This document shows, one piece after another, positions 1 through 64,000 of a stretch of DNA of 64,000 nucleotides. The DNA comes from Zygaena filipendulae (taxonomy: Eukaryota > Arthropoda > Insecta > Lepidoptera > Zygaenidae). The translations under genes were made by a program, and so were the position numbers. The DNA is taken from assembly GCA_907165275.2 (NCBI GenBank), contig OU015652.1, positions 1,999,001 through 2,063,000 on the forward strand. The letters run 5' to 3'. The first letter of the stretch is position 1; each line of letters begins with the position of its first letter. The notes beneath the pieces are model-generated. The model searched no databases, was not told where the DNA came from, and saw nothing but the letters and a program-made list of their open reading frames with translations.

Positions 1-1166
1 TAGAATTGCTCTAGATTCTTGAGTAATTTCTATGATTTAAATTATATTTATAGTAGTCTTTCAATGTTTCTGATAATGCTAACCTTATATGGTAGGTATA
101 AGTACTAAGTATTTTGAACATGTATTTTTCGAAAATAAATTAAAATTAAGTTATAGCTTTGACGTAGGTCAAAGCTATACCTAAGCGTGGCAGTCATTGA
201 TATACTAAATAAGTAAAAAATACAAAAAAATTGCCAGTGAAATTTTTGTTGACTTTTACATTAACCTATTAGACACCTATTGTAGTAAGGATTGTGTTAT
301 AGAATAATGTTCTTTTGTAACCTTTTAATGTTATATTTTCACTTGAAAATGTTCTCTAAAACACCTTTCCAGCAAGTTCTTGAATTTCAAAAACAAAAGT
401 TCACTCACATCGTATTACTCCCACCGGCACCGTCGTAAACAAACCAAATAAAAATATGTTGACAATCAATAACGCATATTACTAAGCTCGCAACGAGCTT
501 GTCTGTTTTTATACAAGCTTCAATGACCAGTTAACGAAGACCCATAATACCACTTACAGTTCCAAACGGTGCTCATATTCAGAAGACACATGGAAGGTCA
601 TCTTATAACGGTTTGTTTCATGCTACCACGATGTTAGGTGAGCAGATGGGCACTTGGATTTTATGGCCTATGTTTGAACCGCGTTACACAGTTCATAATC
701 CTAATACATAATAATAAATGGGAAAGTTTGTAGGTGTGTATGTTTTATCAGGTTTTATCATTAAGCTCCGTAAGGCTAAATGCGTAGGTATTATTGAAAA
801 AAAAATGTTTAACTTTCAAAAAAAGGTTAAATGTGTGCATAATTCGACGTCAATATAGGGTTACTTTTGTATTGTAGATGTATAGAATCGCTATTGAATG
901 AATATGAACGAGGCTTTGATAGATTTTCACCCACTTTTTTCATGCAAATGCAATCAATCAAGCGGATAACTGTCGTTTAACAGATTGCCTCGGTCCCTTT
1001 GTGTTTACAGCACTACGGGATGCGGTTTGATTAAAATATCGATTTGGCTTCGAGCTGAGTCGATACAATTTTTCGACATGAATAAAATCGGACTTTTTCT
1101 ACAATAAAAACGGTCGGACGGAGTTGTCGACTGTCATTTTTGGTGTATTAGCCAAATACATCTATA
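1..1166. other. Left edge, nothing recognised
   Basis: AT-rich, no splice-flanked frame, no repeat family that I recognise. Confidence 0.4.
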
Positions 1167-1478
1167 TCTATACTAAAATAAAAGAGTAGAATCCGCGATT
1201 CTGTACATTGGATATTTTTGACAAATTTTGACAGGAAGTGATAAAAGAAGAGTAACCAATCACAAAAAAAGAGTTTTTTTAAATTATTTTCTGTCTGTCT
1301 ATCTGTCTGTTCGCGATAATCTCCGAACCTACTCAACGGATTTTCATGCGGTTTTCACAGGTAGATTAAGCTAAACCTGGAGCTACATATAGGCTTGGTT
1401 TCATTTAAATCGGATGTTGGGAAAAAAAGTTGCCATACAAAAACTTTCCATGCGGGTGAAACCGCGGGGCACAGCTAG
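1167..1478 (+). repeat. Helitron-like non-autonomous repeat, composite copy
   Basis: This family is the commonest repeat in the window. A full copy starts TC near ACTAATATTA, often has CTGTCTGTCTGT near the start, then CCCGGAATTCCCGCGGGAAC. It ends in a hairpin (GCGGGTGAAACCGCGG) about 8 bases before a terminal CTAG followed by T. TC at the start, a 3' hairpin and CTRR at the end are Helitron rules, and lepidopteran Lep1-type repeats fit them. Here the start is TCTATACTAAAATAAAAGAG and the end is GGGGCACAGCTAG|T. Confidence 0.75.
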
Positions 1479-2179
1479 TAGCTAAATATATCGCTGGAGT
1501 CGTGTGGTTCTACACATTTAAGCTGATTTAAACTTTGATTGGATTTTGAAATTCACTAAATTGGAATGTGATATGAGCAAAAACAACTGTCTTAAATAAA
1601 GTATGTCTATAATATTGTATATTTACAATATTATATATATTGTACAATTTTGTGTAGAATGACTAAGAAATTAAAAGGACTGAAAGTACCTATGTATCGG
1701 AAAGGATTGTCCGAGGTAGACGTATACCGATCAGATAGAGGACGTCCTTAGAAAGGCTGCGGTAGGGTATGTGAAAGATTGTGGATGTGGATGAGGCGAA
1801 GAAAGAACATGAACCTTCCCTGCATTGGAATCATAGCAAGTGGAGGATTCACCGCTTTCCCCTTCAGAAAACAGTAGATATAAGTATATGTATGTAGTTT
1901 AGAATAGACGGTTATTATAACATTGGCATATTACTAGCATTTATTGGATTACCTCAAGTAATAATTGATCGAGATGTATATCAGTATTTTTATTATAAGG
2001 GGAAAAACTTGCGAATTTGCTTGGAATATATTTGGTAATATAATGAAATCCGATCAAGCGCCTATGGGCTGCCAGCATTCTTTCTCGGAATAAACTGTAT
2101 AGTTGAGCATTTGTCTAAAATATCACTAGAACTTTTGAAGTTTTCGTTTCAAACCCAGTAAATCAAGTTTCCAACTTAC

Positions 2180-2309
2180 CACAGCGTGAAATATATTGCC
2201 GTCCTGCACTATGTGCTGATGATATAAGTTATCCACCAGGTCCTCAGCGCCATCTGTCGACAGGGTCATTAATCCAATTATGGGCCGACGCTGGCACCGA
2301 GCCAGTGCA
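2180..2309 (-). CDS. Probable host exon, 43 codons, gene unidentified
   Basis: Read on the minus strand, CTTTCAACAG is followed by 130 bases and then GTG|GTAAGTTGG, a textbook acceptor and donor. Only one frame is open. After one base it gives 43 codons, running ALARCQRRPIIGLMTLSTDG then AEDLVDNLYHQHIVQDG and NIFHAV. Codons are balanced and the stretch is more GC-rich than its surroundings, with no repeat similarity elsewhere in the window. It enters with two bases carried over from the previous exon and leaves in phase 0. I do not recognise the protein. The rest of the gene would lie to the left of the window and at higher coordinates, but I could not find a convincing neighbouring exon. A pseudogene fragment is possible, though the intact splice sites argue against it. 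Confidence 0.6.
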
Positions 2310-2699
2310 CTGTTGAAAGTTTTTTGTTAAAATCTCTCTTTTAAATTTTAATATTTATTGACAATTTTATGGGTGCATGTCTACAAAATAAAACTGAATA
2401 TTGAGTTTGGGTCACTCAAAACTAGGCGAGTTTTTAGTGGGTGAGTATAGCCACCGAAGCCGAATATCTTAATTGTAACGCCCATAGTTAAGTCATAACG
2501 TGTTACCTTAATACCTAGAGCACAGATAATATAATACTATACTAGTACCTAGAGCATGTACTAAAGAGGTTTTAAAATATACAAAGAAAATTGCCTCATT
2601 TTCTATTCGGGATCAAAGTAGAATGAATTCTATCGTGAAGCCTTAAGTCATAAATTTGCTGCTGTGTAACTTAGCGGAATTAATAATAAGAGCATAACA

Positions 2700-2930
2700 G
2701 GGCCCTTATTCACTATGACCAACAACATCACTTGCCCATAACGCGCGTCCCAAAAACGCAATCCCAAACGTTCTACATGCCAAAATATTAGAAATTATTA
2801 TTCTGTAAAACAAAAAACGTTGTAAATGTATTTTTTTTTTTAGTGAAACTTCTTTGGTTACGAGGGAAAGACAATTTTTGTGGCGCGTTATCTTAACGCG
2901 CCGTGTTATGGTCATAGTGAATTAGGGCCC
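2700..2930 (+). repeat. MITE with GGGCCCTTATTCACTATGAC ends
   Basis: The left end GGGCCCTTATTCACTATGAC and right end GTCATAGTGAATTAGGGCCC are inverted repeats. The interior carries TTATGGGCAAG-type and GTTAACGCG-type motifs. The same element occurs in the opposite orientation at 60811-61021. Confidence 0.85.
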
Positions 2931-3581
2931 AGGTTAGACATATCACCGCACGCACTTGCAATTCAAAAGTTAACCCCCGGCGCGAACCCAATTTGAGTAA
3001 TGGAAAAACAAATTTTGCAAATGGAGATCCATAGAGCTCTTTGATGCCGCCGGCTTTCTGCTCGTGTGCTTGTAATACTTGTTTAATCCGTTTCTGTTTG
3101 TCTTGTCTGGATTAGTTCAGTGTTTTTCTAAGTAACGAAAGTAATTAGTGAGCGTCGGTTTTCATCTTTTTGCTATGGCCAAAGAAAACAAGACTCGAAG
3201 GTGCTTTAAGAACTGATGTTTGTCTCTTGGAAAACACTAGGTTGAATTCCTTCGGCAACTTAAAAAATATCCTCTGACGCTTTATGATCTTTATTTTAAT
3301 TTATGATCTTATTTATGCAAATTCATTCTAATTTTTTATCTAAGTATACATAAGATTGAAAGTTTCAAATCATCGTAAGTATATAAAATAAAGTGTAGTA
3401 CTTATAGAATATTATAAGGATTGTGAATCGCAGTTATTTTTATGTTTTTATTTAAATAATCAAATAGTAAAGCTTATTTTAAACTTCCCTAAGTTTTTTT
3501 CATGAGAATTCTTATACGAGAGTGACCTCGTACACAAAATCTAGTAATCTAAGTATACTGATATCATAAAGCAGGTAATCT

Positions 3582-3617
3582 AAAATTACCGCGGGTGAAA
3601 CCGCGGGGAACAGTTAG
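3582..3617 (+). repeat. Helitron-like 3' end fragment
   Basis: ATTACCGCGGGTGAAACCGC then GGGGAACAGTTAG; the terminal CTAG has mutated to TTAG. Confidence 0.6.
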
Positions 3618-4577
3618 TACCTAAATAAAAATATTGCTGTACTGAAGTGTGGAAAGTGGAATTTATGTATATATTATGTCTCATAAGTGTTTTGCTGCAT
3701 TATTTTATGCGCCGTATTGCTTCTTTACTGTAATGTTATCATGTCTTATGAGACTGCTATGGAAGTTTCAACAATCACACTCATTCGACGAGTTGAATAG
3801 ACGACGCATTCATACTAACGATATGTGCTCAGATTAGTGTGAGATTTCAGACAGAGCATCCCGATACCGAACTCGAAATATTCAAGTGACACAAAGTTCC
3901 TTCTTCTTTTCTTATGTATACGTACAATACTTTCGCATTAAATACATTAACCCAGTTTCCAGTTAAATTCAGTGTATATTTATAAACGCCGTTGTAGATT
4001 TCTAAATTGCAGACCAATATTGCTCTATAGCAAAATGATTTTTGGAGCTTGAAAAGTCACTGAATTAATCAGCTTGAAACGTCATATACGTATGTATATC
4101 TTCTTGAGCAAATAAGAATCACCATCGCAAACAATATTTTCCCATATCTACAGCAACATAAAACATACGAAACCACCATTTTCGATTTCCGCCAAAAACT
4201 CTTCTTGTTTTATTTTATTTAGTTTGATTTTATTTTATTAATTTTTTTTATTTAGACAACGGTCGACAGCTATAAAGTAATTTAGTAAAATTAGCAAGAA
4301 AATAAACCAAAATTACCAAAAAATAAAATGTAAAAAAGAGATATTTTGTAAGACGTCCTCTGCATCTCGACATTGATCTGTGCGGCCTAATTGAGTCTTG
4401 CTCTCGAGAACTCCTCAGTCTACATTCTATCGCATCAAACAAGCGTCATGCGAGCCCCGTATATTATGAAGACATTTCATCCTAGTTTCTACTGAATTAT
4501 TGTACTGTATCTACTTAGTTAAAAAAACAGTCAAATTGTTAAAAGTTTGGAAACAAAGTGAACGTGGATCGTGTGAA

Positions 4578-4634
4578 ATGTATACCGGATACAAATATAG
4601 TAATAACTACAGTACAAATGGAGGGTATATTAAG
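4578..4634 (+). CDS. Possible first coding exon of a host gene
   Basis: ATG at 4578 opens 19 codons, MYTGYKYSNNYSTNGGYIK, ending at a strong donor (AAG|GTAAGT). The preceding 80 bases lack another ATG and could be 5' UTR. The exon ends in phase 0. The coiled-coil exon at 13902 begins in phase 0, so the two could join directly, but with about 9 kb between them this is only a possibility. The Tyr/Asn/Gly-rich sequence matches nothing I know. A chance open frame next to a chance donor remains plausible. Confidence 0.3.
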
Positions 4635-5029
4635 GTAAGTAAACTAGTTACCAGCGGTTTTGCCCACTCGAAATTTAGGTTTTTCTCCCGTTGATGCGTT
4701 GATATATGTACGTGCGAGAATTCATGTCGGTCTGTTGTTTTGTTGCGACGACAGGACATTTTGTTTAAATCGATTGGTCAGACATTTGTCCATAATCTCG
4801 CCTCGTATCATATAGAATAGAACAGATAAATAGGTAAATACTTATTCACTCTAGACTTGAAGAGGTCCAAATTATAATATGACTATATAAAATTCTCGTC
4901 TCACAATGTTCGTTCCCATACTCCTCCGAAACGGGTTGACCGATTCTCATGAAATTTTTTTTGCATATTCAGTAAGCCTGAGAATCGGCTACTATCTATT
5001 TTTCATCCCCCTAAATGGAGTTCCTGCGG

Positions 5030-5230
5030 GAACGCTACTACGCTACGCTAGAGTCGCCGCGCGGGTTCGATCCCAGTATCAGCGTAAACATTCATGTGAT
5101 GAACGTTGGTGTATTTTCTGAGTGAGGGTGTTTAGTATGCACCTGAAGTGTGTATTTAAAAATAAAGTATTAAAGTTCTGCTCAGTTTCGGACCAGGTGG
5201 CGCTGTGTGGTAATGTCCAAATTGTCCAAT
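5030..5230 (+). repeat. tRNA-headed SINE, 5' truncated
   Basis: CGCGCGGGTTCGATCCCAG carries a canonical B box; the A box is replaced by an unrelated repeat. The body continues through AACATTCATGTGATGAACG to TTTCGGACCAGGTGGCGCTG, the typical lepidopteran SINE tail region. Confidence 0.65.
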
Positions 5231-5447
5231 CATTATAATATTATTACTTATGGTATCAATAAATTCGGCAAGCATCATGTATCAAGGCAATTGCGATCAT
5301 CGTATTTGAATTGTTTTAAATGGGCCGTGGACAATCACCGTTGACATCACTTTGAAGTATCAAAAGTACCTACATTCTTTAATTGTATTGCGTCAAAACA
5401 CACTGTGCGGTTTAAGTTGAGTTAATAATGTTATAACTTATAAGTAA

Positions 5448-5697
5448 CTAGCTGTCCCCCGCGATTTTATCCGCGGTAATTTCGGAGTTCCCGCGGTAAT
5501 TCCGGGAAAAAAGGGCTGCAGTTTACGGTGATAAGCAGTTCCCCGCATTAATTCCGGAGTTCCCGCGGGAATTCCGAGATAAAACTATCCTATCCTTTAA
5601 GTTGGACCATATAGTTACAAAATTTTATCAAAATCTGTTCAGTAGTTTCGGAGTTCATCGCGGACAAACAACGTGACACGTGATTTATATATATTAA
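5448..5697 (-). repeat. Helitron-like repeat copy
   Basis: CTAGCTGTCCCCCGCGATTT at the left (inverted 3' end), with a partly duplicated interior (two GGAGTTCCCGCGG blocks). Distal part ACAACGTGACACGTGATTTA as in 51676-51866. Confidence 0.75.
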
Positions 5698-5883
5698 GAA
5701 TAAGATAGTATATCCCATCAAAACATAAATGTATAAATGGGAGCCAACTTCAAAATTAAGAATATGTGTGGCTTTCAACTTCGCCGACAAAAGACACTAT
5801 GCGACTCGTCGTTGCGTCTTGTCGCAACGACTTGTCGTCGACGCAAGCGACAGCGCTTTCATATTTATTATCCACAATAATAT

Positions 5884-6130
5884 ACTAACGGCCGCACTCG
5901 GAGTCGACTTTAATGATTACTTAGTTAAGTATAGATTTTTAAAACAAAACTGCCGCAACCTGAGACGTTCAGTAAATTAATGTTAATTGACATTTAATGA
6001 GATGTAACTTAATTAGTTAAATGCCAAATAACATTAATTTATTAAACTTGTCTGATTGCGGCAGTTTTGTTTTAAAAATCTATACTTAACTAAGTAATCA
6101 TTAAAGTCGACTCTGAGTGCGGCGGTTAGT
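5884..6130. repeat. Hairpin MITE, GGCCGCACTC family, copy 1
   Basis: ACTAACGGCCGCACTCGGAG and its inverse at 6111-6130 (two mismatches) bound arms that stay complementary for about 80 bases, including TTAGTTAAGTATAGATTTTT and AAACAAAACTGCCGCAA. Closely matches 29244-29479. Confidence 0.9.
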
Positions 6131-7388
6131 TTGTTTTCGCTTGTCAGAAAGAGAAAATAATTACATTTCCAACGGAAACGATGTCTACGAACCTATAGGT
6201 ATAGATAAAGTAAAATACAAAAATAAAAACTGTACCCTATAACTGCCTCCGATGGGTTTTGTACTCGTAATGAAATCGTCATTAATCAGAGCAACTGACA
6301 GTTGCAATGGACAAATGAAAAAAAAAGCACAAAAGGGGTTGTTTTGGCGAAAAGAATTGAGGCCCATACAGACAAAAAGGGGTATAACCAGTTATACATA
6401 GCTATTCAGTTTTACAGAAAACATTTTACAGGCAGAGCCCAAAATTTACAAAGCAATTTTCGTTTAGCAATAGGTACTTATGTTATTATTTTTTATAATA
6501 TATTATTTGTCTGTGATAAGGCATAAATGTGAACTTTTAGTGCAGGTATGGTGTTGTGTTTATTACGTACAAGATAATATTGTTTTCATTTATAGGATAG
6601 GTATACCTATGTAGGTACATATAAAATAGTTAACAAAAACAACTTGAAGTGTATTTGAATGGAATGAACTATATTTTTATTAATCTGTAACTGTAGTTAT
6701 TTGTTCCGCTTTATTCAGGATATAAAGTTAAAAACATTGCGAAAGAAAACTGAATCTTGGAGTTTACGGTCTAAAATTGCATCAAACCCAATCGATAACT
6801 GAATCAATAAGTTGAATGCTTAACATTGAATTCAGAGTTTGATTCAGAGTTTGAAACTAGCATGTCTTATATGAATAAATAAATGTCAGCTTAAACCTAA
6901 TTAAAATGAAGTAAAGTAGTTAGTTTCAGAATTCAATAAAACTTGCTACAAAATGAGAATGGCACAAATTGTCACTGGCAGCGCTAAACGGTTAGTTAGC
7001 TGCGGGCAGACGAATGAAAAAAAACTAACTGAGAAATTGCAGCGGCTACAAAGTGCTCACAGACAATATTCCATTCTTTTATGCGTCGGTTTAATTCTTT
7101 CCAACAGGTGATAGAAAAAGATAATAATATAAGTCTGAATAAATCGTCAGTAATTATTATTTGATGGGATGCAAACTTTAAATCTGTCAGTGTCCATACT
7201 GATATTATCTACAAATATTTTTTACCTAACATTACGAATCATTGTTATTCAATATAGATTCTTACATATTATGCGGTTAGCCTACAATCTAGCTTCAATG
7301 ACTTACGGAATTCAGGACAGTATTTAAATTGTACTTACACCTATTTTTTGGTCAAGTTTCTACTTACCATTTTCCGTTATATTTACTA

Positions 7389-7606
7389 CTAGCTGTCCCC
7401 CGCGGTTTCACCCGCGGTAATTTCGGTTTACCAGAAGGAATTTTTGGATAAATAGTAATGTCACACAGGACTACCGTAGCTTCCTATAAGTGAAAGAATT
7501 TTCAAAATCAGTTTGGTAGATCCAGAGATTACACGCTACAAGTACAACGTGCAACGTCACAAACTCACAAACTTTGCCTCTTTATAATATGTATTATAGT
7601 ATAGAT
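7389..7606 (-). repeat. Helitron-like repeat copy
   Basis: CTAGCTGTCCCCCGCGGTTT at the left; distal part AACTTTGCCTCTTTATAATA, a subfamily also seen at 35651 and 30646. Confidence 0.75.
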
Positions 7607-7626
7607 ATAATTTAAACCTTTTTCAT

Positions 7627-7705
7627 ACTGACAATCTCTTTAGTGAATTTATTTAAATTTGAAATTGAATGTAAATGTAATTTTTAAAGAGAATAAAATA
7701 TATCT
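7627..7705 (+). repeat. Interspersed repeat shared with 36847-36922
   Basis: TGACAATCTCTTTAGTGAAT and ATGTAAATGTAATTTTTAAA then GAATAAAATAT; probably a LINE 3' end, given the AATAAA and the TCTATCTAT tail that follows. Confidence 0.55.
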
Positions 7706-8219
7706 ATCTATTTGTCTATCATTCTCTATCAGATAACTATTAGGTTGATGGAGAGATATCTATCTATAAAGATAATAAAAATTAAGGAAAGAAAAAATTT
7801 AATTGAATATCAATAATACAGTTATTTAGAAAAATGAATACATAATATACATTCATACTAACACACATACCGATTTCCATTATATACTGCTATATGATAT
7901 AGAATCCATCGTAAAGATGAAAAAAAAAAACTGATTATTTCAAAATATCTAATAATCCACGTATGACTTCATAATATAAACGCACCGTTTGCTTAACCCC
8001 TCAGCCGCCGTGGCGTTGTAATCTCACGCGTTAATTATCGTCTCGATCTCTTGGACCCCGGTGATGAAGTACCCCTGCACGTTAGATTAGCCATTGTCCG
8101 CTAATGATGGATGAAAAGGGGTGTGCCGTATGTATATACGCACAAGCGACAAGAATTAACGACCGCGATTTTAGTCCATTGATGAATTTGGATCAACCAT
8201 TCTAACATAATATTAAATG

Positions 8220-8385
8220 CTAGTAGACCTCCCCTACCGTTTCACCCGCGTTTCGGAGATCCCGTGTGAATTCCGGAATAAAAAGTACCCTATCACTCCC
8301 TATCAGTGGAAGATATTTTTCAGTTTATCCATTACTAACAAACAAACAAACAGAAAATCAAATCTTTTCTCTTTACAATACTAGC
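8220..8385 (-). repeat. Degenerate Helitron-like repeat
   Basis: CTAGTAGACCTCCCCTACCG then TTTCACCCGCGTTTCGGAGA; the hairpin is broken. Confidence 0.55.
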
Positions 8386-8819
8386 ATAAAAGTACTTATT
8401 GATACGTTTCTGTATCCAATAGAAAATTAAATGAAATAAAAAAAAAATTACAAACCAAATCAGACGAAAGCGAACGGAACCAAAACAATTCGAACCGAAC
8501 CAAAACCCAACGAAATTCATATGCATTCGTCTCCCGATTTGACATTGTTACACCCATTCCCGCTTCCGCCTTTGCTTTAATCATCGCACGGTCTCGCTAA
8601 GGTTTCATGGGGTCTCGGTATAATTCGTTCGGGTTAATCTCGCGTCGTTGTGTACGGGTGTACGCAGCCCGGGAGTCGAGTGGGCACGGTCATGGCGGCG
8701 GATCCGTCAACGGCGCGGCGGCGCGAGGGTTGATACGTGGCCGTCAATTAACCCCGATATTTGTTTGATAATGTCCAATTGTTTGGGTTTAATGTGTTCT
8801 CTTTTAATGAAAATTATAA

Positions 8820-9102
8820 TAGGCTAGTTTCCTGGGTAAAAAAATCTAAATTCTATTTAGTCCGTCAGTTAGATAATAAAAAAATAAAAGACACGTATTT
8901 TTTGCTTTTTTAAAATAGTGGAAATATGCATAGATAAAGCGCATTAAAGTTTAGGGTGGGGGACTTGTGTCGTCACAGCTCGCTATAACGTGCGAACAAA
9001 CTGTAGCGAGGCGTGACGTCATGTGAAATTTCGACTTGATATATCTCCGTTATTTTTTGGTTACATAAAAAATAAAAAAATACGTGTCCAATATTTTTTA
9101 AT
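8820..9102 (+). repeat. Interspersed repeat with GTGACGTCA core, longest copy
   Basis: TAGTCCGTCAGTTAGATAAT, GCGCATTAAAGTTTAGGGTG and GCGTGACGTCATGTGAAATT are shared with 26139-26272 (partial) and, inverted, with 36565-36792. No coding capacity; family not recognised. Confidence 0.65.
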
Positions 9103-9289
9103 AATTATAAATGCGAAAGTAACTCTGTCTGTCTGTCTGTTACGCTTTCACGCCTTAACGGCTCAACCCATCATCATGTTATGCATACACATTGTCAGGG
9201 GTACAGAGAAGGACATAGAATAGTTTTTGTCCCGGAATTCCCGCGGGAACTCCGAAATTTACGCGGGTAAAACCGCGGGAAACAGCAAG
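9103..9289 (+). repeat. Helitron-like repeat with CTGT microsatellite
   Basis: GCGAAAGTAACTCTGTCTGT near the start, hairpin GCGGGTAAAACCGCGG, end CAAG in place of CTAG at 9286-9289. Confidence 0.75.
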
Positions 9290-9295
9290 TCTAAA

Positions 9296-9620
9296 ATATT
9301 TTATTGCACACACACATTTACAAAACACAAGAACATGTAATCAAGTATAACAAGACGACCTATGTATATTTCTAAAACCAATATTTTCATAGTATATCCT
9401 ACTAGCCGTAATATTCCAATCTCACAAGTGTCAATATAACAACACCGATTTCGTCGATCGCTGCCAGTTCTTATGATTTCACGGACTCTTTTCAATGTTA
9501 TTGTAATTTCACAGGACCGACTGCTATGCTTATAACCACACACAAGTTGAAAAGCCAAGCAATTTTCGCCTTTGAACCCACTAACCTTCCGACAAAAGGT
9601 TGAATGACAAATAAAAAATG
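9296..9620 (-). repeat. Probable LINE 3' end, minus strand
   Basis: TTTTATTGCACACACACATT followed by TACAAAACACAAGAACATGT resembles the next repeat at 9800, the inverted 3' end (AATAAA signal) of a LINE. The minus-strand open frame over 9301-9750 has no protein similarity I can see. Confidence 0.45.
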
Positions 9621-9799
9621 GATTCGAAGACATTACCAAGACCTGTCCCGATACACTGGCACAACGGGACAATGGGACACTTTTACATTTGCGGGAACAA
9701 ATAAAGGAAAAAACACAATTCGGACGATCGTTGTACACAACAAGCGACACGAAAACATATCTGTATTCTTTTATTTTATTTTAACCAACTTATTATATC

Positions 9800-9960
9800 T
9801 CAAATCAAATCAAATATACTTTATTGCACACACAGTAGAAGACACAATATTTACAAAACACAGAAACATATGAATACGTACAATGTATGTACAATGTACA
9901 ACGTATATCTATACAAATAAATAAAATTGAAGTGTCTGTTTGTAATTTCAAATTAACAGC
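9800..9960 (-). repeat. LINE 3' end, minus strand
   Basis: CTCAAATCAAATCAAATATA then CTTTATTGCACACAC is the inverse of a common lepidopteran LINE tail, GTGCAATAAAG followed by TTTGAT repeats. Confidence 0.6.
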
Positions 9961-10019
9961 TTTTCACTAAATGCATGCGAAAGTATAAGTATACAGGAGT
10001 CCCGTATACATATACTTCG

Positions 10020-10177
10020 GGACTTATATAAATATTTTTCTCTGTCTGTCTGTCTGTTTGTTCCGGCTAATCTCTGAAACGGCTGGACCGATTTTGACGG
10101 GGTTTTCACTCGCAGATAGCTAATGTTATAAGTAACTTAGGCTACTTTTTATCCCGGAATTCCCGCGGGAACTCATT
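10020..10177 (+). repeat. Helitron-like repeat, truncated at its 3' end
   Basis: CTCTGTCTGTCTGTCTGTTT to CCCGGAATTCCCGCGGGAAC, then interrupted by the repeat at 10178. The terminal hairpin is absent. Confidence 0.7.
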
Positions 10178-10310
10178 ATTACATTGCTTAAATATGTAAC
10201 TAAATATTTAACATAAAAAACGTTGACACAAAATGGCGCTATACTTTTAAAACACGATTTACTCAAAATTTCTCTAGTGTGGGTTAACACACTATTGCTT
10301 GTCCAAGTAA
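10178..10310. repeat. Interspersed repeat shared with 48091-48216
   Basis: Begins ATTACATTGCTTAAATATGT, exactly where the Helitron-like repeat is cut, so it probably inserted there or the junction is a deletion. Contains AAAATGGCGCTATACTTTTA. Confidence 0.7.
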
Positions 10311-10984
10311 TATTATATTCATTTCTGCATTTCACTGTATAGTAGTCACAAATAATACCTAGTTAGGTAGTAGATACATCACAGGTGTGATCCAATAGTT
10401 CTAGCCGAAATCGTATTATGAAAATTTACTACGTAAACGCAGAAATCAATTTACGTCACAATGATAAGTAACTTCTTTGATCTTTCGTCGCTTCATTAAA
10501 AAATTTGTAAATTTCATTGATTGGTAAATTTTGGATGACGTAACTATCAATTTATCCATTTATCTTAACTTCTTAAAAATATTTAAAACAAACGTTGAAT
10601 CTTTACATGTATCTAGGTATATTCCCACAGTTTATTTGTTTTCCTAAACCTCATATAAATATATTATATGGAACTCGTACACAAAATACCCTGCATTGCG
10701 TAGAAGCTGGAAGGTTAAGCAAAGTGTGTACGTGTTGGGAATTAAGCGATTCTTTTCGGTTGACATCTCGACGAGAGGGCACCGAATGAATTTATCGAGT
10801 GGGTGAAAAACGATGCGGCGCCGGTGACAGCCCTAGCGGGGTCGAGGGGCTCCAGGGGAGATACAGCAAAAAGGCGGAATAAAATGCAGACATTAGCGCA
10901 GCGATAAATTAATAAGTGACCGGAACGACGGTGCTACTGAGGGACCAAGACCCGAGCTGATGACAGATAAGACTCATAGTAGAA

Positions 10985-11106
10985 CCGCAGGAAGTAATTT
11001 TAAAGCTCTTGGAAAGGTGTTCTGTTGCTGCAGATGTCCATGGGCGGCGGTAATCACCATCAGGTGTACCACTTGCCCGTTTGCCCCCTATGACGTAAAA
11101 AAAAGA
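10985..11106 (+). repeat. Lepidopteran retroposon 3' end with A tail
   Basis: TGCAGATGTCCATGGGCGGC, GGTAATCACCATCAGGTGTA and GCCCGTTTGCCCCCTATGAC, followed by AAAAAA. I recognise this as a very common lepidopteran LINE/SINE 3' terminus. Confidence 0.75.
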
Positions 11107-11384
11107 TATTTGACATATAAAATCTTTGATATGTAGTGGTCTAGCGTAAATCCGTTATTGATATTTTATCCGAAGATATACAAACTCAATTGACCATTTA
11201 TTTAAAATTATTGAGGAGAATTCTAATCATAAAACTTATGCTATTTGAGCTTGACCGCTTAAGAACTTATACTTATCAACACGGGCCTATAAAATCTCCA
11301 AGTAACTAATAAGAGGATCCCGATGAAGATAATAATAATATTCTTAATATAAAAAAATACTCAACAAAAAAAATGTACAAGACA

Positions 11385-11624
11385 TTTTAACACAGCGCCA
11401 TCTAGTCCCAAACTAAGTAGAGCTTGTGCTATTTGATACAAATGATAATAATATAACTTATATGCTGATTTTTATAGGTTTTTACTGTTAATATCTGATA
11501 CATATTAAACACCCAGACAAAGGGTCAAAAGATAAATGTTTGTCGCATGAATGTTTACTATGACACGGGAGTCGAACCGCGCGTAGCGTAGCAGTCATTC
11601 ACTAACCACTTTACCAACGGCGCT
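11385..11624 (-). repeat. tRNA-headed SINE
   Basis: On the minus strand: AGCGCCGTTGGTAAAGTGGT (A box), then CGCGCGGTTCGACTCCCGTG (B box), a body of about 150 bases, and AGTTTGGGACTAGATGGCGC near its 3' end. Apparently nearly complete. Confidence 0.8.
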
Positions 11625-11649
11625 GAAAGTTGGACTTCGATTTGACATC

Positions 11650-11831
11650 TCTACTGATAAAATGTGAAAGTAACTCTATCTTTCTGTCTGTCTGTCTGAA
11701 CGGCTCAACCGATCATCATACAATTTTGCATACACATTGCCATTACAGAGAAGGACATAGGGTACTTTTTGTCCCGGAATTCCCTCGGGAACTCTGAAAT
11801 TAACGCGGGTGAAACCGCGGGGCACAGCTAG
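11650..11831 (+). repeat. Helitron-like repeat copy
   Basis: CTTTCTGTCTGTCTGTCTGA near the start, hairpin GCGGGTGAAACCGCGG, end CTAG|T at 11828-11831. Confidence 0.8.
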
Positions 11832-13471
11832 TACTTACTATAAAAAAAAAAATCGCTGCTTATACCTATAATATGTCTTTACTACAAATTTCTAAGCATC
11901 GACAGACTGTTTTCCCAACGCAGTTTTTGTCACAACCTCGCTGGGCTTGTCGTCTGTCACAGACGCTCTCGCTATCGCCTTGACTGATTGGTTCGGAAGC
12001 ATTTGTTCCTGTCTGCCTCAGAGTGCGTCGGCTAATGACCTCACAGACTCAAAGGGGATTTGTGCTTACACTTCGTATCGTGAGAACAGACTCCAAAACA
12101 AATGAGACTCTAACCTCAATGCGTGCACATGCAGTGCGTACTGCGTACTCTTTTTGAATTAAAAAAAAATCTGATTTAACGTCATTATTAGACAAGTCTC
12201 TTTTATCAAGTGTTATGTAGTCACCAAAAACATAAATTACATTTAATATCATCTCACCGAGTATTAAATCACTTTTGATCTAGTGTTATTGAATGACATT
12301 CAAAATTTAGATTCCATTTTACGTAAAACAAACGAACGGCTAATGTTAAATAAACAAAAGAGATACAAAATCAACTCAGTGGATATTCGAACTGAGATAA
12401 AAGAGCATTAAAATGCATTCAACAGAAATGAAGTTAAGCGAACTTAATTCAAAAGTGACTTCTTAAAATATGAAGCCTACAAAGTGACAATAGAAACAGT
12501 ACATCAACTTCCAATAAAAGCAGTCATTAATATCAGAGGCATTCCGAAAGATTTCACTCCCTAGTCGCATGGCATTACTATTATTTATTACGACGGCATC
12601 CTGCGAAGGCGCCGTAGTCGGGGAAACTCTGGTGTAATGAATATAGTAGAGGTTAAGTCATAAAATTTGAGGCTTGTTCTTACACACATTTTATTAGAAG
12701 TTAGAATGACTTTGTTTTTTACGAGAGCTGTAGGTATCTTCTATATCCCTCTGGTAAATTAGTGACTTAGAGACTAAATGAGTGACTTTTATTTGAGGCT
12801 GTGGTATTTTTCTGTGTGTCAAGATTATAGATTCGTAAAAGTGGCCTTTGTTTAATACAGGCGTGTAAGTGTTAACAGAAAATACTCCATTCGATTTACA
12901 ATTTTAAAGTTTTCACGTGCCAGAGCTATGGAGGGCACTCGCATTTCCGTTTAATGGCGCTGGATAAATGACGTCACTTCCTTTCAATTTAATCCCACAT
13001 CGCGAGATTTCCTGCGGATGTCAAGTGAAATGTGATTGTTGGTTGCTAAATAACCTAATTTCTTTTTCGCTTTGAGCTGTTAATATTTTAATAGTGAAGT
13101 TGCCAGCTGAGACTTTCAGAAGATGTAAAAAAATCTCGGTAAATCTTTTAATGACTTGCCTTAGTACGAAAGTATTACTTGAATCATTAAATTCAATTTA
13201 TAAATCTAGAAAGAGTTGAACGAAGGCGTCTCGAGGAAAACAAAATTAAAAAATTAAGAAACGAAATGGCGTCCTTTTAACGACCCCCTTCTCTCGTAAA
13301 CGATCTCGGTGGCCAATTCATTGCCTCTTTTGCATTTTTTAGTGACCCATTATTTTCTTTGAGTTGGAGATATTTAATCATTTATACCTTTTAGCGAAAT
13401 GGGCAATTAAATACAACATCCAGCAAAAAAATACAAAATACGTGTATCAAATATCCGTATCGAGAATGAAA
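11832..13471. other. Non-coding stretch, nothing recognised
   Basis: No repeat of the families above and no splice-flanked open frame that convinces. A short signal-peptide-like frame at 12570 was considered and rejected. Composition is somewhat less AT-rich around 11900-12130. Could be intron or regulatory DNA. Confidence 0.4.
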
Positions 13472-13680
13472 CTAGCTGTTTTCCGAGGCTCCACCCGCGT
13501 GATAAGGTAGAAAAATTGTGCTTTCTCATGTTGCAATAGATTGCAATATGAGAAAGAACATTTTTTTTTTTTATGGAGATAGATTTCCATAGATACCAGA
13601 TTTTGTTGAAATGTGTTTAGCGGTAAAAGCGTGGAAAAGTAATAGACAGGCAGGCACGATTAATTTCGCATTTATATCTA
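13472..13680 (-). repeat. Degenerate Helitron-like repeat
   Basis: CTAGCTGTTTTCCGAGGCTC then CACCCGCGTGATAAGG. Ends next to the copy at 13684. Confidence 0.5.
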
Positions 13681-13683
13681 ATA

Positions 13684-13833
13684 CTAGCTCTTCCCTGCGG
13701 TTACACCCGCATTAATTTCAGAGTTCCCACAGGAGTTTCAGGATAAACGTACCCTGTGTCCGTTTATATACCCCTTAGTTAGCGTGATAATTTAACAGAG
13801 TAGGTACTTTCGCATTTATAATGTTAATAAAGA
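13684..13833 (-). repeat. Helitron-like repeat copy
   Basis: CTAGCTCTTCCCTGCGGTTA then CACCCGCATTAATTTCAGAG; distal TACTTTCGCATTTATAATGT. It ends about 70 bases before the coiled-coil exon. Confidence 0.65.
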
Positions 13834-13901
13834 TGAATATGGATGGATAAATTAGATATTTGTATTAGCTCAAAAATGTATGGTAATCGCTATTGTTTCA
13901 G

Positions 13902-14012
13902 GAACTTCTCGAGAAGCGTATCAAGCAGCTGGAAGCCCAGCTGGAGGAGGAAAAGCGACGGACGCAGCGCGAGCGCATGGCCGTCACCAAACTGCAAAAC
14001 AAATTGATCAAG
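13902..14012 (+). CDS. Host coiled-coil exon, 37 codons, gene unidentified
   Basis: A pyrimidine-containing acceptor (TTGTTTCAG) precedes 111 bases that end at AAG|GTAAAA. The frame reads ELLEKRIKQLEAQLEEEKRR then TQRERMAVTKLQNKLIK. It shows a clear heptad pattern (L/I at a and d positions) and strong Glu/Lys/Arg content, so it is one segment of an alpha-helical coiled coil. It is GC-rich with third-position C/G, unlike the AT-rich flanks, the signature of a conserved host exon. Phase is 0 at both ends. A SINE-like fragment starts about 30 bases downstream. Coiled coils are too generic to name the protein; a cytoskeletal or scaffold protein is plausible. The remaining exons are not recognisable in this window. 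Confidence 0.8.
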
Positions 14013-14039
14013 GTAAAAAGATTACGATAAAATTTACAC

Positions 14040-14108
14040 TACGTTTGCTTGGTTTCCACGACACAAGCTTAAGCTTAGTGTGGGATCAAGTAGATCTGTG
14101 TGTTGTGA
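14040..14108 (+). repeat. SINE-like repeat fragment
   Basis: Matches 41738-41813: GGTTTCCACGACACAAGCTT, CTTAGTGTGGGATCAAGT. Confidence 0.55.
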
Positions 14109-14340
14109 ACAGGCGCGTGCCCAGGCCTTACCTACTGAGGCTTTGGAAAATAAAAAGATATACATTATCTTTTATATTCTTTCATGGAACTTTTACAAAC
14201 CAAACTCTACAGTGCTTGGTTTGTAAAAGCGAGCGCGCTTGAATGAAGGTGTTATTTTACCACTTTTCCTATTTCAATTTTTTTTGTTCAGAGTACTTAC
14301 TCGGGCCATTTTAGGGGGGCCATGACCGCCATGCATGCGT

Positions 14341-14381
14341 ATGCTATTCCGAAATTTACACGGAGCCGCGGGAACAGCTAG
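14341..14381 (+). repeat. Helitron-like 3' end fragment
   Basis: TCCGAAATTTACACGGAGCC then GCGGGAACAGCTAG|T. Confidence 0.6.
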
Positions 14382-15024
14382 TCTCAAATGTAGGTAGATG
14401 AGAGTTATTTAAAGAATAATATTAACGTAATAATTTTTCAAGACAAAGCGGAAGAAAGAGCTTTCACCGTCGTTTCGCAAGAGAACAAATTGACAGTCCT
14501 TGATTGAACACTCCGGTAGGATATTGAAAGAAGATAGACCGGTGATTGAATTTTTCGTTTACACAAATCTCTTGGGGCGAAATAATCCTTTTGGCGTTGG
14601 TGAATATAAAGTTTTTTGATGGGAACAATCGCGTTGTGATGGCGCATCGCATTGAGTGCCTATTGTGCTGTGAAATACCTGTCTGCATTAAGGGGAAGTC
14701 GCTTTTCGCGATTTTCAATGTATTGTATAATATAGTACTATTAAGTAGTAGTAGTTTAAACTACAAATATCTGGGTCACCGAGCTTCGCTCGTTGTTTAT
14801 AACGCCATCTGTTCTTACGTTGAAAAACAAACACTCATTTTTCATTGCGTAAAAACACGGATAAAATGACGTTTTCTAAAAATTAAACCTAGCTAGATCG
14901 ATTAATCGCACCCGAAACCCCCTGCATACCAAATTTTATGAAAATCGTTGGAGCCCTTTCCTAGATTCAGATTATATAGGTATATATATATAGATATATA
15001 CAAGAATTGCTTGTTTAAAGATAG

Positions 15025-15090
<66 letters not shown>

Positions 15091-16732
15091 TTTACAATAT
15101 TTACTTGATTGTATTTTGGTACCAATTTAACTAAATTATTGTTCTCTATAGTAATCTAAATTCTTCCATGTACAATTATTGATACGCGTGGTCATTAAAT
15201 TAGTGCTACGAGATTAAGCGTGCTTATAAATTTTTTGATGTGAAAATATTATGTTTCACACAACGCCACGGTCTCAAACTAAATAGAGATTGTACCAGAC
15301 AGTTGGTACAAAAAACTATTTTGCTGTAAATACATACTAAAATTAGTGTTATTTCAGTTATCAATGTCTTTAGTACAGATTATAATTATTGTTAGTTTGG
15401 AACACCTATATATTTGATTATTTTATTTTATTATTAATATTGTTTTATCGTGGTCCTTTATTTATGGATAAATTGGATTTATAACTCTTCGGTTAACTGA
15501 TCGAGTATTTTTATTGTTAATATAATAGAAACAGATAATTCACGAACTCTAAAGAACAATTACTCTCCTTAAAAGGCTTCTATTAATTAAAACCATCCCT
15601 CCCCCGATGCGACTTCCAAGAATCTCAGAGTTCGTGCCGAGAAAATCTATGGATCTATGGAAGGGTTGCCCATTGTTGTGTAATTGATACTTTACTACCT
15701 ACCTACATACTATGGGGTGGAAAATTCTAAAACATTTAAGGTAATACAATCTAAAAAAACTCTACTTAAATTGTTTTGAACGAGATGTGTCGTGTAGTTT
15801 TTGCAACATAGCTTAGGACGCTTTCAATCCTTGTATGATCATTTTCGAGAATGCTCGGTCAAGTCTTTGTTTTTCTTCTTAATTTTCCAGGGCAATAAGC
15901 TAGACAAACAATGACATGACAATGTATAAGGTTTGAGTACCCAGCATATACAATGTGTTAATGATTTGTCCAAAAATCTAAAACACCCCATTTTCAAAAA
16001 TAAACAATAACATGATAAAAATATAAATAATGTCGAAAAAGTTAATAGTCAAGTTATTCAACATTAGTTTGGAGGTGACCTATCTACGAAATTTCAAGCG
16101 CTATGCCCGCGCAGCTACAAATCAATGACCGATTCGAAGTTTTTTGCTACGGGGGCGGCGCGGCGTACGCGCCAAATATTGTATTATAAATAATTTAGAC
16201 ATGGGCTATTAAAAATGAAAAAATATAACCTATATTAAAAATTGGTGCGATCGGTTCGGAAGTCGATTCTGAACAAACTACTTTCTAGTTTTCAGTCAAT
16301 TCATTAACACGTTGTATAAGTACGGACCTTATAGTCTCTCTGTGTCTCAATCAAAAGTGGAATTGGACTCAAATGGGATCAACTCTTCAGTGTTATGCGA
16401 CTGTCAATAACGTATATTAGCAATTAACGTTGTGCTGTCGGTCTCGATGTTATCACTAATTAACAATTCTATATCATCGCAAACGTTCCCCGCCGGGAAA
16501 CGATCAATGAAAAGGGGTAATTTGTAAAATTGAACGGAATATCCTTTTTTTGCTTCGTCGAACCTTCGCTATGCAATAATTGGAAAAATCGCAGCTAATA
16601 CCGTCTCGTTAATTTTAACTGTTATAAGCTCGTATTGGTTATGGTTTATTCGCAGTAGTTACTTTCATTGTTCTCTGCCCGTCGATTTGGACTTTACTAG
16701 AAGAATTTATCATTATCATATTTTATTTCTGA
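14382..16732. other. Non-coding stretch with little recognisable content
   Basis: Apart from the GATA microsatellite and a repeat piece at 14880-14985 (CTAGCTAGATCGATTAATCG, similar to 33362-33430), nothing is recognised. Small overlapping open frames at 14438-14869 look like chance. Confidence 0.4.
15025..15090 (+). repeat. (GATA)n microsatellite
   Basis: About 16 uninterrupted GATA units. Confidence 0.95.
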
Positions 16733-16772
16733 CTACCTATTCCCCGCGGTTGCACCACCGTTAATTTCGAAG
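16733..16772 (-). repeat. Helitron-like 3' end fragment
   Basis: CTACCTATTCCCCGCGGTTG then CACCACCGTTAATTTCGAAG. Confidence 0.5.
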
Positions 16773-17474
16773 TTTTTTTCTTTAGAAGCGAGAAACAAGT
16801 GACGATGTATGTTTAATTCGACTTTTTTCATAATAATTTCTCTATGGAAAGGTTTTTTTGACATATTGGATACCTACCTATACAGAACGTGTACTTTTTA
16901 GCGTTCATTATACGGATACCTCAGTCTGAAATTTGTTCTGGAATACACTCTGATTGCCTGCGTGAAATTGAACGGGTGATTTTTGTATTTTTTTTGTTGT
17001 ACGCGTCTGTCGACAATGTACTGAATGCATCAGGAGTTTGAAACTCATACCATTCCTTTGGGACGTCGGTTCCTATAGCAATTGGAATACCGGGCACAGT
17101 ATTGTAAATACCAATATTTCTCTTTGTGAATAGTTATAATATTTTTACCATGTTTTTACAAGGCATTTTTGAAAGGGCAAGAATGACAGGAATGCAACAA
17201 GTTTGTCCGTTTATCTGGGGATGAAAATAATTAGATCAAGGTCTAGCTTAACAATGTATTGATTACTGTAATCCAACAATTATTATCTAATATTTCATTA
17301 ATTAAACTAATTGCCTTATTATACCTATTTTATGTGCCCGAAAACCAGCCATCGCTTACCTCATGACTCATGTATATAAAATAGATTTCCTCAGTAAGAA
17401 AATCAACGAAATCAGTCGAGCAGCTTTTCAAAATTCGCGTATAATAAATATACAAAAATTAAAAATCCAATAGA

Positions 17475-17610
17475 AGAAGAAGAAAATACATTTATTTCAG
17501 CACAACACACAAGAAAAAGAAACAAACATCTACAGTGCCTAATCTAAAGAGACATAGATAATATCTCTTGCATGCTCTGCTGAAAGGGTCACCAACTCAG
17601 CATTAGCAAT
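17475..17610 (-). repeat. LINE 3' end, minus strand
   Basis: GAAAATACATTTATTTCAGC then ACAACACACAAGAAAAAG, and CATGCTCTGCTGAAAGGGTC, the inverse of the family at 49120-49340. Confidence 0.7.
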
Positions 17611-18072
17611 AGTATTTTTTATATGTATTAATAGAAATCGCTAATGGTTATCTACTTCAATTTTGAAAATAATAAATGAACTACTACTTCTATTTTCAAT
17701 GCAAAGCTTTTCGTTATCCCCGAGGCACTTAACTATGTTAAATTGAAGTTGTTTATAAAGTTCAAGTTTGTTAGTATGTTCGGGGATTATTGGCGATGCG
17801 CTAGTGATCGCCCCCGGCTGCGGTCGTCTCAGCAAACACTGTCGAGTGGGCAACCTCGTTCCTACACACGACTGGCCAGTTTGCTGTCCGTCTGTGTTTG
17901 GTTTTCAGCTCAGACTGTTTATAACATGATATACGAATATTTAACATCTGATGGCATCAAGTACCTACTATATTATGTAGATTCTAATCTTCTCATATAC
18001 CTACTTACATGTTGTAAAAAGTTATACGATGTTAAAAAGTTAGTTATACGATACGAGTGCGGAAATAGCTTA

Positions 18073-18183
18073 CGGCCGCACTCAGAGTCGTTTTAATAAT
18101 AATTTCTTACGTCTCTTGGTGCGGCAGTTTTGTTTAAAAAATCTTTACTTAAAATTAAGTAACCAATAAAACAACTCTGAGTA
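18073..18183. repeat. Hairpin MITE, GGCCGCACTC family, short copy
   Basis: CGGCCGCACTCAGAGTCG and GCGGCAGTTTTGTTTAAAAA are shared with the two long copies, but the interior is deleted and the right end (ACTCTGAGT) is truncated. Confidence 0.8.
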
Positions 18184-18573
18184 AAACGTTATACAATGCA
18201 ATAAAAAAGATATATTATTATGTGTATTGGGACATGCACGAAATACCTTTGTCATATTATGCGGTAACTTAACTAGTAATTTTGGCATACACAAAATCAT
18301 AAGCGTTCAGATAACTCGCCATAAATCTCGCCGATCTATATGCACTAGTTGTGTAAAATACTCTCAAACAATAATAGTATATTAAATGGGGGAAAGTTTA
18401 CCTTTTGTACCGATTCAGAGGTACGTCTCTATAGGTACTTGGTCTCGCGTACCTAGTGTTGCAAGTTTCGCAGTGAAGGAGTAAGTTTTGCCAAAGGTTT
18501 CGCCGTCTGGGTAGTGTTTTTGTTTACTTCTACTTTTATTTAAACGTTGTAATTTTTTGCGCGTGTTGTACAA

Positions 18574-18793
18574 TCCTAACTTATCTATGGTAATATTATG
18601 AAGAGGAATGATATTTTGTATTTTTGTTTGTTTGTTTGTTACGATTTAACTCAAAAACTACTGGACCGATTTCAAAAATTCTTTTACCATTAGAATGCTA
18701 CATTATCCCTGAGTAACATAGGTTATATTGCAACCCGGAATTCCCGTGGAAACTCCGAAATTACCGCGGGTAAAACCGTGGGGAACAGCTATA
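18574..18793 (+). repeat. Helitron-like repeat copy
   Basis: Starts TCCTAACTTATCTATGGTAA, has TGTTTGTTTGTTTGTTACGA, hairpin GCGGGTAAAACCGTGG, end CTAT for CTAG. Confidence 0.7.
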
Positions 18794-18845
18794 GGTATTA
18801 TGTTATAATGCTATATATGTTATGCTATATAAGCTATATATGTTA

Positions 18846-19004
18846 TGTATTATAAATGTGAGTTTGTTACGCTATCACTATTAACTACTCAACCGGTCAT
18901 CATGAAATTTTGCATATCTATACGTTAACATAAGGGGCTTTCTATTCCTGGAGTTCCCACGGGAACGCCGGAAATTAACGCGGCCAAATCACAGGAAATA
19001 GCTA
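18846..19004 (+). repeat. Degenerate Helitron-like repeat
   Basis: ATTATAAATGTGAGTTTGTT to ATTAACGCGGCCAAATCACA, end GCTAT. The second copy in a row on the same strand. Confidence 0.55.
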
Positions 19005-19976
19005 TATTATACTCGTATAGTAATTCTGAATTGTAATCCTAAAACACTTTAAAAATTTTATGATTCCTCTTACAAAACGCGGAGAAAGCTTAATTAGCGC
19101 TAAAACAGATTTAACCCTCATTACCAATTTCGATGTTGACGTTCGCAGAAAACAAATATTGCCCATAACAAATCGTCAAGAGGAATGACTAATGAATCAA
19201 TCTCCCTAGTAATTAACCACGAAGCCGGGGCGGTATGCGCGCGCGGCTCAAAGCAGACGCGTGCGCAGGAATGTGCGTGACCAATGCAATTAGTTGGTCC
19301 TTCGAGCCGGATGCTTTGCGTTATTCCGTTACGAGGCACGCGGGAGCAGAACGTCGTCGTTCGATAAAAAGAAATTTGATCTACTCACATTCTTATTGAC
19401 GGCGCAACAGAACTCAATTTTGATTGGCGTTTGTAAGTTTATTGACTGCTAATGCAGACGCCCGAATCTGCGAGTGGAAACGATTGAATTCGAACTTCAA
19501 TGTGAAATGCAGAAGTTCGTGTTTCGCAGGGCAGAGTGGGATGTAATTTCCTTGGATGACGTCCAGGATGCCATTCCTCACCTAAATATTTGCAAGCATC
19601 TGATTTGTTTTGATTGCCGCGATGTGACGCTCGCGTTCGTAAATCAGTGTGTTTTTGATGTCTACAGGTGTCGGTGCTTCCTCAATTAAGCTGTAGATTT
19701 TCTTTTTTTTTTTGCTAAATGAAGAGAGGAACGTAATTACGTAAAATTGCATACCATTCCTTGAATCACTTATATTTTTGTAGTGTTTTGTACATCAAAA
19801 TAATGTATTTGTAAGGTGCAATTTCGGCAAGCTTATTAAATAAGTAATGATTGCAGGCTGTAAACCCAATTCAATTGAACTGTTTAGGTTTAATTAGGTA
19901 AAATCTTTGTATTTATTTATTTTATTAAGTAGATTGTGTGTTGTGAAGTTATGATAAAATTATAGTTATTATATTA
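19005..19976. other. Non-coding stretch with a comparatively GC-rich core
   Basis: 19170-19690 is less AT-rich than the surroundings and free of recognised repeats. Open frames occur on both strands (for example 72 codons, 19121-19339 minus, and 71 codons, 19474-19689 plus) but have no splice sites or protein motifs. Possibly conserved non-coding DNA. Confidence 0.4.
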
Positions 19977-20191
19977 CTAGCTGTGCCCCGCGGTTTCACC
20001 CGGTGTAATTTCGGAGTTCCCGCGGGAATTCCAGGATAAAAATTACTCTATGTCCTTCTCTGTATCCCTGACAACGTGCATGCCAAATTTCATCCAAATC
20101 CGTTTAGCCGTTTTTGCGTAATTGAGCAACAAACATAAAAACATCCAAGCATCCACACTTTCACATTTATATATAATTAATATTAGTAGGA
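19977..20191 (-). repeat. Helitron-like repeat, nearly full length
   Basis: CTAGCTGTGCCCCGCGGTTT at the left and ATATTAGTAGGA at the right. Same subfamily as 28563 and 34236. Confidence 0.85.
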
Positions 20192-20562
20192 TTACGAAAG
20201 AAAGAGGAAATAAAAAAAACACACATAGTTTTCAAACTGTCATTTATCATTTAGTCAACGACTTTGTAATTGTTTAATTCAAATTATAGAAAGGCGAATT
20301 GAATCGCCCTCGAGAGCTAAACAATGTGATCGTGTAACATAAGAAAACACTGAGCTCCTTCAATTTGGACAAGATAGCGACAGCAATAAACTATAGCAAT
20401 AATCGTAACATGCCCCTACTAATCAAACTTGGGGGATTCAATTAAACAACAACGCCGGATGACCCTGCGCCCTACAGTACTGACAATATCTTTATGACTG
20501 GCCCTTTCCATTTTAATAGGTACGCACTTGGTTTAGAAAACGCTGGCGGCTTTTAAACATCT

Positions 20563-20711
20563 GGGGCCGTATTTTTGAATCGTTCGGATTACTTTTCGCA
20601 CACGGAATTGCAAGTTCGCATGTGAATATTTGAAAAAGGGTAGGAGCATTCGCATGTGAATTCGCGATTCTGTGTGCGAAAATAGTTCGAACGATTCAAA
20701 AATACAGCCCC
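20563..20711. repeat. Foldback MITE (GGGGCCGTATTTTTGAATCG ends)
   Basis: The left end GGGGCCGTATTTTTGAATCG is inverted as CGATTCAAAAATACAGCCCC, with further arm pairing (CACACGGAATTGCAAGTTCG with CGCGATTCTGTGTGCG). About 149 bp. Confidence 0.8.
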
Positions 20712-21102
20712 TGACCGTTTTTAAACTGCTGTAGGCTGGCTTCTATTGAAAAAGCTGTTGAATGCGCAGCTTCGTAGCGTTAAATTAAAGTAGTTGTTTT
20801 AAATAAAGCGATTGAAGAAGGTCAGGTTATTTTACATATTGTAATACCGATTTATTTTTAATAATAATTATGTAAGATTTCTTGTAGCGAATGGCGTCGT
20901 TAGTTTCGTCATTGCTCGAGCTTTAAAACGAACTCCCAGTGCGTGCTTATCCTTAAATAATTTCATCAGTTGTAATCTTGAACACGTTTGGACCGTATAT
21001 GTACCTAGTATTTAATTGTTTCATGGTGTAGCTTCAACGTATATTGATAGAAGATATTGTAAAACACTTGAGCTCTGAAAGATAATAAATCTATCTATCT
21101 AT

Positions 21103-21352
21103 ACTAAAATAAAAGAGTAGAATCCGTGATTTTGTAAATTGAAAATTTTTACCTAAAATTGAGAGGGGTGATAAAAGAAGAGTAATTAACCAACAACTTT
21201 TTTTCCCGACATCCGATTTCAATGAAACAAAGCCTATATGTAGCTCCAGGCTAAGCTTAATCAACCTGTGAACAGACAGACAGACCCCCCTCCCAATTTT
21301 AGGGAAAAATATTCAATGTACAGAATCGTGGATTCTACTCTTTTATTATAGT
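21103..21352. repeat. MITE with AAAAGAGTAGAATCC ends
   Basis: ACTAAAATAAAAGAGTAGAA at the left is inverted at the right as TTCTACTCTTTTATTATAGT. The left half continues like the element at 1167. A solitary end of the same type occurs at 42647-42675. Confidence 0.75.
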
Positions 21353-21709
21353 ATACGAATAATTGTGAACGAAGAACGCTCGTGAGAATTGAAAAGTTTT
21401 CAAAAATAGTAAAACCACTCGAGTCGCCGGACCGCACAATAAAAAGGCGTCTACGACGGTCGCACCACACCACTGTACCTATTCCGGTTGCACTACAAAG
21501 GCGGGTGTGGTGTTACACAAACGCTGGAACAATAAATACGGGAGATAGCACCAGAGTGGATGGCACCTGTTCTTCATGGGTTCCCAGAAAGATTCCCTTT
21601 TAAGATCCTGTATCTGTACGGTAGTTTATTGCTGGGTAGTGGGTACACCTCATGTTCTCACATAATTAATTGCAAGTTGAGTTATCACTAATTATATTAT
21701 AGCTATATA

Positions 21710-21895
21710 TCTATATTGTAACTTTAAACTGACTGCTGAAGAGTTTGTTGCGCAGCTTCTTCTCTTCAGCCATAGCACTAGGAAGCTGTGAGAGGATTTT
21801 ATGGGTGCTGTCATAATAACTGTAATTATATTGACGTCAAAAAGAGCCACATTATGGGCCAAATTTGAATAAAGGATTTGACTTTGACTTTGATC
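21710..21895 (+). repeat. LINE 3' end
   Basis: ACTGCTGAAGAGTTTGTTGC, GGGCCAAATTTGAATAAAGG and a TTTGACTTTGACTTTGA tail. I recognise this as a lepidopteran LINE 3' terminus. Confidence 0.75.
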
Positions 21896-22061
21896 AACTC
21901 TTGGTGGAGATTTTTTTTGTTGTATCTAGTATCTACACTTATATCACACAGTAAGGATTGTATTTGTCTATATGTTTGAAGCTTCCTCACTGTGTCATCA
22001 ACGTTCAGCTAAGGAAACTATGGTGGTAAAGATTAGAAACATGAAATTGGCTACAAGACAT

Positions 22062-22300
22062 CCTTTTTAACCGACTTCCCAAAAAAGAGGAGGTACTCTA
22101 TTCGACGCGTATATTTTTTTATGTTTGATACCTCATAACTTTCGACTGCGTAAACCGATTTTGATGATTTTTTTTTATTCGAAAGCTGTTGCTTCCCGAT
22201 TGGTCCCATTGTCATGAAATCAGGATCTGATGATGGGATCTTGGAGAAATCGACGGAACTCTTCAAATATTATAGGCACACCTATAGCGATTTGGGTATT
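22062..22300 (+). repeat. Interspersed repeat starting AACCGACTTCC
   Basis: AACCGACTTCCCAAAAAAGA, CTTTCGACTGCGTAAACCGA and AGGATCTGATGATGGGATCT, ending GCACACCTATAGCGATTTGG. Related copies at 40425-41130 (inverted) and 51890-52010. Confidence 0.65.
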
Positions 22301-22399
22301 TTTTATAAAAAAATAAATAAGATAGATAAATAGATAAATCCTTCATTTGCTTTTATAGTAAGAACAAGACGTAAATACCATTAATATGTAGATACTCAT

Positions 22400-22550
22400 A
22401 GGATGAAGAAAGAGGTCTCTGGAACTACTGAAGCGATTGTAAAAATTATTTCACTGATAGGATACGACACTGTCTGAGCGATATAGATATAGAAATTTTT
22501 AGAGTTCTCTTAGGAGTCTCGAAGTCCACGCGATTAAAACCGCGAATGAG
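22400..22550 (+). repeat. Degenerate Helitron-like repeat
   Basis: GAGGTCTCTGGAACTACTGA to CGCGATTAAAACCGCG; only traces of the 3' hairpin survive. Confidence 0.4.
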
Positions 22551-23127
22551 CCTGTCAAGTTGTCTCTTAGTTTATTTATGTATGCATTTTAAGTAGACAC
22601 AGGAGATTCTACAATAAATATTGTTAATGCAAACTTGTTCATCCTTAACACAAAGAATGGAATACATAATAAGACAATGTAGGCGGGTCAAATGCGCTAT
22701 GGGAATGCGAAAATGCTCTTAACTAACAAAACTTGATAAACGTTAAAGTACGTTCAGTTGCACTGCAATTGTTGTCTACAAAATAGCGTTTTACACATTA
22801 CACCCATACGTTCCATTTCCAGATTTTTGCATTTAAAATTTAAAAATCGAACTGTTTAATGTTTATGTAATCATGTCTGAGGTCTGCACCGGTTGGTGTG
22901 CGCAAATCATCTGGCGCCACCGATTTTCATCTGTTTTCATACTAAACTGAATCGATGTGCTTTCTATCTGTTCTGTGGTCCTTAGTAACCAAACTGACAG
23001 CTGTCGGTGTCGCGCACATCGAGCGCATAAGTATGTACACTGTACAGTAATATGCAAAGTAGTTTTTATTTTTTGACAGTATTTCTACGTAGTTGTTGGA
23101 TGACGGTATCGACAGGAAAACAAATCA

Positions 23128-23284
23128 TAACTATAATTTTATAAATGCAAATGAGTTTTTGTTTGTTTATTGCACTTTCATGCCTTATCCTCTACCGATC
23201 ATCATGATAAATGATACATATTATCAGGGGTACGAAAAACGATACAGGGTACTTTTATCCCGGAACTCCCTCGGGAACTCCGAG
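23128..23284 (+). repeat. Helitron-like repeat, 3' truncated
   Basis: ATAAATGCAAATGAGTTTTT to GGAACTCCCTCGGGAACTCC. Confidence 0.6.
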
Positions 23285-24789
23285 TAATATAATTTTCCTG
23301 TGAATAAATCGATAATAAAATGTTCAATTTTGGTAATTGGCGAATGATTGACGTTCAAAATGAACATTATATTACCTCACCGACTGTACCGGGTTACTTA
23401 TTTGCATCTCAGCTCCTTTTGAATATGTACGTGACGATGTCCTGAATAAATTGTACAAGAGAGCTGGCTGAGTGCTTGACTCCACAATGTATAATAAAGC
23501 AATGTAGATGCAAGATGCATTTACAACTTAGGTACCTGCAGTTTCTTTTAAACTTATAACCGAGATTCATTTGGGAACTATTCGTCATATTCGAATATAG
23601 AGTATCCTATATATTGATCTGCGATGTAATCTATCTACATATAGGTATACAATATAAATCGCTCAAATCTGACAGGAAAAAATTGTAAAACTTCCTGTTT
23701 GAACTTCGTCGTAATATCCACTGGACATAAACACACAGCTCCGCCCAGGTGTGTACTGAGCAAAGGTTGTACCGCTTTTTTCGTGTGAGTTGTGCTGGAA
23801 TTAATGTATTTCTTTCTTTCACTTGACTGTTTTTTTTATATTTATATATTTTTTTTATTCCTTCTGAAGCCTAATGCTTGTTTATAGCGTTTACTAACAC
23901 ATACCAACAAACGAACAAACAAATATACGTAATGTGATACAGACAGATGACGAATGCGTCCGCAATATAGCCAGAGGTCAAACTAATGGCACGTCTGGGC
24001 ATGTCCAGGAAATAATGGCGGCCATTTTTCATGGTGATTATGTTGTCCGGTGCGCTCGACCGACGTTTGGTCACCCCATGACTATAACGGTCATGCGTTC
24101 GCGGGGCAGACAATATCTAAACAACATCAATTCGTATTTCGAAACGTATTACAACTTTTCATATTTCGAATGGACCAATATTGCATGAAAATCGACCGAT
24201 CGGTCAGGGACGATATTATGGGTTGAACTTGAAACTATCGCCACCAGCAAAAAAAAAAAAGTAGTCGAATTGAGAACCGGCTTTTTTGGAGGTCGTTAAA
24301 AGTAAGATTTGGTTAATAAATCGATACGGGAATATGTAAAAATGGATCAATGCTGCATGGAAATCATATAGAAATCGACCGATCGGTCAGTGACGAATTA
24401 CGATATTATGGGTTGAAACTATCGCCACCTGCAATAAAAAGTAGAAAAATAAGATATTATAGTTAACTAATCGATACGGGAATATGTAAATAGGGTGAAC
24501 AATTCCCGCAGGAACTCGTTATGTGATGAACCGTCGGGAGCACACAGAACAACCTATCAAAGTTTTATTAGATACAATTGGATCGCTAGTAAAGCATAAA
24601 GTACACACACAAACATTCATTTTCATCCATATACCACATATCAAAAATTATATCAATACTTTATCAATTATATATATCAAAAAGTTTAAACAAAAGGTTC
24701 CAAAATATGACCACTTTTGGCGGTTTTAAATAAAACTTTTTTTATGTTATGTTGCATAGCCTTCAAAAAGGAAAATTTATTGGCAAACT
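23285..24789. other. Non-coding stretch, local duplication noted
   Basis: ATCGACCGATCGGTCAG occurs twice (24191 and 24376). Each copy is followed within about 20-30 bases by ACGATATTATGGGTTGAA and then AACTATCGCCACC, so a stretch of roughly 150 bases (24185-24490) is a diverged tandem duplication. No gene recognised. Confidence 0.5.
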
Positions 24790-24875
24790 ATAATTTATAG
24801 CTCTAAGAACCTGCTGACGATTACAAGTGATTGTGACCAATCCTAAGTAATAAATAGCTTTTGAATTTTGAATTT
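24790..24875 (+). repeat. LINE 3' end
   Basis: TGATTGTGACCAATCCTAAG then TAATAAATAGCTTTTGAATT and a TTGAATT tail. Confidence 0.6.
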
Positions 24876-24909
24876 TATGCTTTGCAGTATTCTCTACCAG
24901 TTAACCATT

Positions 24910-25139
24910 GGCTTAGCAGAGAAATACATAGAGTAAAAAATCAAATGATGCTTTGTAGTTTTTTCCTGAAATGTTGATGGTACAAAAATGGACAGCTCCT
25001 ACATTATCTATGGTCAGTATGTATAGCTTGACTCGTCTTAGTAACTCGGTCAAGTCATTAGCGCCTTTGAAATTGGAGGGGTCGAACACGTGTCCGTATC
25101 TCTTATTCAAGTCAAGGGTTCCCTTGTCGATGCCGTACC
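24910..25139 (-). CDS. Possible terminal exon or pseudogene fragment, about 75 codons
   Basis: On the minus strand an AATTAG acceptor-like site is followed by an open frame: YGIDKGTLDLNKRYGHVFDP, SNFKGANDLTELLRRVKLYI, LTIDNVGAVHFCTINISG and then KNYKASFDFLLYVFLC with a TAA stop. The first 60 codons have protein-like composition and mixed codon use; the last 15 look less convincing. A minus-strand AATAAA lies about 130 bases past the stop. No donor is obvious, so it would be a last exon. I do not recognise the family. It may instead be a retrocopy fragment. Confidence 0.4.
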
Positions 25140-25534
25140 CTAATTAAACGGCGTCACAGACGGGAGATACACCTGCGATATAATCACGGAACCCATCATT
25201 GTGCATGCATTTTGTAGCTTGATTTAATAATTTCTGTGTTTCCACGAACGAATGAGTTTTCGCGTTGTGACGTTGCTATCAACTCGCCCTGCACACCCCT
25301 TGTGGGGTCGTGAGGTGATGGATATGAATTTTGGATAGCGGAGAACAGGGGGTCAAAAAAAAAGCAAAAAAAAAATATGGCTGTCGAAAAACACAGGAAC
25401 TAGTAGAAAACTAGTAGGTTATATTCGAAATATTTGACCATAACTATGTTTGACAACCAACAACTTGCTTAAAAAACCTTTTTTTTTAACCCGTAATGAT
25501 TAAGTATTATTAGATACATAAATCTACTACGTCC

Positions 25535-25630
25535 CATACTATGCCACCGTTCGGGCGTTCGAATCCCGGTACATGATATGACTTTTTCTACTCGGCTTGT
25601 GTATTTCACACATGAAGTACGTCGACAAGT
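25535..25630 (+). repeat. SINE fragment with B box
   Basis: GTTCGGGCGTTCGAATCCCG carries a polymerase III B box, followed by a short SINE-like body. Confidence 0.5.
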
Positions 25631-26138
25631 ATTAACGAATTAGCGCCAATAATGCCTATAACTGGCGCAGGCCACAGCAGGTGGCGGCCGTGACGGAAAA
25701 TTCCAAAGAAAATTCTTTCACTTTAATTTTCCCAGCTCCATCCGTACCATGCGATAAGGAACATATAAAAAAAAAAACTTAGTACAACTTAGTAAAAAAA
25801 AAACTTGTATATTTGTACTTTAAAATTTTAAATATAGAGTCTTGCTAGCTATACATTTCAGTACTCGATTTTTTAACGTAACGTTCCAGCCAGCCTCAAC
25901 AGCTGCTTAAGCGCCCACATAATGTGAAAGGGTCATTGACCGTTCAAGAGTACGGGGTGACGTTACATGGTTGATAAAATATCGCCATCTTTAGAAAAAC
26001 TTGCTTGCTTGTAGGTACACGCGAAACGTGTAAAACTCCTTTACCTGTACAAATACAACAACGACTTACAGGAACGAAGAATCGAAACAGCAAGGATTAA
26101 AAACTTAGCGGCATATCTTACCCGTTTGATCATATAGT

Positions 26139-26272
26139 GTTGTTTTCCAGGGTATGAAAATCTACAAACTGCACCGGGTTGTGACGTCACGCGAAATTTC
26201 AAATCAATGTATCACCGTTATGTTTTGATTACGTAAAAAAAAGAAAAAATAGGTGTCCAATTTTTTTAATAA
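26139..26272 (+). repeat. Interspersed repeat with GTGACGTCA core, partial copy
   Basis: TTCCAGGGTATGAAAA, GTTGTGACGTCACGCGAAAT and ATAGGTGTCCAATTTTTTTA align with the 8820 and 36565 copies; the middle is deleted. Confidence 0.6.
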
Positions 26273-28562
26273 TCTAAACGAAGAACTAAAAACAATTAAG
26301 TTAAGTAGCCAATTAAAAAATTCACTAACTCTGTCCTAAAAAAAATCACTTCAATAATGTTTAATTCAATAATAATGATTAAATAATAATAATTATTATT
26401 CAATTAGGATATGATATATTTTTTAGTATTTAACGATTGCATATTTTCGAAATGAAGATTTATAATATTTGTTTAGGTTAGAAGACGAAAAAAAAAAACA
26501 TTTTTAACATGATGCGGCATTGTATCGACCCGGCCACAAGGGCTGTACTCAGTAATCCCGGTTTAAATTATTATTGCTCACGTCTTGTTTGTGGTCAGTC
26601 CGGGGCACAGGTGCGAATAATTCCCGAACAAATGACGCCGGCTCTGGGGCAGCATGACAAGTGATGCAGAGGCTGCTCACTCGCTGTCCTATTTTAAAAC
26701 TGATCTGTAGACATAGGTGACATTTGATAAAGATAATTTTGTCTACGTAAATTATAACTAATTCCGAAATAATTTCCGCTCGAAAGTTTCGCGCCTTTAC
26801 AACTAGCCGACTTTTGTGGTGGCTCATAAAAGGGGCGGTTTTGTTAAATTCTATAAAAAATGAAATAACATAAATAGCTATATTTATCTACAAATTAAAA
26901 CCATTTTTACTGATTTGTCTTTTTGTTTTTTTTTTTATATCTAATGATGTTTCTCATCTTTCGGTTTCATCTGCATCAAAAAAGATAAACTGAATATCTA
27001 CGTTAGGTTACGATTTTATTTTTATTAGTAAAGATAATATTATCTACTTTAGCTTAAAAACGAATTTTTACCCCCTTTTCTACTAACTTTGTTGAAATAT
27101 TTATTTCTAGGTAGCCAGACAGTACTCGTATTTCCCTGCAAAGATCCGCGCTGAAATAAATTTTGTTTTCTTAAAAATAATAACATCCATGTTTGCTAAA
27201 GAGTTAGTATGTAAGAGTAGTATGTGGTAGGTACATATTATATCATAACTGCTATATACGGTATACCTAATATACATCCGGTTAAACTGCTATGTACATA
27301 TTAAAACCTTATTACACGATCATTAGTATACGTTGTCGAGGGTTTGCGTTCGAAGGAAAGGAAATGTGCTTTAAAATACATTTTCTCTATCGGTCCATGT
27401 GTCAAGATGATAGCGATTTTTTTATTCTAGTTATTAACGTGTTTTTTTTTTTGTTTATATTTCTATTCGAAATCAGGCTAAAATGGTAAAGAAGCTGAAT
27501 GTGAGAACATTAGTAGACTCTTCTTATTACATATTATTATCTCCTTGGATTTATAGAGTTACACACACTCGCGGCCGAAGCAAAACTGCTAATTTGCCGC
27601 CTTAACATTGAGCGGTAATTGATTCAAGGTACGTTTCTATCACGATTTCGCCATTCAAAGCATTCACTTACCCGCCAATCACGTTCGAAGAAATTTAAAA
27701 ACTATCGTTAACTAGTCATTGAAGCAAAGCCCTACCTTCCTTCAACAAGTAAGCCTTCGAGGTATCAATCTTTTCAGCTAAAACCCATCGAAAACCATAA
27801 ACCATTGAGTTAAGACATCGAACTAGAGTACAGAACACGTCGTCGTAACATTACGTCGTATCTACGTATTACTACTAATAAATTTTCCGATCCGTAAGTT
27901 TATAACTTGTGCGTGTGACGAAAATTTTCCGCAAAATTTCATCTGCATCGTTTGTACGGGACATTAAATAAAATTATAATTAGCGTAGTGTGTATGCAGC
28001 GCAGTATAAACTTATCTAAATGAGATATTATTTGCAATGTGAAATGTACTTTTCATTGCTCAGTAGCAATATAATATGTAAGTATATATTTGATTGTAAC
28101 TGCTAAAACGTTGCTATATGTTCCGATTCGATGAAAAAACGTTTCAAAATTAGACAAGTCACACTATTTTTATATAGAACATAACTTTTCTTTAAAAGTA
28201 GCTGAAAAACGTTATACCTGACAGGAGCTTTGATTTATGGAACTTTTAAAGGATGATTAGATGTAACTTCTACAGAAAATTGTTAACTTTCAAGGTTTTT
28301 GGTGCTAACTTGGCTTTCTCTCACATTTTTTTTAGTGACATATATTATTAGATAGCTAGATTATAACTGTAAAAATCAAAATTATCAAATGTACAAACGG
28401 TTTTGTTAAACATTTTCTCAACTTAACACCGTAGAATCAGCTGTTTCTATGATGCGTTTTATTTATTTTCTAACACGTTTTATTCATATTAATTTTAATT
28501 AGATATTGATAACGAAATTAACAGAATGAAACAAAAATATTGGTTTTATTCAATACCTACTA
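26273..28562. other. Non-coding stretch, nothing recognised
   Basis: AT-rich, with a few less AT-rich patches (26520-26830 and 27560-27960) free of known repeats. The 92-codon minus frame at 26549-26827 has no motif or splice support. Confidence 0.4.
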
Positions 28563-28779
28563 CTAGCTGCGCCCCGCGGTTTCACCCGCGGTAATTTCGA
28601 AGTTCCCGCGGGAATTCCGGGATAAAAAATACCCTATGTCCTTTACTGTATCCCTGACAACGTGCATGCCAAATTTCATCCAAATCCGTTAAGCCGTTTT
28701 TGCGTGATTGAGTAACAAACATCCAAACATCTAAACATCCAAACATCCACACTTTCATTTAACATTTGTAGGAGTAGGA
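28563..28779 (-). repeat. Helitron-like repeat, nearly full length
   Basis: CTAGCTGCGCCCCGCGGTTT at the left. The distal part has an ATCCAAACATCTAAACATCC triplication before TAGGAGTAGGA. Confidence 0.85.
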
Positions 28780-29051
28780 TCAGCAGGATTCCATAAAGTA
28801 AATCATAAATATTGATACGATAACATTTCCGGCTGTGGGAAGTAGTTCTCTTGCATCGCTCGGATTGCATCTTAAATTACTTGCAGAAATACCTACCCTC
28901 TTTGAGTGGCTTTCACTCACAGCTCCCACTCTGCCGAGAACATGGCAATCCGTTTTTTCTCGAAAGCAATTACATCAGTGTATTTCTCAAAAGAAATGTT
29001 ATCTTTCGAAAACATTTTTAACCTGCTGCTTAGGTATGTACCGCGTTGGAT

Positions 29052-29237
29052 GTTACGAGTAACCCGTGTTAATTTCGGAGTTCCCGTAGGAGTTCCGGGA
29101 TAAAAGTACCCTATGTTACTTAATAGTTTAGCTTTCTATAAGCAAAAAAATTTTAATATCGGTTCAGTAGTTTTTGATTTTATCTATTAGGTACAAACAA
29201 CTAAAGAAAAAATAGAATCTTCTCTATTGTATTAGTA
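29052..29237 (-). repeat. Helitron-like repeat, end lost
   Basis: GAGTAACCCGTGTTAATTTC then GGAGTTCCCGTAGGAG; distal TTGTATTAGTAGA abuts the hairpin MITE at 29244. Confidence 0.6.
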
Positions 29238-29243
29238 GATTTA

Positions 29244-29479
29244 CGGCCGCACTCAGAGTTGACTTTAATGATTACTTAGTTAAGTATAGATTTTTAAAAC
29301 AAAACTGCCGCAATCAGAGACGTTCAGTAAATTAATATTAATTAGCATTTAATGAGATGTTACTTAATTAGTTAAATGAATATTAACATGAATTTATGAA
29401 ACTTGTTTGATTGCGGCAGTTTTGTTTTAAAAATCTATACTTAACTAAGTAATCATTAAACTCGACTCTGAGTGCGGCG
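29244..29479. repeat. Hairpin MITE, GGCCGCACTC family, copy 2
   Basis: Nearly the same as 5884-6130 along its whole length, with the same 'TTAATTAGTTAAATG' interior. Inverted ends GGCCGCACTCAGAG / CTCTGAGTGCGGC. Confidence 0.9.
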
Positions 29480-29956
29480 GAAAGATAAGTAGTAGATTAA
29501 AAATAGTTACTATCCAATTCATCCGGTCACTATAGTTTCGCAATAATCTCGCACTCGACAGACGGACAGACCCTCCTCGCAACTTGTGCATTACACAGGC
29601 CTGTAAGTAGTTTTCAAACTGCTTTCAAATAGTTTAATCCCATCGATTTGGTCTGAGCGATACAAATAAATACGGAAAGTTTCTTTGAAACTGCAAATCC
29701 CGAAAATATTCTGTTTAAAACCACGCAGATACGGCAGGAACTTTTTTTGAGGACAAGTTATAATTTTTTTTATTTAAATTTTTTAGTTATCTCATTTTTA
29801 AATTATAATCACGTCTAAAGTAAGCGTAAAAAAATTGTCAAAAATATTAAGTTATTTAGGATGTGAACTGTCGGTTTTTAGAAGTCATGAGTCATCGACA
29901 ATGAGCTGTGATACATTTCTCGAATTTCCCTCTGCGAAGGGCTGCTGTGACTCATA

Positions 29957-30552
29957 AAGGGTCTTTCAATAAGGACGGGTCGATTTTGACATGAAATAAA
30001 AAAGGCCGTGTGTGAGATTTTAACGATTTTTTTTTTTTTATTTGAAAGAGCTATATATGCCATTATGTGTGGAAAATCACATCGTTTAAATGTCCGCCGC
30101 GGCTTCTCACGGTGGCACGAATTCGAGTTGTCCAATGTTCAACAACTCTGCCGCATAGTTCGGGTTGAATTTCAGCGATAGCCTGAGCTATGTTGACTTT
30201 AAGGGCATCGGTCGATTGTGGCTTATTGGTATAGACCTGCGACTTAAGAAAACCCCACAAAAAAAAGTCTAAAGGTGATAAGTCGAATTTGGCCACCAAA
30301 CGTTGGAGAGTCGACTTTGAAGGACCACCTCGTCTGCCGTAAAATGGGCGCAATGCACGTAACGTTTGCACTAACGAACACTCATTTTGGTAATACATTT
30401 TTAACATTTGGACGTGTTGCTCAACCGTGTAACTTGCCATGGTGATTTGGCATTACTAACTGAATAAAAAAATATAGGTTAGAAAGACGACGTTAAAACA
30501 ACATGGCCGCCACAGGCTGCCAACATCGACCCGTCCCTATTGAAAGACCCTT
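29957..30552 (-). mobile_element. Internally deleted mariner (Tc1/mariner) element, 596 bp
   Basis: Ends AAGGGTCTTTCAATAAGGAC (left) and its near-exact inverse GTCCCTATTGAAAGACCCTT (right) are flanked by TA on both sides, the mariner target site. The inverted ends run about 30 bases, through GGGTCGAT. Between them lies a single fused transposase remnant on the minus strand. It is a non-autonomous deletion derivative that could in principle still be moved by a related transposase. Confidence 0.9.
30063..30440 (-). pseudogene. Mariner transposase with the catalytic middle deleted, 125 aa
   Basis: Residues 1-52, beginning MASYTVEQHVQMLKMYYQNE and containing VQTLRALRPFYGRRGGPSKS, are the N-terminal helix-turn-helix of a mariner transposase. 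From about residue 53, SPLDFFLWGFLKSQVYTNKP and the following segment to VIFHT are the C-terminal end. The intervening part, roughly 200 residues with the first two catalytic aspartates, is gone, but the join keeps the frame open. SPLDFFLWG is the conserved region that carries the third catalytic Asp in mariners. Confidence 0.9.
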
Positions 30553-30645
30553 TAGTTCCTAGAAAAAGGGAAATTTTCCCTTTTGTTACTTATTATGAGG
30601 GCGGTTACAAAAAAAAATCTTTTTGGAAATTATTTTTAATCTATA

Positions 30646-30843
30646 TCTATACTGATATTAGAAAGAGGTAAAGTTTGGATGTCGGAGATAATCTCTGGAA
30701 CTATTAAACCGATTCTAAAAATACATTCACTGATTGCAGCTACAGTATTCTCGAATGACATAGGATATACTTTTTATCCGGGGACAAAGAATTCCCGCAG
30801 GAATACGCGTTCATGCGGTCGAAACCGCGGGAGAACAGCTATA
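30646..30843 (+). repeat. Helitron-like repeat copy
   Basis: Starts TCTATACTGATATTAGAAAG, ends GTCGAAACCGCGGGAGAACA then GCTAT. Confidence 0.7.
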
Positions 30844-31227
30844 GTTTACAATAAAATTTGTATTTTGTTTGTTTTCTGCAGTATGCAATAAAATAACAAC
30901 TTAACCGCAATGGACAACAATACATACAAACGTCCGGGTAAAGTCCCAACTTCCTACACAATGGTATTACCGCCGCCGTTGCCGCGTAAAACTCCGTCTC
31001 GACTTTTCATATCTAAATACTTAGGTACGAACAAACTCGAATTTTTCACGTCCGTAAAAATGGGGCTTTTTAGTTTTCCGCTCTACTTGTAGTTTCACGT
31101 GAATTTTGTATCAGACGGTTGAAGCTTGTAAAGGTTTAAAATAGAAAAATTGCTAAAATCAGCAACTTTAAGTGGTTTTATATCATTTTTTTTTGGTCTA
31201 TGGTCTATGCCCCAGGACACTATGATA

Positions 31228-31419
31228 TGGTAATTATCCTAAAAAGCGTATGTGTGTTCGTTCCTTTGTTGGTTTGTTACGATTTCACGGCTTAACTACT
31301 CAATCGATCATCATTAATTTTTGCATACACGTTATTAAGAAGGGGCAGAAAGGACATCGGGTTCTTTTTATTCCGAAATTCCCTCAGGAACTCGAAAATT
31401 ACCGTAGGGTACAGCGAGT
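31228..31419 (+). repeat. Helitron-like repeat, degenerate end
   Basis: GCGTATGTGTGTTCGTTCCT to CTCGAAAATTACCGTAGGGT and ACAGCGAG. Confidence 0.6.
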
Positions 31420-32370
31420 ATGCCATATTTCTATAAGTTAAACCTCTTCTACAGTTCGAGGACGTCGTCCGCCTTGAACAACCCTTTCCGTCGCCTTCAC
31501 TCGTGTTCGGGTAATATTAATTTGTTTATCAATAATTTAACTTAATTTCATAACACTAACTGCGGCCGCCCGCACCCGCTCAGCACGGACTCGCCGGTTC
31601 ATTGTTTATTTACAGCACAAAATCCGATTACAGCGATATACGCGCGCATACAGGAGCAGCCAAGAAGGGGGTCTCAACTCGCCAGCTTTGTGAATTATCA
31701 CTGCGAATGGACGCTATTTGTTCGGAAAGTGTAAAAAGAAGAGGTTCTATACTGAACCGCTAACTGTTGCTTATTTGTTTTTAGACGAGCTCCGATTCTC
31801 AAGAATACAATAAACAAAACAAAAAACAGACAGACAGATTCATGCACCGCATAATTTTTTATACACATTCAATGTGCACAGCGTACAAGAAGTGAAATTT
31901 TAAATATAATTAAATAATAAAATAAAGTATCGACATTCTTTTTTACTAGACTATACTCAAAGAAAAAATACGTGTACCTACTCACTCTCACTCCAAAACG
32001 CGTGTTTATTTTTTTATCCTTGTAATGTTTTTTCTCAAAAACCCATTCATTAGTTACCAATTACCATAGACAGCTTTGATATCTCTTGAGCTTGGTACCC
32101 CTTTCCAAGTAACCCTGTATAACGCTTGGCCCCGGCGAGGGTGGGCTGAGTGAATAAAACATGCATTCGTTTGTCGTGTTGACAACTAAATTGAGCTTTG
32201 ATGTTGCCGACGGTGTTAATTTGTTTATTTTACCTTATTTCCTGAAGGTAGTAGGTAATATGTAGGTACTATAAGCTTCGCGGGGCTGCTATGTCATTAG
32301 TTACGACTAAGAAACTAAGTAAAAAAAAAAACAATATGAAATTTAACGCAATGGCAGACTGGTATAACAT
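31420..32370. other. Non-coding stretch, unrecognised
   Basis: 31450-31680 is GC-rich and repeat-free (GCGGCCGCCCGCACCCGCTC near 31562). A 56-bp exon-like segment at 31455 was considered. The rest is AT-rich. Confidence 0.4.
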
Positions 32371-32942
32371 ATCCCATCAAAAACAAACTTGTAAAAAAGT
32401 CCAAGTCTCGCAACTCACTTCTTCTACAGTAAAAAGTTGTGAGATCAATGTAATACCAAGTCGGTTAATTTATTCAGTGCCTACTTAAGGGTCCTTCTGT
32501 CTAAAGTTATCATGTTATAAGCTAATCTAATAACATTTTATAGTGACCATATCAAATTTAAAAACCTTTTATGTTTTAAATAGATTGATTGGCTTGGCGA
32601 TCACGTGAAAACACAATATATCTCACATGTAATACATAATTATGGTTCTAAACAATCTAATTTAATTATAATTAAATATATAATTTGTGAGATACATTGT
32701 ATTTTCACGTGATCGCCAAGCCAATCAATCTATTTAAAACATAAAAGATTTTTAAATTTGATATGGTCACTATAAAATGTTATTAGATTAGCTTATAACA
32801 TGATAACTTTAGACAGAAGGACCCTTAAGTAGGCACTGAATAAATTAACCGACTTGGTATTACATTGATCTCACAACTTTTTACTGTAGAAGAAGTGAGT
32901 TGCGAGACTTGGACTTTTTTACAAGTTTGTTTTTGATGGGAT
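32371..32942. repeat. 572-bp near-perfect palindrome (giant hairpin element)
   Basis: ATCCCATCAAAAACAAACTT at the left end is exactly inverted at the right end, and the match continues inward for about 260 bases per arm with very few differences. Arm markers are AAGGGTCCTTCTGTCTAAAG and GGCGATCACGTGAAAACACA. The loop is about 60 bases, around 32620-32690. No coding capacity. The arm identity suggests recent formation. Confidence 0.9.
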
Positions 32943-33190
32943 CTCATTTCTTTTTGCAAATGGTCTTCCTCCTTTGAGCAATTTAGTCTACTTTAATAAC
33001 TTGAAAGATTTTGGTACAACTTTATAATATATATAAACACATGCCCCATTCTTGCTTTTTCATTCCGTTGACCATTGTACCTTTGAACATAATTATGTCT
33101 AGGTAACTATGTATCTACACTTTATATCTAGGTAGGTAACTATAGCTACACTTATTATTATTATTTATTAATATCTGGGCAACGGCTTAA

Positions 33191-33357
33191 ATAGCTGTTC
33201 CCCGCGGTTTAACCCACGTTAATTTCGGAGAGCCCGCGGGTATTCTGAGATAAAAGTACTACCCTATGACCTTTCCTGTACCCTTGACAACGTGTAGTAT
33301 GCAATAATTAATTCACCCGCGTTGATATCAGAGTTCGCGCGGGAATTCCAGAAATGA
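33191..33357 (-). repeat. Helitron-like repeats, two nested partial copies
   Basis: TAGCTGTTCCCCGCGGTTTA starts the first; a second 3' end (TTCACCCGCGTTGATATCAG) begins at 33311. Confidence 0.6.
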
Positions 33358-33361
33358 ATCC

Positions 33362-33623
33362 TAGCTAGATCGATTTATGGCCCCCGAAATCCCCTGTATA
33401 CAAAATTTCATGAAAATCGTTGGAGCATTCAGATTAGGGTAATTTTATCTCGGAATTCCCGAAGGATCTCCGAAATTAACGCTGGTGAAATCTCATGAAA
33501 TTTTGCATGCACGTTGTCAGGGGTAAAGAAAACCTAGGGATATAGGGTACTAACTACTTTGCATCTCTGAATTCCCGCGGGATCTCCGAAATTAACGCGG
33601 GTGAAACCGCGGGAGACAGCTAG
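33362..33623 (+). repeat. Helitron-like repeats, composite
   Basis: Starts with CTAGCTAGATCGATTTATGG (as at 14888). It contains two CCGAAATTAACGC blocks and ends in GCGGGTGAAACCGCGG and CTAG|T at 33620-33623. Confidence 0.65.
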
Positions 33624-33628
33624 TCTCA

Positions 33629-33743
33629 TATATTTATATGGGATTACAAAGTTATTTGTGCAGTTGGTACATATAACTGCATATATAACTTTGTAATTCC
33701 ATACATTTATATGGGATTACAAAGTTATTTATGCACTTAGTGT
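33629..33743. repeat. Local direct and inverted duplication
   Basis: TTTATATGGGATTACAAAGT occurs at 33634 and 33707 in direct orientation, with a diverged inverse copy (ATAACTTTGTAATTCCATA) between them. Confidence 0.7.
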
Positions 33744-33872
33744 ATCTAGAAAACTGAACCGAAATTGCTAAATATTTTAATTTTTCCTTGATTTATACAA
33801 TAAACACTAATTGTATTCTAAATTTCAAACTTCTATGTCTGCTAGAAGTGCCTCAGAATTTTGATGATCGGT

Positions 33873-33918
33873 CAGTGAGTGAGTGAGTGAGTGAGTGAGT
33901 GAGTGAGTGAGTGAGTGA
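33873..33918 (+). repeat. (GTGA)n microsatellite
   Basis: About 11 GTGA units following CGGTCA. Confidence 0.95.
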
Positions 33919-34235
33919 CCTACAAAATTAAGAAACTTTGACTAGTTATAATTCCTAAACTACTGGTTCAAATCGAATGAAATTTAAATTATACCGTCTT
34001 TATACAATACCTGCTTGTTTACTAAAAATTCAGACTTCTAGTTTTATCCACAACGAAGTTATAGGGGGTCGAAAATGGTCTGAATTGCTTCGAGAAAAGG
34101 ATAGTACGGCCGTGCCGCTTTTGTTGCTCGACTTGGCAGGGGCACTGCCGTGCCCCCAGATTTTATTAATGGCGTCTCCATTTGGTTAAATACAGGGTTT
34201 CATTAATCGAACATACATTATCGTTATATTCACTA

Positions 34236-34442
34236 CTAGCTGTGCCCCGCGGTTTCACCCGCGGTAATTTCGAAGTTCCCGTGGGAATTCCAGGATAAAA
34301 AGTATCCTATGTTCTTTTCTGCACCCCTGACAATGTTCATGCCAAATTTCATCCAAATCCGTTCAGCCGTTTTTGCGTGATTGAGTAACAAACATCCAAA
34401 CATCCACACTTTCACATTTTTAATATTAGTAGAATTAGTAGG
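34236..34442 (-). repeat. Helitron-like repeat, full length
   Basis: CTAGCTGTGCCCCGCGGTTT at the left; right end ATTAGTAGAATTAGTAGGA, the inverse of TCCTACTAAT. Followed after one A by CTAG of the next element. Confidence 0.85.
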
Positions 34443-34443
34443 A

Positions 34444-34682
34444 CTAGCTGGCCCGCACGGTTTTCGCGATAATTTCGAAGTGCCCGCCGAATTGTTCCAT
34501 ACAACCTTTGCGACCCCTTTTCATCCCCTTAGAGGTTGAATTTTCAAAAATCCTTTCTTATCGGATGCCTACGTCAAACAAAAAACACACCTTTCAAGTT
34601 TCAGGTCTCTACGATCAGCGGTTTAGGCTGTGCGTTGATCCATCAGTCATTCAGGACAAAGCATTTTATATGTATAGATTAA
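34444..34682 (-). repeat. Helitron-like repeat, second family
   Basis: CTAGCTGGCCCGCACGGTTT, then ATAATTTCGAAGTGCCCGCC, AAATCCTTTCTTATCGGATG and TTAGGCTGTGCGTTGATCCA. The inverse copy is at 60316-60571. Inserted directly beside the first-family copy at 34236. Confidence 0.75.
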
Positions 34683-35034
34683 TTAATGACTAAGGAAATT
34701 TTAATAGTTACATAATTTCTACTAGAATTCTAGTAACTCTACAGCTGCAATAAAGTTAATATAAAAATAAGTTTGACGATCCGGATAATACAATACAGTG
34801 AGTAATTGTCCTCAGCATAACTACACGTCCAGAACGAATGAGCTCTAGTAAACAAGTTTAATATCTAGGTCGTGAGTAATCCAATAGTAACGTTTCACTA
34901 ACAACAGGGCTGCCACTCGTTCCTCTTTAAAAACGCTTTGTACCTATTTGCGAGCACCTCAACACGCTAGGTTAGGTTTGAACTGTGGCCAGAACAGAGT
35001 CCAATTGTACTTGGTATTAAGCATTCAACAAGCA

Positions 35035-35165
35035 TTCTGTTGAACGGATTTTCATACGGTTTTCGCCAATAGATAGAGTGATTCACTAGGAAAGTTTATA
35101 TTTTATACTGAAATTCCCGCGGGAACTCCGAAATTACCGCGGGTGAAACCGTGGGGAACAGCTAG
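35035..35165 (+). repeat. Helitron-like repeat, 5' truncated
   Basis: GTTGAACGGATTTTCATACG to hairpin GCGGGTGAAACCGTGG and CTAG|T at 35162-35165. Confidence 0.75.
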
Positions 35166-35650
35166 TGTAAAAAAAAAATCGTGTACAAAATTACAGTATA
35201 ATATTGAAAAACTCTTTTTTTCAGAGTACCTAACCTCTTACTTTTAGCTAGGTATATTTAATTCGTCTGAGGCCCGAGGACCAACCGTTGAGTACTTACC
35301 TAAATTCCGTAACTGACAACCCTAGCGTTAAGTACCCGGTTCGGGCCGACTGCGGCGCCCGTCTGGCTGGCATTCTGTGTTGCCATCGCGCAACTTTATC
35401 TCCTGGTTACGTAACGAGATAGTAGCTCCCACAAACGGAAATCGTCCACGGGTTATTTTATGAATGATTCCCTTTGTTTTTTATCTGCATTGCGATTGTA
35501 CCTCATAATATGTTTATAAAAAAAATGAAAACTAGATTTATAGCAGGTACATTAAAGAGATACCTCATCCTGTGAGGTATGTCCGTAATATTTGCCTTTT
35601 CATTATTTATATCAAAATTAAGGGAGTCATGTGTTATCTTTTATATTACA

Positions 35651-35841
35651 CTAGCTGTCTTCCGTAGTTTCACTCGCGGTAATTTTGGAGTTTCGCGGGA
35701 ATTTCGGGATAAAAGTACCCTATGTCATGTGTACCCTACCGTAGCTCCAGCTATCAGGGAAAGAATTTTCAAAATCGGTTCAGTAGACAAAACTGACAAT
35801 TCAAAAACTCACAAACTTTACCTCTATAATATTAGTATAGA
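35651..35841 (-). repeat. Helitron-like repeat copy
   Basis: CTAGCTGTCTTCCGTAGTTT at the left; right part AACTTTACCTCTATAATATT then AGTATAGA. Immediately followed by another copy. Confidence 0.75.
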
Positions 35842-36012
35842 CTAGCTATACCCTGCGCTTTTACCCGCAGGAACTATTTTTTTCTAAAATAAAAGTAGCC
35901 TAAGTTACTCCTTATCACATCAGCTATCTGCCAGTGAAAGTTCCGTTAGAAACAGACAGACAGAAAAATTAAGAAATTGTTTTTATTTAAGTATAGTATA
36001 TACTTTCGCATT
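35842..36012 (-). repeat. Helitron-like repeat copy, tandem neighbour
   Basis: CTAGCTATACCCTGCGCTTT then ACCCGCAGGAACT; distal ACTTTCGCATTTA. Confidence 0.65.
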
Positions 36013-36564
36013 TAGTTTACAGCTGTTAATTTGGAATCACAAACAAACACTCCAATTTTATTTATCAGGTACAGATATAGATTGTTAAGTAGTTCACAAC
36101 TTTGAGATATTGTGATGTTTTGCAGAAAATGTTTAGTCAGTATACACAAGTTCCCATAAAGGTATGTTATTTTGGAGATATCAATATTAGCACCAGCCTA
36201 TAATATAAAGGAAGCGATACCTTTTTCAATTACGCGTTCATCTGTGACGTGTGAGTAATGGCGCGGAATATAGATAGCAGTACGGGGTAAGCAGGGAGCA
36301 TCGCGCGCGCTATCTCCGTGAAATAATAACTCATATTATGCGGGCATAGGTGGAGAATGGTGGAGAATTGGTGTGTTCTATATTTTAATAGTTACGTACT
36401 ATAGATATTAGATACCTACCTAATTCTTTCCAATATTAGTTCATGGATAATCTCACTATCTTTGAAGAAAAAGCCTCAAAAATCTTAAAGTTTTAAGATT
36501 ATTATGAGTATAACCGCAAGCATTACACCTTTCAGTGAATGCCTGATGCCTGCCTGCAACGGCG

Positions 36565-36792
36565 ATACATTGAGTTGAAATTTCGCGTGACGTAAAAACT
36601 CAGTGCAGTTTGTACGGGGCTTATACCGAATAATGACGTCACGAGTCCCCCACCCTAAACTTTAATGCGCTTTATCTATGTTTATTTTCATTAATTTGAA
36701 AAAGCAAAAAATATGTATTCCTCATTTTTTTATTATCTAACTGATGGACTAATTAGAATTTTGATTTTCATACCCCGGAAAATACCCTATTA
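36565..36792 (-). repeat. Interspersed repeat with GTGACGTCA core, inverted copy
   Basis: GAGTTGAAATTTCGCGTGAC, AATGACGTCACGAGTCCCCC, CACCCTAAACTTTAATGCGC and ATTATCTAACTGATGGACTA are the inverse of 8820-9102. Ends about 380 bases left of the CACTA element. Confidence 0.65.
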
Positions 36793-36846
36793 TAAATAAA
36801 TAAAAATAAATTTACTCTATAGAAGATATTTTTCTCCGATATATGT

Positions 36847-36922
36847 AATTGACAATCTCTTTAGTGAATTTGTTTAGTTTTGACATAAAATGTAAATGTT
36901 ATTTTTAAAGCGAGAATAAAAT
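36847..36922 (+). repeat. Interspersed repeat shared with 7627-7705
   Basis: TTGACAATCTCTTTAGTGAA and AATGTAAATGTTATTTTTAA then GAATAAAATAT. Confidence 0.55.
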
Positions 36923-37168
36923 ATCATCAAAAGTACATAGCAGGCTTTCGAGACTTAATGATTGATAGGTATTATTTTAAAGCTAGAATTTCTCATGCAT
37001 ATAAGATCTTAATTGGAAACATATTCTTTATGCGTTTCATCCTAATCAATTCAGTCGTTTCGCGTTATTAAATCACGAACGAACAAACATTTAAACAACA
37101 ATCATTTACAGTATTTTACAATATAGGTACTAGTGGAATATTTTCGTATAGGAATACCTACTGCGGTA

Positions 37169-37180
37169 CACTGGGAAAAA
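37169..37180 (+). repeat. Left terminal inverted repeat of the CACTA element
   Basis: CACTGGGAAAAA, matched by its inverse at 60034-60045. The similarity stops after 12 bases, where the left side continues into ACACGGCT motifs. Preceded by GTA; TA is the likeliest 2-bp duplication. Confidence 0.9.
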
Positions 37181-37449
37181 TACACGGCTTTTGAACACGG
37201 CTACGTTTTGCGTAGCCGTGCAAACGGTTCTGACAACCGAGTTTGGCAGCCGTGTAAAGAACCGTGTACACGGCTACATGAAACGTAGCCGTGTAAGCGG
37301 TTAAGATAGCCGCTTTAGACGGTTACGTGTACCATGTTCGTAATTTTTTCAGCCGTGTTGAAATCCTAGCCGTGTAAAATTACACGGCTACCTTTTGACT
37401 CGGTTGTCGGAGCGGTGTGCACACAACAAACACGGCCTCGGTAACGTTG
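37181..37449 (+). repeat. Left subterminal zone of short ACACGGCT/AGCCGTGT motifs
   Basis: Immediately inside the left end the octamer ACACGGCT and its inverse AGCCGTGT recur many times in both orientations at irregular spacing, before the regular 94-bp array begins. Clusters of short inverted motifs like this are the usual binding sites of the TnpA-type protein in plant CACTA elements. That role here is inferred from position only. Confidence 0.8.
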
Positions 37450-39182
37450 TTGACACGGTACGGTGCACCGCGTGCTTATCACGTTAGCCGTGTCATATAT
37501 TAAACTTGCTAACATGACTGTCGGAGCCGTATAGACACGGTACAGCAGGTCGTGTGCTTATCAAAACTTGGCCACGTTAGCCGTGTCATATAATAAACTT
37601 TCTAACACGGCTGTCGGAGCCGTTCTATAAACGGTACAGCTGGCCGTGTGCATAACATAACTTGTTCCCGTTACCCGTGTCATATATTTAACTTGCAAAC
37701 ACGGCTGTCGAAGCCGTTTAGACACGATACAGCAGATCGTGTGCTCGTCAAATCTTGGCTATGTTAGCCGTGTCATACAATAAACTTGCTAACACGGCTG
37801 TCGGAGCCGTTCTATAAAGGGTACAGCTGGTTGTGTGCTTATCAAAACCTGGCCACGTTAGCCGTGTCATATATTAAACTTGCTAACACGGCTGTCGGAG
37901 CCGTTAAGACACGATACAGCAGGTCGTGTGCTTTTCAAACCTTGGCTACGTTAGCCGTGTCATACAATAAACTTGCTAACACGGCTGTCGGAGCCGTTCT
38001 ATAAAGGGTACAGCTGGTTGTGTGCTTATCGAAACCTGGCCACGTTACCCATGTCATATATTAAACTTGCTAACACGGCTGTCGGAGCCGTTCTGTAAAT
38101 GGTACAGCTGGCCGTGTGCAGAACATAACTTGTTTACGTTAGCCATGTCATATAATAAACTTGCAAACACGGCTGTCGAAGCCGTTAAGACACGATACAG
38201 CAGGTCGTGTGCTTTTCAAACTTTGGCTACGTTAGCCGTGTCATACAATAAACTTGCTAACACGGCTGTTGGAGCCGTTCTATAAAGGGTACAGCTGGTT
38301 GTGTGCTTATCAAAACCTGGCCACGTTAGCCGTGTCATATATTAAACTTGCTAACACGGCTGTCGGAGCCGTTCTATAAAGGGTACAGCTGGTTGTGTGC
38401 TTATCAAAACCTGGCCACGTTAGACGTGTCATATATTAAACTTGCTAACACAGCTGTCTGAACCGTTCTGTAAATGGTACAGCTGGCCGTGTGCAGAACA
38501 TAACTTGTTTACGTTAGCCGTGTAATATATTAAATTTGCTAACACGGCCGTCGGAGCCGTTTGGACACGATACAGCAGGTCTTGTGCTTATCAAAACTTG
38601 GCTACGTTAGCCGTGTCAGAAATGAACCACGCAAACATGGCTGTCGTAGCCGTTATATACCTAAACGGTACAGCGGACCTTGTGCAAAACAAAACTTGTT
38701 TACGTTAGCCGTGTCATTAATTATCTTGCAAATACGACTGTCGGAGCCGTTTAGACACGATACAGCAGGTCGTGCGCTTATCAACACTTGACTACGTTAG
38801 CCGTGTCAGAAATGAACCACGCAAACATGGCTGTCGTAGCCGTTATATACCTAAACGGTACAGCGGACCGTGTGCAAAACAAAACTTGTTTACGTTAGCC
38901 GTGTCATTAATTATCTTGCAAACACGGCTGTCGGAGCCGTTTATACGCGATACAGCAGGTCGTGTGCTTATCAACACTTGACTACGTTAGCCGTGGCATA
39001 AATGAACCTCGCAAACATGACTGTCGTAGCCGTTATATAACTAAACGGTACAGTGGACCGTGTGCAAAACAAAACTTGTTTACGTTAGCCGTGTCATTAA
39101 TTAACTTGCAAACACGGCTGTTGGAGCCGTTTAGATACGATACAGCAGGTCGTGTGCTTATCAACACTTGGCTACGTTAGCC
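37450..39182 (+). repeat. Left subterminal tandem array, about 94-bp unit, about 18 copies
   Basis: The phrase CTGTCGGAGCCGTT recurs every 93-94 bases. Two unit types, one with TATAAAGGGTACAGC and one with AGACACGATACAGCAGG, partly alternate, giving a roughly 188-bp higher-order period. Each unit holds one AGCCGTGT and one CACGGCTGTC. The array ends abruptly at 39182. Long open frames run through it (for example 37786-38285) because the unit has few stops; these are repeat artefacts, not genes. Confidence 0.9.
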
Positions 39183-39921
39183 TCTTATGGAATGGCTGTG
39201 TGTTAATAACAGCGCCATCTTTGATTCCAGACTGGAACCACTAGATGGTTTATCTAGGTAAGATCATCATCAGCTAATTTAGCAAGTAGTTTAGGATTAA
39301 GCCGACAGAGGGCGTTATAATCCGAACCGCTTAGTATGAGCTTTGCAAATAATTATACAAATTTTGCAAATAATTATTACACAAAAGAAGGAATAACACG
39401 CCGTTTTTACTGTCTGCAACCTAACCCTGAAGCCGTTCACATTCCTTCAGTGAACATAATCCTTTTTTGCCACATGAGTGTCTTATCTGATAAATGTGAC
39501 TCACTGATATCTGATGCATGTTCAGCTTCAGACATGCAGTCTAAGGAGAAAATCCACCCTAGAAAAAAGCGGCCAAGTGCGGACTCGCCCATGAAGGGTT
39601 CCGTAGCAGCAAGTAACATTAATATAAAAGTTCTTGTAGTTCGTTGTAACTTTGATCGATGTTTTAATAATATTGTAATTTTTTATTGCGGTTTACAATC
39701 TATGACGTATTAAAAAAAACTACTTACTAGATCTCGTTCAAACCTAGACCCAATATGCATTACTCTGTATTGCGAATTTGCGATTATATTACGCGCTATA
39801 CACAGCAGACGCCACAGATTCACTTTAAATAAAATTTAGTGCGTGGACATTTATACAGGGTGGAAAGTTAAAACGGGGCAGTAAGGGCAGCTACTAACAC
39901 GAACGGAAACAAATTACGAAA
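39183..39921. other. Left inner region of the transposon, no gene recognised
   Basis: Begins right after the 94-bp array. A 125-codon open frame on the plus strand (39336-39713) shows no recognisable domain. Around 39571 lies a fragment of an interspersed repeat (GCGGCCAAGTGCGGACTCGC), also seen inverted near 50605-50635. I see no convincing gene. Confidence 0.5.
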
Positions 39922-40295
39922 ATTAAAACCGACTTCCAAAAACACAAAGCCAAAAAGCTAAAAATAAAAAGCTATAAATTACAAAATACCGATTTAATCC
40001 AAAAGACAAAAACACACGTAATTATTATTGGTTTGTGCTACCACTGATCGGTTTGAATTCGGTGACAAGCCCGCTGGTGTCTGCCCACTTGGGTCGTTCT
40101 GCTTACGAAGAGCTGGTGGCGGGAGTCGACTGAGCCCATCTACCCCCTCCATATTCATACCTACCTATCAGTGGTAGCACAAACCAATAATAATATTACG
40201 TGTGTTTTTGTCTTTTGGATTAAATTGGTATTTTGTTATTTATAGCTTTTTATTTTTAGCTTTTTGACTTTGTGTTTTTGAAAGTCGGTTTTAAT
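39922..40295. repeat. Foldback element nested in the transposon
   Basis: The left arm starts ATTAAAACCGACTT and the right arm ends AAGTCGGTTTTAAT. The arms match for over 100 bases through AAACACACGTAAT and GGTTTGTGCTACCACTGAT, enclosing roughly 100 bases of unique loop near 40055-40160. No coding capacity; probably a non-autonomous foldback or two inverted copies of one repeat. Confidence 0.75.
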
Positions 40296-40424
40296 GTTTT
40301 GTTAAAATTTTGTTTATTTCTCGCTTTTAAGTGACATAGTTCGTAATTTCTCTAAGTTACAATAGCCTAATGTCAACTGCTCATCGCCTTTTACAAAATA
40401 TTGCCTTTCCCGGCGCAGGGACGT

Positions 40425-41130
40425 TAATTATTGAGGAGTTCTCCTAGTACATCACTAACAGTTCCACTTCACCATATACATTGTGACGAGCATAAATTGT
40501 TTAGAACCCATATTAAAGGTAACGATTCGGAACCTGTGAAATACCTATTATTGAGTAGTTCCGATAACCATCTGTGGTCTTCATCATCAGTTCCACTTCT
40601 TCAAATTTTGCTTTCCGAAAGCAAATACACGATTTACTATAAAAATACAAAAATCGCTATAGGTGTACCTATAATTTTTGAAGAGTTCCCTCAATTACTC
40701 CAAGATTCCACCATCAGATCTTGACTATCCCCTTTTAAACAAAAAAACAATTTTCGAAATCGCTCCAATCAGAACCCGTGAAATACGTACTATTGTTGAA
40801 TAGTTCCGATGACCATCTGTGGTCTTCATCATCAGTTCCACTTCTTCAAATTTGGCTTTCCAAAAGCAAATGAACGATTTACTATCAAAAATACCCAAAT
40901 TGCTATAGGTGTGCCTATAATTTTTGAAGAGTTCCCTCGATTTCTCCAAGATTTCATCATCAGATCCCGACTTGGTGGCAATGGGACCTAATTGGGAGTA
41001 TACCCTTTCAAACAAAAAAAGAATTTTCCAAATTGGACCAACCGCCTTCGAGTAATCAGTGAACATACATAAAAAAAAGACATACATACAATCGAACATA
41101 GAACCTCCTCCCTTTTGGAAGTCGGTTAAA
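40425..41130 (-). repeat. Two or more tandem copies of a lepidopteran interspersed repeat
   Basis: The block ends TTTTGGAAGTCGGTT. It contains at least two versions of GCTATAGGTGTRCCTATAAT followed by TTTTTGAAGAGTTCCCTC (near 40655 and 40905), and two of ATCTGTGGTCTTCATCATC (40570, 40815). The same family occurs on the plus strand at 22062-22300. The class is not clear to me, possibly a LINE 3' portion. Confidence 0.6.
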
Positions 41131-41737
41131 AAGAAACGCATCGCATCGCGCCATGTCGCATCACGCATCCGCCACCACCGGGCGGATGCGTATTGCGTGG
41201 CGCGTGGCGCGGCTCGCGGCCCAGCCGCCCAGTCAATGGCAGTCGTTGAATGCTAGGTACCTACTCACTCTCTCGCAAAAACGACAATACAATCGACGTG
41301 GACAACAGAATAGATTATTCAATAATGAATTAACTATAGGTAATATGTACAGAGAAAAATTCTAATAATTAAAAATTTCATGCACCATGTTAGGTTAGCA
41401 TCGTAAGTTAGTAACGTAAGTATCCATCAAAAAATTCAATGGCAATTGGCAATATTAAATTTGAAACAATGTATTCATAGACTATATTATAATATTTTTT
41501 TTTTAAACGGTCAAGTTGTCTCTCAGAGACTGTACACACGTAGGGACATGTTTATTTATTAAAAGTATTCCTCATAAATGTAATTTTTTTTAATTGAGAT
41601 ATTTTAAGCTATATCGTAATTCGTAGCCCGTAAAGAACATGTTCAAACTTGTTCCCAATGTTCCCGCATTTCTACTTGAATGGGTGTGTATATATATATC
41701 TATAGTATAATATATATGTAATAATATGTGTAGTATA

Positions 41738-41813
41738 TACCACGTTTGTTTGGTTTCCACGACACAAGCTTATAACTTAGTGTGGGATCAAGTACATCTG
41801 TGTGTTGTGAAGT
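41738..41813 (+). repeat. SINE-like repeat fragment
   Basis: GGTTTCCACGACACAAGCTT followed by CTTAGTGTGGGATCAAGT and TGTGTGTTGTGAA is shared almost base for base with 14040-14108. This looks like the body of a lepidopteran SINE or LINE tail. Confidence 0.55.
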
Positions 41814-41944
41814 GGATTATTATTATAAAAAGAAAAAAAAAAATTAAGGTCACAAGTCGCAAAAGCACAACTGCTGACTGCAGACTAGTGCAGGCAGACT
41901 GTAGTGCAGACTCAAGATTCAAGACTACTCAACCAAAAATTTAT

Positions 41945-42180
41945 AAAAAGTAGGTAGGTAGGTACCTACCTACCATCCATGTAGGTAGGTACTTTTAATC
42001 CCGGAACTACCTCGGGAACTCCGAAATTAAAGCGGATGAAGCCGCGGGGAACAGCTAGTATTCCTCATAAATACATCAATAGAAGTCTTCCGGAGGCCGA
42101 AACGTCCAGTAGGTAGGTACCTACCCAAACGGTGACTACCTAGTATACCTACCTACCTACGGAATTTTTGTACCGATAGC
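41945..42180. repeat. GTAG/CTAC tetranucleotide-rich tract
   Basis: Runs of GTAGGTAGGTAGGTACC and their inverse recur around a Helitron-like 3' end (41988-42058, plus strand, ending ACAGCTAG). Similar tracts recur at 42610, 42710 and 43560. Confidence 0.55.
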
Positions 42181-42894
42181 GTCCAGTAGACACACGTTGT
42201 CTACAGACGAAACGGATTGGTAATTTTTCTACGTCGACGTGACGTCGATGCCTACGAAGTAAAAAGGGTCGGCCTCTCAGACGAAAGAGGTCGGCCTTTT
42301 ACCCACCTATTTTACTGGCTTTTTATACCCCAATGAGCCCCAGTGAATAAAGTCCGTAACTTTTGAATGACGCAATTTAATTTGAAATGACGACTGTTAA
42401 AAAAAACAAATGAAATAACTAATTTGTATACTTTTCAATTTCTTTTCTAATAGGTAGTAGGTATTCATTGAGGTCATTGATAGTAGTAAATCTAGTTTAG
42501 TAGTAAATCAATGATTGAGGTATTCATTTGTTCAAAACTTTACGAAAAATCAACAGTTTTGTAGCAAATTTATTTAAAATTTCATTTCACATCTATATTA
42601 TAATATATAGATAGGTAAGTAGGTACCTACCTCCCTAGTACCTACTATAATAAAAGAGTAGAATCCACGATTAAGTACATGGCAGTTAATCATTCAGCAG
42701 CGTAGTAAGTAGGTACCATGTAGGTACCTACCTAAGTCGGTAGTTATTACACTTGGCTAGTTTTGTCTCCTAAGTCATTCAGAAGCAAATTTGAAGCTTC
42801 TGATCACACTATCCTAACTTGTAGTTACTAAATGGAGCGCGACGGAGTCGAAGGAATACGAGGATGGCTTCAGTATTGTATATTGTAGTATCCA

Positions 42895-43159
42895 AAAAAT
42901 TGTCCTTTGCGGCCAAAAATTCTTTCACTAAAAAGAAGCTACAGTGGTCCTGAGTGACATAGGGTACTTTTATCCCATCCCCGAATTCCCGCGGAAACTC
43001 CGGAGTTTGTAATATCTGAATCTACTGCACCGATTTTGAAAATTCTTTCACTTATAAGAAGCTAAAGTAATCCTGAGTGACACAGTGACACACCCTTCAT
43101 CCCGGAACTCCCACGAGAACTCCGAAACCACCGCGGGTGAAACCGCGGGGGTCAGCTAG
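42895..43159 (+). repeat. Helitron-like repeats, two partial copies in tandem
   Basis: Two successive bodies each contain TCTTTCACT...GAAGCTA...CCTGAGTGACA, followed by an 'xATCCC..GAATTCCCGCGG' segment. Only the second keeps the 3' end, a GCGGGTGAAACCGCGG hairpin and CTAG at 43156-43159. Confidence 0.6.
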
Positions 43160-43262
43160 TTTTTATATAAACTCACTAACACTTGAAAGCCCTCATTTTT
43201 CTTCAGGAAAATTTCGTCATTTTTGTCCCAAAGATAGGGCATAATATCTTTATAGTATAGTA

Positions 43263-43390
43263 CTAGCTGTGCCCCGCGGCCTCACCCGCGTCAATTCCGG
43301 AGTTCCCGCGGGAATTCCGGGACAAAAAGTAAAGCACTAAGTTACTCTTTATAACATCAGCTATCTGCCAGTGATAGTCTAAGTTTATTA
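43263..43390 (-). repeat. Helitron-like repeat copy
   Basis: CTAGCTGTGCCCCGCGG at the left edge is the inverted 3' end. The body runs through GGAGTTCCCGCGGGAATTCC and fades after about 130 bases. Confidence 0.65.
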
Positions 43391-43510
43391 CTAGGTAGGT
43401 ATCCAATCTAAGATAACAAGATCAGAATTAAATGTTAGTGATACCTTACTAATTAATCGACTAGTGGACGATATTCATAGTTTATATAGAAAAATTAATT
43501 CCTTAGTAGG

Positions 43511-43557
43511 CTCAGACGAAATAAAGTCTTTTTATTAGACTTTTTATTTCGTCTGAG
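43511..43557. repeat. Short stem-loop
   Basis: CTCAGACGAAATAAAGTC is followed by a short T-rich loop and by GACTTTTTATTTCGTCTGAG, an almost perfect inverse. Function unknown. Confidence 0.6.
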
Positions 43558-43667
43558 TTAGTAGGTACCTAGGTAGGTACATTGCAGTGAGTCGATAGAA
43601 AGTAAAATGGCTACCTACCGATAATTTTGATTTAAAAACGGCTCTTGTCTTATTGCCCATTAGGTAT

Positions 43668-44045
43668 GACAGGAGTAGAGAATATTACAAAACAATTAAT
43701 CAATGGGATCAAGTTATACGATTCTATGATTAATATTGCATCTAAGCCTGTATTAATTGAATTTGTTTTAAAAACGCGACTTTCAGCCAGTGCAAAACTT
43801 CGTTTAAAGTCCAAGTATTATTCAGTTTATTGCCTGGTTGGGGATATGAAAAAATATCTTATCCCGAGAAAATCAGATGTCGCAATCCAGGCACAGTTGC
43901 AACGAGCAACGCAGGGGCACAAAAGTGTGCAATCATTTGGTTTAGAATTAGAGGAACTCTTTGTTAATTATATATAGTCTATAGTCCAAAGTAACGATGA
44001 TGAAAATAAGTACGAAATATTGCGTCCAATTAATGGTTCTTTGCC
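43668..44045 (+). pseudogene. Broken retrotransposon gag (capsid-like) fragment
   Basis: Seen: the frame from MTGVENITKQL runs through KTRLSASAKLRLKSKYYSVY and QRATQGHKSVQSFG to LELEELFVNYI and a stop at 43974-43976. The same frame then continues in a gag-like way (QSNDDENKYEILRPIN) before decaying near 44045. Known: a stretch of 'RL...A...L', 'LQ.A.QG..SV..F....EEL.VN' and 'LRPIN' is typical of the capsid region of LTR-retrotransposon gag proteins in insects. Inferred: this is the remnant of an LTR element inserted in the transposon. There is no protease, reverse transcriptase or nearby LTR pair that I can see, and the first part of gag is missing. Exact superfamily (Ty3-like or other) not resolved. 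Confidence 0.65.
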
Positions 44046-45652
44046 GCCGGCCGCGAATCAAAGCTCACGACATAGCAGACACGGACATGATTTACGCAGT
44101 AGTACCAACTATCACGGTGTAGTAGGTACGTAGGTATATAGGAACTTCCGGATCTGGCTCGCAAGAGCGGCGGTGATTTTGTCATGCCGCGCTGTGATTG
44201 GTGGACAACCGACGCGCGACGCCACGCGCTGACCGTTATTGCGCAAAATCAATGCGCAGAAGTCAAAAAATAGGATTCACAGGGGGGCTAGAGGGACGAA
44301 GAGGTTGGCTAGCTCGTCGTATTCCGTCCCCCGCCCCGATACGACGCTCCACGGACTTCTGACTGTACAGTCATGTTCTAAAGTGTATTGTTATGGCCGT
44401 TCATTATTATTGGTTTTATTAAGTTTGAGGTTCTTTGTTATTGTTGGGTTTTTTATTAGTGTATTTTTAGTAGATAGTGAATATGTCTAAAAAATAATAT
44501 TTTGAAAAGACATGCACAAAAATGGTGTATGACGTGCATTGTTTGTGCGCGCGACAGTAGCTTATATCCTCCACATTACGCTCAGTGATAGACTTACTAT
44601 TTATTCTTATTATATATACATATATATTGGTCCGCGCGCCGTGACCCTCGCAACTACCAAACAAATTTATACACCCACCCTCCAAACAAATTTATATTAT
44701 GTTTTATATGTCTATGTGTAGGTAGTTTAATGACGATTAATAAAAAATAAAAACTTAAAGTAAGAAATAAAGTGTGATTTTGAATATATTTTATTTACCT
44801 ACTTACCAAAGATGAGGTCCTTTTTTCATATCCGTCACTGGTTTACACTAAATTTATAGCCACATACACATTTCACATACACTAAGATGTAACTGGCCAG
44901 TATAGGCGTCGATTTTATGTAATTACACCATCACAAAACTAATAATAACTTCACAACAAACATTTATTGACAAAATACGTGCCGGCTAGCCGTGAAACAG
45001 CCATACCTAGCGTTACCGTGGTTGAACAAAAACAAAAATGTAGGTTATTTAGAAGATTTAACACCAATATAATTTATTTAAAATTATATCATGAGTAAAT
45101 TTGCTACAAAACAATTGATTTTTCACATAGTTTTGAACAAATGAATATTAGAAAACAAATAAAGTATTTCATTTGTTTTTTGTTTGACAGCCGTAAACGA
45201 ATTATTGCGGCATTAAAAGAAACTGACTTTTTTTACTGAAAATTTTGTCATGCGGCTAAATTAAATATTAAAACTAAAAACCTTATTTAATTTCCATTAA
45301 TTTGATCATGGGCCAATAATTAGTCCATGATTTGATCTATAACACTTGATATAAACACTAACCGATTACTTATATTTCGACATATTTATGCGAGACGGCA
45401 CGAGCCGCTCACTAACCGAACACAGACTACACAGACTGATTGTCAAAATGGCGGGTGAATTTCGCCCGCACTAACTTAACTTTTTTAATTCTGGCCAGTA
45501 TGTGCGTTATGGAATATGATGGATTGGGAAAAAAATACATATTTTGTATTCTCTATTATTGTGACCAGCCAATAAAACTTTTACAGTACTGTCAAACAAT
45601 ATGGAACGCCGTAAAAAAAATAAGAAAACCGTCATTAGTTAGTGCCAACTGT
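44046..45652. other. Upstream region of the SAM-domain gene, no gene recognised
   Basis: A comparatively GC-rich patch (44035-44370) is followed by AT-rich DNA. Short open frames of 60-83 codons occur on both strands but none resembles a protein. Nothing I can name. Confidence 0.45.
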
Positions 45653-45914
45653 GGGGACTAGGACATTTCAGAGTTAGTCCCTATTGTAGGGACTAGGACA
45701 TTTCAGAGGTAAAGTTATAATTATTATATTAGGTGCGCGACTGTACCCATGCGCAGCTATCCCTTCCACATTTCGCTCACTAGTCACTTTCGTGCTAATA
45801 CTTGTACATCACATTGCCTAACGTCGAGTGCGCTGCTTACGTCTTAAATTAAATGCTGTGATATTTTCCCGGTAAATAGAGTGTTGTGTCCTGAATGAAA
45901 CCTATGACGGCATC
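45653..45914 (+). promoter_or_regulatory. Probable promoter and 5' UTR of the SAM-domain gene
   Basis: Lies directly upstream of the predicted start codon. A 20-bp sequence, GGGACTAGGACATTTCAGAG, occurs twice in direct orientation (45654-45673 and 45689-45708), a candidate regulatory site. No clear TATA box. The region from 45733 is moderately GC-rich. Assignment rests on position only. Confidence 0.4.
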
Positions 45915-48900
45915 ATGAGGTGAGTAGGTACTTAATTTTAATTGTAATACTCATGTGTGCAGTAAAAGTGGAGCATTATCAAACTGCGAACCCGTTTGGA
46001 GGTTAGCGCATCCTCCTAAAGGAAAAAACGATATTTACTTGATATACCATTGTTTTGCAAACAAATATTGAATTGAAGCATAAACACGTGCCAAACTCGG
46101 TAGGTACCTACTACCTACATATTTAATAAAGTAGACAGTTTTAAAAAAAGATGGCGCCTCGCCTTTTTTACGTGTCCTAGTTAGTGCAAAAGTTCGCGCC
46201 ACTTTGTAACGGCTCCATGGTACTGTAAAAAAATATGATAGATTTGTTTTGTTTCTAGTTTGTGTCACGAATTAAGCGAACTGTTGAATGCGTGGGGTTT
46301 CGAGAAATACGCCGAAGCATTTCTTGGTAAGTTGGAATATATCTTACACAAAATTATATTTACATTTTATGCCTATTTTGATGCGTTCTATGTTCTATAT
46401 AATAAAAGTAAAATACATGATGAAACATTAAAAAAAAACTAAATCCATGCCATAGCTGTACTTTGACCAATAAAAAATAAATAATTTTTAAATCAATTGA
46501 AGTGTGATAAAAAAAAGTGTTACCTAAGACACATTATCTAGGGGTAATCTGTCAAACAAAATCTTATTTAGGTATATATAAAAATTTCGTGTCACGATGT
46601 ATGTTCGCGATAAACTCCGAAACTACCTACTGAACGGATTTTGATAAAATTTTGTAACCATTTATAATATGGTCCAACTTAAAAGATGTAGTTTTTATCT
46701 CAATTATTGATCTCAAAGTTCTTATAAATTTGGAGTCAGCTGGCCATGTGCATAGCATATTAGCCGTGTCATAATGTTAAACTTGCATACACGGCCGTCG
46801 GAGCCGTTTAGACACGATACACCAGGTTGTGTGCTTATCAAAACTTGGCTACTGGTTTTTTGATAAATATTTTTGGTTTAAATAAATAAACAAAATAAAT
46901 GTTGTCGGACACCAATTGATCCAGTCCCAAAGCAGAGCTTGTGTTATGGGTACTAGACAACGGTTAAACTGGACTGGAGAACAAACATTCATATTCATCT
47001 ACCGGGATTAGAACCCCGGACCTCTAGTGTCATAGGTCACTCAGGGTCACTAACCACTAGGCTATCCGGGTTGTCTAAAGGTTGAAAACTAAATCTAACC
47101 TTAACTTGTAATTGTTTTGGTACCTGCTGTTAACATTTTAACTGGGAATTTGTTTGCTTATTTTATTTTCATATATTGGTTTAATAGAGATATTTTTCCA
47201 TAGCTATAGCATTAATTTTTTTTTGTTTTTCTAGAAAACGAAGTGGACCTGTCTAGGTTGCCCTTATTGGACAATGACCAGATAAAGCAACTCATTCCTC
47301 CTATTGGCCCTCAGGCCAGATTTAAAAAATGTCTTGCTGATTGGAAAAAACCATCAAATCCTTTAACTCCAATCCCTGCACCCGGCACACACAACCAATG
47401 TGCAAGGTATAATTTACTTTTTTACAATTTTAATATTGCAATTATATTCTTAATTTAATTTAAAGACATTAAGTTACCCTAACTGAGTTTGAATATATCA
47501 CCAACACCACATTAACTTATTCATTTCAATTTGCAGTCCTCCTAACAATCGCACAGCTCATGCTGAAGCTCCAGCTCAAGAGTCAGCACTCCCAGTATCC
47601 GCACCAGGCAACTGCAATCCTCTTAGAAATTTGCTTGAGAAATCCAGTGCAACCAGGCAGTTGCTGAAGATTGGACTGCAAAGGGAATTCCGACGAAGCG
47701 AGCAAAGCGAGCTCTGTGACATCATTCTCGACTACCTCCTGAAAGATAGGAGCGATCAGAAACCAAAACTTGCATACGGTGTTTTCATACAATGGGCCAA
47801 GCACGTCCACGATTTGTTCACAAAGGAACCAGAGGCTATTTGGTTTAGCGTCACCCCTCCCTCGAAACAAGACTTGACCCAACTTTCTCCAGGAGCAAAA
47901 GCACCTCCATCCGCCTCTGCGCGGCCTCATGGGAAGTTATATGACAGGTAGGTATAACAAAATAATATAAATGTAAATAAAAAATATATGGACGCAGATA
48001 AGCAATAACATGTTAACCCACAAAATTAAGTTATTGATTCAGAACAATTTATTGAGAGTTAGGGAACGTTTTTTAATTATGTGTTTACCTTATTACATTG
48101 CTTAAATATGTAACTAAATATTGAACATAAAAAATATTGATACAAAATGGCGCTCCTACTTTTAAAACACGATTTACTCAAAATTTCTCCAGTGTGGGTT
48201 AACACACTATTGCTTATCTATGTCCATATAATAAATACCTAGGTTAAATGTGAGGGTGGCAACATGAAAAAGCTTCAAAAAATCTATCCAGTGCAATTAT
48301 GAGTACGTACCTACCAATGTCTGTATAGAATGATTGAATCCAATTGCTTACTCTTATTTCATGTTCGGATGAAGATACGGCAAAAGGCAGGCTATTTGGC
48401 GAGAGACCAGAGGGTTAGTAAACAAGAAGACCTCATCCGTCACTACAGCAGAGACATCTGACGATTCAGAGGAAATTGGTACAGGGCGACGTGGCCTTAA
48501 AAGGAAACTATCACAGCGGCCATTACAGGACGAAGAACTTGATCAGGACCAAAACTTAGAAGGTAGGTATACAGTATAGTTCATATACAATTTTAAATGT
48601 GTACGTAGATCCAATAGGCGGATCCACACCGGACGAGCGGCTCGGCCGAACATGGCTCGTCCTAACATGCGCGCTGAACCGAGTGTAGATGTGGTGGTTA
48701 TAGGTGTGGATCCGCGTGATGACAGGGCTATGAACTAAGAGGGGCTGATAGAGCACCTCATACGATATCCATATTAATTAAGGTGATGCTTACAGATGCT
48801 AAACATCGTAGCGAAGTGGTCGATAGCAGTCTTTTTTATTTACTTTGTGTTTATTTAGTTCAATAGTGGTATACAAAAATATTGTTAATTTAATTACACT

Positions 48901-51900
48901 AATATTACATTTATTTATGTATTTCTTTTTATTAAATTGTATTTTTTGTTTATTATATTATAAGTAGTGTATTATAGAAGTACTTGATTAATAATTTATT
49001 TACTTGTATTTTTTACTGCAATTTAAGTTATTATATTTTATTTCTATGTTTAATTGGTTTATTTATATTTATCCAAATAAGTATGATATTATAATTTTTT
49101 CCTCTTCTTTTGTTACCCCCGTCCGTGCGTGACAGCGGGCTGCCAACTGAAAACCAGCGCTAGGTGTACCACCCGCAGCACCTAGCTAATGCTGAGTTGG
49201 TGACCCTTTCGGCAGAGCATGCAAGAGATACAATAATATATTGTGTACAAATTTAGATTAGGCATTGCTTGTGTTTTTATCTTTTTCTTGTGTGTTGTGC
49301 TGAAATAAATGTATTTTCTTTCTTTCTTTCTTTCTTTCAAACATCTGTGTTGTGTTTATATTATGAAATAAATATTTATAATTATAATTTATAATATATA
49401 ATTTGTATATATATATATATATATATATAATTTATAATGAAATAAACTTCACTATTACTTATACTTGATCGTTTTCCACAGAGGAGCTGAAAATTAACGG
49501 CGACATTATCACAATAGCCAAGTACCAGGGATTAGAATCTTCATCCATACTAGAAACAGCTTGGAAAGCCACGTGGTCACTTCGCAAGCGGTACTTAATG
49601 ACTGTTTCAACTTCACAGTACTTGAAAAAGTTTCCTTTGCTTCGTTTGGAGAGAGTTGGTCCACACCTGGTAAGTGATTGGCACATTTGTGGATCATATT
49701 ATATCTATTTTTTACAACCTTTTATTTAACTTGCACTGTTCATATGTACCTGGCATACTTTTGTATTTTCATGTAATATTCTGAATATTTTTTCCGTGGC
49801 GTGTTACGTTTGGTTGTATTTATCAGTCAGAAGAAAATATATTATATTTAAATCTAAACAGATGTGCGCGAGAGAAAGAGAGAGTGACAATGCCCTATCC
49901 TATAGGAACAGGGTCTGTAAATCGTATAAGCGCCGCCCGTTGTTTCAAGTTTGAGTTCGTTCGGTCATTTCGTCCGTGACTCGAGAAGTGGCTGATATTT
50001 AGACGCCGAGCAACATCAGACTGCTGTATCCAGATTGCAGTAGTGCCACCACGTAAGCTGCGTCGTCTACCGTGTATACATTTTTCAGGGTTGCTCAGGA
50101 GTGACCCCACCTCAGTGACGTCTGGATAGCGAATAATCTTTAATTCTCTCTCTCTTTCGCTCGCTCACCCTCACTGGGAGTGTATGTGGGGGTGCCATTT
50201 CGGAACGAGGCCCTTATTGTTGCAGGCTAGGCTGTTGGGGGTTCTGTTTAGCCAATCAGTGGTAGTGATGACATTATTGGCCTTTCAGCGGCATGGCGGT
50301 CTCGGTGACGCTCTTGGCTTTTAGGGTTAGTGTCGGTCTTTCAGCGGCTTTTTGGTGTCCTGGGGTGGGACTGAGCAGAGGCAGCATCGGGTTGCATATG
50401 CTCTCTCGTGAGAGCTTTGGTTTAGCGGTCTGGAGTGGAGTGGCGCTATCCCCTGCAGCAGTTGTTGAACCACATGCAACAATAGGAACACATAGGTTCG
50501 CACATGGGTAGTGGAATAATAAACAAAAACATCAATTGCTCAATAGGCAGCAGCAACTTACACAGTGGGAACTAAGTCCGACCAGTGATGCACGTAACCC
50601 TTGCAACGCGAGTCCGACTCGCACTTGGCCGGTTTTTATATTTTAACAAAATTAACTTGTTTATTTTTGTTTCACAGATAAACATTGACTTCACAAATCT
50701 AAATTATAATATTAGCCCCTCAGCACTGTACACTGGGTTAAGACAAATCTCAGACCTGATAGAAAACAGAGCTTCCGCAAAGCTGCAAACACTATCGAAG
50801 CCCTTACGGGCTCAGCAACAAAGAATCCACGATCTTCCAAAAGGTAATGGATATTGTTTTGAACCGACTTCAAAAAAAGAAAGTTCTTAATTCGGTTATA
50901 TATTTTTATCTATATGTTTGTTACCTCAGAACTGCGTCATTTATAAACTGTTATTAAAGTTTTTAGATTTTCGCGTTTTGAGCACATTATATTATGTAAA
51001 TTACGCGGGACTTGAACGCGATGTTATTTATTACCTTTTTTGCCTGACGTTTCGGCTGAGTTGCATCACGCCGTGGTCACAGGCTGACTGAAGCATTGCG
51101 GCGTCGATAGCGAGCCGCGCGAGCGGATTCCTCATCTACCCTCACTGGATGTTCTTTTTTATTAGATGCACTTTTAAGGTCCCTGCACACTACACTCACT
51201 CGGTCCGCATTCACCGGTTCCGGACGGCCACAACGATTTTTTGTTTTTTGAATTATAGGATCCCATGTTGGCAACCTATATCCGTCATCTCGATTGAAAG
51301 TTTTGTGTTTCTTTATTTCAACCGCTTCACGCACTATCCTCGCGTAGTAGTGACGTTCAGTTGAGAGAACCTTCAAACGATGGAACTCAATCCAGTGGTT
51401 CAAATCCGGTTGCAAGATGTGTTCCGCATCGTTGCGGCCGTTCGGAACCGGTGAATGCGGACCGAGTGAGTGTAGTGTGCAGGGACCTTAAAAGTGCATC
51501 TAATAAAAAAGAACATCCAGTGAAGGTAGATGAGGAATCCGCTCGCGCGGCTCGCTATCGACGCCGCAATGCTTCAGTCAGCCTGTGACCACGGCGTGAT
51601 GCAACTCAGCCGAAACGTCAGGCAAAAAAGGTAATAAAAAACATCGCGTTCAAGTCCCGCGTAATTTACATAATACTAGCTGTCCCCCGCGATTTCACCC
51701 GCGGTAATTTCGGAGTTCCCGCGGGAATTCCGGGATAAAAACTATCCTATCTTTTAAGTTGGACCATATTATAAAAAGTTGCAAAATTTTATCAAACTCC
51801 GTTCAGTAGTTTCGGAGTCCATCGCGGACAAACAACGTGACACGTGATTTATATATATAAGATTTATATTTACATAATATTTATAAACTGATTTAGAATT

Positions 51901-52770
51901 TTTTTTTTTTATTTGAAAGAATAATACTCCCGAGGTGATCCCACTGTCACTAAGTCAGGATCTGATGATGGGATCCTAGGGAAATTGGGGGCAACCCTCA
52001 AATTTTTTAGGCACTTTTCTAAAGTTATTTAAGTATTTGCGTCTGGTGTTTAGTGGACATTCGCTTGATTAATTAACATTTAATTCTATTTTTCAGATAC
52101 TGAGTTACAAAGGCTAACTGCAGTACTTCTTTTACTGCCATTTGCAATCGTCGGGGGAAGAACCGGTGTTCGAACTAAAGCCTCGCGGATCGACGCAGCC
52201 ATCCGCTTCATTTTCGTTGCCAAAACTCGCAGCGAGGGCGAGGCTCATTTACAGGAACTCAGAAAGGAAGCTTTAAACAAGTCAGCACCTGGTATTGGAG
52301 TGCAGCCTTTAGTTATTGCTATAGGTGAGAACTTGGCGAACATTAATAGCGCATTCGTCGTTGTAGATGACGTTTGGTTATGCTGTCTTAATATTCTGGA
52401 AGCTGTAGACCTATGTTTTAAAAGTTTCTATGTTTTTAACCTAAGATACCCAATACAGTGTGAGCACATTTGGCAGGTGCTCCAGTTCACTTGTTATGGC
52501 ATAAGAGACGCAAAGCATGACAAATATATTATTGACGTCAATCGTTTCCTCAATGAAAGTAAATACCCTGGCTTACAAGTTACTGGAAACTCATCTTCAC
52601 AAGAGACTGTAAACTCTACCTCTCAAGAGACTAGAGAGATTCCCTCTCTAGAGACTAGAGAGATTCCCTCTCTAGAGACTAGCGAGATTCCCTCTCTAGA
52701 GACTAGCGAGATTCCTTCCTCTCTAGAAACCATAGAATCTTGGTCTCAAATGACTGGAGACTCCTTCTGA
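45915..52770 (+). CDS. SAM-domain transposon partner protein (candidate TnpA analogue), 8 exons, 623 aa
   Basis: My gene model joins 45915-45919, 46259-46326, 47235-47406, 47537-47947, 48375-48562, 49482-49669, 50678-50843 and 52097-52770. All introns are GT-AG, phases agree, and the 1872-nt frame has no internal stop. The ATG was chosen because ATGAG|GTGAGT splices in phase to the SAM exon. Residues about 6-62 form a SAM (sterile alpha motif) fold, with LLNAWGFEKYAEAFLENEVD and IKQLIPPIGPQARFKKCLAD as anchors. The middle is basic and Ser/Glu-rich (exon 5). Exon 8 holds a conserved domain with LTAVLLLLPFAIVGG, VQPLVIAIGENL, AVDLCFKSF and an HxWxxLQ-like segment, a pattern I know from uncharacterised transposon-linked proteins in fish, cnidarians and insects. 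It ends in a repeated SLETREIP tail. SAM domains mediate oligomerisation; binding to the subterminal arrays is inferred. Weakest junction: the exon 5 acceptor, which has a poor pyrimidine tract. Confidence 0.85.
46568..46715 (+). repeat. Helitron-like repeat, 5' part, in intron 2
   Basis: TTCGTGTCACGATGTATGTT followed by CGCGATAAACTCCGAAAC and GGTCCAACTTAAAAGAT is the inverse of the distal part of the copies at 5448 and 51676. The 3' hairpin end is missing. Confidence 0.6.
46737..46853 (+). repeat. Stray copy of the 94-bp subterminal unit inside an intron
   Basis: AGCCGTGTCATAATGTTAAA followed by CACGGCCGTCGGAGCCGTTT and GACACGATACACCAGG matches the left-array unit. It lies alone in intron 2 of the SAM-domain gene, about 7.5 kb from the array. 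Confidence 0.85.
46900..47075 (-). repeat. tRNA-headed SINE in intron 2 of the SAM-domain gene
   Basis: On the minus strand the head reads TAGCCTAGTGGTTAGTGACC (A-box-like), then GGGGTTCTAATCCCGG (B box). A SINE body follows with CAGTTTAACCGTTGTCTAG and GCTCTGCTTTGGGACTGGA. It is a polymerase III-type retroposon, not a functional tRNA. Confidence 0.8.
48091..48216. repeat. Interspersed repeat shared with 10178-10310
   Basis: ATTACATTGCTTAAATATGT and the following 110 bases, through AAAACACGATTTACTCAAAA and GTGTGGGTTAACACACTATT, match 10178-10310 with few differences. Family unknown. This copy lies in intron 4 of the SAM-domain gene; the other is outside the transposon. Confidence 0.75.
48618..48715. 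repeat. Short palindromic element in intron 5
   Basis: GCGGATCCACACC at the left is inverted as GGTGTGGATCCGC at the right, about 100 bp in all. The interior includes GAGCGGCTCGGCCGAACATG. Probable MITE. Confidence 0.55.
49120..49340 (+). repeat. LINE 3' end with (CTTT)n tail in intron 5
   Basis: GCTGAGTTGGTGACCCTTTC, GCAGAGCATGCAAGAGATA and GTGTTGTGCTGAAATAAATG end in a run of CTTT. The inverse of the same family is at 17475-17610. The AATAAA and simple-sequence tail fit a truncated LINE 3' UTR. Confidence 0.7.
49406..49429. repeat. (TA)n microsatellite
   Basis: An uninterrupted TA run of about 24 bases in intron 5, just upstream of exon 6. Confidence 0.8.
49860..50640. repeat. Repeat-derived filler of intron 6
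   Basis: GAGAGAAAGAGAGAGTGAC near 49868 and CTCTCTCTCTTTCGCTCGCT near 50145 may be crude inverted ends. A different GC-richer segment follows (50210-50530), then a piece of a common repeat, CGAGTCCGACTCGCACTTGG, near 50610. Classes uncertain. Confidence 0.4.
50990..51675. mobile_element. Penelope-like retroelement remnant in foldback form, intron 7
   Basis: Seen: two arms of about 240 bp in inverse orientation, each bearing GACGTTTCGGCTGAGTTGCA or its inverse and ending TATTATGTAAATT / AATTTACATAATA. On the minus strand, 51077-51415 encodes STERHYYARIVREAVEIKKH and NRDDGYRLPTWDPI. Known: a 'RYYPRI.REA.EI.KH..FNR.DG..LP..W.P' segment is typical of the end of the GIY-YIG endonuclease region in Penelope-like elements, and those elements often carry inverted terminal repeats. 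Inferred: a 5'-truncated copy with its repeat inverted. No reverse transcriptase remains. Confidence 0.65.
51676..51866 (-). repeat. Helitron-like repeat abutting the Penelope remnant
   Basis: CTAGCTGTCCCCCGCGATTT at the left is the inverted 3' end. The body matches the copy at 5448-5697 closely, including ACAACGTGACACGTGATTTA. It begins one base after the foldback ends. Confidence 0.75.
51890..52010 (+). repeat. Fragment of the 22062-type interspersed repeat
   Basis: GATCCCACTGTCACTAAGTC, AGGATCTGATGATGGGATCC and ATTTTTTAGGCAC align with 22200-22280. Located in intron 7, just before exon 8. Confidence 0.6.
52627..52740 (+). repeat. Coding minisatellite in the last exon of the SAM-domain gene
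   Basis: A 24-bp unit (GAGACTAGAGAGATTCCCTC plus TCTA) is repeated about four times in frame, encoding SLETREIP/SLETSEIP repeats near the C-terminus. The codons are nearly identical between units, so expansion is recent. Confidence 0.85.
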
Positions 52771-52814
52771 TTTTACTATCTGAAATTAAAATTATCATTA
52801 ATAACTAATTCAAG
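52771..52814 (+). other. 44-bp gap between the two transposon genes
   Basis: Too short for an independent core promoter plus 5' UTR. It ends ACTAATTCAAG just before the transposase ATG, which has a branch-point-like ACTAAT and an AG. It could therefore act as a 3' splice site, letting an alternative transcript skip the SAM-domain frame. This is inference. Confidence 0.4.
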
Positions 52815-55406
52815 ATGCTCACTTGCTATTACTGTAAAAAATGTTTCCGTGATCTGTGTTTGCTGTTTTCCCATATAACAGTAGGTTGTCCGAAGTACAA
52901 TGATGTCGAAGGGTGGGGAGGTTTTAGATGTGGAATGTGTTCACGCTGGTTTTCTGAGGTATATACATGGAGGCGTCATGTCCTGAACCACCACGCTCCA
53001 CCCTCTACTCTTGTGTCTCCTTGTAAATCAATCCCTTCCCATGAGTCGACTCCTGTTAAGGTCTTAAATTTACCTTGTCCCAGCATCAGCAGTGGAGTAA
53101 TGCCTACAAGTAACATATTTAGAACCCCTGAGAAAATGGCTACATCCGTTTTTAGTGATACCTCTTCTCAACAAGTTATGCAACCATCAACAGCATCACA
53201 AAATGCGTCAAATTTTTTGCAGCAGCAATTAGGATTATTGATCAGTTCTTTTCACACTAACACTGGTTTGTCCTTTAAAACTGTCCAGAGTTTTGTAGAC
53301 GCTTTTCGCTGTTTCAACAGAGACCTTGTGGATGTAGCTTTAGAACTAATGAGCAAAGAGCTTTCCACATCAACGGGCGATGTGGTCTGTGAACATGTCT
53401 CGTCATATATAGATCAGCTACGTCAAACATTAAATGCAGTTATAGAGCCACTTCAGTCGATTTACAAGCGAGAGCAATACTTCACCAGCTTGGGTTCTTA
53501 TATTCCTCCTCAAGATATTTTTCTAGGGTTTCGAAATGAAGTAGTGGGACGTCACCTCCCGCCTCGCAGTATTCCGGTTGTTGGTCAGTTCATCCCACTA
53601 CGCAGAGTTCTTCAGCGGTTGCTCTCGATTCCAGGGTTGATGTCAGAAATGGATGTGTATGTTCAACGTTGCCATAAGTCACCCTGCATAAAGCACTTTA
53701 CTCAGTCTCCTGTTTGGATAGAGACAGTGTCCCAACATTCCCTAGGCGTAGATAGTAAAGTGTACCCTTATCACATATATTTCGATGATTTCGAGACCGG
53801 AAATGCTTTAGGATCTCATGCTGGTCTTCATAAACTTGGCGGCATGTATATATCTCTTCCTTCACTCCCTCCTCGCTTGGCTTCTCAGTTGAAATATATA
53901 CTGTTGTTTTACCTTTTTCATTCAGATGATCGCACAGAGTTTGGTAACTCAATATTTAAAACTGTTATTGATGAAATTAATTTTCTTGCCGAAGAAGGTG
54001 TCCACATCAAAGTTGAGGGCTTCGAGGGAAATGTGAGGTTTATACTTGGTCTCATCATAGGAGACAATCTAGGTCTGCACACTATTTTGGGTTTCACTCA
54101 GAGTTTCAGAGCTAACTACTCTTGCAGAATATGTAAAGCCTCAAAGGAAGTAACTATTTCACAATGCGTCGAGGACCCCAATTTGTTAAGAGACAAAGAG
54201 ACATATTTGAAGGATGTCGATCGGGATAATGTCACAGCAACTGGTGTCCGGGAGTGTTCAGTTTGGTTGGATGTAAAATACTTCGATCTTTTCTCACATG
54301 TTGCTGTTGATTATATGCATGACTTGTTAGAGGGAGTTTGTAGGTATACTATGAAAGTCGTTATCGAAAATCTTATTGAAAAGAACCATCTCACATTAGA
54401 TTATCTGAATTCACGAATAATAGAGTTTGATTATGGTCCTGATTCTAATAACAAACCACCCACACTAAAAAAGTTAGGTGCCAACTCTGTTCAAATCAAA
54501 ATGTCGGCAAGTGAATGCCACAGACTTGTAAGATATTTCAGCTTGATGATTGGGCATCTGGTAGATGAAGTAGATAATAGACGGATAGGTGGCCATAAGA
54601 AAGTCCTGTCTTCAACAAAATACGAATACTATGACATGTATCTCTTACTACGCAAAATAATGGATATTATCCTCACTGAACAAGTTTATCCTCAGTTGGC
54701 TGATGTGCTTGCCATTTATATTAAAGATTTTAATGAACTTTTCATTAAATTATCCAAATCTACGCTAAAACCAAAATTTCATCATTTGATTCATTATCCA
54801 CGTATGATGTTGAAGCTAGGACCTATTGGACACATTTCTAGCATGCGCTACGAGTCTAAACATAGAGCTGGCAAAGCTGCTGTCAATGCAGGAGCTGGTA
54901 GAGTGAATGTTTGCAAAAGTGCAGCAAAAAAACTTCAGCTTCAACTGAACTACTTGTTACTAACAAATCTGACTGCTGCTGTCAATTTACCTGGTTCCTT
55001 AACTACTCTCCCAATAGAAGAAAAGATAGCTGTTATAGATGTGTTCTCGTTACCTACAAATACATCTATTTATTCCACACCCCACGTTACTGTTGCTGAT
55101 TATAACGTTACTTATCATATTAGTGATGTCCTTCTCCTTGAGTTGTTGTCTGAGGATATGTTTGCCCCCTTGTTAATGTCGGTTACTAACATTTATTACG
55201 AAAGTGGAGTGGGCAAGGCTTACGCAAAAGGCCACCTCTTCGAAACATTGTACTTCGACAGTCACTTTCATGCTTATAAAGTGATAAAAACCCATGAGGT
55301 GAAATATATTGCTTTAGACCAGTTGCTATTTCCCTTCCCCAATACATTAACGCCCTCTTTGATCGATGATGCTTTTTTCGTAACCATTCGTAATGCCATA
55401 GACTAA
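52815..55406 (+). CDS. CACTA/EnSpm-type (CMC) transposase, 863 aa, intact
   Basis: Role: the catalytic protein expected to cut and join the element ends in the nucleus. Seen: a zinc-binding head at residues 4-60, with CYYC and then a clean C2H2 finger (C39-x2-C42-x12-H55-x3-H59). A linker of about 70 residues follows. The catalytic core begins with IYFDDFETGNALGSHAG (D324/D325), then IGDNLGLHTILGF with D417, followed by a Cys pair at C437/C440, then DYMHDLLEGV (D499-x2-H502), and SMRYESKH with E680. The 'DNxG..I.GF...CxxC' and 'DxMH' blocks match those of plant Tnp2-type transposases. Which of D417 and D499 is the second catalytic Asp I cannot settle. The ATG is preceded in frame by TAA two codons upstream. 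It starts only 44 bp after the stop of the SAM-domain gene, so expression may need a shared or alternatively spliced transcript. No frameshift or stop. Confidence 0.93.
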   Translation: MLTCYYCKKCFRDLCLLFSHITVGCPKYNDVEGWGGFRCGMCSRWFSEVYTWRRHVLNHHAPPSTLVSPCKSIPSHESTPVKVLNLPCPSISSGVMPTSNIFRTPEKMATSVFSDTSSQQVMQPSTASQNASNFLQQQLGLLISSFHTNTGLSFKTVQSFVDAFRCFNRDLVDVALELMSKELSTSTGDVVCEHVSSYIDQLRQTLNAVIEPLQSIYKREQYFTSLGSYIPPQDIFLGFRNEVVGRHLPPRSIPVVGQFIPLRRVLQRLLSIPGLMSEMDVYVQRCHKSPCIKHFTQSPVWIETVSQHSLGVDSKVYPYHIYFDDFETGNALGSHAGLHKLGGMYISLPSLPPRLASQLKYILLFYLFHSDDRTEFGNSIFKTVIDEINFLAEEGVHIKVEGFEGNVRFILGLIIGDNLGLHTILGFTQSFRANYSCRICKASKEVTISQCVEDPNLLRDKETYLKDVDRDNVTATGVRECSVWLDVKYFDLFSHVAVDYMHDLLEGVCRYTMKVVIENLIEKNHLTLDYLNSRIIEFDYGPDSNNKPPTLKKLGANSVQIKMSASECHRLVRYFSLMIGHLVDEVDNRRIGGHKKVLSSTKYEYYDMYLLLRKIMDIILTEQVYPQLADVLAIYIKDFNELFIKLSKSTLKPKFHHLIHYPRMMLKLGPIGHISSMRYESKHRAGKAAVNAGAGRVNVCKSAAKKLQLQLNYLLLTNLTAAVNLPGSLTTLPIEEKIAVIDVFSLPTNTSIYSTPHVTVADYNVTYHISDVLLLELLSEDMFAPLLMSVTNIYYESGVGKAYAKGHLFETLYFDSHFHAYKVIKTHEVKYIALDQLLFPFPNTLTPSLIDDAFFVTIRNAID

Positions 55407-55587
55407 CTAGTTAGGTGCTTATACTGTCTTGTCTCCCCCCACTAAATGCGTCGTGGCTCTCGATGGCTCCCGGTCTGAATCCACTCAAGACCACCTAAGG
55501 ATCAACTGTGCCAAGTTTCAGCGCATAGTCAAAAACTGCAAGGTTCCAATAAGTACAACAGATAGCAATACTTAGCACACCAGCTAA

Positions 55588-55865
55588 AACCGGTGTTAGA
55601 ACTAAAGCCTCGCGGATGGACGCAGCCATCCGCTTCATTTTCGTTGCCAAAACTCGCAGCGAGGGTGAGGCTCATTTACAGGAACTCTGAAAGGAAACTT
55701 TAAACAAGTCAGCACCTGCAGGTATTGGAATGCAGCCTCTAGTTATTACTATAGGTGAGAACTTTGTTCGCCAAGTTCTTAATAGCGCATTCGTCGTAGA
55801 TGACGTTTATGCTGTCTTAATATTCTGGAAGCTGTAGACCTATGTTTTAAAAGTTTCTATGTTTG
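55588..55865 (+). pseudogene. Broken duplicate of part of exon 8 of the SAM-domain gene
   Basis: Starting CCGGTGTTAGAACTAAAGCC, this stretch matches 52161-52435 almost throughout, including GCTGTAGACCTATGTTTTAA. It carries an in-frame TGA near 55687, a 3-bp insertion after CACCTG and several small insertions and deletions. It has no other exons. It lies downstream of the transposase, so it is a local partial duplication or the remnant of another element copy. Confidence 0.85.
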
Positions 55866-55890
55866 TATGTATGTTTTTAATGAACGAAAC

Positions 55891-56052
55891 TGTTTACCTT
55901 ACTAATCCGCAAACATAAAGCAATAATTCATGAAAGTATGTTACATAAGTTTCTTAAACTATCACGCCTTTAGCGACTAAAGAAACTGATTTAACACACA
56001 AACACAAAGCCAATTTATGAAAGTTTGTGTTTGCGGATTAGCAAGGTAAACA
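55891..56052. repeat. Foldback/MITE (TGTTTACCTT ends)
   Basis: TGTTTACCTTACTAATCCGC at the left is inverted at the right as GCGGATTAGCAAGGTAAACA, one mismatch. About 160 bp, no coding capacity. Confidence 0.75.
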
Positions 56053-56106
56053 GGTCGGTTCAATGATATGAACTTCCGCAAAGTAAAGCCTTAGTCAACC
56101 AATTAG

Positions 56107-56254
56107 TGTACGGTCAGCGTCATAAATATATATATATATACGTTAACATGAGCTCAAAAATATCTACACACCACTATGTCACTGACAATAAGGTTGGTGT
56201 TTACACATTTTGACTCGATGGCTGTATATATATATTAATGATGCTGACTGTACA
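56107..56254. repeat. Foldback/MITE (TGTACGGTCAGCGTCAT ends)
   Basis: TGTACGGTCAGCGTCAT is inverted at the right as ATGATGCTGACTGTACA. Both arms carry TA-dinucleotide runs next to the ends. About 148 bp. Confidence 0.75.
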
Positions 56255-56803
56255 TACTTACATAAAATAATGTATCATTATCAATGATTACCTACGACTT
56301 TCCTTTCTTTTGATGCCACCAAGCACACGATGCGTATACAAAACAAAACTTGTGTAAGTAAATGTAGATAAATTGTTGTCAAAACTTTCTGATCTCGTTT
56401 ATTTACAAATTAATTGATATTACAAATGTGATTCATATACCGCTGACGGGTTGGATGCCAGCGCCCTTGGGCTGCCAGGTGCACGAGTTGCGGCAGACGA
56501 GGGTTGGCAACCTATACTTTTCCGGTTCTTCGGATCGGTCTCTTTTCGATGGCACTTATTTACTTCATAAGCAAAAGGCTGGTCGTGGTTACCCAATTAT
56601 TTGAAATAAACGACTGTCATAGGTACCTACTTGCGACAAGATTTTGCGAGGCAACCCGACAGCGGTGTATGATACTGATACCCCATGTGTTTATCTTTCT
56701 TTTTATTAATCTCTTTTCCATAAAATAACAGATAGGTGCACAAACTTATACTATTAAAATTATGTTAAATATCCCGTTATTAGTGTTAATATTATTCACT
56801 ACC

Positions 56804-56945
56804 AGGGGCCTTATTCTCAAGCAATCAGCATCCAATCGTTATCAATATCGGGTTCTATTTGACAAGTAAGCTGTCAAAATGCATACCTAGATTCTATAAC
56901 TGAACTGCCAATTTCTTTGCGATTGTGTTAGACAAAAAGGCCCCA
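56804..56945. repeat. Small MITE (GGGGCCTT ends)
   Basis: GGGGCCTTATTCTC at the left and AAAAAGGCCCC at the right form short inverted ends around about 140 bp. It resembles the larger GGGCCCTTATTC elements at 2700 and 60811 and may be a relative. Confidence 0.5.
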
Positions 56946-57013
56946 GGATAGTTTCAAATATCTATTAAGTATCTATTAAGTTACAGTTTGTAATAACAAC
57001 CATTTCATACAGG

Positions 57014-57219
57014 CAAGGATCATATAGACTGGATTAGCAATCGCCATAGTAGAGCAACCGCGGAAAACTAGTTCATTTATTAAATCTAGAAGGCGCTGAC
57101 ATTATAGCCCGAGCCTTTGAAAGTAAAACAATAAGACTACAGACGTTTCTACTGCAAATTTATATTATTCAATATTTTTGAAAAATAAAAATTAGCTAAT
57201 CCAGTCTATATGATCCTTG
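57014..57219. repeat. MITE with 25-bp perfect terminal inverted repeats
   Basis: AAGGATCATATAGACTGGAT and five further bases at the left are matched exactly in inverse at 57195-57219. The interior is unrelated and non-coding. Confidence 0.8.
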
Positions 57220-58043
57220 ATATAGGTGATTCATCAAATCTGAATTGAGCGAAGCTGTGGATGATATAATATGTAATTATGAGAGGATAGATAATTGGGT
57301 ACCTTAAGTTTTTTCTAAGTGGTCCATATTATATTGTTTGTAGTAATTAAATGGTTAATGGAGTTCACAGCTGTAGCTAGTTTTTTTTATTCGTTTCTGT
57401 TTTTTACAAATATTTTTTTGAAAGGCAAAGTTATGTGGGCCCACACGGCACACGCTTGTCAAGCTTTGGAAAACCGGCAGGACGTCTTTAAGTTAGTGTG
57501 ACTTAGAAACGCATCAGCTAATAAAACTAACGTACCACAGCGTCCTGCAGGTTTGACAACGAGATCCTCTAGTACAGTTTCATTAAATTTGATCCATGTT
57601 TACTAAATCTTCTTGTGTACAGGAAATATAATTGGATTAGAATTGTCTATAAATTTAAAAATTGGATTAAAATTGTGTATTGAATAAATTATTTGAATTT
57701 GTATAAATTTGAAACCATTTAAGTAATTTTGGAAAATAAATGAACAGTATCTTAAAATGAATATGTTAATTATTTACTAATCATATCATTCTTCACCAAA
57801 TAGGAAAATCAGTAATTTTAAGAGATTTCTTGTATTCTTTTAGTGTTTATCTTGTATAATTCAACTGCAGCTTTATTTCGCAGGTGTTCAAGTATATCTG
57901 ACTCTTCTATCTTTATGCTATACAGCTGGTGAACTTGAGACATTCGTGTCAGTACGGCTACTTATTATTGCCATTTTCTTATGTTGTGCACATAGGAAAA
58001 GGGTCTAAGTAGCCATATTGATGCAGCTGAGATCACTGTTTTG
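57220..58043. other. Right inner region of the transposon, no gene recognised
   Basis: AT-rich DNA with no protein-like frame. Possible polyadenylation signals (AATAAA) for the transposase transcript lie downstream of 55406, for example near 56607 and 57683, but I cannot choose between them. Confidence 0.4.
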
Positions 58044-59520
58044 CAACGGAGACCTCAACCGTGTTACGCGGCTCCTCCAGCGGCGTAGGGACGTACAGGG
58101 ACGGCTGGGGTAGCCGTGCTCCTGCGTCCATGCGCAGATGGCGGAGCCGTGTGACGCGGTGTGCGCTAGCCGTACAAAACGGTTGTCTCAACCGCGTCAC
58201 CGGCTCCACCAGCTGTATAGGGACTTAGAAAGACGGCTGGGATAGCCGTGCTGACGTGACTGAGGCAACCGTTTTACACGGCCACTTCAAACCGCGTCAC
58301 ATGGCTGCGCCAGCTGCGTAAATACGGCTGGGATAGCCATGTTGACGTGGCTGAGGCAACTGTTTTACACGGCCACTTCAGACCGCGTCACACGGCTACG
58401 CCAGCTGCGTAGGGACGTAGGGAGACGGCTGGGATAGCCATGTTGACGTGGCTGAGGCAACCGTTTTACACGGCCACTTCAGACCGCGTCACACGGCTAC
58501 GCCAGCTGCGTAGGGACGTAGGGAGACGGCTGGGATAGCCATGTTGACGTGGCTGAGGCAACCGTTTTACACGGCCACTTCAGACCGCGTCACACGGCTA
58601 CGCCAGCTGCGTAGGGACGTAGGGAGACGGCTGGGATAGCCATGTTGACGTGGCTGAGGCAACCGTTTTACACGACCACTTCAGACCGCGTCACACGGCT
58701 ACGCCAGCTGCGTAGGGACGTAGGGAGACGGCTGGGATAGCCATGTTGACGTGGCTGAGGCAACCGTTTTACACGGTCACTCCAGACCGCGTCACACGGC
58801 TACGCCAGCTGCGTAACGACGTAGCGAGACGGCTGGGATAGCCATGTTGACGTGGTTGAGGCAACCGTTTTACACGGCCACTTCAGACCGCGTCACACGG
58901 CTACGCCAGCTGCGTAGGGACGTAGGGAGACGGCTGGGATAGCCATGTTGACGTGGCTGAGGCAACCGTTTTACACGACCACTTCAGACCGCGTCACACG
59001 GCCACGCCAGCTGCGTAGGGACGTTGCGAGACGGCTAGGATAGCCATGTTGACGTGGCTGAGGCAACCGTTTTACACGGCCACTCCAGACCGCGTCACAC
59101 GGCTAAGCCAGCTGCGTAGGGACGTAGCGAGACGGCTGAGATAGCCATGTTGACGTGGCTGTGGCAATCGTTTTACACGGCCACTCCAGACCGCGTCACA
59201 CGGTTAAGCCAGCTGCGTAGGGACGTTGCGAGACGGCTGGGATAGCCATGTTGACGTGGTTGAGGCAACCGTTTTACACGGTCACTCCAGACCGCGTCAC
59301 ACGGCTACGCCAGCTGCGTAAGGACGTAGCGAGACGGCTGGGATAGCCATGTTGACGTGGTTGAGGCAACCGTTTTACACGGCCACTTCAGACCGCGTCA
59401 CACGGCTACGCCAGCTGCGCATGAACATAGGGAGACGGCTGGAACAGCCGCGTTGACATGGCTCAGACAGCCGTTCACACGGTCACATCAAACCGCGTCA
59501 CACGGCTTAACCAACGGTGT
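58044..59520 (+). repeat. Right subterminal tandem array, 101-bp unit, about 14 copies
   Basis: GGGATAGCCATGTTGACG recurs at 58330, 58431, 58532 and 58633, exactly 101 bases apart, and continues with small changes to about 59360. The middle units are nearly identical, suggesting recent unequal exchange or gene conversion; the outer units are more diverged. The unit is unlike the left 94-bp unit except for the shared ACGGCT, AGCCGT and CACACGG cores. Confidence 0.9.
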
Positions 59521-60033
59521 CATTAGGTAGGAAAACGGCTGAACTAGCCGTGTCGATATGGATGAGGTAGCCCTTTCACACGGCTACTCCAGCCATGTTG
59601 GCTGTAACCGTGTGTCTGATCTAGCCGTGTCTGCTTATAGCCGTGTTGAAAAATTTACACGGCTGACAAATTGACACGGCTGCAACCGCAGTACCGTGTG
59701 CAAATCTAGCCGTGTATGATAATAGCCGTGTTGAAAAATTGAGACACGGCTGATAAATTGACACGGCTGACAAGATTGACACGGCTGCAACCGCAGTACC
59801 GTGTGCAAATCTAGCCGTGTATGATAATAGCCGTGTTGAAAAATTGAGACACGGCTGATAAATTGACACGGCTGACAAGATTGACACGGCTGCAACCGCA
59901 GTACCGTGTGCAAATTAGCCGTGTGTCCACCGTAGCCGTTTCAGCGTCACACGGCAAATGTTACCGTGTTGACGCGGCTGCAACCGTAGTACCGGGTTTA
60001 CACGGCTGTGGATAGCCGATAAATCGACCCTTT
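59521..60033 (+). repeat. Right subterminal zone of short AGCCGTGT/ACACGGCT motifs
   Basis: Between the 101-bp array and the right end the octamer and its inverse recur densely. A block containing GACACGGCTGCAACCGCAGT is repeated at about 120-bp spacing between 59673 and 59920. The layout mirrors the left subterminal zone. Confidence 0.8.
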
Positions 60034-60045
60034 TTTTTCCCAGTG
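60034..60045 (-). repeat. Right terminal inverted repeat of the CACTA element
   Basis: TTTTTCCCAGTG, the inverse of the left end, followed by TAC. Eight T residues precede CCCAGTG, so the poly-A side of the repeat is slightly longer here than on the left. Confidence 0.9.
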
Positions 60046-60315
60046 TACATAACTGCCGCAACGACCTTTGTGAATTTTTAATGGGAGATTAACCGGTCCT
60101 GGCCGCTGTTAAGTGTGTAATTAAATCATTCAAACCCGCTGTAAGAGGTCCTGAAACACGTAAAGCCGCACGCACTTTAATGTATAAAAAAAATTATGCG
60201 GGTACGCTAAAAAAACAGACAACTTTTTTTTTATTCTAGTGTAGGTAGCAGTATTATTGATGTGAAAATGGATGGCAAAAATTTCCGGAGCTTTCCCAAA
60301 AAACTATTTCTTGTG

Positions 60316-60571
60316 CAATCTATAGATACTTATAAAATGCTTCGTCCTGAATGACTGACTGACGGATCAACGCACAGCCGAAACCGCTGATCAGTGATCA
60401 TAGAGACCTGAAACTTGGAGGGTGTGTTCTCTGTATAAAGTAGGCATCCGATAAGAAAGGAATTCCCGAAATTCTACCCCTAAGGGTCTGAAAAGAGGGG
60501 GCCAAGTTTGTATGGGACAATTCCGTGAGAACTCCCGTAATTATCGCCGTGTAACCACGCGGGACAGCTAG
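60316..60571 (+). repeat. Helitron-like repeat, second family
   Basis: AATGACTGACTGACGGATCA, GCATCCGATAAGAAAGG and TGTAACCACGCGGGACAGCT, end CTAG|T at 60568-60571. Inverse of 34444-34682. Confidence 0.8.
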
Positions 60572-60810
60572 TCTTAACTAAATCGTTAGGTTGTCAAGAT
60601 ACGAACTGATACACCGATCTCCTATTTCACAATCATTACACCACAGTGTGATTAGGACGATAAAGCACAGATCATAAAGTTTCTTTGACAAAAATAATGT
60701 AATGAATATTATTTTCAACTAGAGTATCGAGTTGTAGAGATTATATATAGGTAGGGGTGGCAAAATTTAAACAGCCTAGCCCCCTGGCGGCGAATGTATA
60801 AATCCGCTCT

Positions 60811-61021
60811 GGGCCCTTATTCACTATGACCATAACGCGTCGCGTTAAATTGCTTTTCCCTCGTGTTTAAAGAAGTTTCACTTTAACAAATACATTTACA
60901 ACGTTTCTTTTGTCATAAAGAATAAAAATTTCTTATATTTTTGCACCTGGAGCGTTTGGGATTGTGTTTTTGGACGCGCGTTATGGGCAAGGAATGTTGT
61001 TGGTCATAGAGAATAAGGCCC
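60811..61021 (-). repeat. MITE with GGGCCCTTATTCACTATGAC ends, inverted copy
   Basis: Shares GGGCCCTTATTCACTATGAC, TTGTAAATG (inverse) and the TTATGGGCAAGGAATGTTGT segment with 2700-2930, internally reversed. The right end GTCATAGAGAATAAGGCCC has diverged slightly. Confidence 0.85.
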
Positions 61022-64000
61022 TGCTGTGCCCATCTAGTTAATATATTTTCTGTGTGGTCCAAGCATTGGATTTGAAGGGACAAATAGCCGCCCCCCTAGC
61101 GTGCAAAATAATGTTTCGACGTCGAGTCACCTACGTACAGTCGACATTGGCAATATGTAAACACTTTGGTCAGTCTTTGAACTTTATTGCCATTGCAATA
61201 AGGTTCTGCGACTTTCAAAACTGTTTACATATCTGCTGCGAACTGTAGGTATGTAAATTGTGCGCCGGAACAAGGAAGCGTAGGCAGGACTTAACAGTTA
61301 CAACCTTTAAACTTGAGCATGACATAGTAGGCACACTTCCTTTGTAACCACCTGAATAACCATAGAGTTTGTTAAAAATATTCCTATTTAATAACAGATA
61401 ATACCAGTGAATTCCTGAGGTCATACCCAAAAAATTCATATTCATCTGTTTAGTACATAAATACCTATATACATATAATAGTTTTACACAAAAAAAAAGG
61501 TTTTTATTAAGGCATAGCCGTTGGGGCTTTTTTGTTTATTCTGTATCTTTAGACATATATATAACTTTAGATAAAAAAATTACATACCCACTTCAATAAG
61601 CTTGCGATTACACTCGAATGGCATTTCTAAATCTCCGCGGTACCTGCTTAGTCTTAAATTATATTAGTAATAAGACTGTTAAATCTTCCGCGGAGTTGTC
61701 TTACTGCTGTCTCCTTAAACACAACGAAGTTGGAACGGCCACTCACAGCGCTTCCTGTGCCTGCCTGCGATTAGCCCGTGCTTTTGTAAACGTTGAATGC
61801 TCTATGTGTTAAAATGACTGTCTTGAAAGCGGCTTTTGCGCATTCAGAGTGAAGGCGTAGTTACTTATTTGGGTGCGCGTAATTACAGAGGGAAGTTATT
61901 ACGACTTCATAATATGACTTTTGGGGGGGATTATCAATTATTTTCGAAATTTAGATTGCTGATATTAAAAAAACTATTTGGTAGCATTTTATAGCGCCAT
62001 ATATTTTTTAAAATAGTACCTACTTCCTAACTTCAAACTACACAATATCGAATAGAGAACATAGACGCAGCTCAGCTGATGATAGGATCAGATAAGTACT
62101 TACTTCATTTTCCTGATGATATTGTACAAAAACTCACAAAATATATTGCAATAATGTTTGAAGTGAAACAAATTCCGAATAAAAAAAGAATTTTTCCTGT
62201 AACTTGTTGAAACAAGGACCGAGCAATGAGCGAGAGAGAAAACTGTCATGTTGTACCTCAGAATTCTTCTGAGTGTTGTACAATATTATGTTTCTTAAAA
62301 TGCCTAAATGCAAACTCGTAAATCTTTAATGCCAGTGGCACCCCCTAACTATTAAGTAATATTGACGAAGGAGGTCCGATATCAATAAGTCATGGAGCAG
62401 CACTCCTGAAGATTGGCCGACGCATCGGCGCCGGCCTGGTGTCGACAATATTTACTTGATCCACCCCATGTCGCTCGTCTTGTCGACTTCAATTCACATA
62501 ATCACTTCCAGAGCACACTTTAATTTTATAATGTTTAGTAAAACCCCATTACAGAGCCATAATGAGAATGTGTCGATCTTATAGTACATTCTTATAACAT
62601 GATGTCTGTTTACACATAACGCAAATTTTAATTTATTGGTTTCTTTGATATGAACATAGAAGTTCAAGGATCAAGTAATGTGTTAATAAATTTGTTTAGG
62701 AATGTACATAATTATGTTATGTATGTATTTACTATTTACAAAATATTAATTTGTTGAATTACAATATAAAAGCAAAATATAGTATTATTAGATTATATTT
62801 ATAAAATATAAGGTTTATTAGGTACAGCTTCAACTACACAGCTACCTAATATACTGTTTTTATCAGCAATTTTCGTAATTCGTAAATCGTTCCGTAGAGT
62901 TTTTGATAGATTTTTCGGTCAGTTACCGATAGATAAAATCGATCTAACTGAAATTTCTCGCACACCGTGGCATTGGATCTGAATATAGCGTGCCTACCTG
63001 CACCCTCTGCGATTTGGGTCTAGATTTTTTTGTTTTCATATCAAGTAAGGTTATGAATATTTTTGGGGCATTTATCTCAAAAACTTGAACTGCAACTTTT
63101 TCATAACAATAATATCCTGTAATATTGACATGCGATCGTTCCCTCGTAGCACTAAAACAGATATAAATGCCTTCCAACGTCCTTCCCCACACGACTCTTG
63201 GCGCCTCAACGTCGTGAGTTCGGGGCGGCTTGCGTTTGCTATATTTTTATGCACCCCCATCGGTGCACGACACAGCTTGATCCTTAGTATTCCCTTATAT
63301 TTAAGTAGAAAATTGCCAAAAAGTATAATCGAATGGAAAATTGAATATTTTTCACGCATAGTTTTTCGTTTACTAAAATCAGATTGCGATAGAATTTTAT
63401 CAGTTGAGAAAAAATGTCTTATCGATTGGAAAAAGGTAAATAAGGCATCACACATATTTTAAGCAAGCTAAGTTGATTCTCATTAAATCAATTTTTAATT
63501 CATCTCGATTGGTTGGATTATTTTACTTTTTACTTATAGTCCAATTATTAAAGTTTAACCAGAGTTCGTTAGTTAAAAAACGCAATCCTTAATTGCCTAA
63601 TTGTAACAAAATATGTACGTCTTGGTTTGGTAAATGTTTATTTGCTAAAAAAACCGGCTAGTTTATTGTTGAGATTGTTGGATTTATATTATATTAATGA
63701 AGCTATCGAAAATGACGTTTTAAATGTTAAAATAGCATTTTATTGTATCTTATTATACCAGTCTTTCTATTTTCCTATGCTCCCAGAGTATATTCGGAAA
63801 ATTATCTTTATTATGCAAATTACGTATGGTATGAGATTTGGTGAGCTTTTTAATGCTCTTCCTGAATCTGTCCCCAGCGGTATGGAGGAAGCTTAACCGG
63901 AAGCCTGGCAGCAATGAAAGCTCTGTCAACGCTACTTTCGGGACGCAATTTAAATATATATTTTACATGCTAATAGAAGCTCGACTTAAAAATTCTTTTA
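61022..64000. other. Right flank, no gene recognised
   Basis: AT-rich DNA. Overlapping open frames on both strands at 62944-63462 (up to 127 codons) and a plus frame of 89 codons at 63627-63896 have no recognisable motif, no clear splice sites and mutually conflicting coordinates. No repeat of the families above was found beyond 61021. Confidence 0.45.

Follow-up and report, generated by a model that had tools for sequence, protein, structure and literature searches.

We analysed a 64,000-nucleotide stretch of Zygaena filipendulae DNA (the window) and judge it highly probable, at nearly nine chances in ten, that it holds a complete, probably autonomous and recently amplified CACTA/EnSpm-like (CMC) cut-and-paste transposon of 22,877 bp. 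We find defined boundaries, a 2-bp target duplication at TA or CA/TG, two intact reading frames and near-identical copies at unrelated sites; further copies that lack the transposase are presumably giant non-autonomous partners moved in trans. The element is of a known kind, the EnSpm-like transposons, and is a variant of it that differs from known members in several features.

The element extends from position 37169 to 60045 and is bounded by exact 12-bp inverted ends, as the preliminary description had it. An exact-match search and the comparison of copies place CACTGGGAAAAA at 37169–37180 on the forward strand and at 60034–60045 on the reverse strand, and these are its only two exact matches in the window. 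A TA dinucleotide flanks each end (37167–37168 and 60046–60047), and the junctions read GCGGTA/CACTGGG...CCCAGTG/TACATAA. Among the places listed, perfect 2-bp target duplications flank 28 of 28 paired copies (23 TA, 3 CA and 2 TG), and because these copies fix the boundaries, the duplication is 2 bp long and the element runs from CACTG to CAGTG. The short palindromic duplication reported earlier therefore stands as to the TA pair at the window copy and is corrected to 2 bp, TA or CA/TG; a 4-bp duplication GTAC with element ends ACTGGG would fit the window copy taken singly and is rejected, as the other copies have only two flanking bases in common. One paralogous empty site with a single TA was found (locus L057, the counterpart of copy C1), the only one of seven junction-spanning matches that we count as such: two C1 matches in the window are 73–74% alike with CC replacing TA, the C9a match and two C20 matches show divergence or gaps where the junction lies, and the C8a match aligns to that copy's own left flank. 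The pre-insertion allele of the window copy would read GCGGTACATAAC.

Tandem repeat analysis finds dense subterminal arrays near both ends, in agreement with the first account of this DNA. On the left a 94-bp unit is repeated 18.1 times (37481–39182), and on the right a 101-bp unit is repeated 11.7 times (58324–59507) and a 105-bp unit 2.7 times (59647–59924). The left and right arrays are unlike each other and have one octamer, ACACGGCT, in common. Exact matches to ACACGGCT/AGCCGTGT in the window copy number 32 in its leftmost 2014 bp and 29 in its rightmost 2016 bp, which makes 61 sites in 4.0 kb of ends versus one in 18.8 kb of interior and none in 41.1 kb of flank, an enrichment that is not due to chance. 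A short motif repeated in the subterminal regions of both ends is a mark of EnSpm/CACTA elements, and here the octamer plays this part.

The transposase gene (52815–55406, forward strand) is a single exon of 863 codons without an internal stop. The domain order of its product, in part from predicted folds, is N-terminal C2H2 finger(s), a RAG1-like DDE core and a BAH-like C-terminal domain (about residues 722–854). The signature D-D-C(2)C-H(3)H-E of the CMC clade is present as D324, D417, C437xxC440, H656/H660 and E680. All 43 sequences aligned, the window protein together with 42 of its 109 matches, carry it without exception, and fold prediction gives a RAG1/Transib-like protein with an RNase H-like DDE core. 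The assignment of the C-terminus to a BAH-like (chromatin-reader) domain is a prediction from the fold, and a Pfam scan of this piece gave no family at E ≤ 10. The window protein has no match to the Pfam transposase models; at E ≤ 0.01 the Transposase_21 (tnp2) model recognizes three of the 43 aligned sequences (best 6.7e-05) and the Plavaka model two, the window protein in neither case. Searches for relatives of the transposase in viral and prokaryotic collections confirmed none of 4 and none of 13 pattern matches, respectively, and a PADLOC scan found nothing. Eight PDB sequence matches, all to ribosomal protein S15a/uS8 with E values of 0.13 or worse, are taken as chance. RAG and Transib make 5-bp target duplications; unlike RAG1, ProtoRAG and Transib, the window element has a 2-bp duplication and a predicted BAH-like C-terminal domain. 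Its transposase is 9–14% identical to these three recombinases (structures 6dbx, 6b40 and 6pqx).

According to PMC12730594, transposases of the CMC/CMCT clade carry D, D, C(2)C, H(3-4)H and E in that order, and their elements have mostly CA..TG ends and 2–5 bp duplications. The signature, the predicted RAG1/Transib-like core, the CACTG...CAGTG ends and the 2-bp duplication of the window element all agree with this clade (EnSpm, Mirage, Chapaev, Transib and kin). It has CACTG ends and a 2-bp duplication, not the CACTA ends and 3-bp duplication of the plant elements, and this speaks against the plant type only, because animal members have 2-bp duplications and CCC ends as far as PMC1636069 describes them. 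The earlier assignment to CACTA/EnSpm thus holds at the level of the clade, on the invariant signature and the predicted fold, with corrections to the ends and the duplication length. We regard as rather doubtful a placement outside EnSpm proper, in another, adjacent lineage of the clade that would be either ESTA-like, with TA duplications, or distinct. It is favoured by the preponderance of TA duplications, ESTA being defined in PMC12730594 as EnSpm-like with TA duplications, and by the few Transposase_21 and Plavaka matches, none to the window protein; yet 5 of the 28 copies have CA or TG as their duplication, the same source describes ESTA from fungi, and 2-bp duplications are also described for TRC (PMC1636069) and Spongebob (PMC4298943), which are animal members of the CACTA superfamily. 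ESTA, compared by its description (PMC12730594), resembles the window element in clade signature and TA duplications and differs in being fungal and in carrying TET/JBP genes.

Among the closest known systems are the animal TRC elements, CACTA superfamily members that include SmTRC1 and elements of Aedes and Tribolium. As described in PMC1636069 they resemble the window element in their 2-bp duplications, in a motif D-x-[LM]-H-x3-L-G to which the one here is close (D-Y-M-H-D-L-L-E-G, with E replacing L) and in a comparable pair of aspartates (spaced 80 residues, versus 93 here for D324 and D417). They differ in their ends, which start CCC, and in their quoted sizes of about 5.2 and 9.2 kb (here CACTG and 22.9 kb), and as described there they are unlike the window element with its kilobase subterminal arrays and SAM-domain partner gene. 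Spongebob, a CACTA/TRC family found in various invertebrates and represented in Bombyx mori by 17 short copies, likewise places the superfamily in insects with a 2-bp duplication; according to PMC4298943 it differs in its CCC ends, its insect copies of 433–496 bp and its Hydra copy of 5,836 bp, and no intact transposase was found for it there. In giant size, asymmetric subterminal repeats, a transposase accompanied by a presumed repeat-binding protein, and autonomous/non-autonomous logic, the window element is like soybean Tgmt* (a 20.5-kb CACTA element) and maize En/Spm; these differ in plant host, CACTA ends, 3-bp duplication and, as far as PMC2613891 describes it, a partner protein of the TNPA/TNP1 kind where the window element has a SAM-domain protein.

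The partner gene lies upstream of the transposase (45915–52770, forward strand) and is modelled from the sequence as eight exons encoding 623 aa: 45915–45919, 46259–46326, 47235–47406, 47537–47947, 48375–48562, 49482–49669, 50678–50843 and 52097–52770, where the 5-nt first exon is a guess and the acceptor of exon 5 could be 48375, 48387 or 48411, each of which keeps the frame open. The two uninterrupted genes of the preliminary description are therefore an open reading frame without internal stop for the transposase, and for the upstream gene a frame that is open only when spliced. The upstream protein has an N-terminal SAM_1 domain (Pfam, 4e-06). A homology search with the whole spliced protein gave nothing at E ≤ 0.001 among 7,995 candidates scored; relatives emerged only from its comparison with the 109 transposase matches, of which the six longer than 930 aa were checked. 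In single predicted proteins of other insects (P0102, P0040 and P0039) a relative of the upstream protein precedes a relative of the transposase; P0079 resembles it over the SAM part only (E 7e-4), and P0030 and P0078 do not match it at E ≤ 0.01.

A genome search for the same 12-bp ends, a check named in advance, found 28 convergent pairs of CACTGGGAAAAA spaced 16.0–29.4 kb among the places listed; 2,000 random placements gave on average 0.24 and at most 3 pairs closer than 35 kb. These counts are of exact 12-mers at 100 of 106 places, so copies with mutated tips, short ones included, escape them. A reversed control pattern has 68 matches versus 106 for the true 12-mer, and five of eight extracted loci (L001, L002 and L005–L007) carry the 12-mer without the family ends, so the 12-mer alone is not diagnostic. 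The analysis covers the full-length DNA of six copies (the window copy, C5b, C1, C11a, C18 and C27); for the remaining copies it covers 2.6 kb per end and, in C7b, C9b, C12b and C15, 2.9–7 kb around the transposase. The separately inserted C5 copy, also 22,877 bp long, differs from the window element by 7 substitutions without any indel (99.97% identity) and sits between different flanks. The C11 copy equals the window element, with 8 mismatches over 22,880 aligned bp, apart from one nested insertion of 1,238 bp. Six copies have the ends and an intact 863-aa transposase, 100% identical in protein and 0–1 of 2,592 nucleotides from the window gene. In three (window, C5 and C11), the copies in which the upstream gene was read, both genes and the ends are intact together, and the sole protein difference found among these is R32T in the upstream protein of C5 and C11.

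The near-identity of the copies and their intact genes indicate that the element has very probably transposed in the recent past and may have kept the ability to do so. The earlier proposals of a complete, recent and possibly autonomous element are accordingly borne out by the intact ends and frames with the same length in a second insertion, by the 7 differences from that insertion and, as far as sequence can tell, by the six identical transposase genes. It is less likely, though a real alternative, that the family was recently mobile and is no longer autonomous, with genes left intact through a recent burst and copies silenced or a host factor missing; with a mutation rate taken as 2.9e-9, the 7 substitutions in 22,877 bp are compatible with a common source as much as about 53,000 generations ago, but six protein-identical intact transposase genes, and three copies that differ in protein by R32T alone, argue against it. 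It is very improbable, in spite of the extreme identity (99.97%), that assembly artefacts or segmental duplications, and not separate transpositions, account for the near-identical copies. The copies are spread over many contigs in either orientation, an uninterrupted relative exists for one interrupted target (C1 versus L057), and the different flanks with a 2-bp duplication for each copy argue against assembly duplicates.

A transposase match is absent from 20 of the 28 listed paired copies, and the single one of these type-B copies tested by tblastn has no transposase. They are 16–25 kb long, and 17 of the 20 compared at their ends have a median difference of 0.04%, a comparison that excludes six copies with ends outside the main groups, namely C2, C7e, C7f, C9b, C15 and C18 (C2, C7e and C7f are labelled type B only by their missing transposase match). 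No short derivatives with the same exact ends were found by the exact 12-mer search among the places listed. In a probably autonomous family of this kind, the ACACGGCT sites, about 30 per end, would be bound by the transposase through its zinc fingers, by the SAM-domain partner, or by both; the partner may self-associate on the arrays and help to join ends 23 kb apart; and the RAG1-like DDE core would cut at CACTG/CAGTG and insert with a 2-bp stagger. The six type-A copies would then supply proteins that move about twenty type-B copies, by analogy with En/Spm and its deletion derivatives. More tentatively, and we think it rather unlikely in full, this could be a two-protein system in which the BAH domain fused to a RAG1-like recombinase directs insertion according to a histone mark and a SAM partner polymerises on the kilobase-long ACACGGCT arrays, so uniting ends as much as 29 kb apart; the need for arrays and length would then account for the lack of short exact-end derivatives and for transposase-free copies of at least 16 kb. 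RAG2 has a PHD reader, which is comparable to such steering by a BAH domain.

Among the open-access papers listed by our literature searches we found no giant EnSpm-like insect element, and within the same scope no SAM-domain transposon partner and no BAH domain in a CACTA transposase. The carb-TE of the melanic peppered moth, reportedly an insertion of roughly 22 kb, is similarly a large DNA-type insertion in a moth; it is said to repeat about 9 kb of sequence 2.3 times and to have a 4-bp duplication, a structure that the window element does not share. If active, the window element would be a giant animal EnSpm-like transposon that has several identical intact copies together with clear non-autonomous partners, so that the handling of a 23-kb cargo by a cut-and-paste enzyme would become directly testable. 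Its RAG1-like transposase, for which a chromatin-reader domain is predicted, and its insect-conserved partner gene are relevant to the choice of sites by such recombinases, and bear on the relation of the RAG system to its transposon kin. The 28 paired copies (16–29 kb each) total about 0.57 Mb and so matter for repeat annotation and genome assembly.

Two internal repeats lie in or near the genes. A fold-back element with 248-nt arms that are 98% complementary (I1, 50990–51675) occupies predicted intron 7 of the upstream gene, and a degenerate partial duplicate of the last exon of that gene (55588–55867, forward strand; families D1, D5 and D7, 93–98% identity) follows the transposase.

The 12-mer CACTGGGAAAAA has exactly two matches in the window by exact search, at 37169–37180 (+) and 60034–60045 (−); the 22,877-bp segment that they bound has TA directly outside each end. 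Past the 12-mer the ends are unlike (left, TACACGGC; right, AAAGGGTCG) and have few words of more than eight bases in common. The left subterminal array consists of 18 units of 94 bp, and the right end carries two arrays, one of 12 units of 101 bp and one of 2.7 units of 105 bp. Counting either strand, the octamer ACACGGCT has 32 sites in the left-hand 2,014 bp and 29 in the right-hand 2,016 bp. The intervening 18,847 bp contain a single site and the 41,123 bp of flank none, and we infer that the octamer is bound by the transposase or by the SAM-domain protein (below). A stray unit of the left array lies at 46737–46852, in the second predicted intron of the gene upstream of the transposase, and matches array units of copy C1 at 78–89%.

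A search of the whole genome (365.9 Mb, 56 contigs) for CACTGGGAAAAA gave 56 forward and 50 reverse matches, against 32 and 36 for the reversed control pattern. Pairing convergent matches separated by under 35 kb gave 28 pairs, from 56 of the 100 places listed (106 matches), where random placement predicts a mean of 0.24. All 28 are flanked by identical dinucleotides (TA in 23, CA in three and TG in two); CA and TG are one target, since they are the same site read on opposite strands. The repeat that hosts copy C1 is also found without the element (locus L057), with a single TA and 89% alike over 227 bp. The remaining junction-spanning matches were self-matches, had a gap at the junction or showed greater divergence, and were discounted as empty sites.

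Several of these copies are nearly identical to the window element. The one at C5:12090142 has the same length, seven substitutions, no indels and unrelated flanks; at 2.9e-9 mutations per site per generation, seven differences place the common source at most ~53,000 generations back. The C11 copy has eight mismatches in 22,880 aligned bp plus a single 1,238-bp insertion acquired later. This nested insertion (copy C11a; loci L040, L074, L075 and L041) occupies element positions 4760–5997 and is missing at the corresponding place of the window copy; its inverted ends, 10 bp long, read CCGTCGAACG, and TA is duplicated around it.

The transposase is a single open frame of 863 amino acids, from its ATG at 52815 to 55406, and six copies encode the identical protein without stops (0–1 nucleotide differences). 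The upstream gene, within 45915–52770, has eight predicted exons and encodes 623 amino acids, open only after splicing; its 5-nt exon 1 is a guess, and predicted exon 5 has three alternative acceptors, all open. It is open in all three copies read (window, C5 and C11), the last two sharing a single residue difference from the window, R32T. The N-terminus of its product carries a SAM domain (Pfam SAM_1, E 4e-06; score 27.5 bits, cut-off 23). In Ceutorhynchus assimilis (P0102), Aphis craccivora (P0040) and Ignelater luminosus (P0039), one predicted protein each contains a relative of the upstream protein followed by one of the transposase, at a low similarity of 22–35% over the matched parts; because the order is identical in all three, the two genes look like a conserved module rather than chance neighbours. 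A degenerate partial duplicate of the upstream gene's last exon lies 3' of the transposase, at 55588–55867.

A transposase match is missing from 20 of the 28 copies. One of these, copy C1 (18,744 bp), analysed over its complete sequence, has a rearranged interior with the upstream gene in parts only, and tblastn found no transposase in its full length; C27, a second copy lacking the match, is 99.3–99.9% identical to it, indels aside. Seventeen of the 20 have a median divergence from one another of 0.04% at each end (maximum 0.15% left, 0.81% right). As the movement of these copies was recent and they lack an enzyme themselves, the simplest reading of the sequences is that they would have been moved in trans by the copies with a transposase. 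Such transposon families are usually dominated by short derivatives; no convergent pair below 15,979 bp was found among the exact 12-mer places listed, an absence that is suggestive only, because an exact search is blind to copies with mutated tips.

The 22,088-bp copy at C18:9629204–9651291 (loci L052, L072, L073 and L053) is bounded by right ends on both sides, the left end being absent, and TA is duplicated at its flanks. Over the right-hand 12,983 bp it matches the window element at 99.92% identity, and its left arm is mostly an inverted copy of a diverged relative of element positions 16681–22414 (98.7% identical). If it moved whole, as a unit, two right ends are enough for the enzyme; the structure may instead reflect a repair event at a pre-existing site. 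The transposase of this copy carries a deletion of 2 bp, and its frame ends after residue 674. A third, broken lineage, similar to the left arm of C18, is represented by the C15 copy and contig C50.

The preliminary description, of a complete, recent and perhaps autonomous CACTA/EnSpm element, is supported, with the correction that the ends are CACTG and the target TA/CA. The element can safely be placed in the CMC/CMCT clade, within which it may belong to EnSpm proper or to a neighbouring lineage, and it would operate in the manner of En/Spm and related plant elements. Soybean Tgmt* (20.5 kb) is likewise giant, its subterminal repeats are asymmetric and its system comprises two proteins (PMC2613891). 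The duplication is also 2 bp in animal TRC elements, but their ends are CCC and the sizes quoted for them, ~5.2 and 9.2 kb, are smaller (PMC1636069); short copies of the TRC-type Spongebob are described in Bombyx (PMC4298943). As far as the literature searched could show, the combination of giant, probably autonomous and giant non-autonomous animal copies, a SAM-domain partner, a BAH-like transposase domain and evidence of very recent movement is new.

Eight further transposase relatives in this genome (C42:197329-199830, C3:5492332, C22:9370451, C31:411751, C31:648753, C20:3928478, C22:469357 and C2:9553530) are 31–38% identical, with open frames of 791–864 amino acids and no stops; judged from these frames, they represent several other families of the same clade that may be active. 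An 861-amino-acid transposase on a 24.8-kb JGI contig (P0001) is 95% identical to that of the window, and therefore a close relative of the element is present in another sample. Elsewhere in the window, a short frame at 30063–30452 (−) has a DUF4817 helix-turn-helix domain (E 1.5e-18) and is presumably the remnant of a mariner-like transposase.
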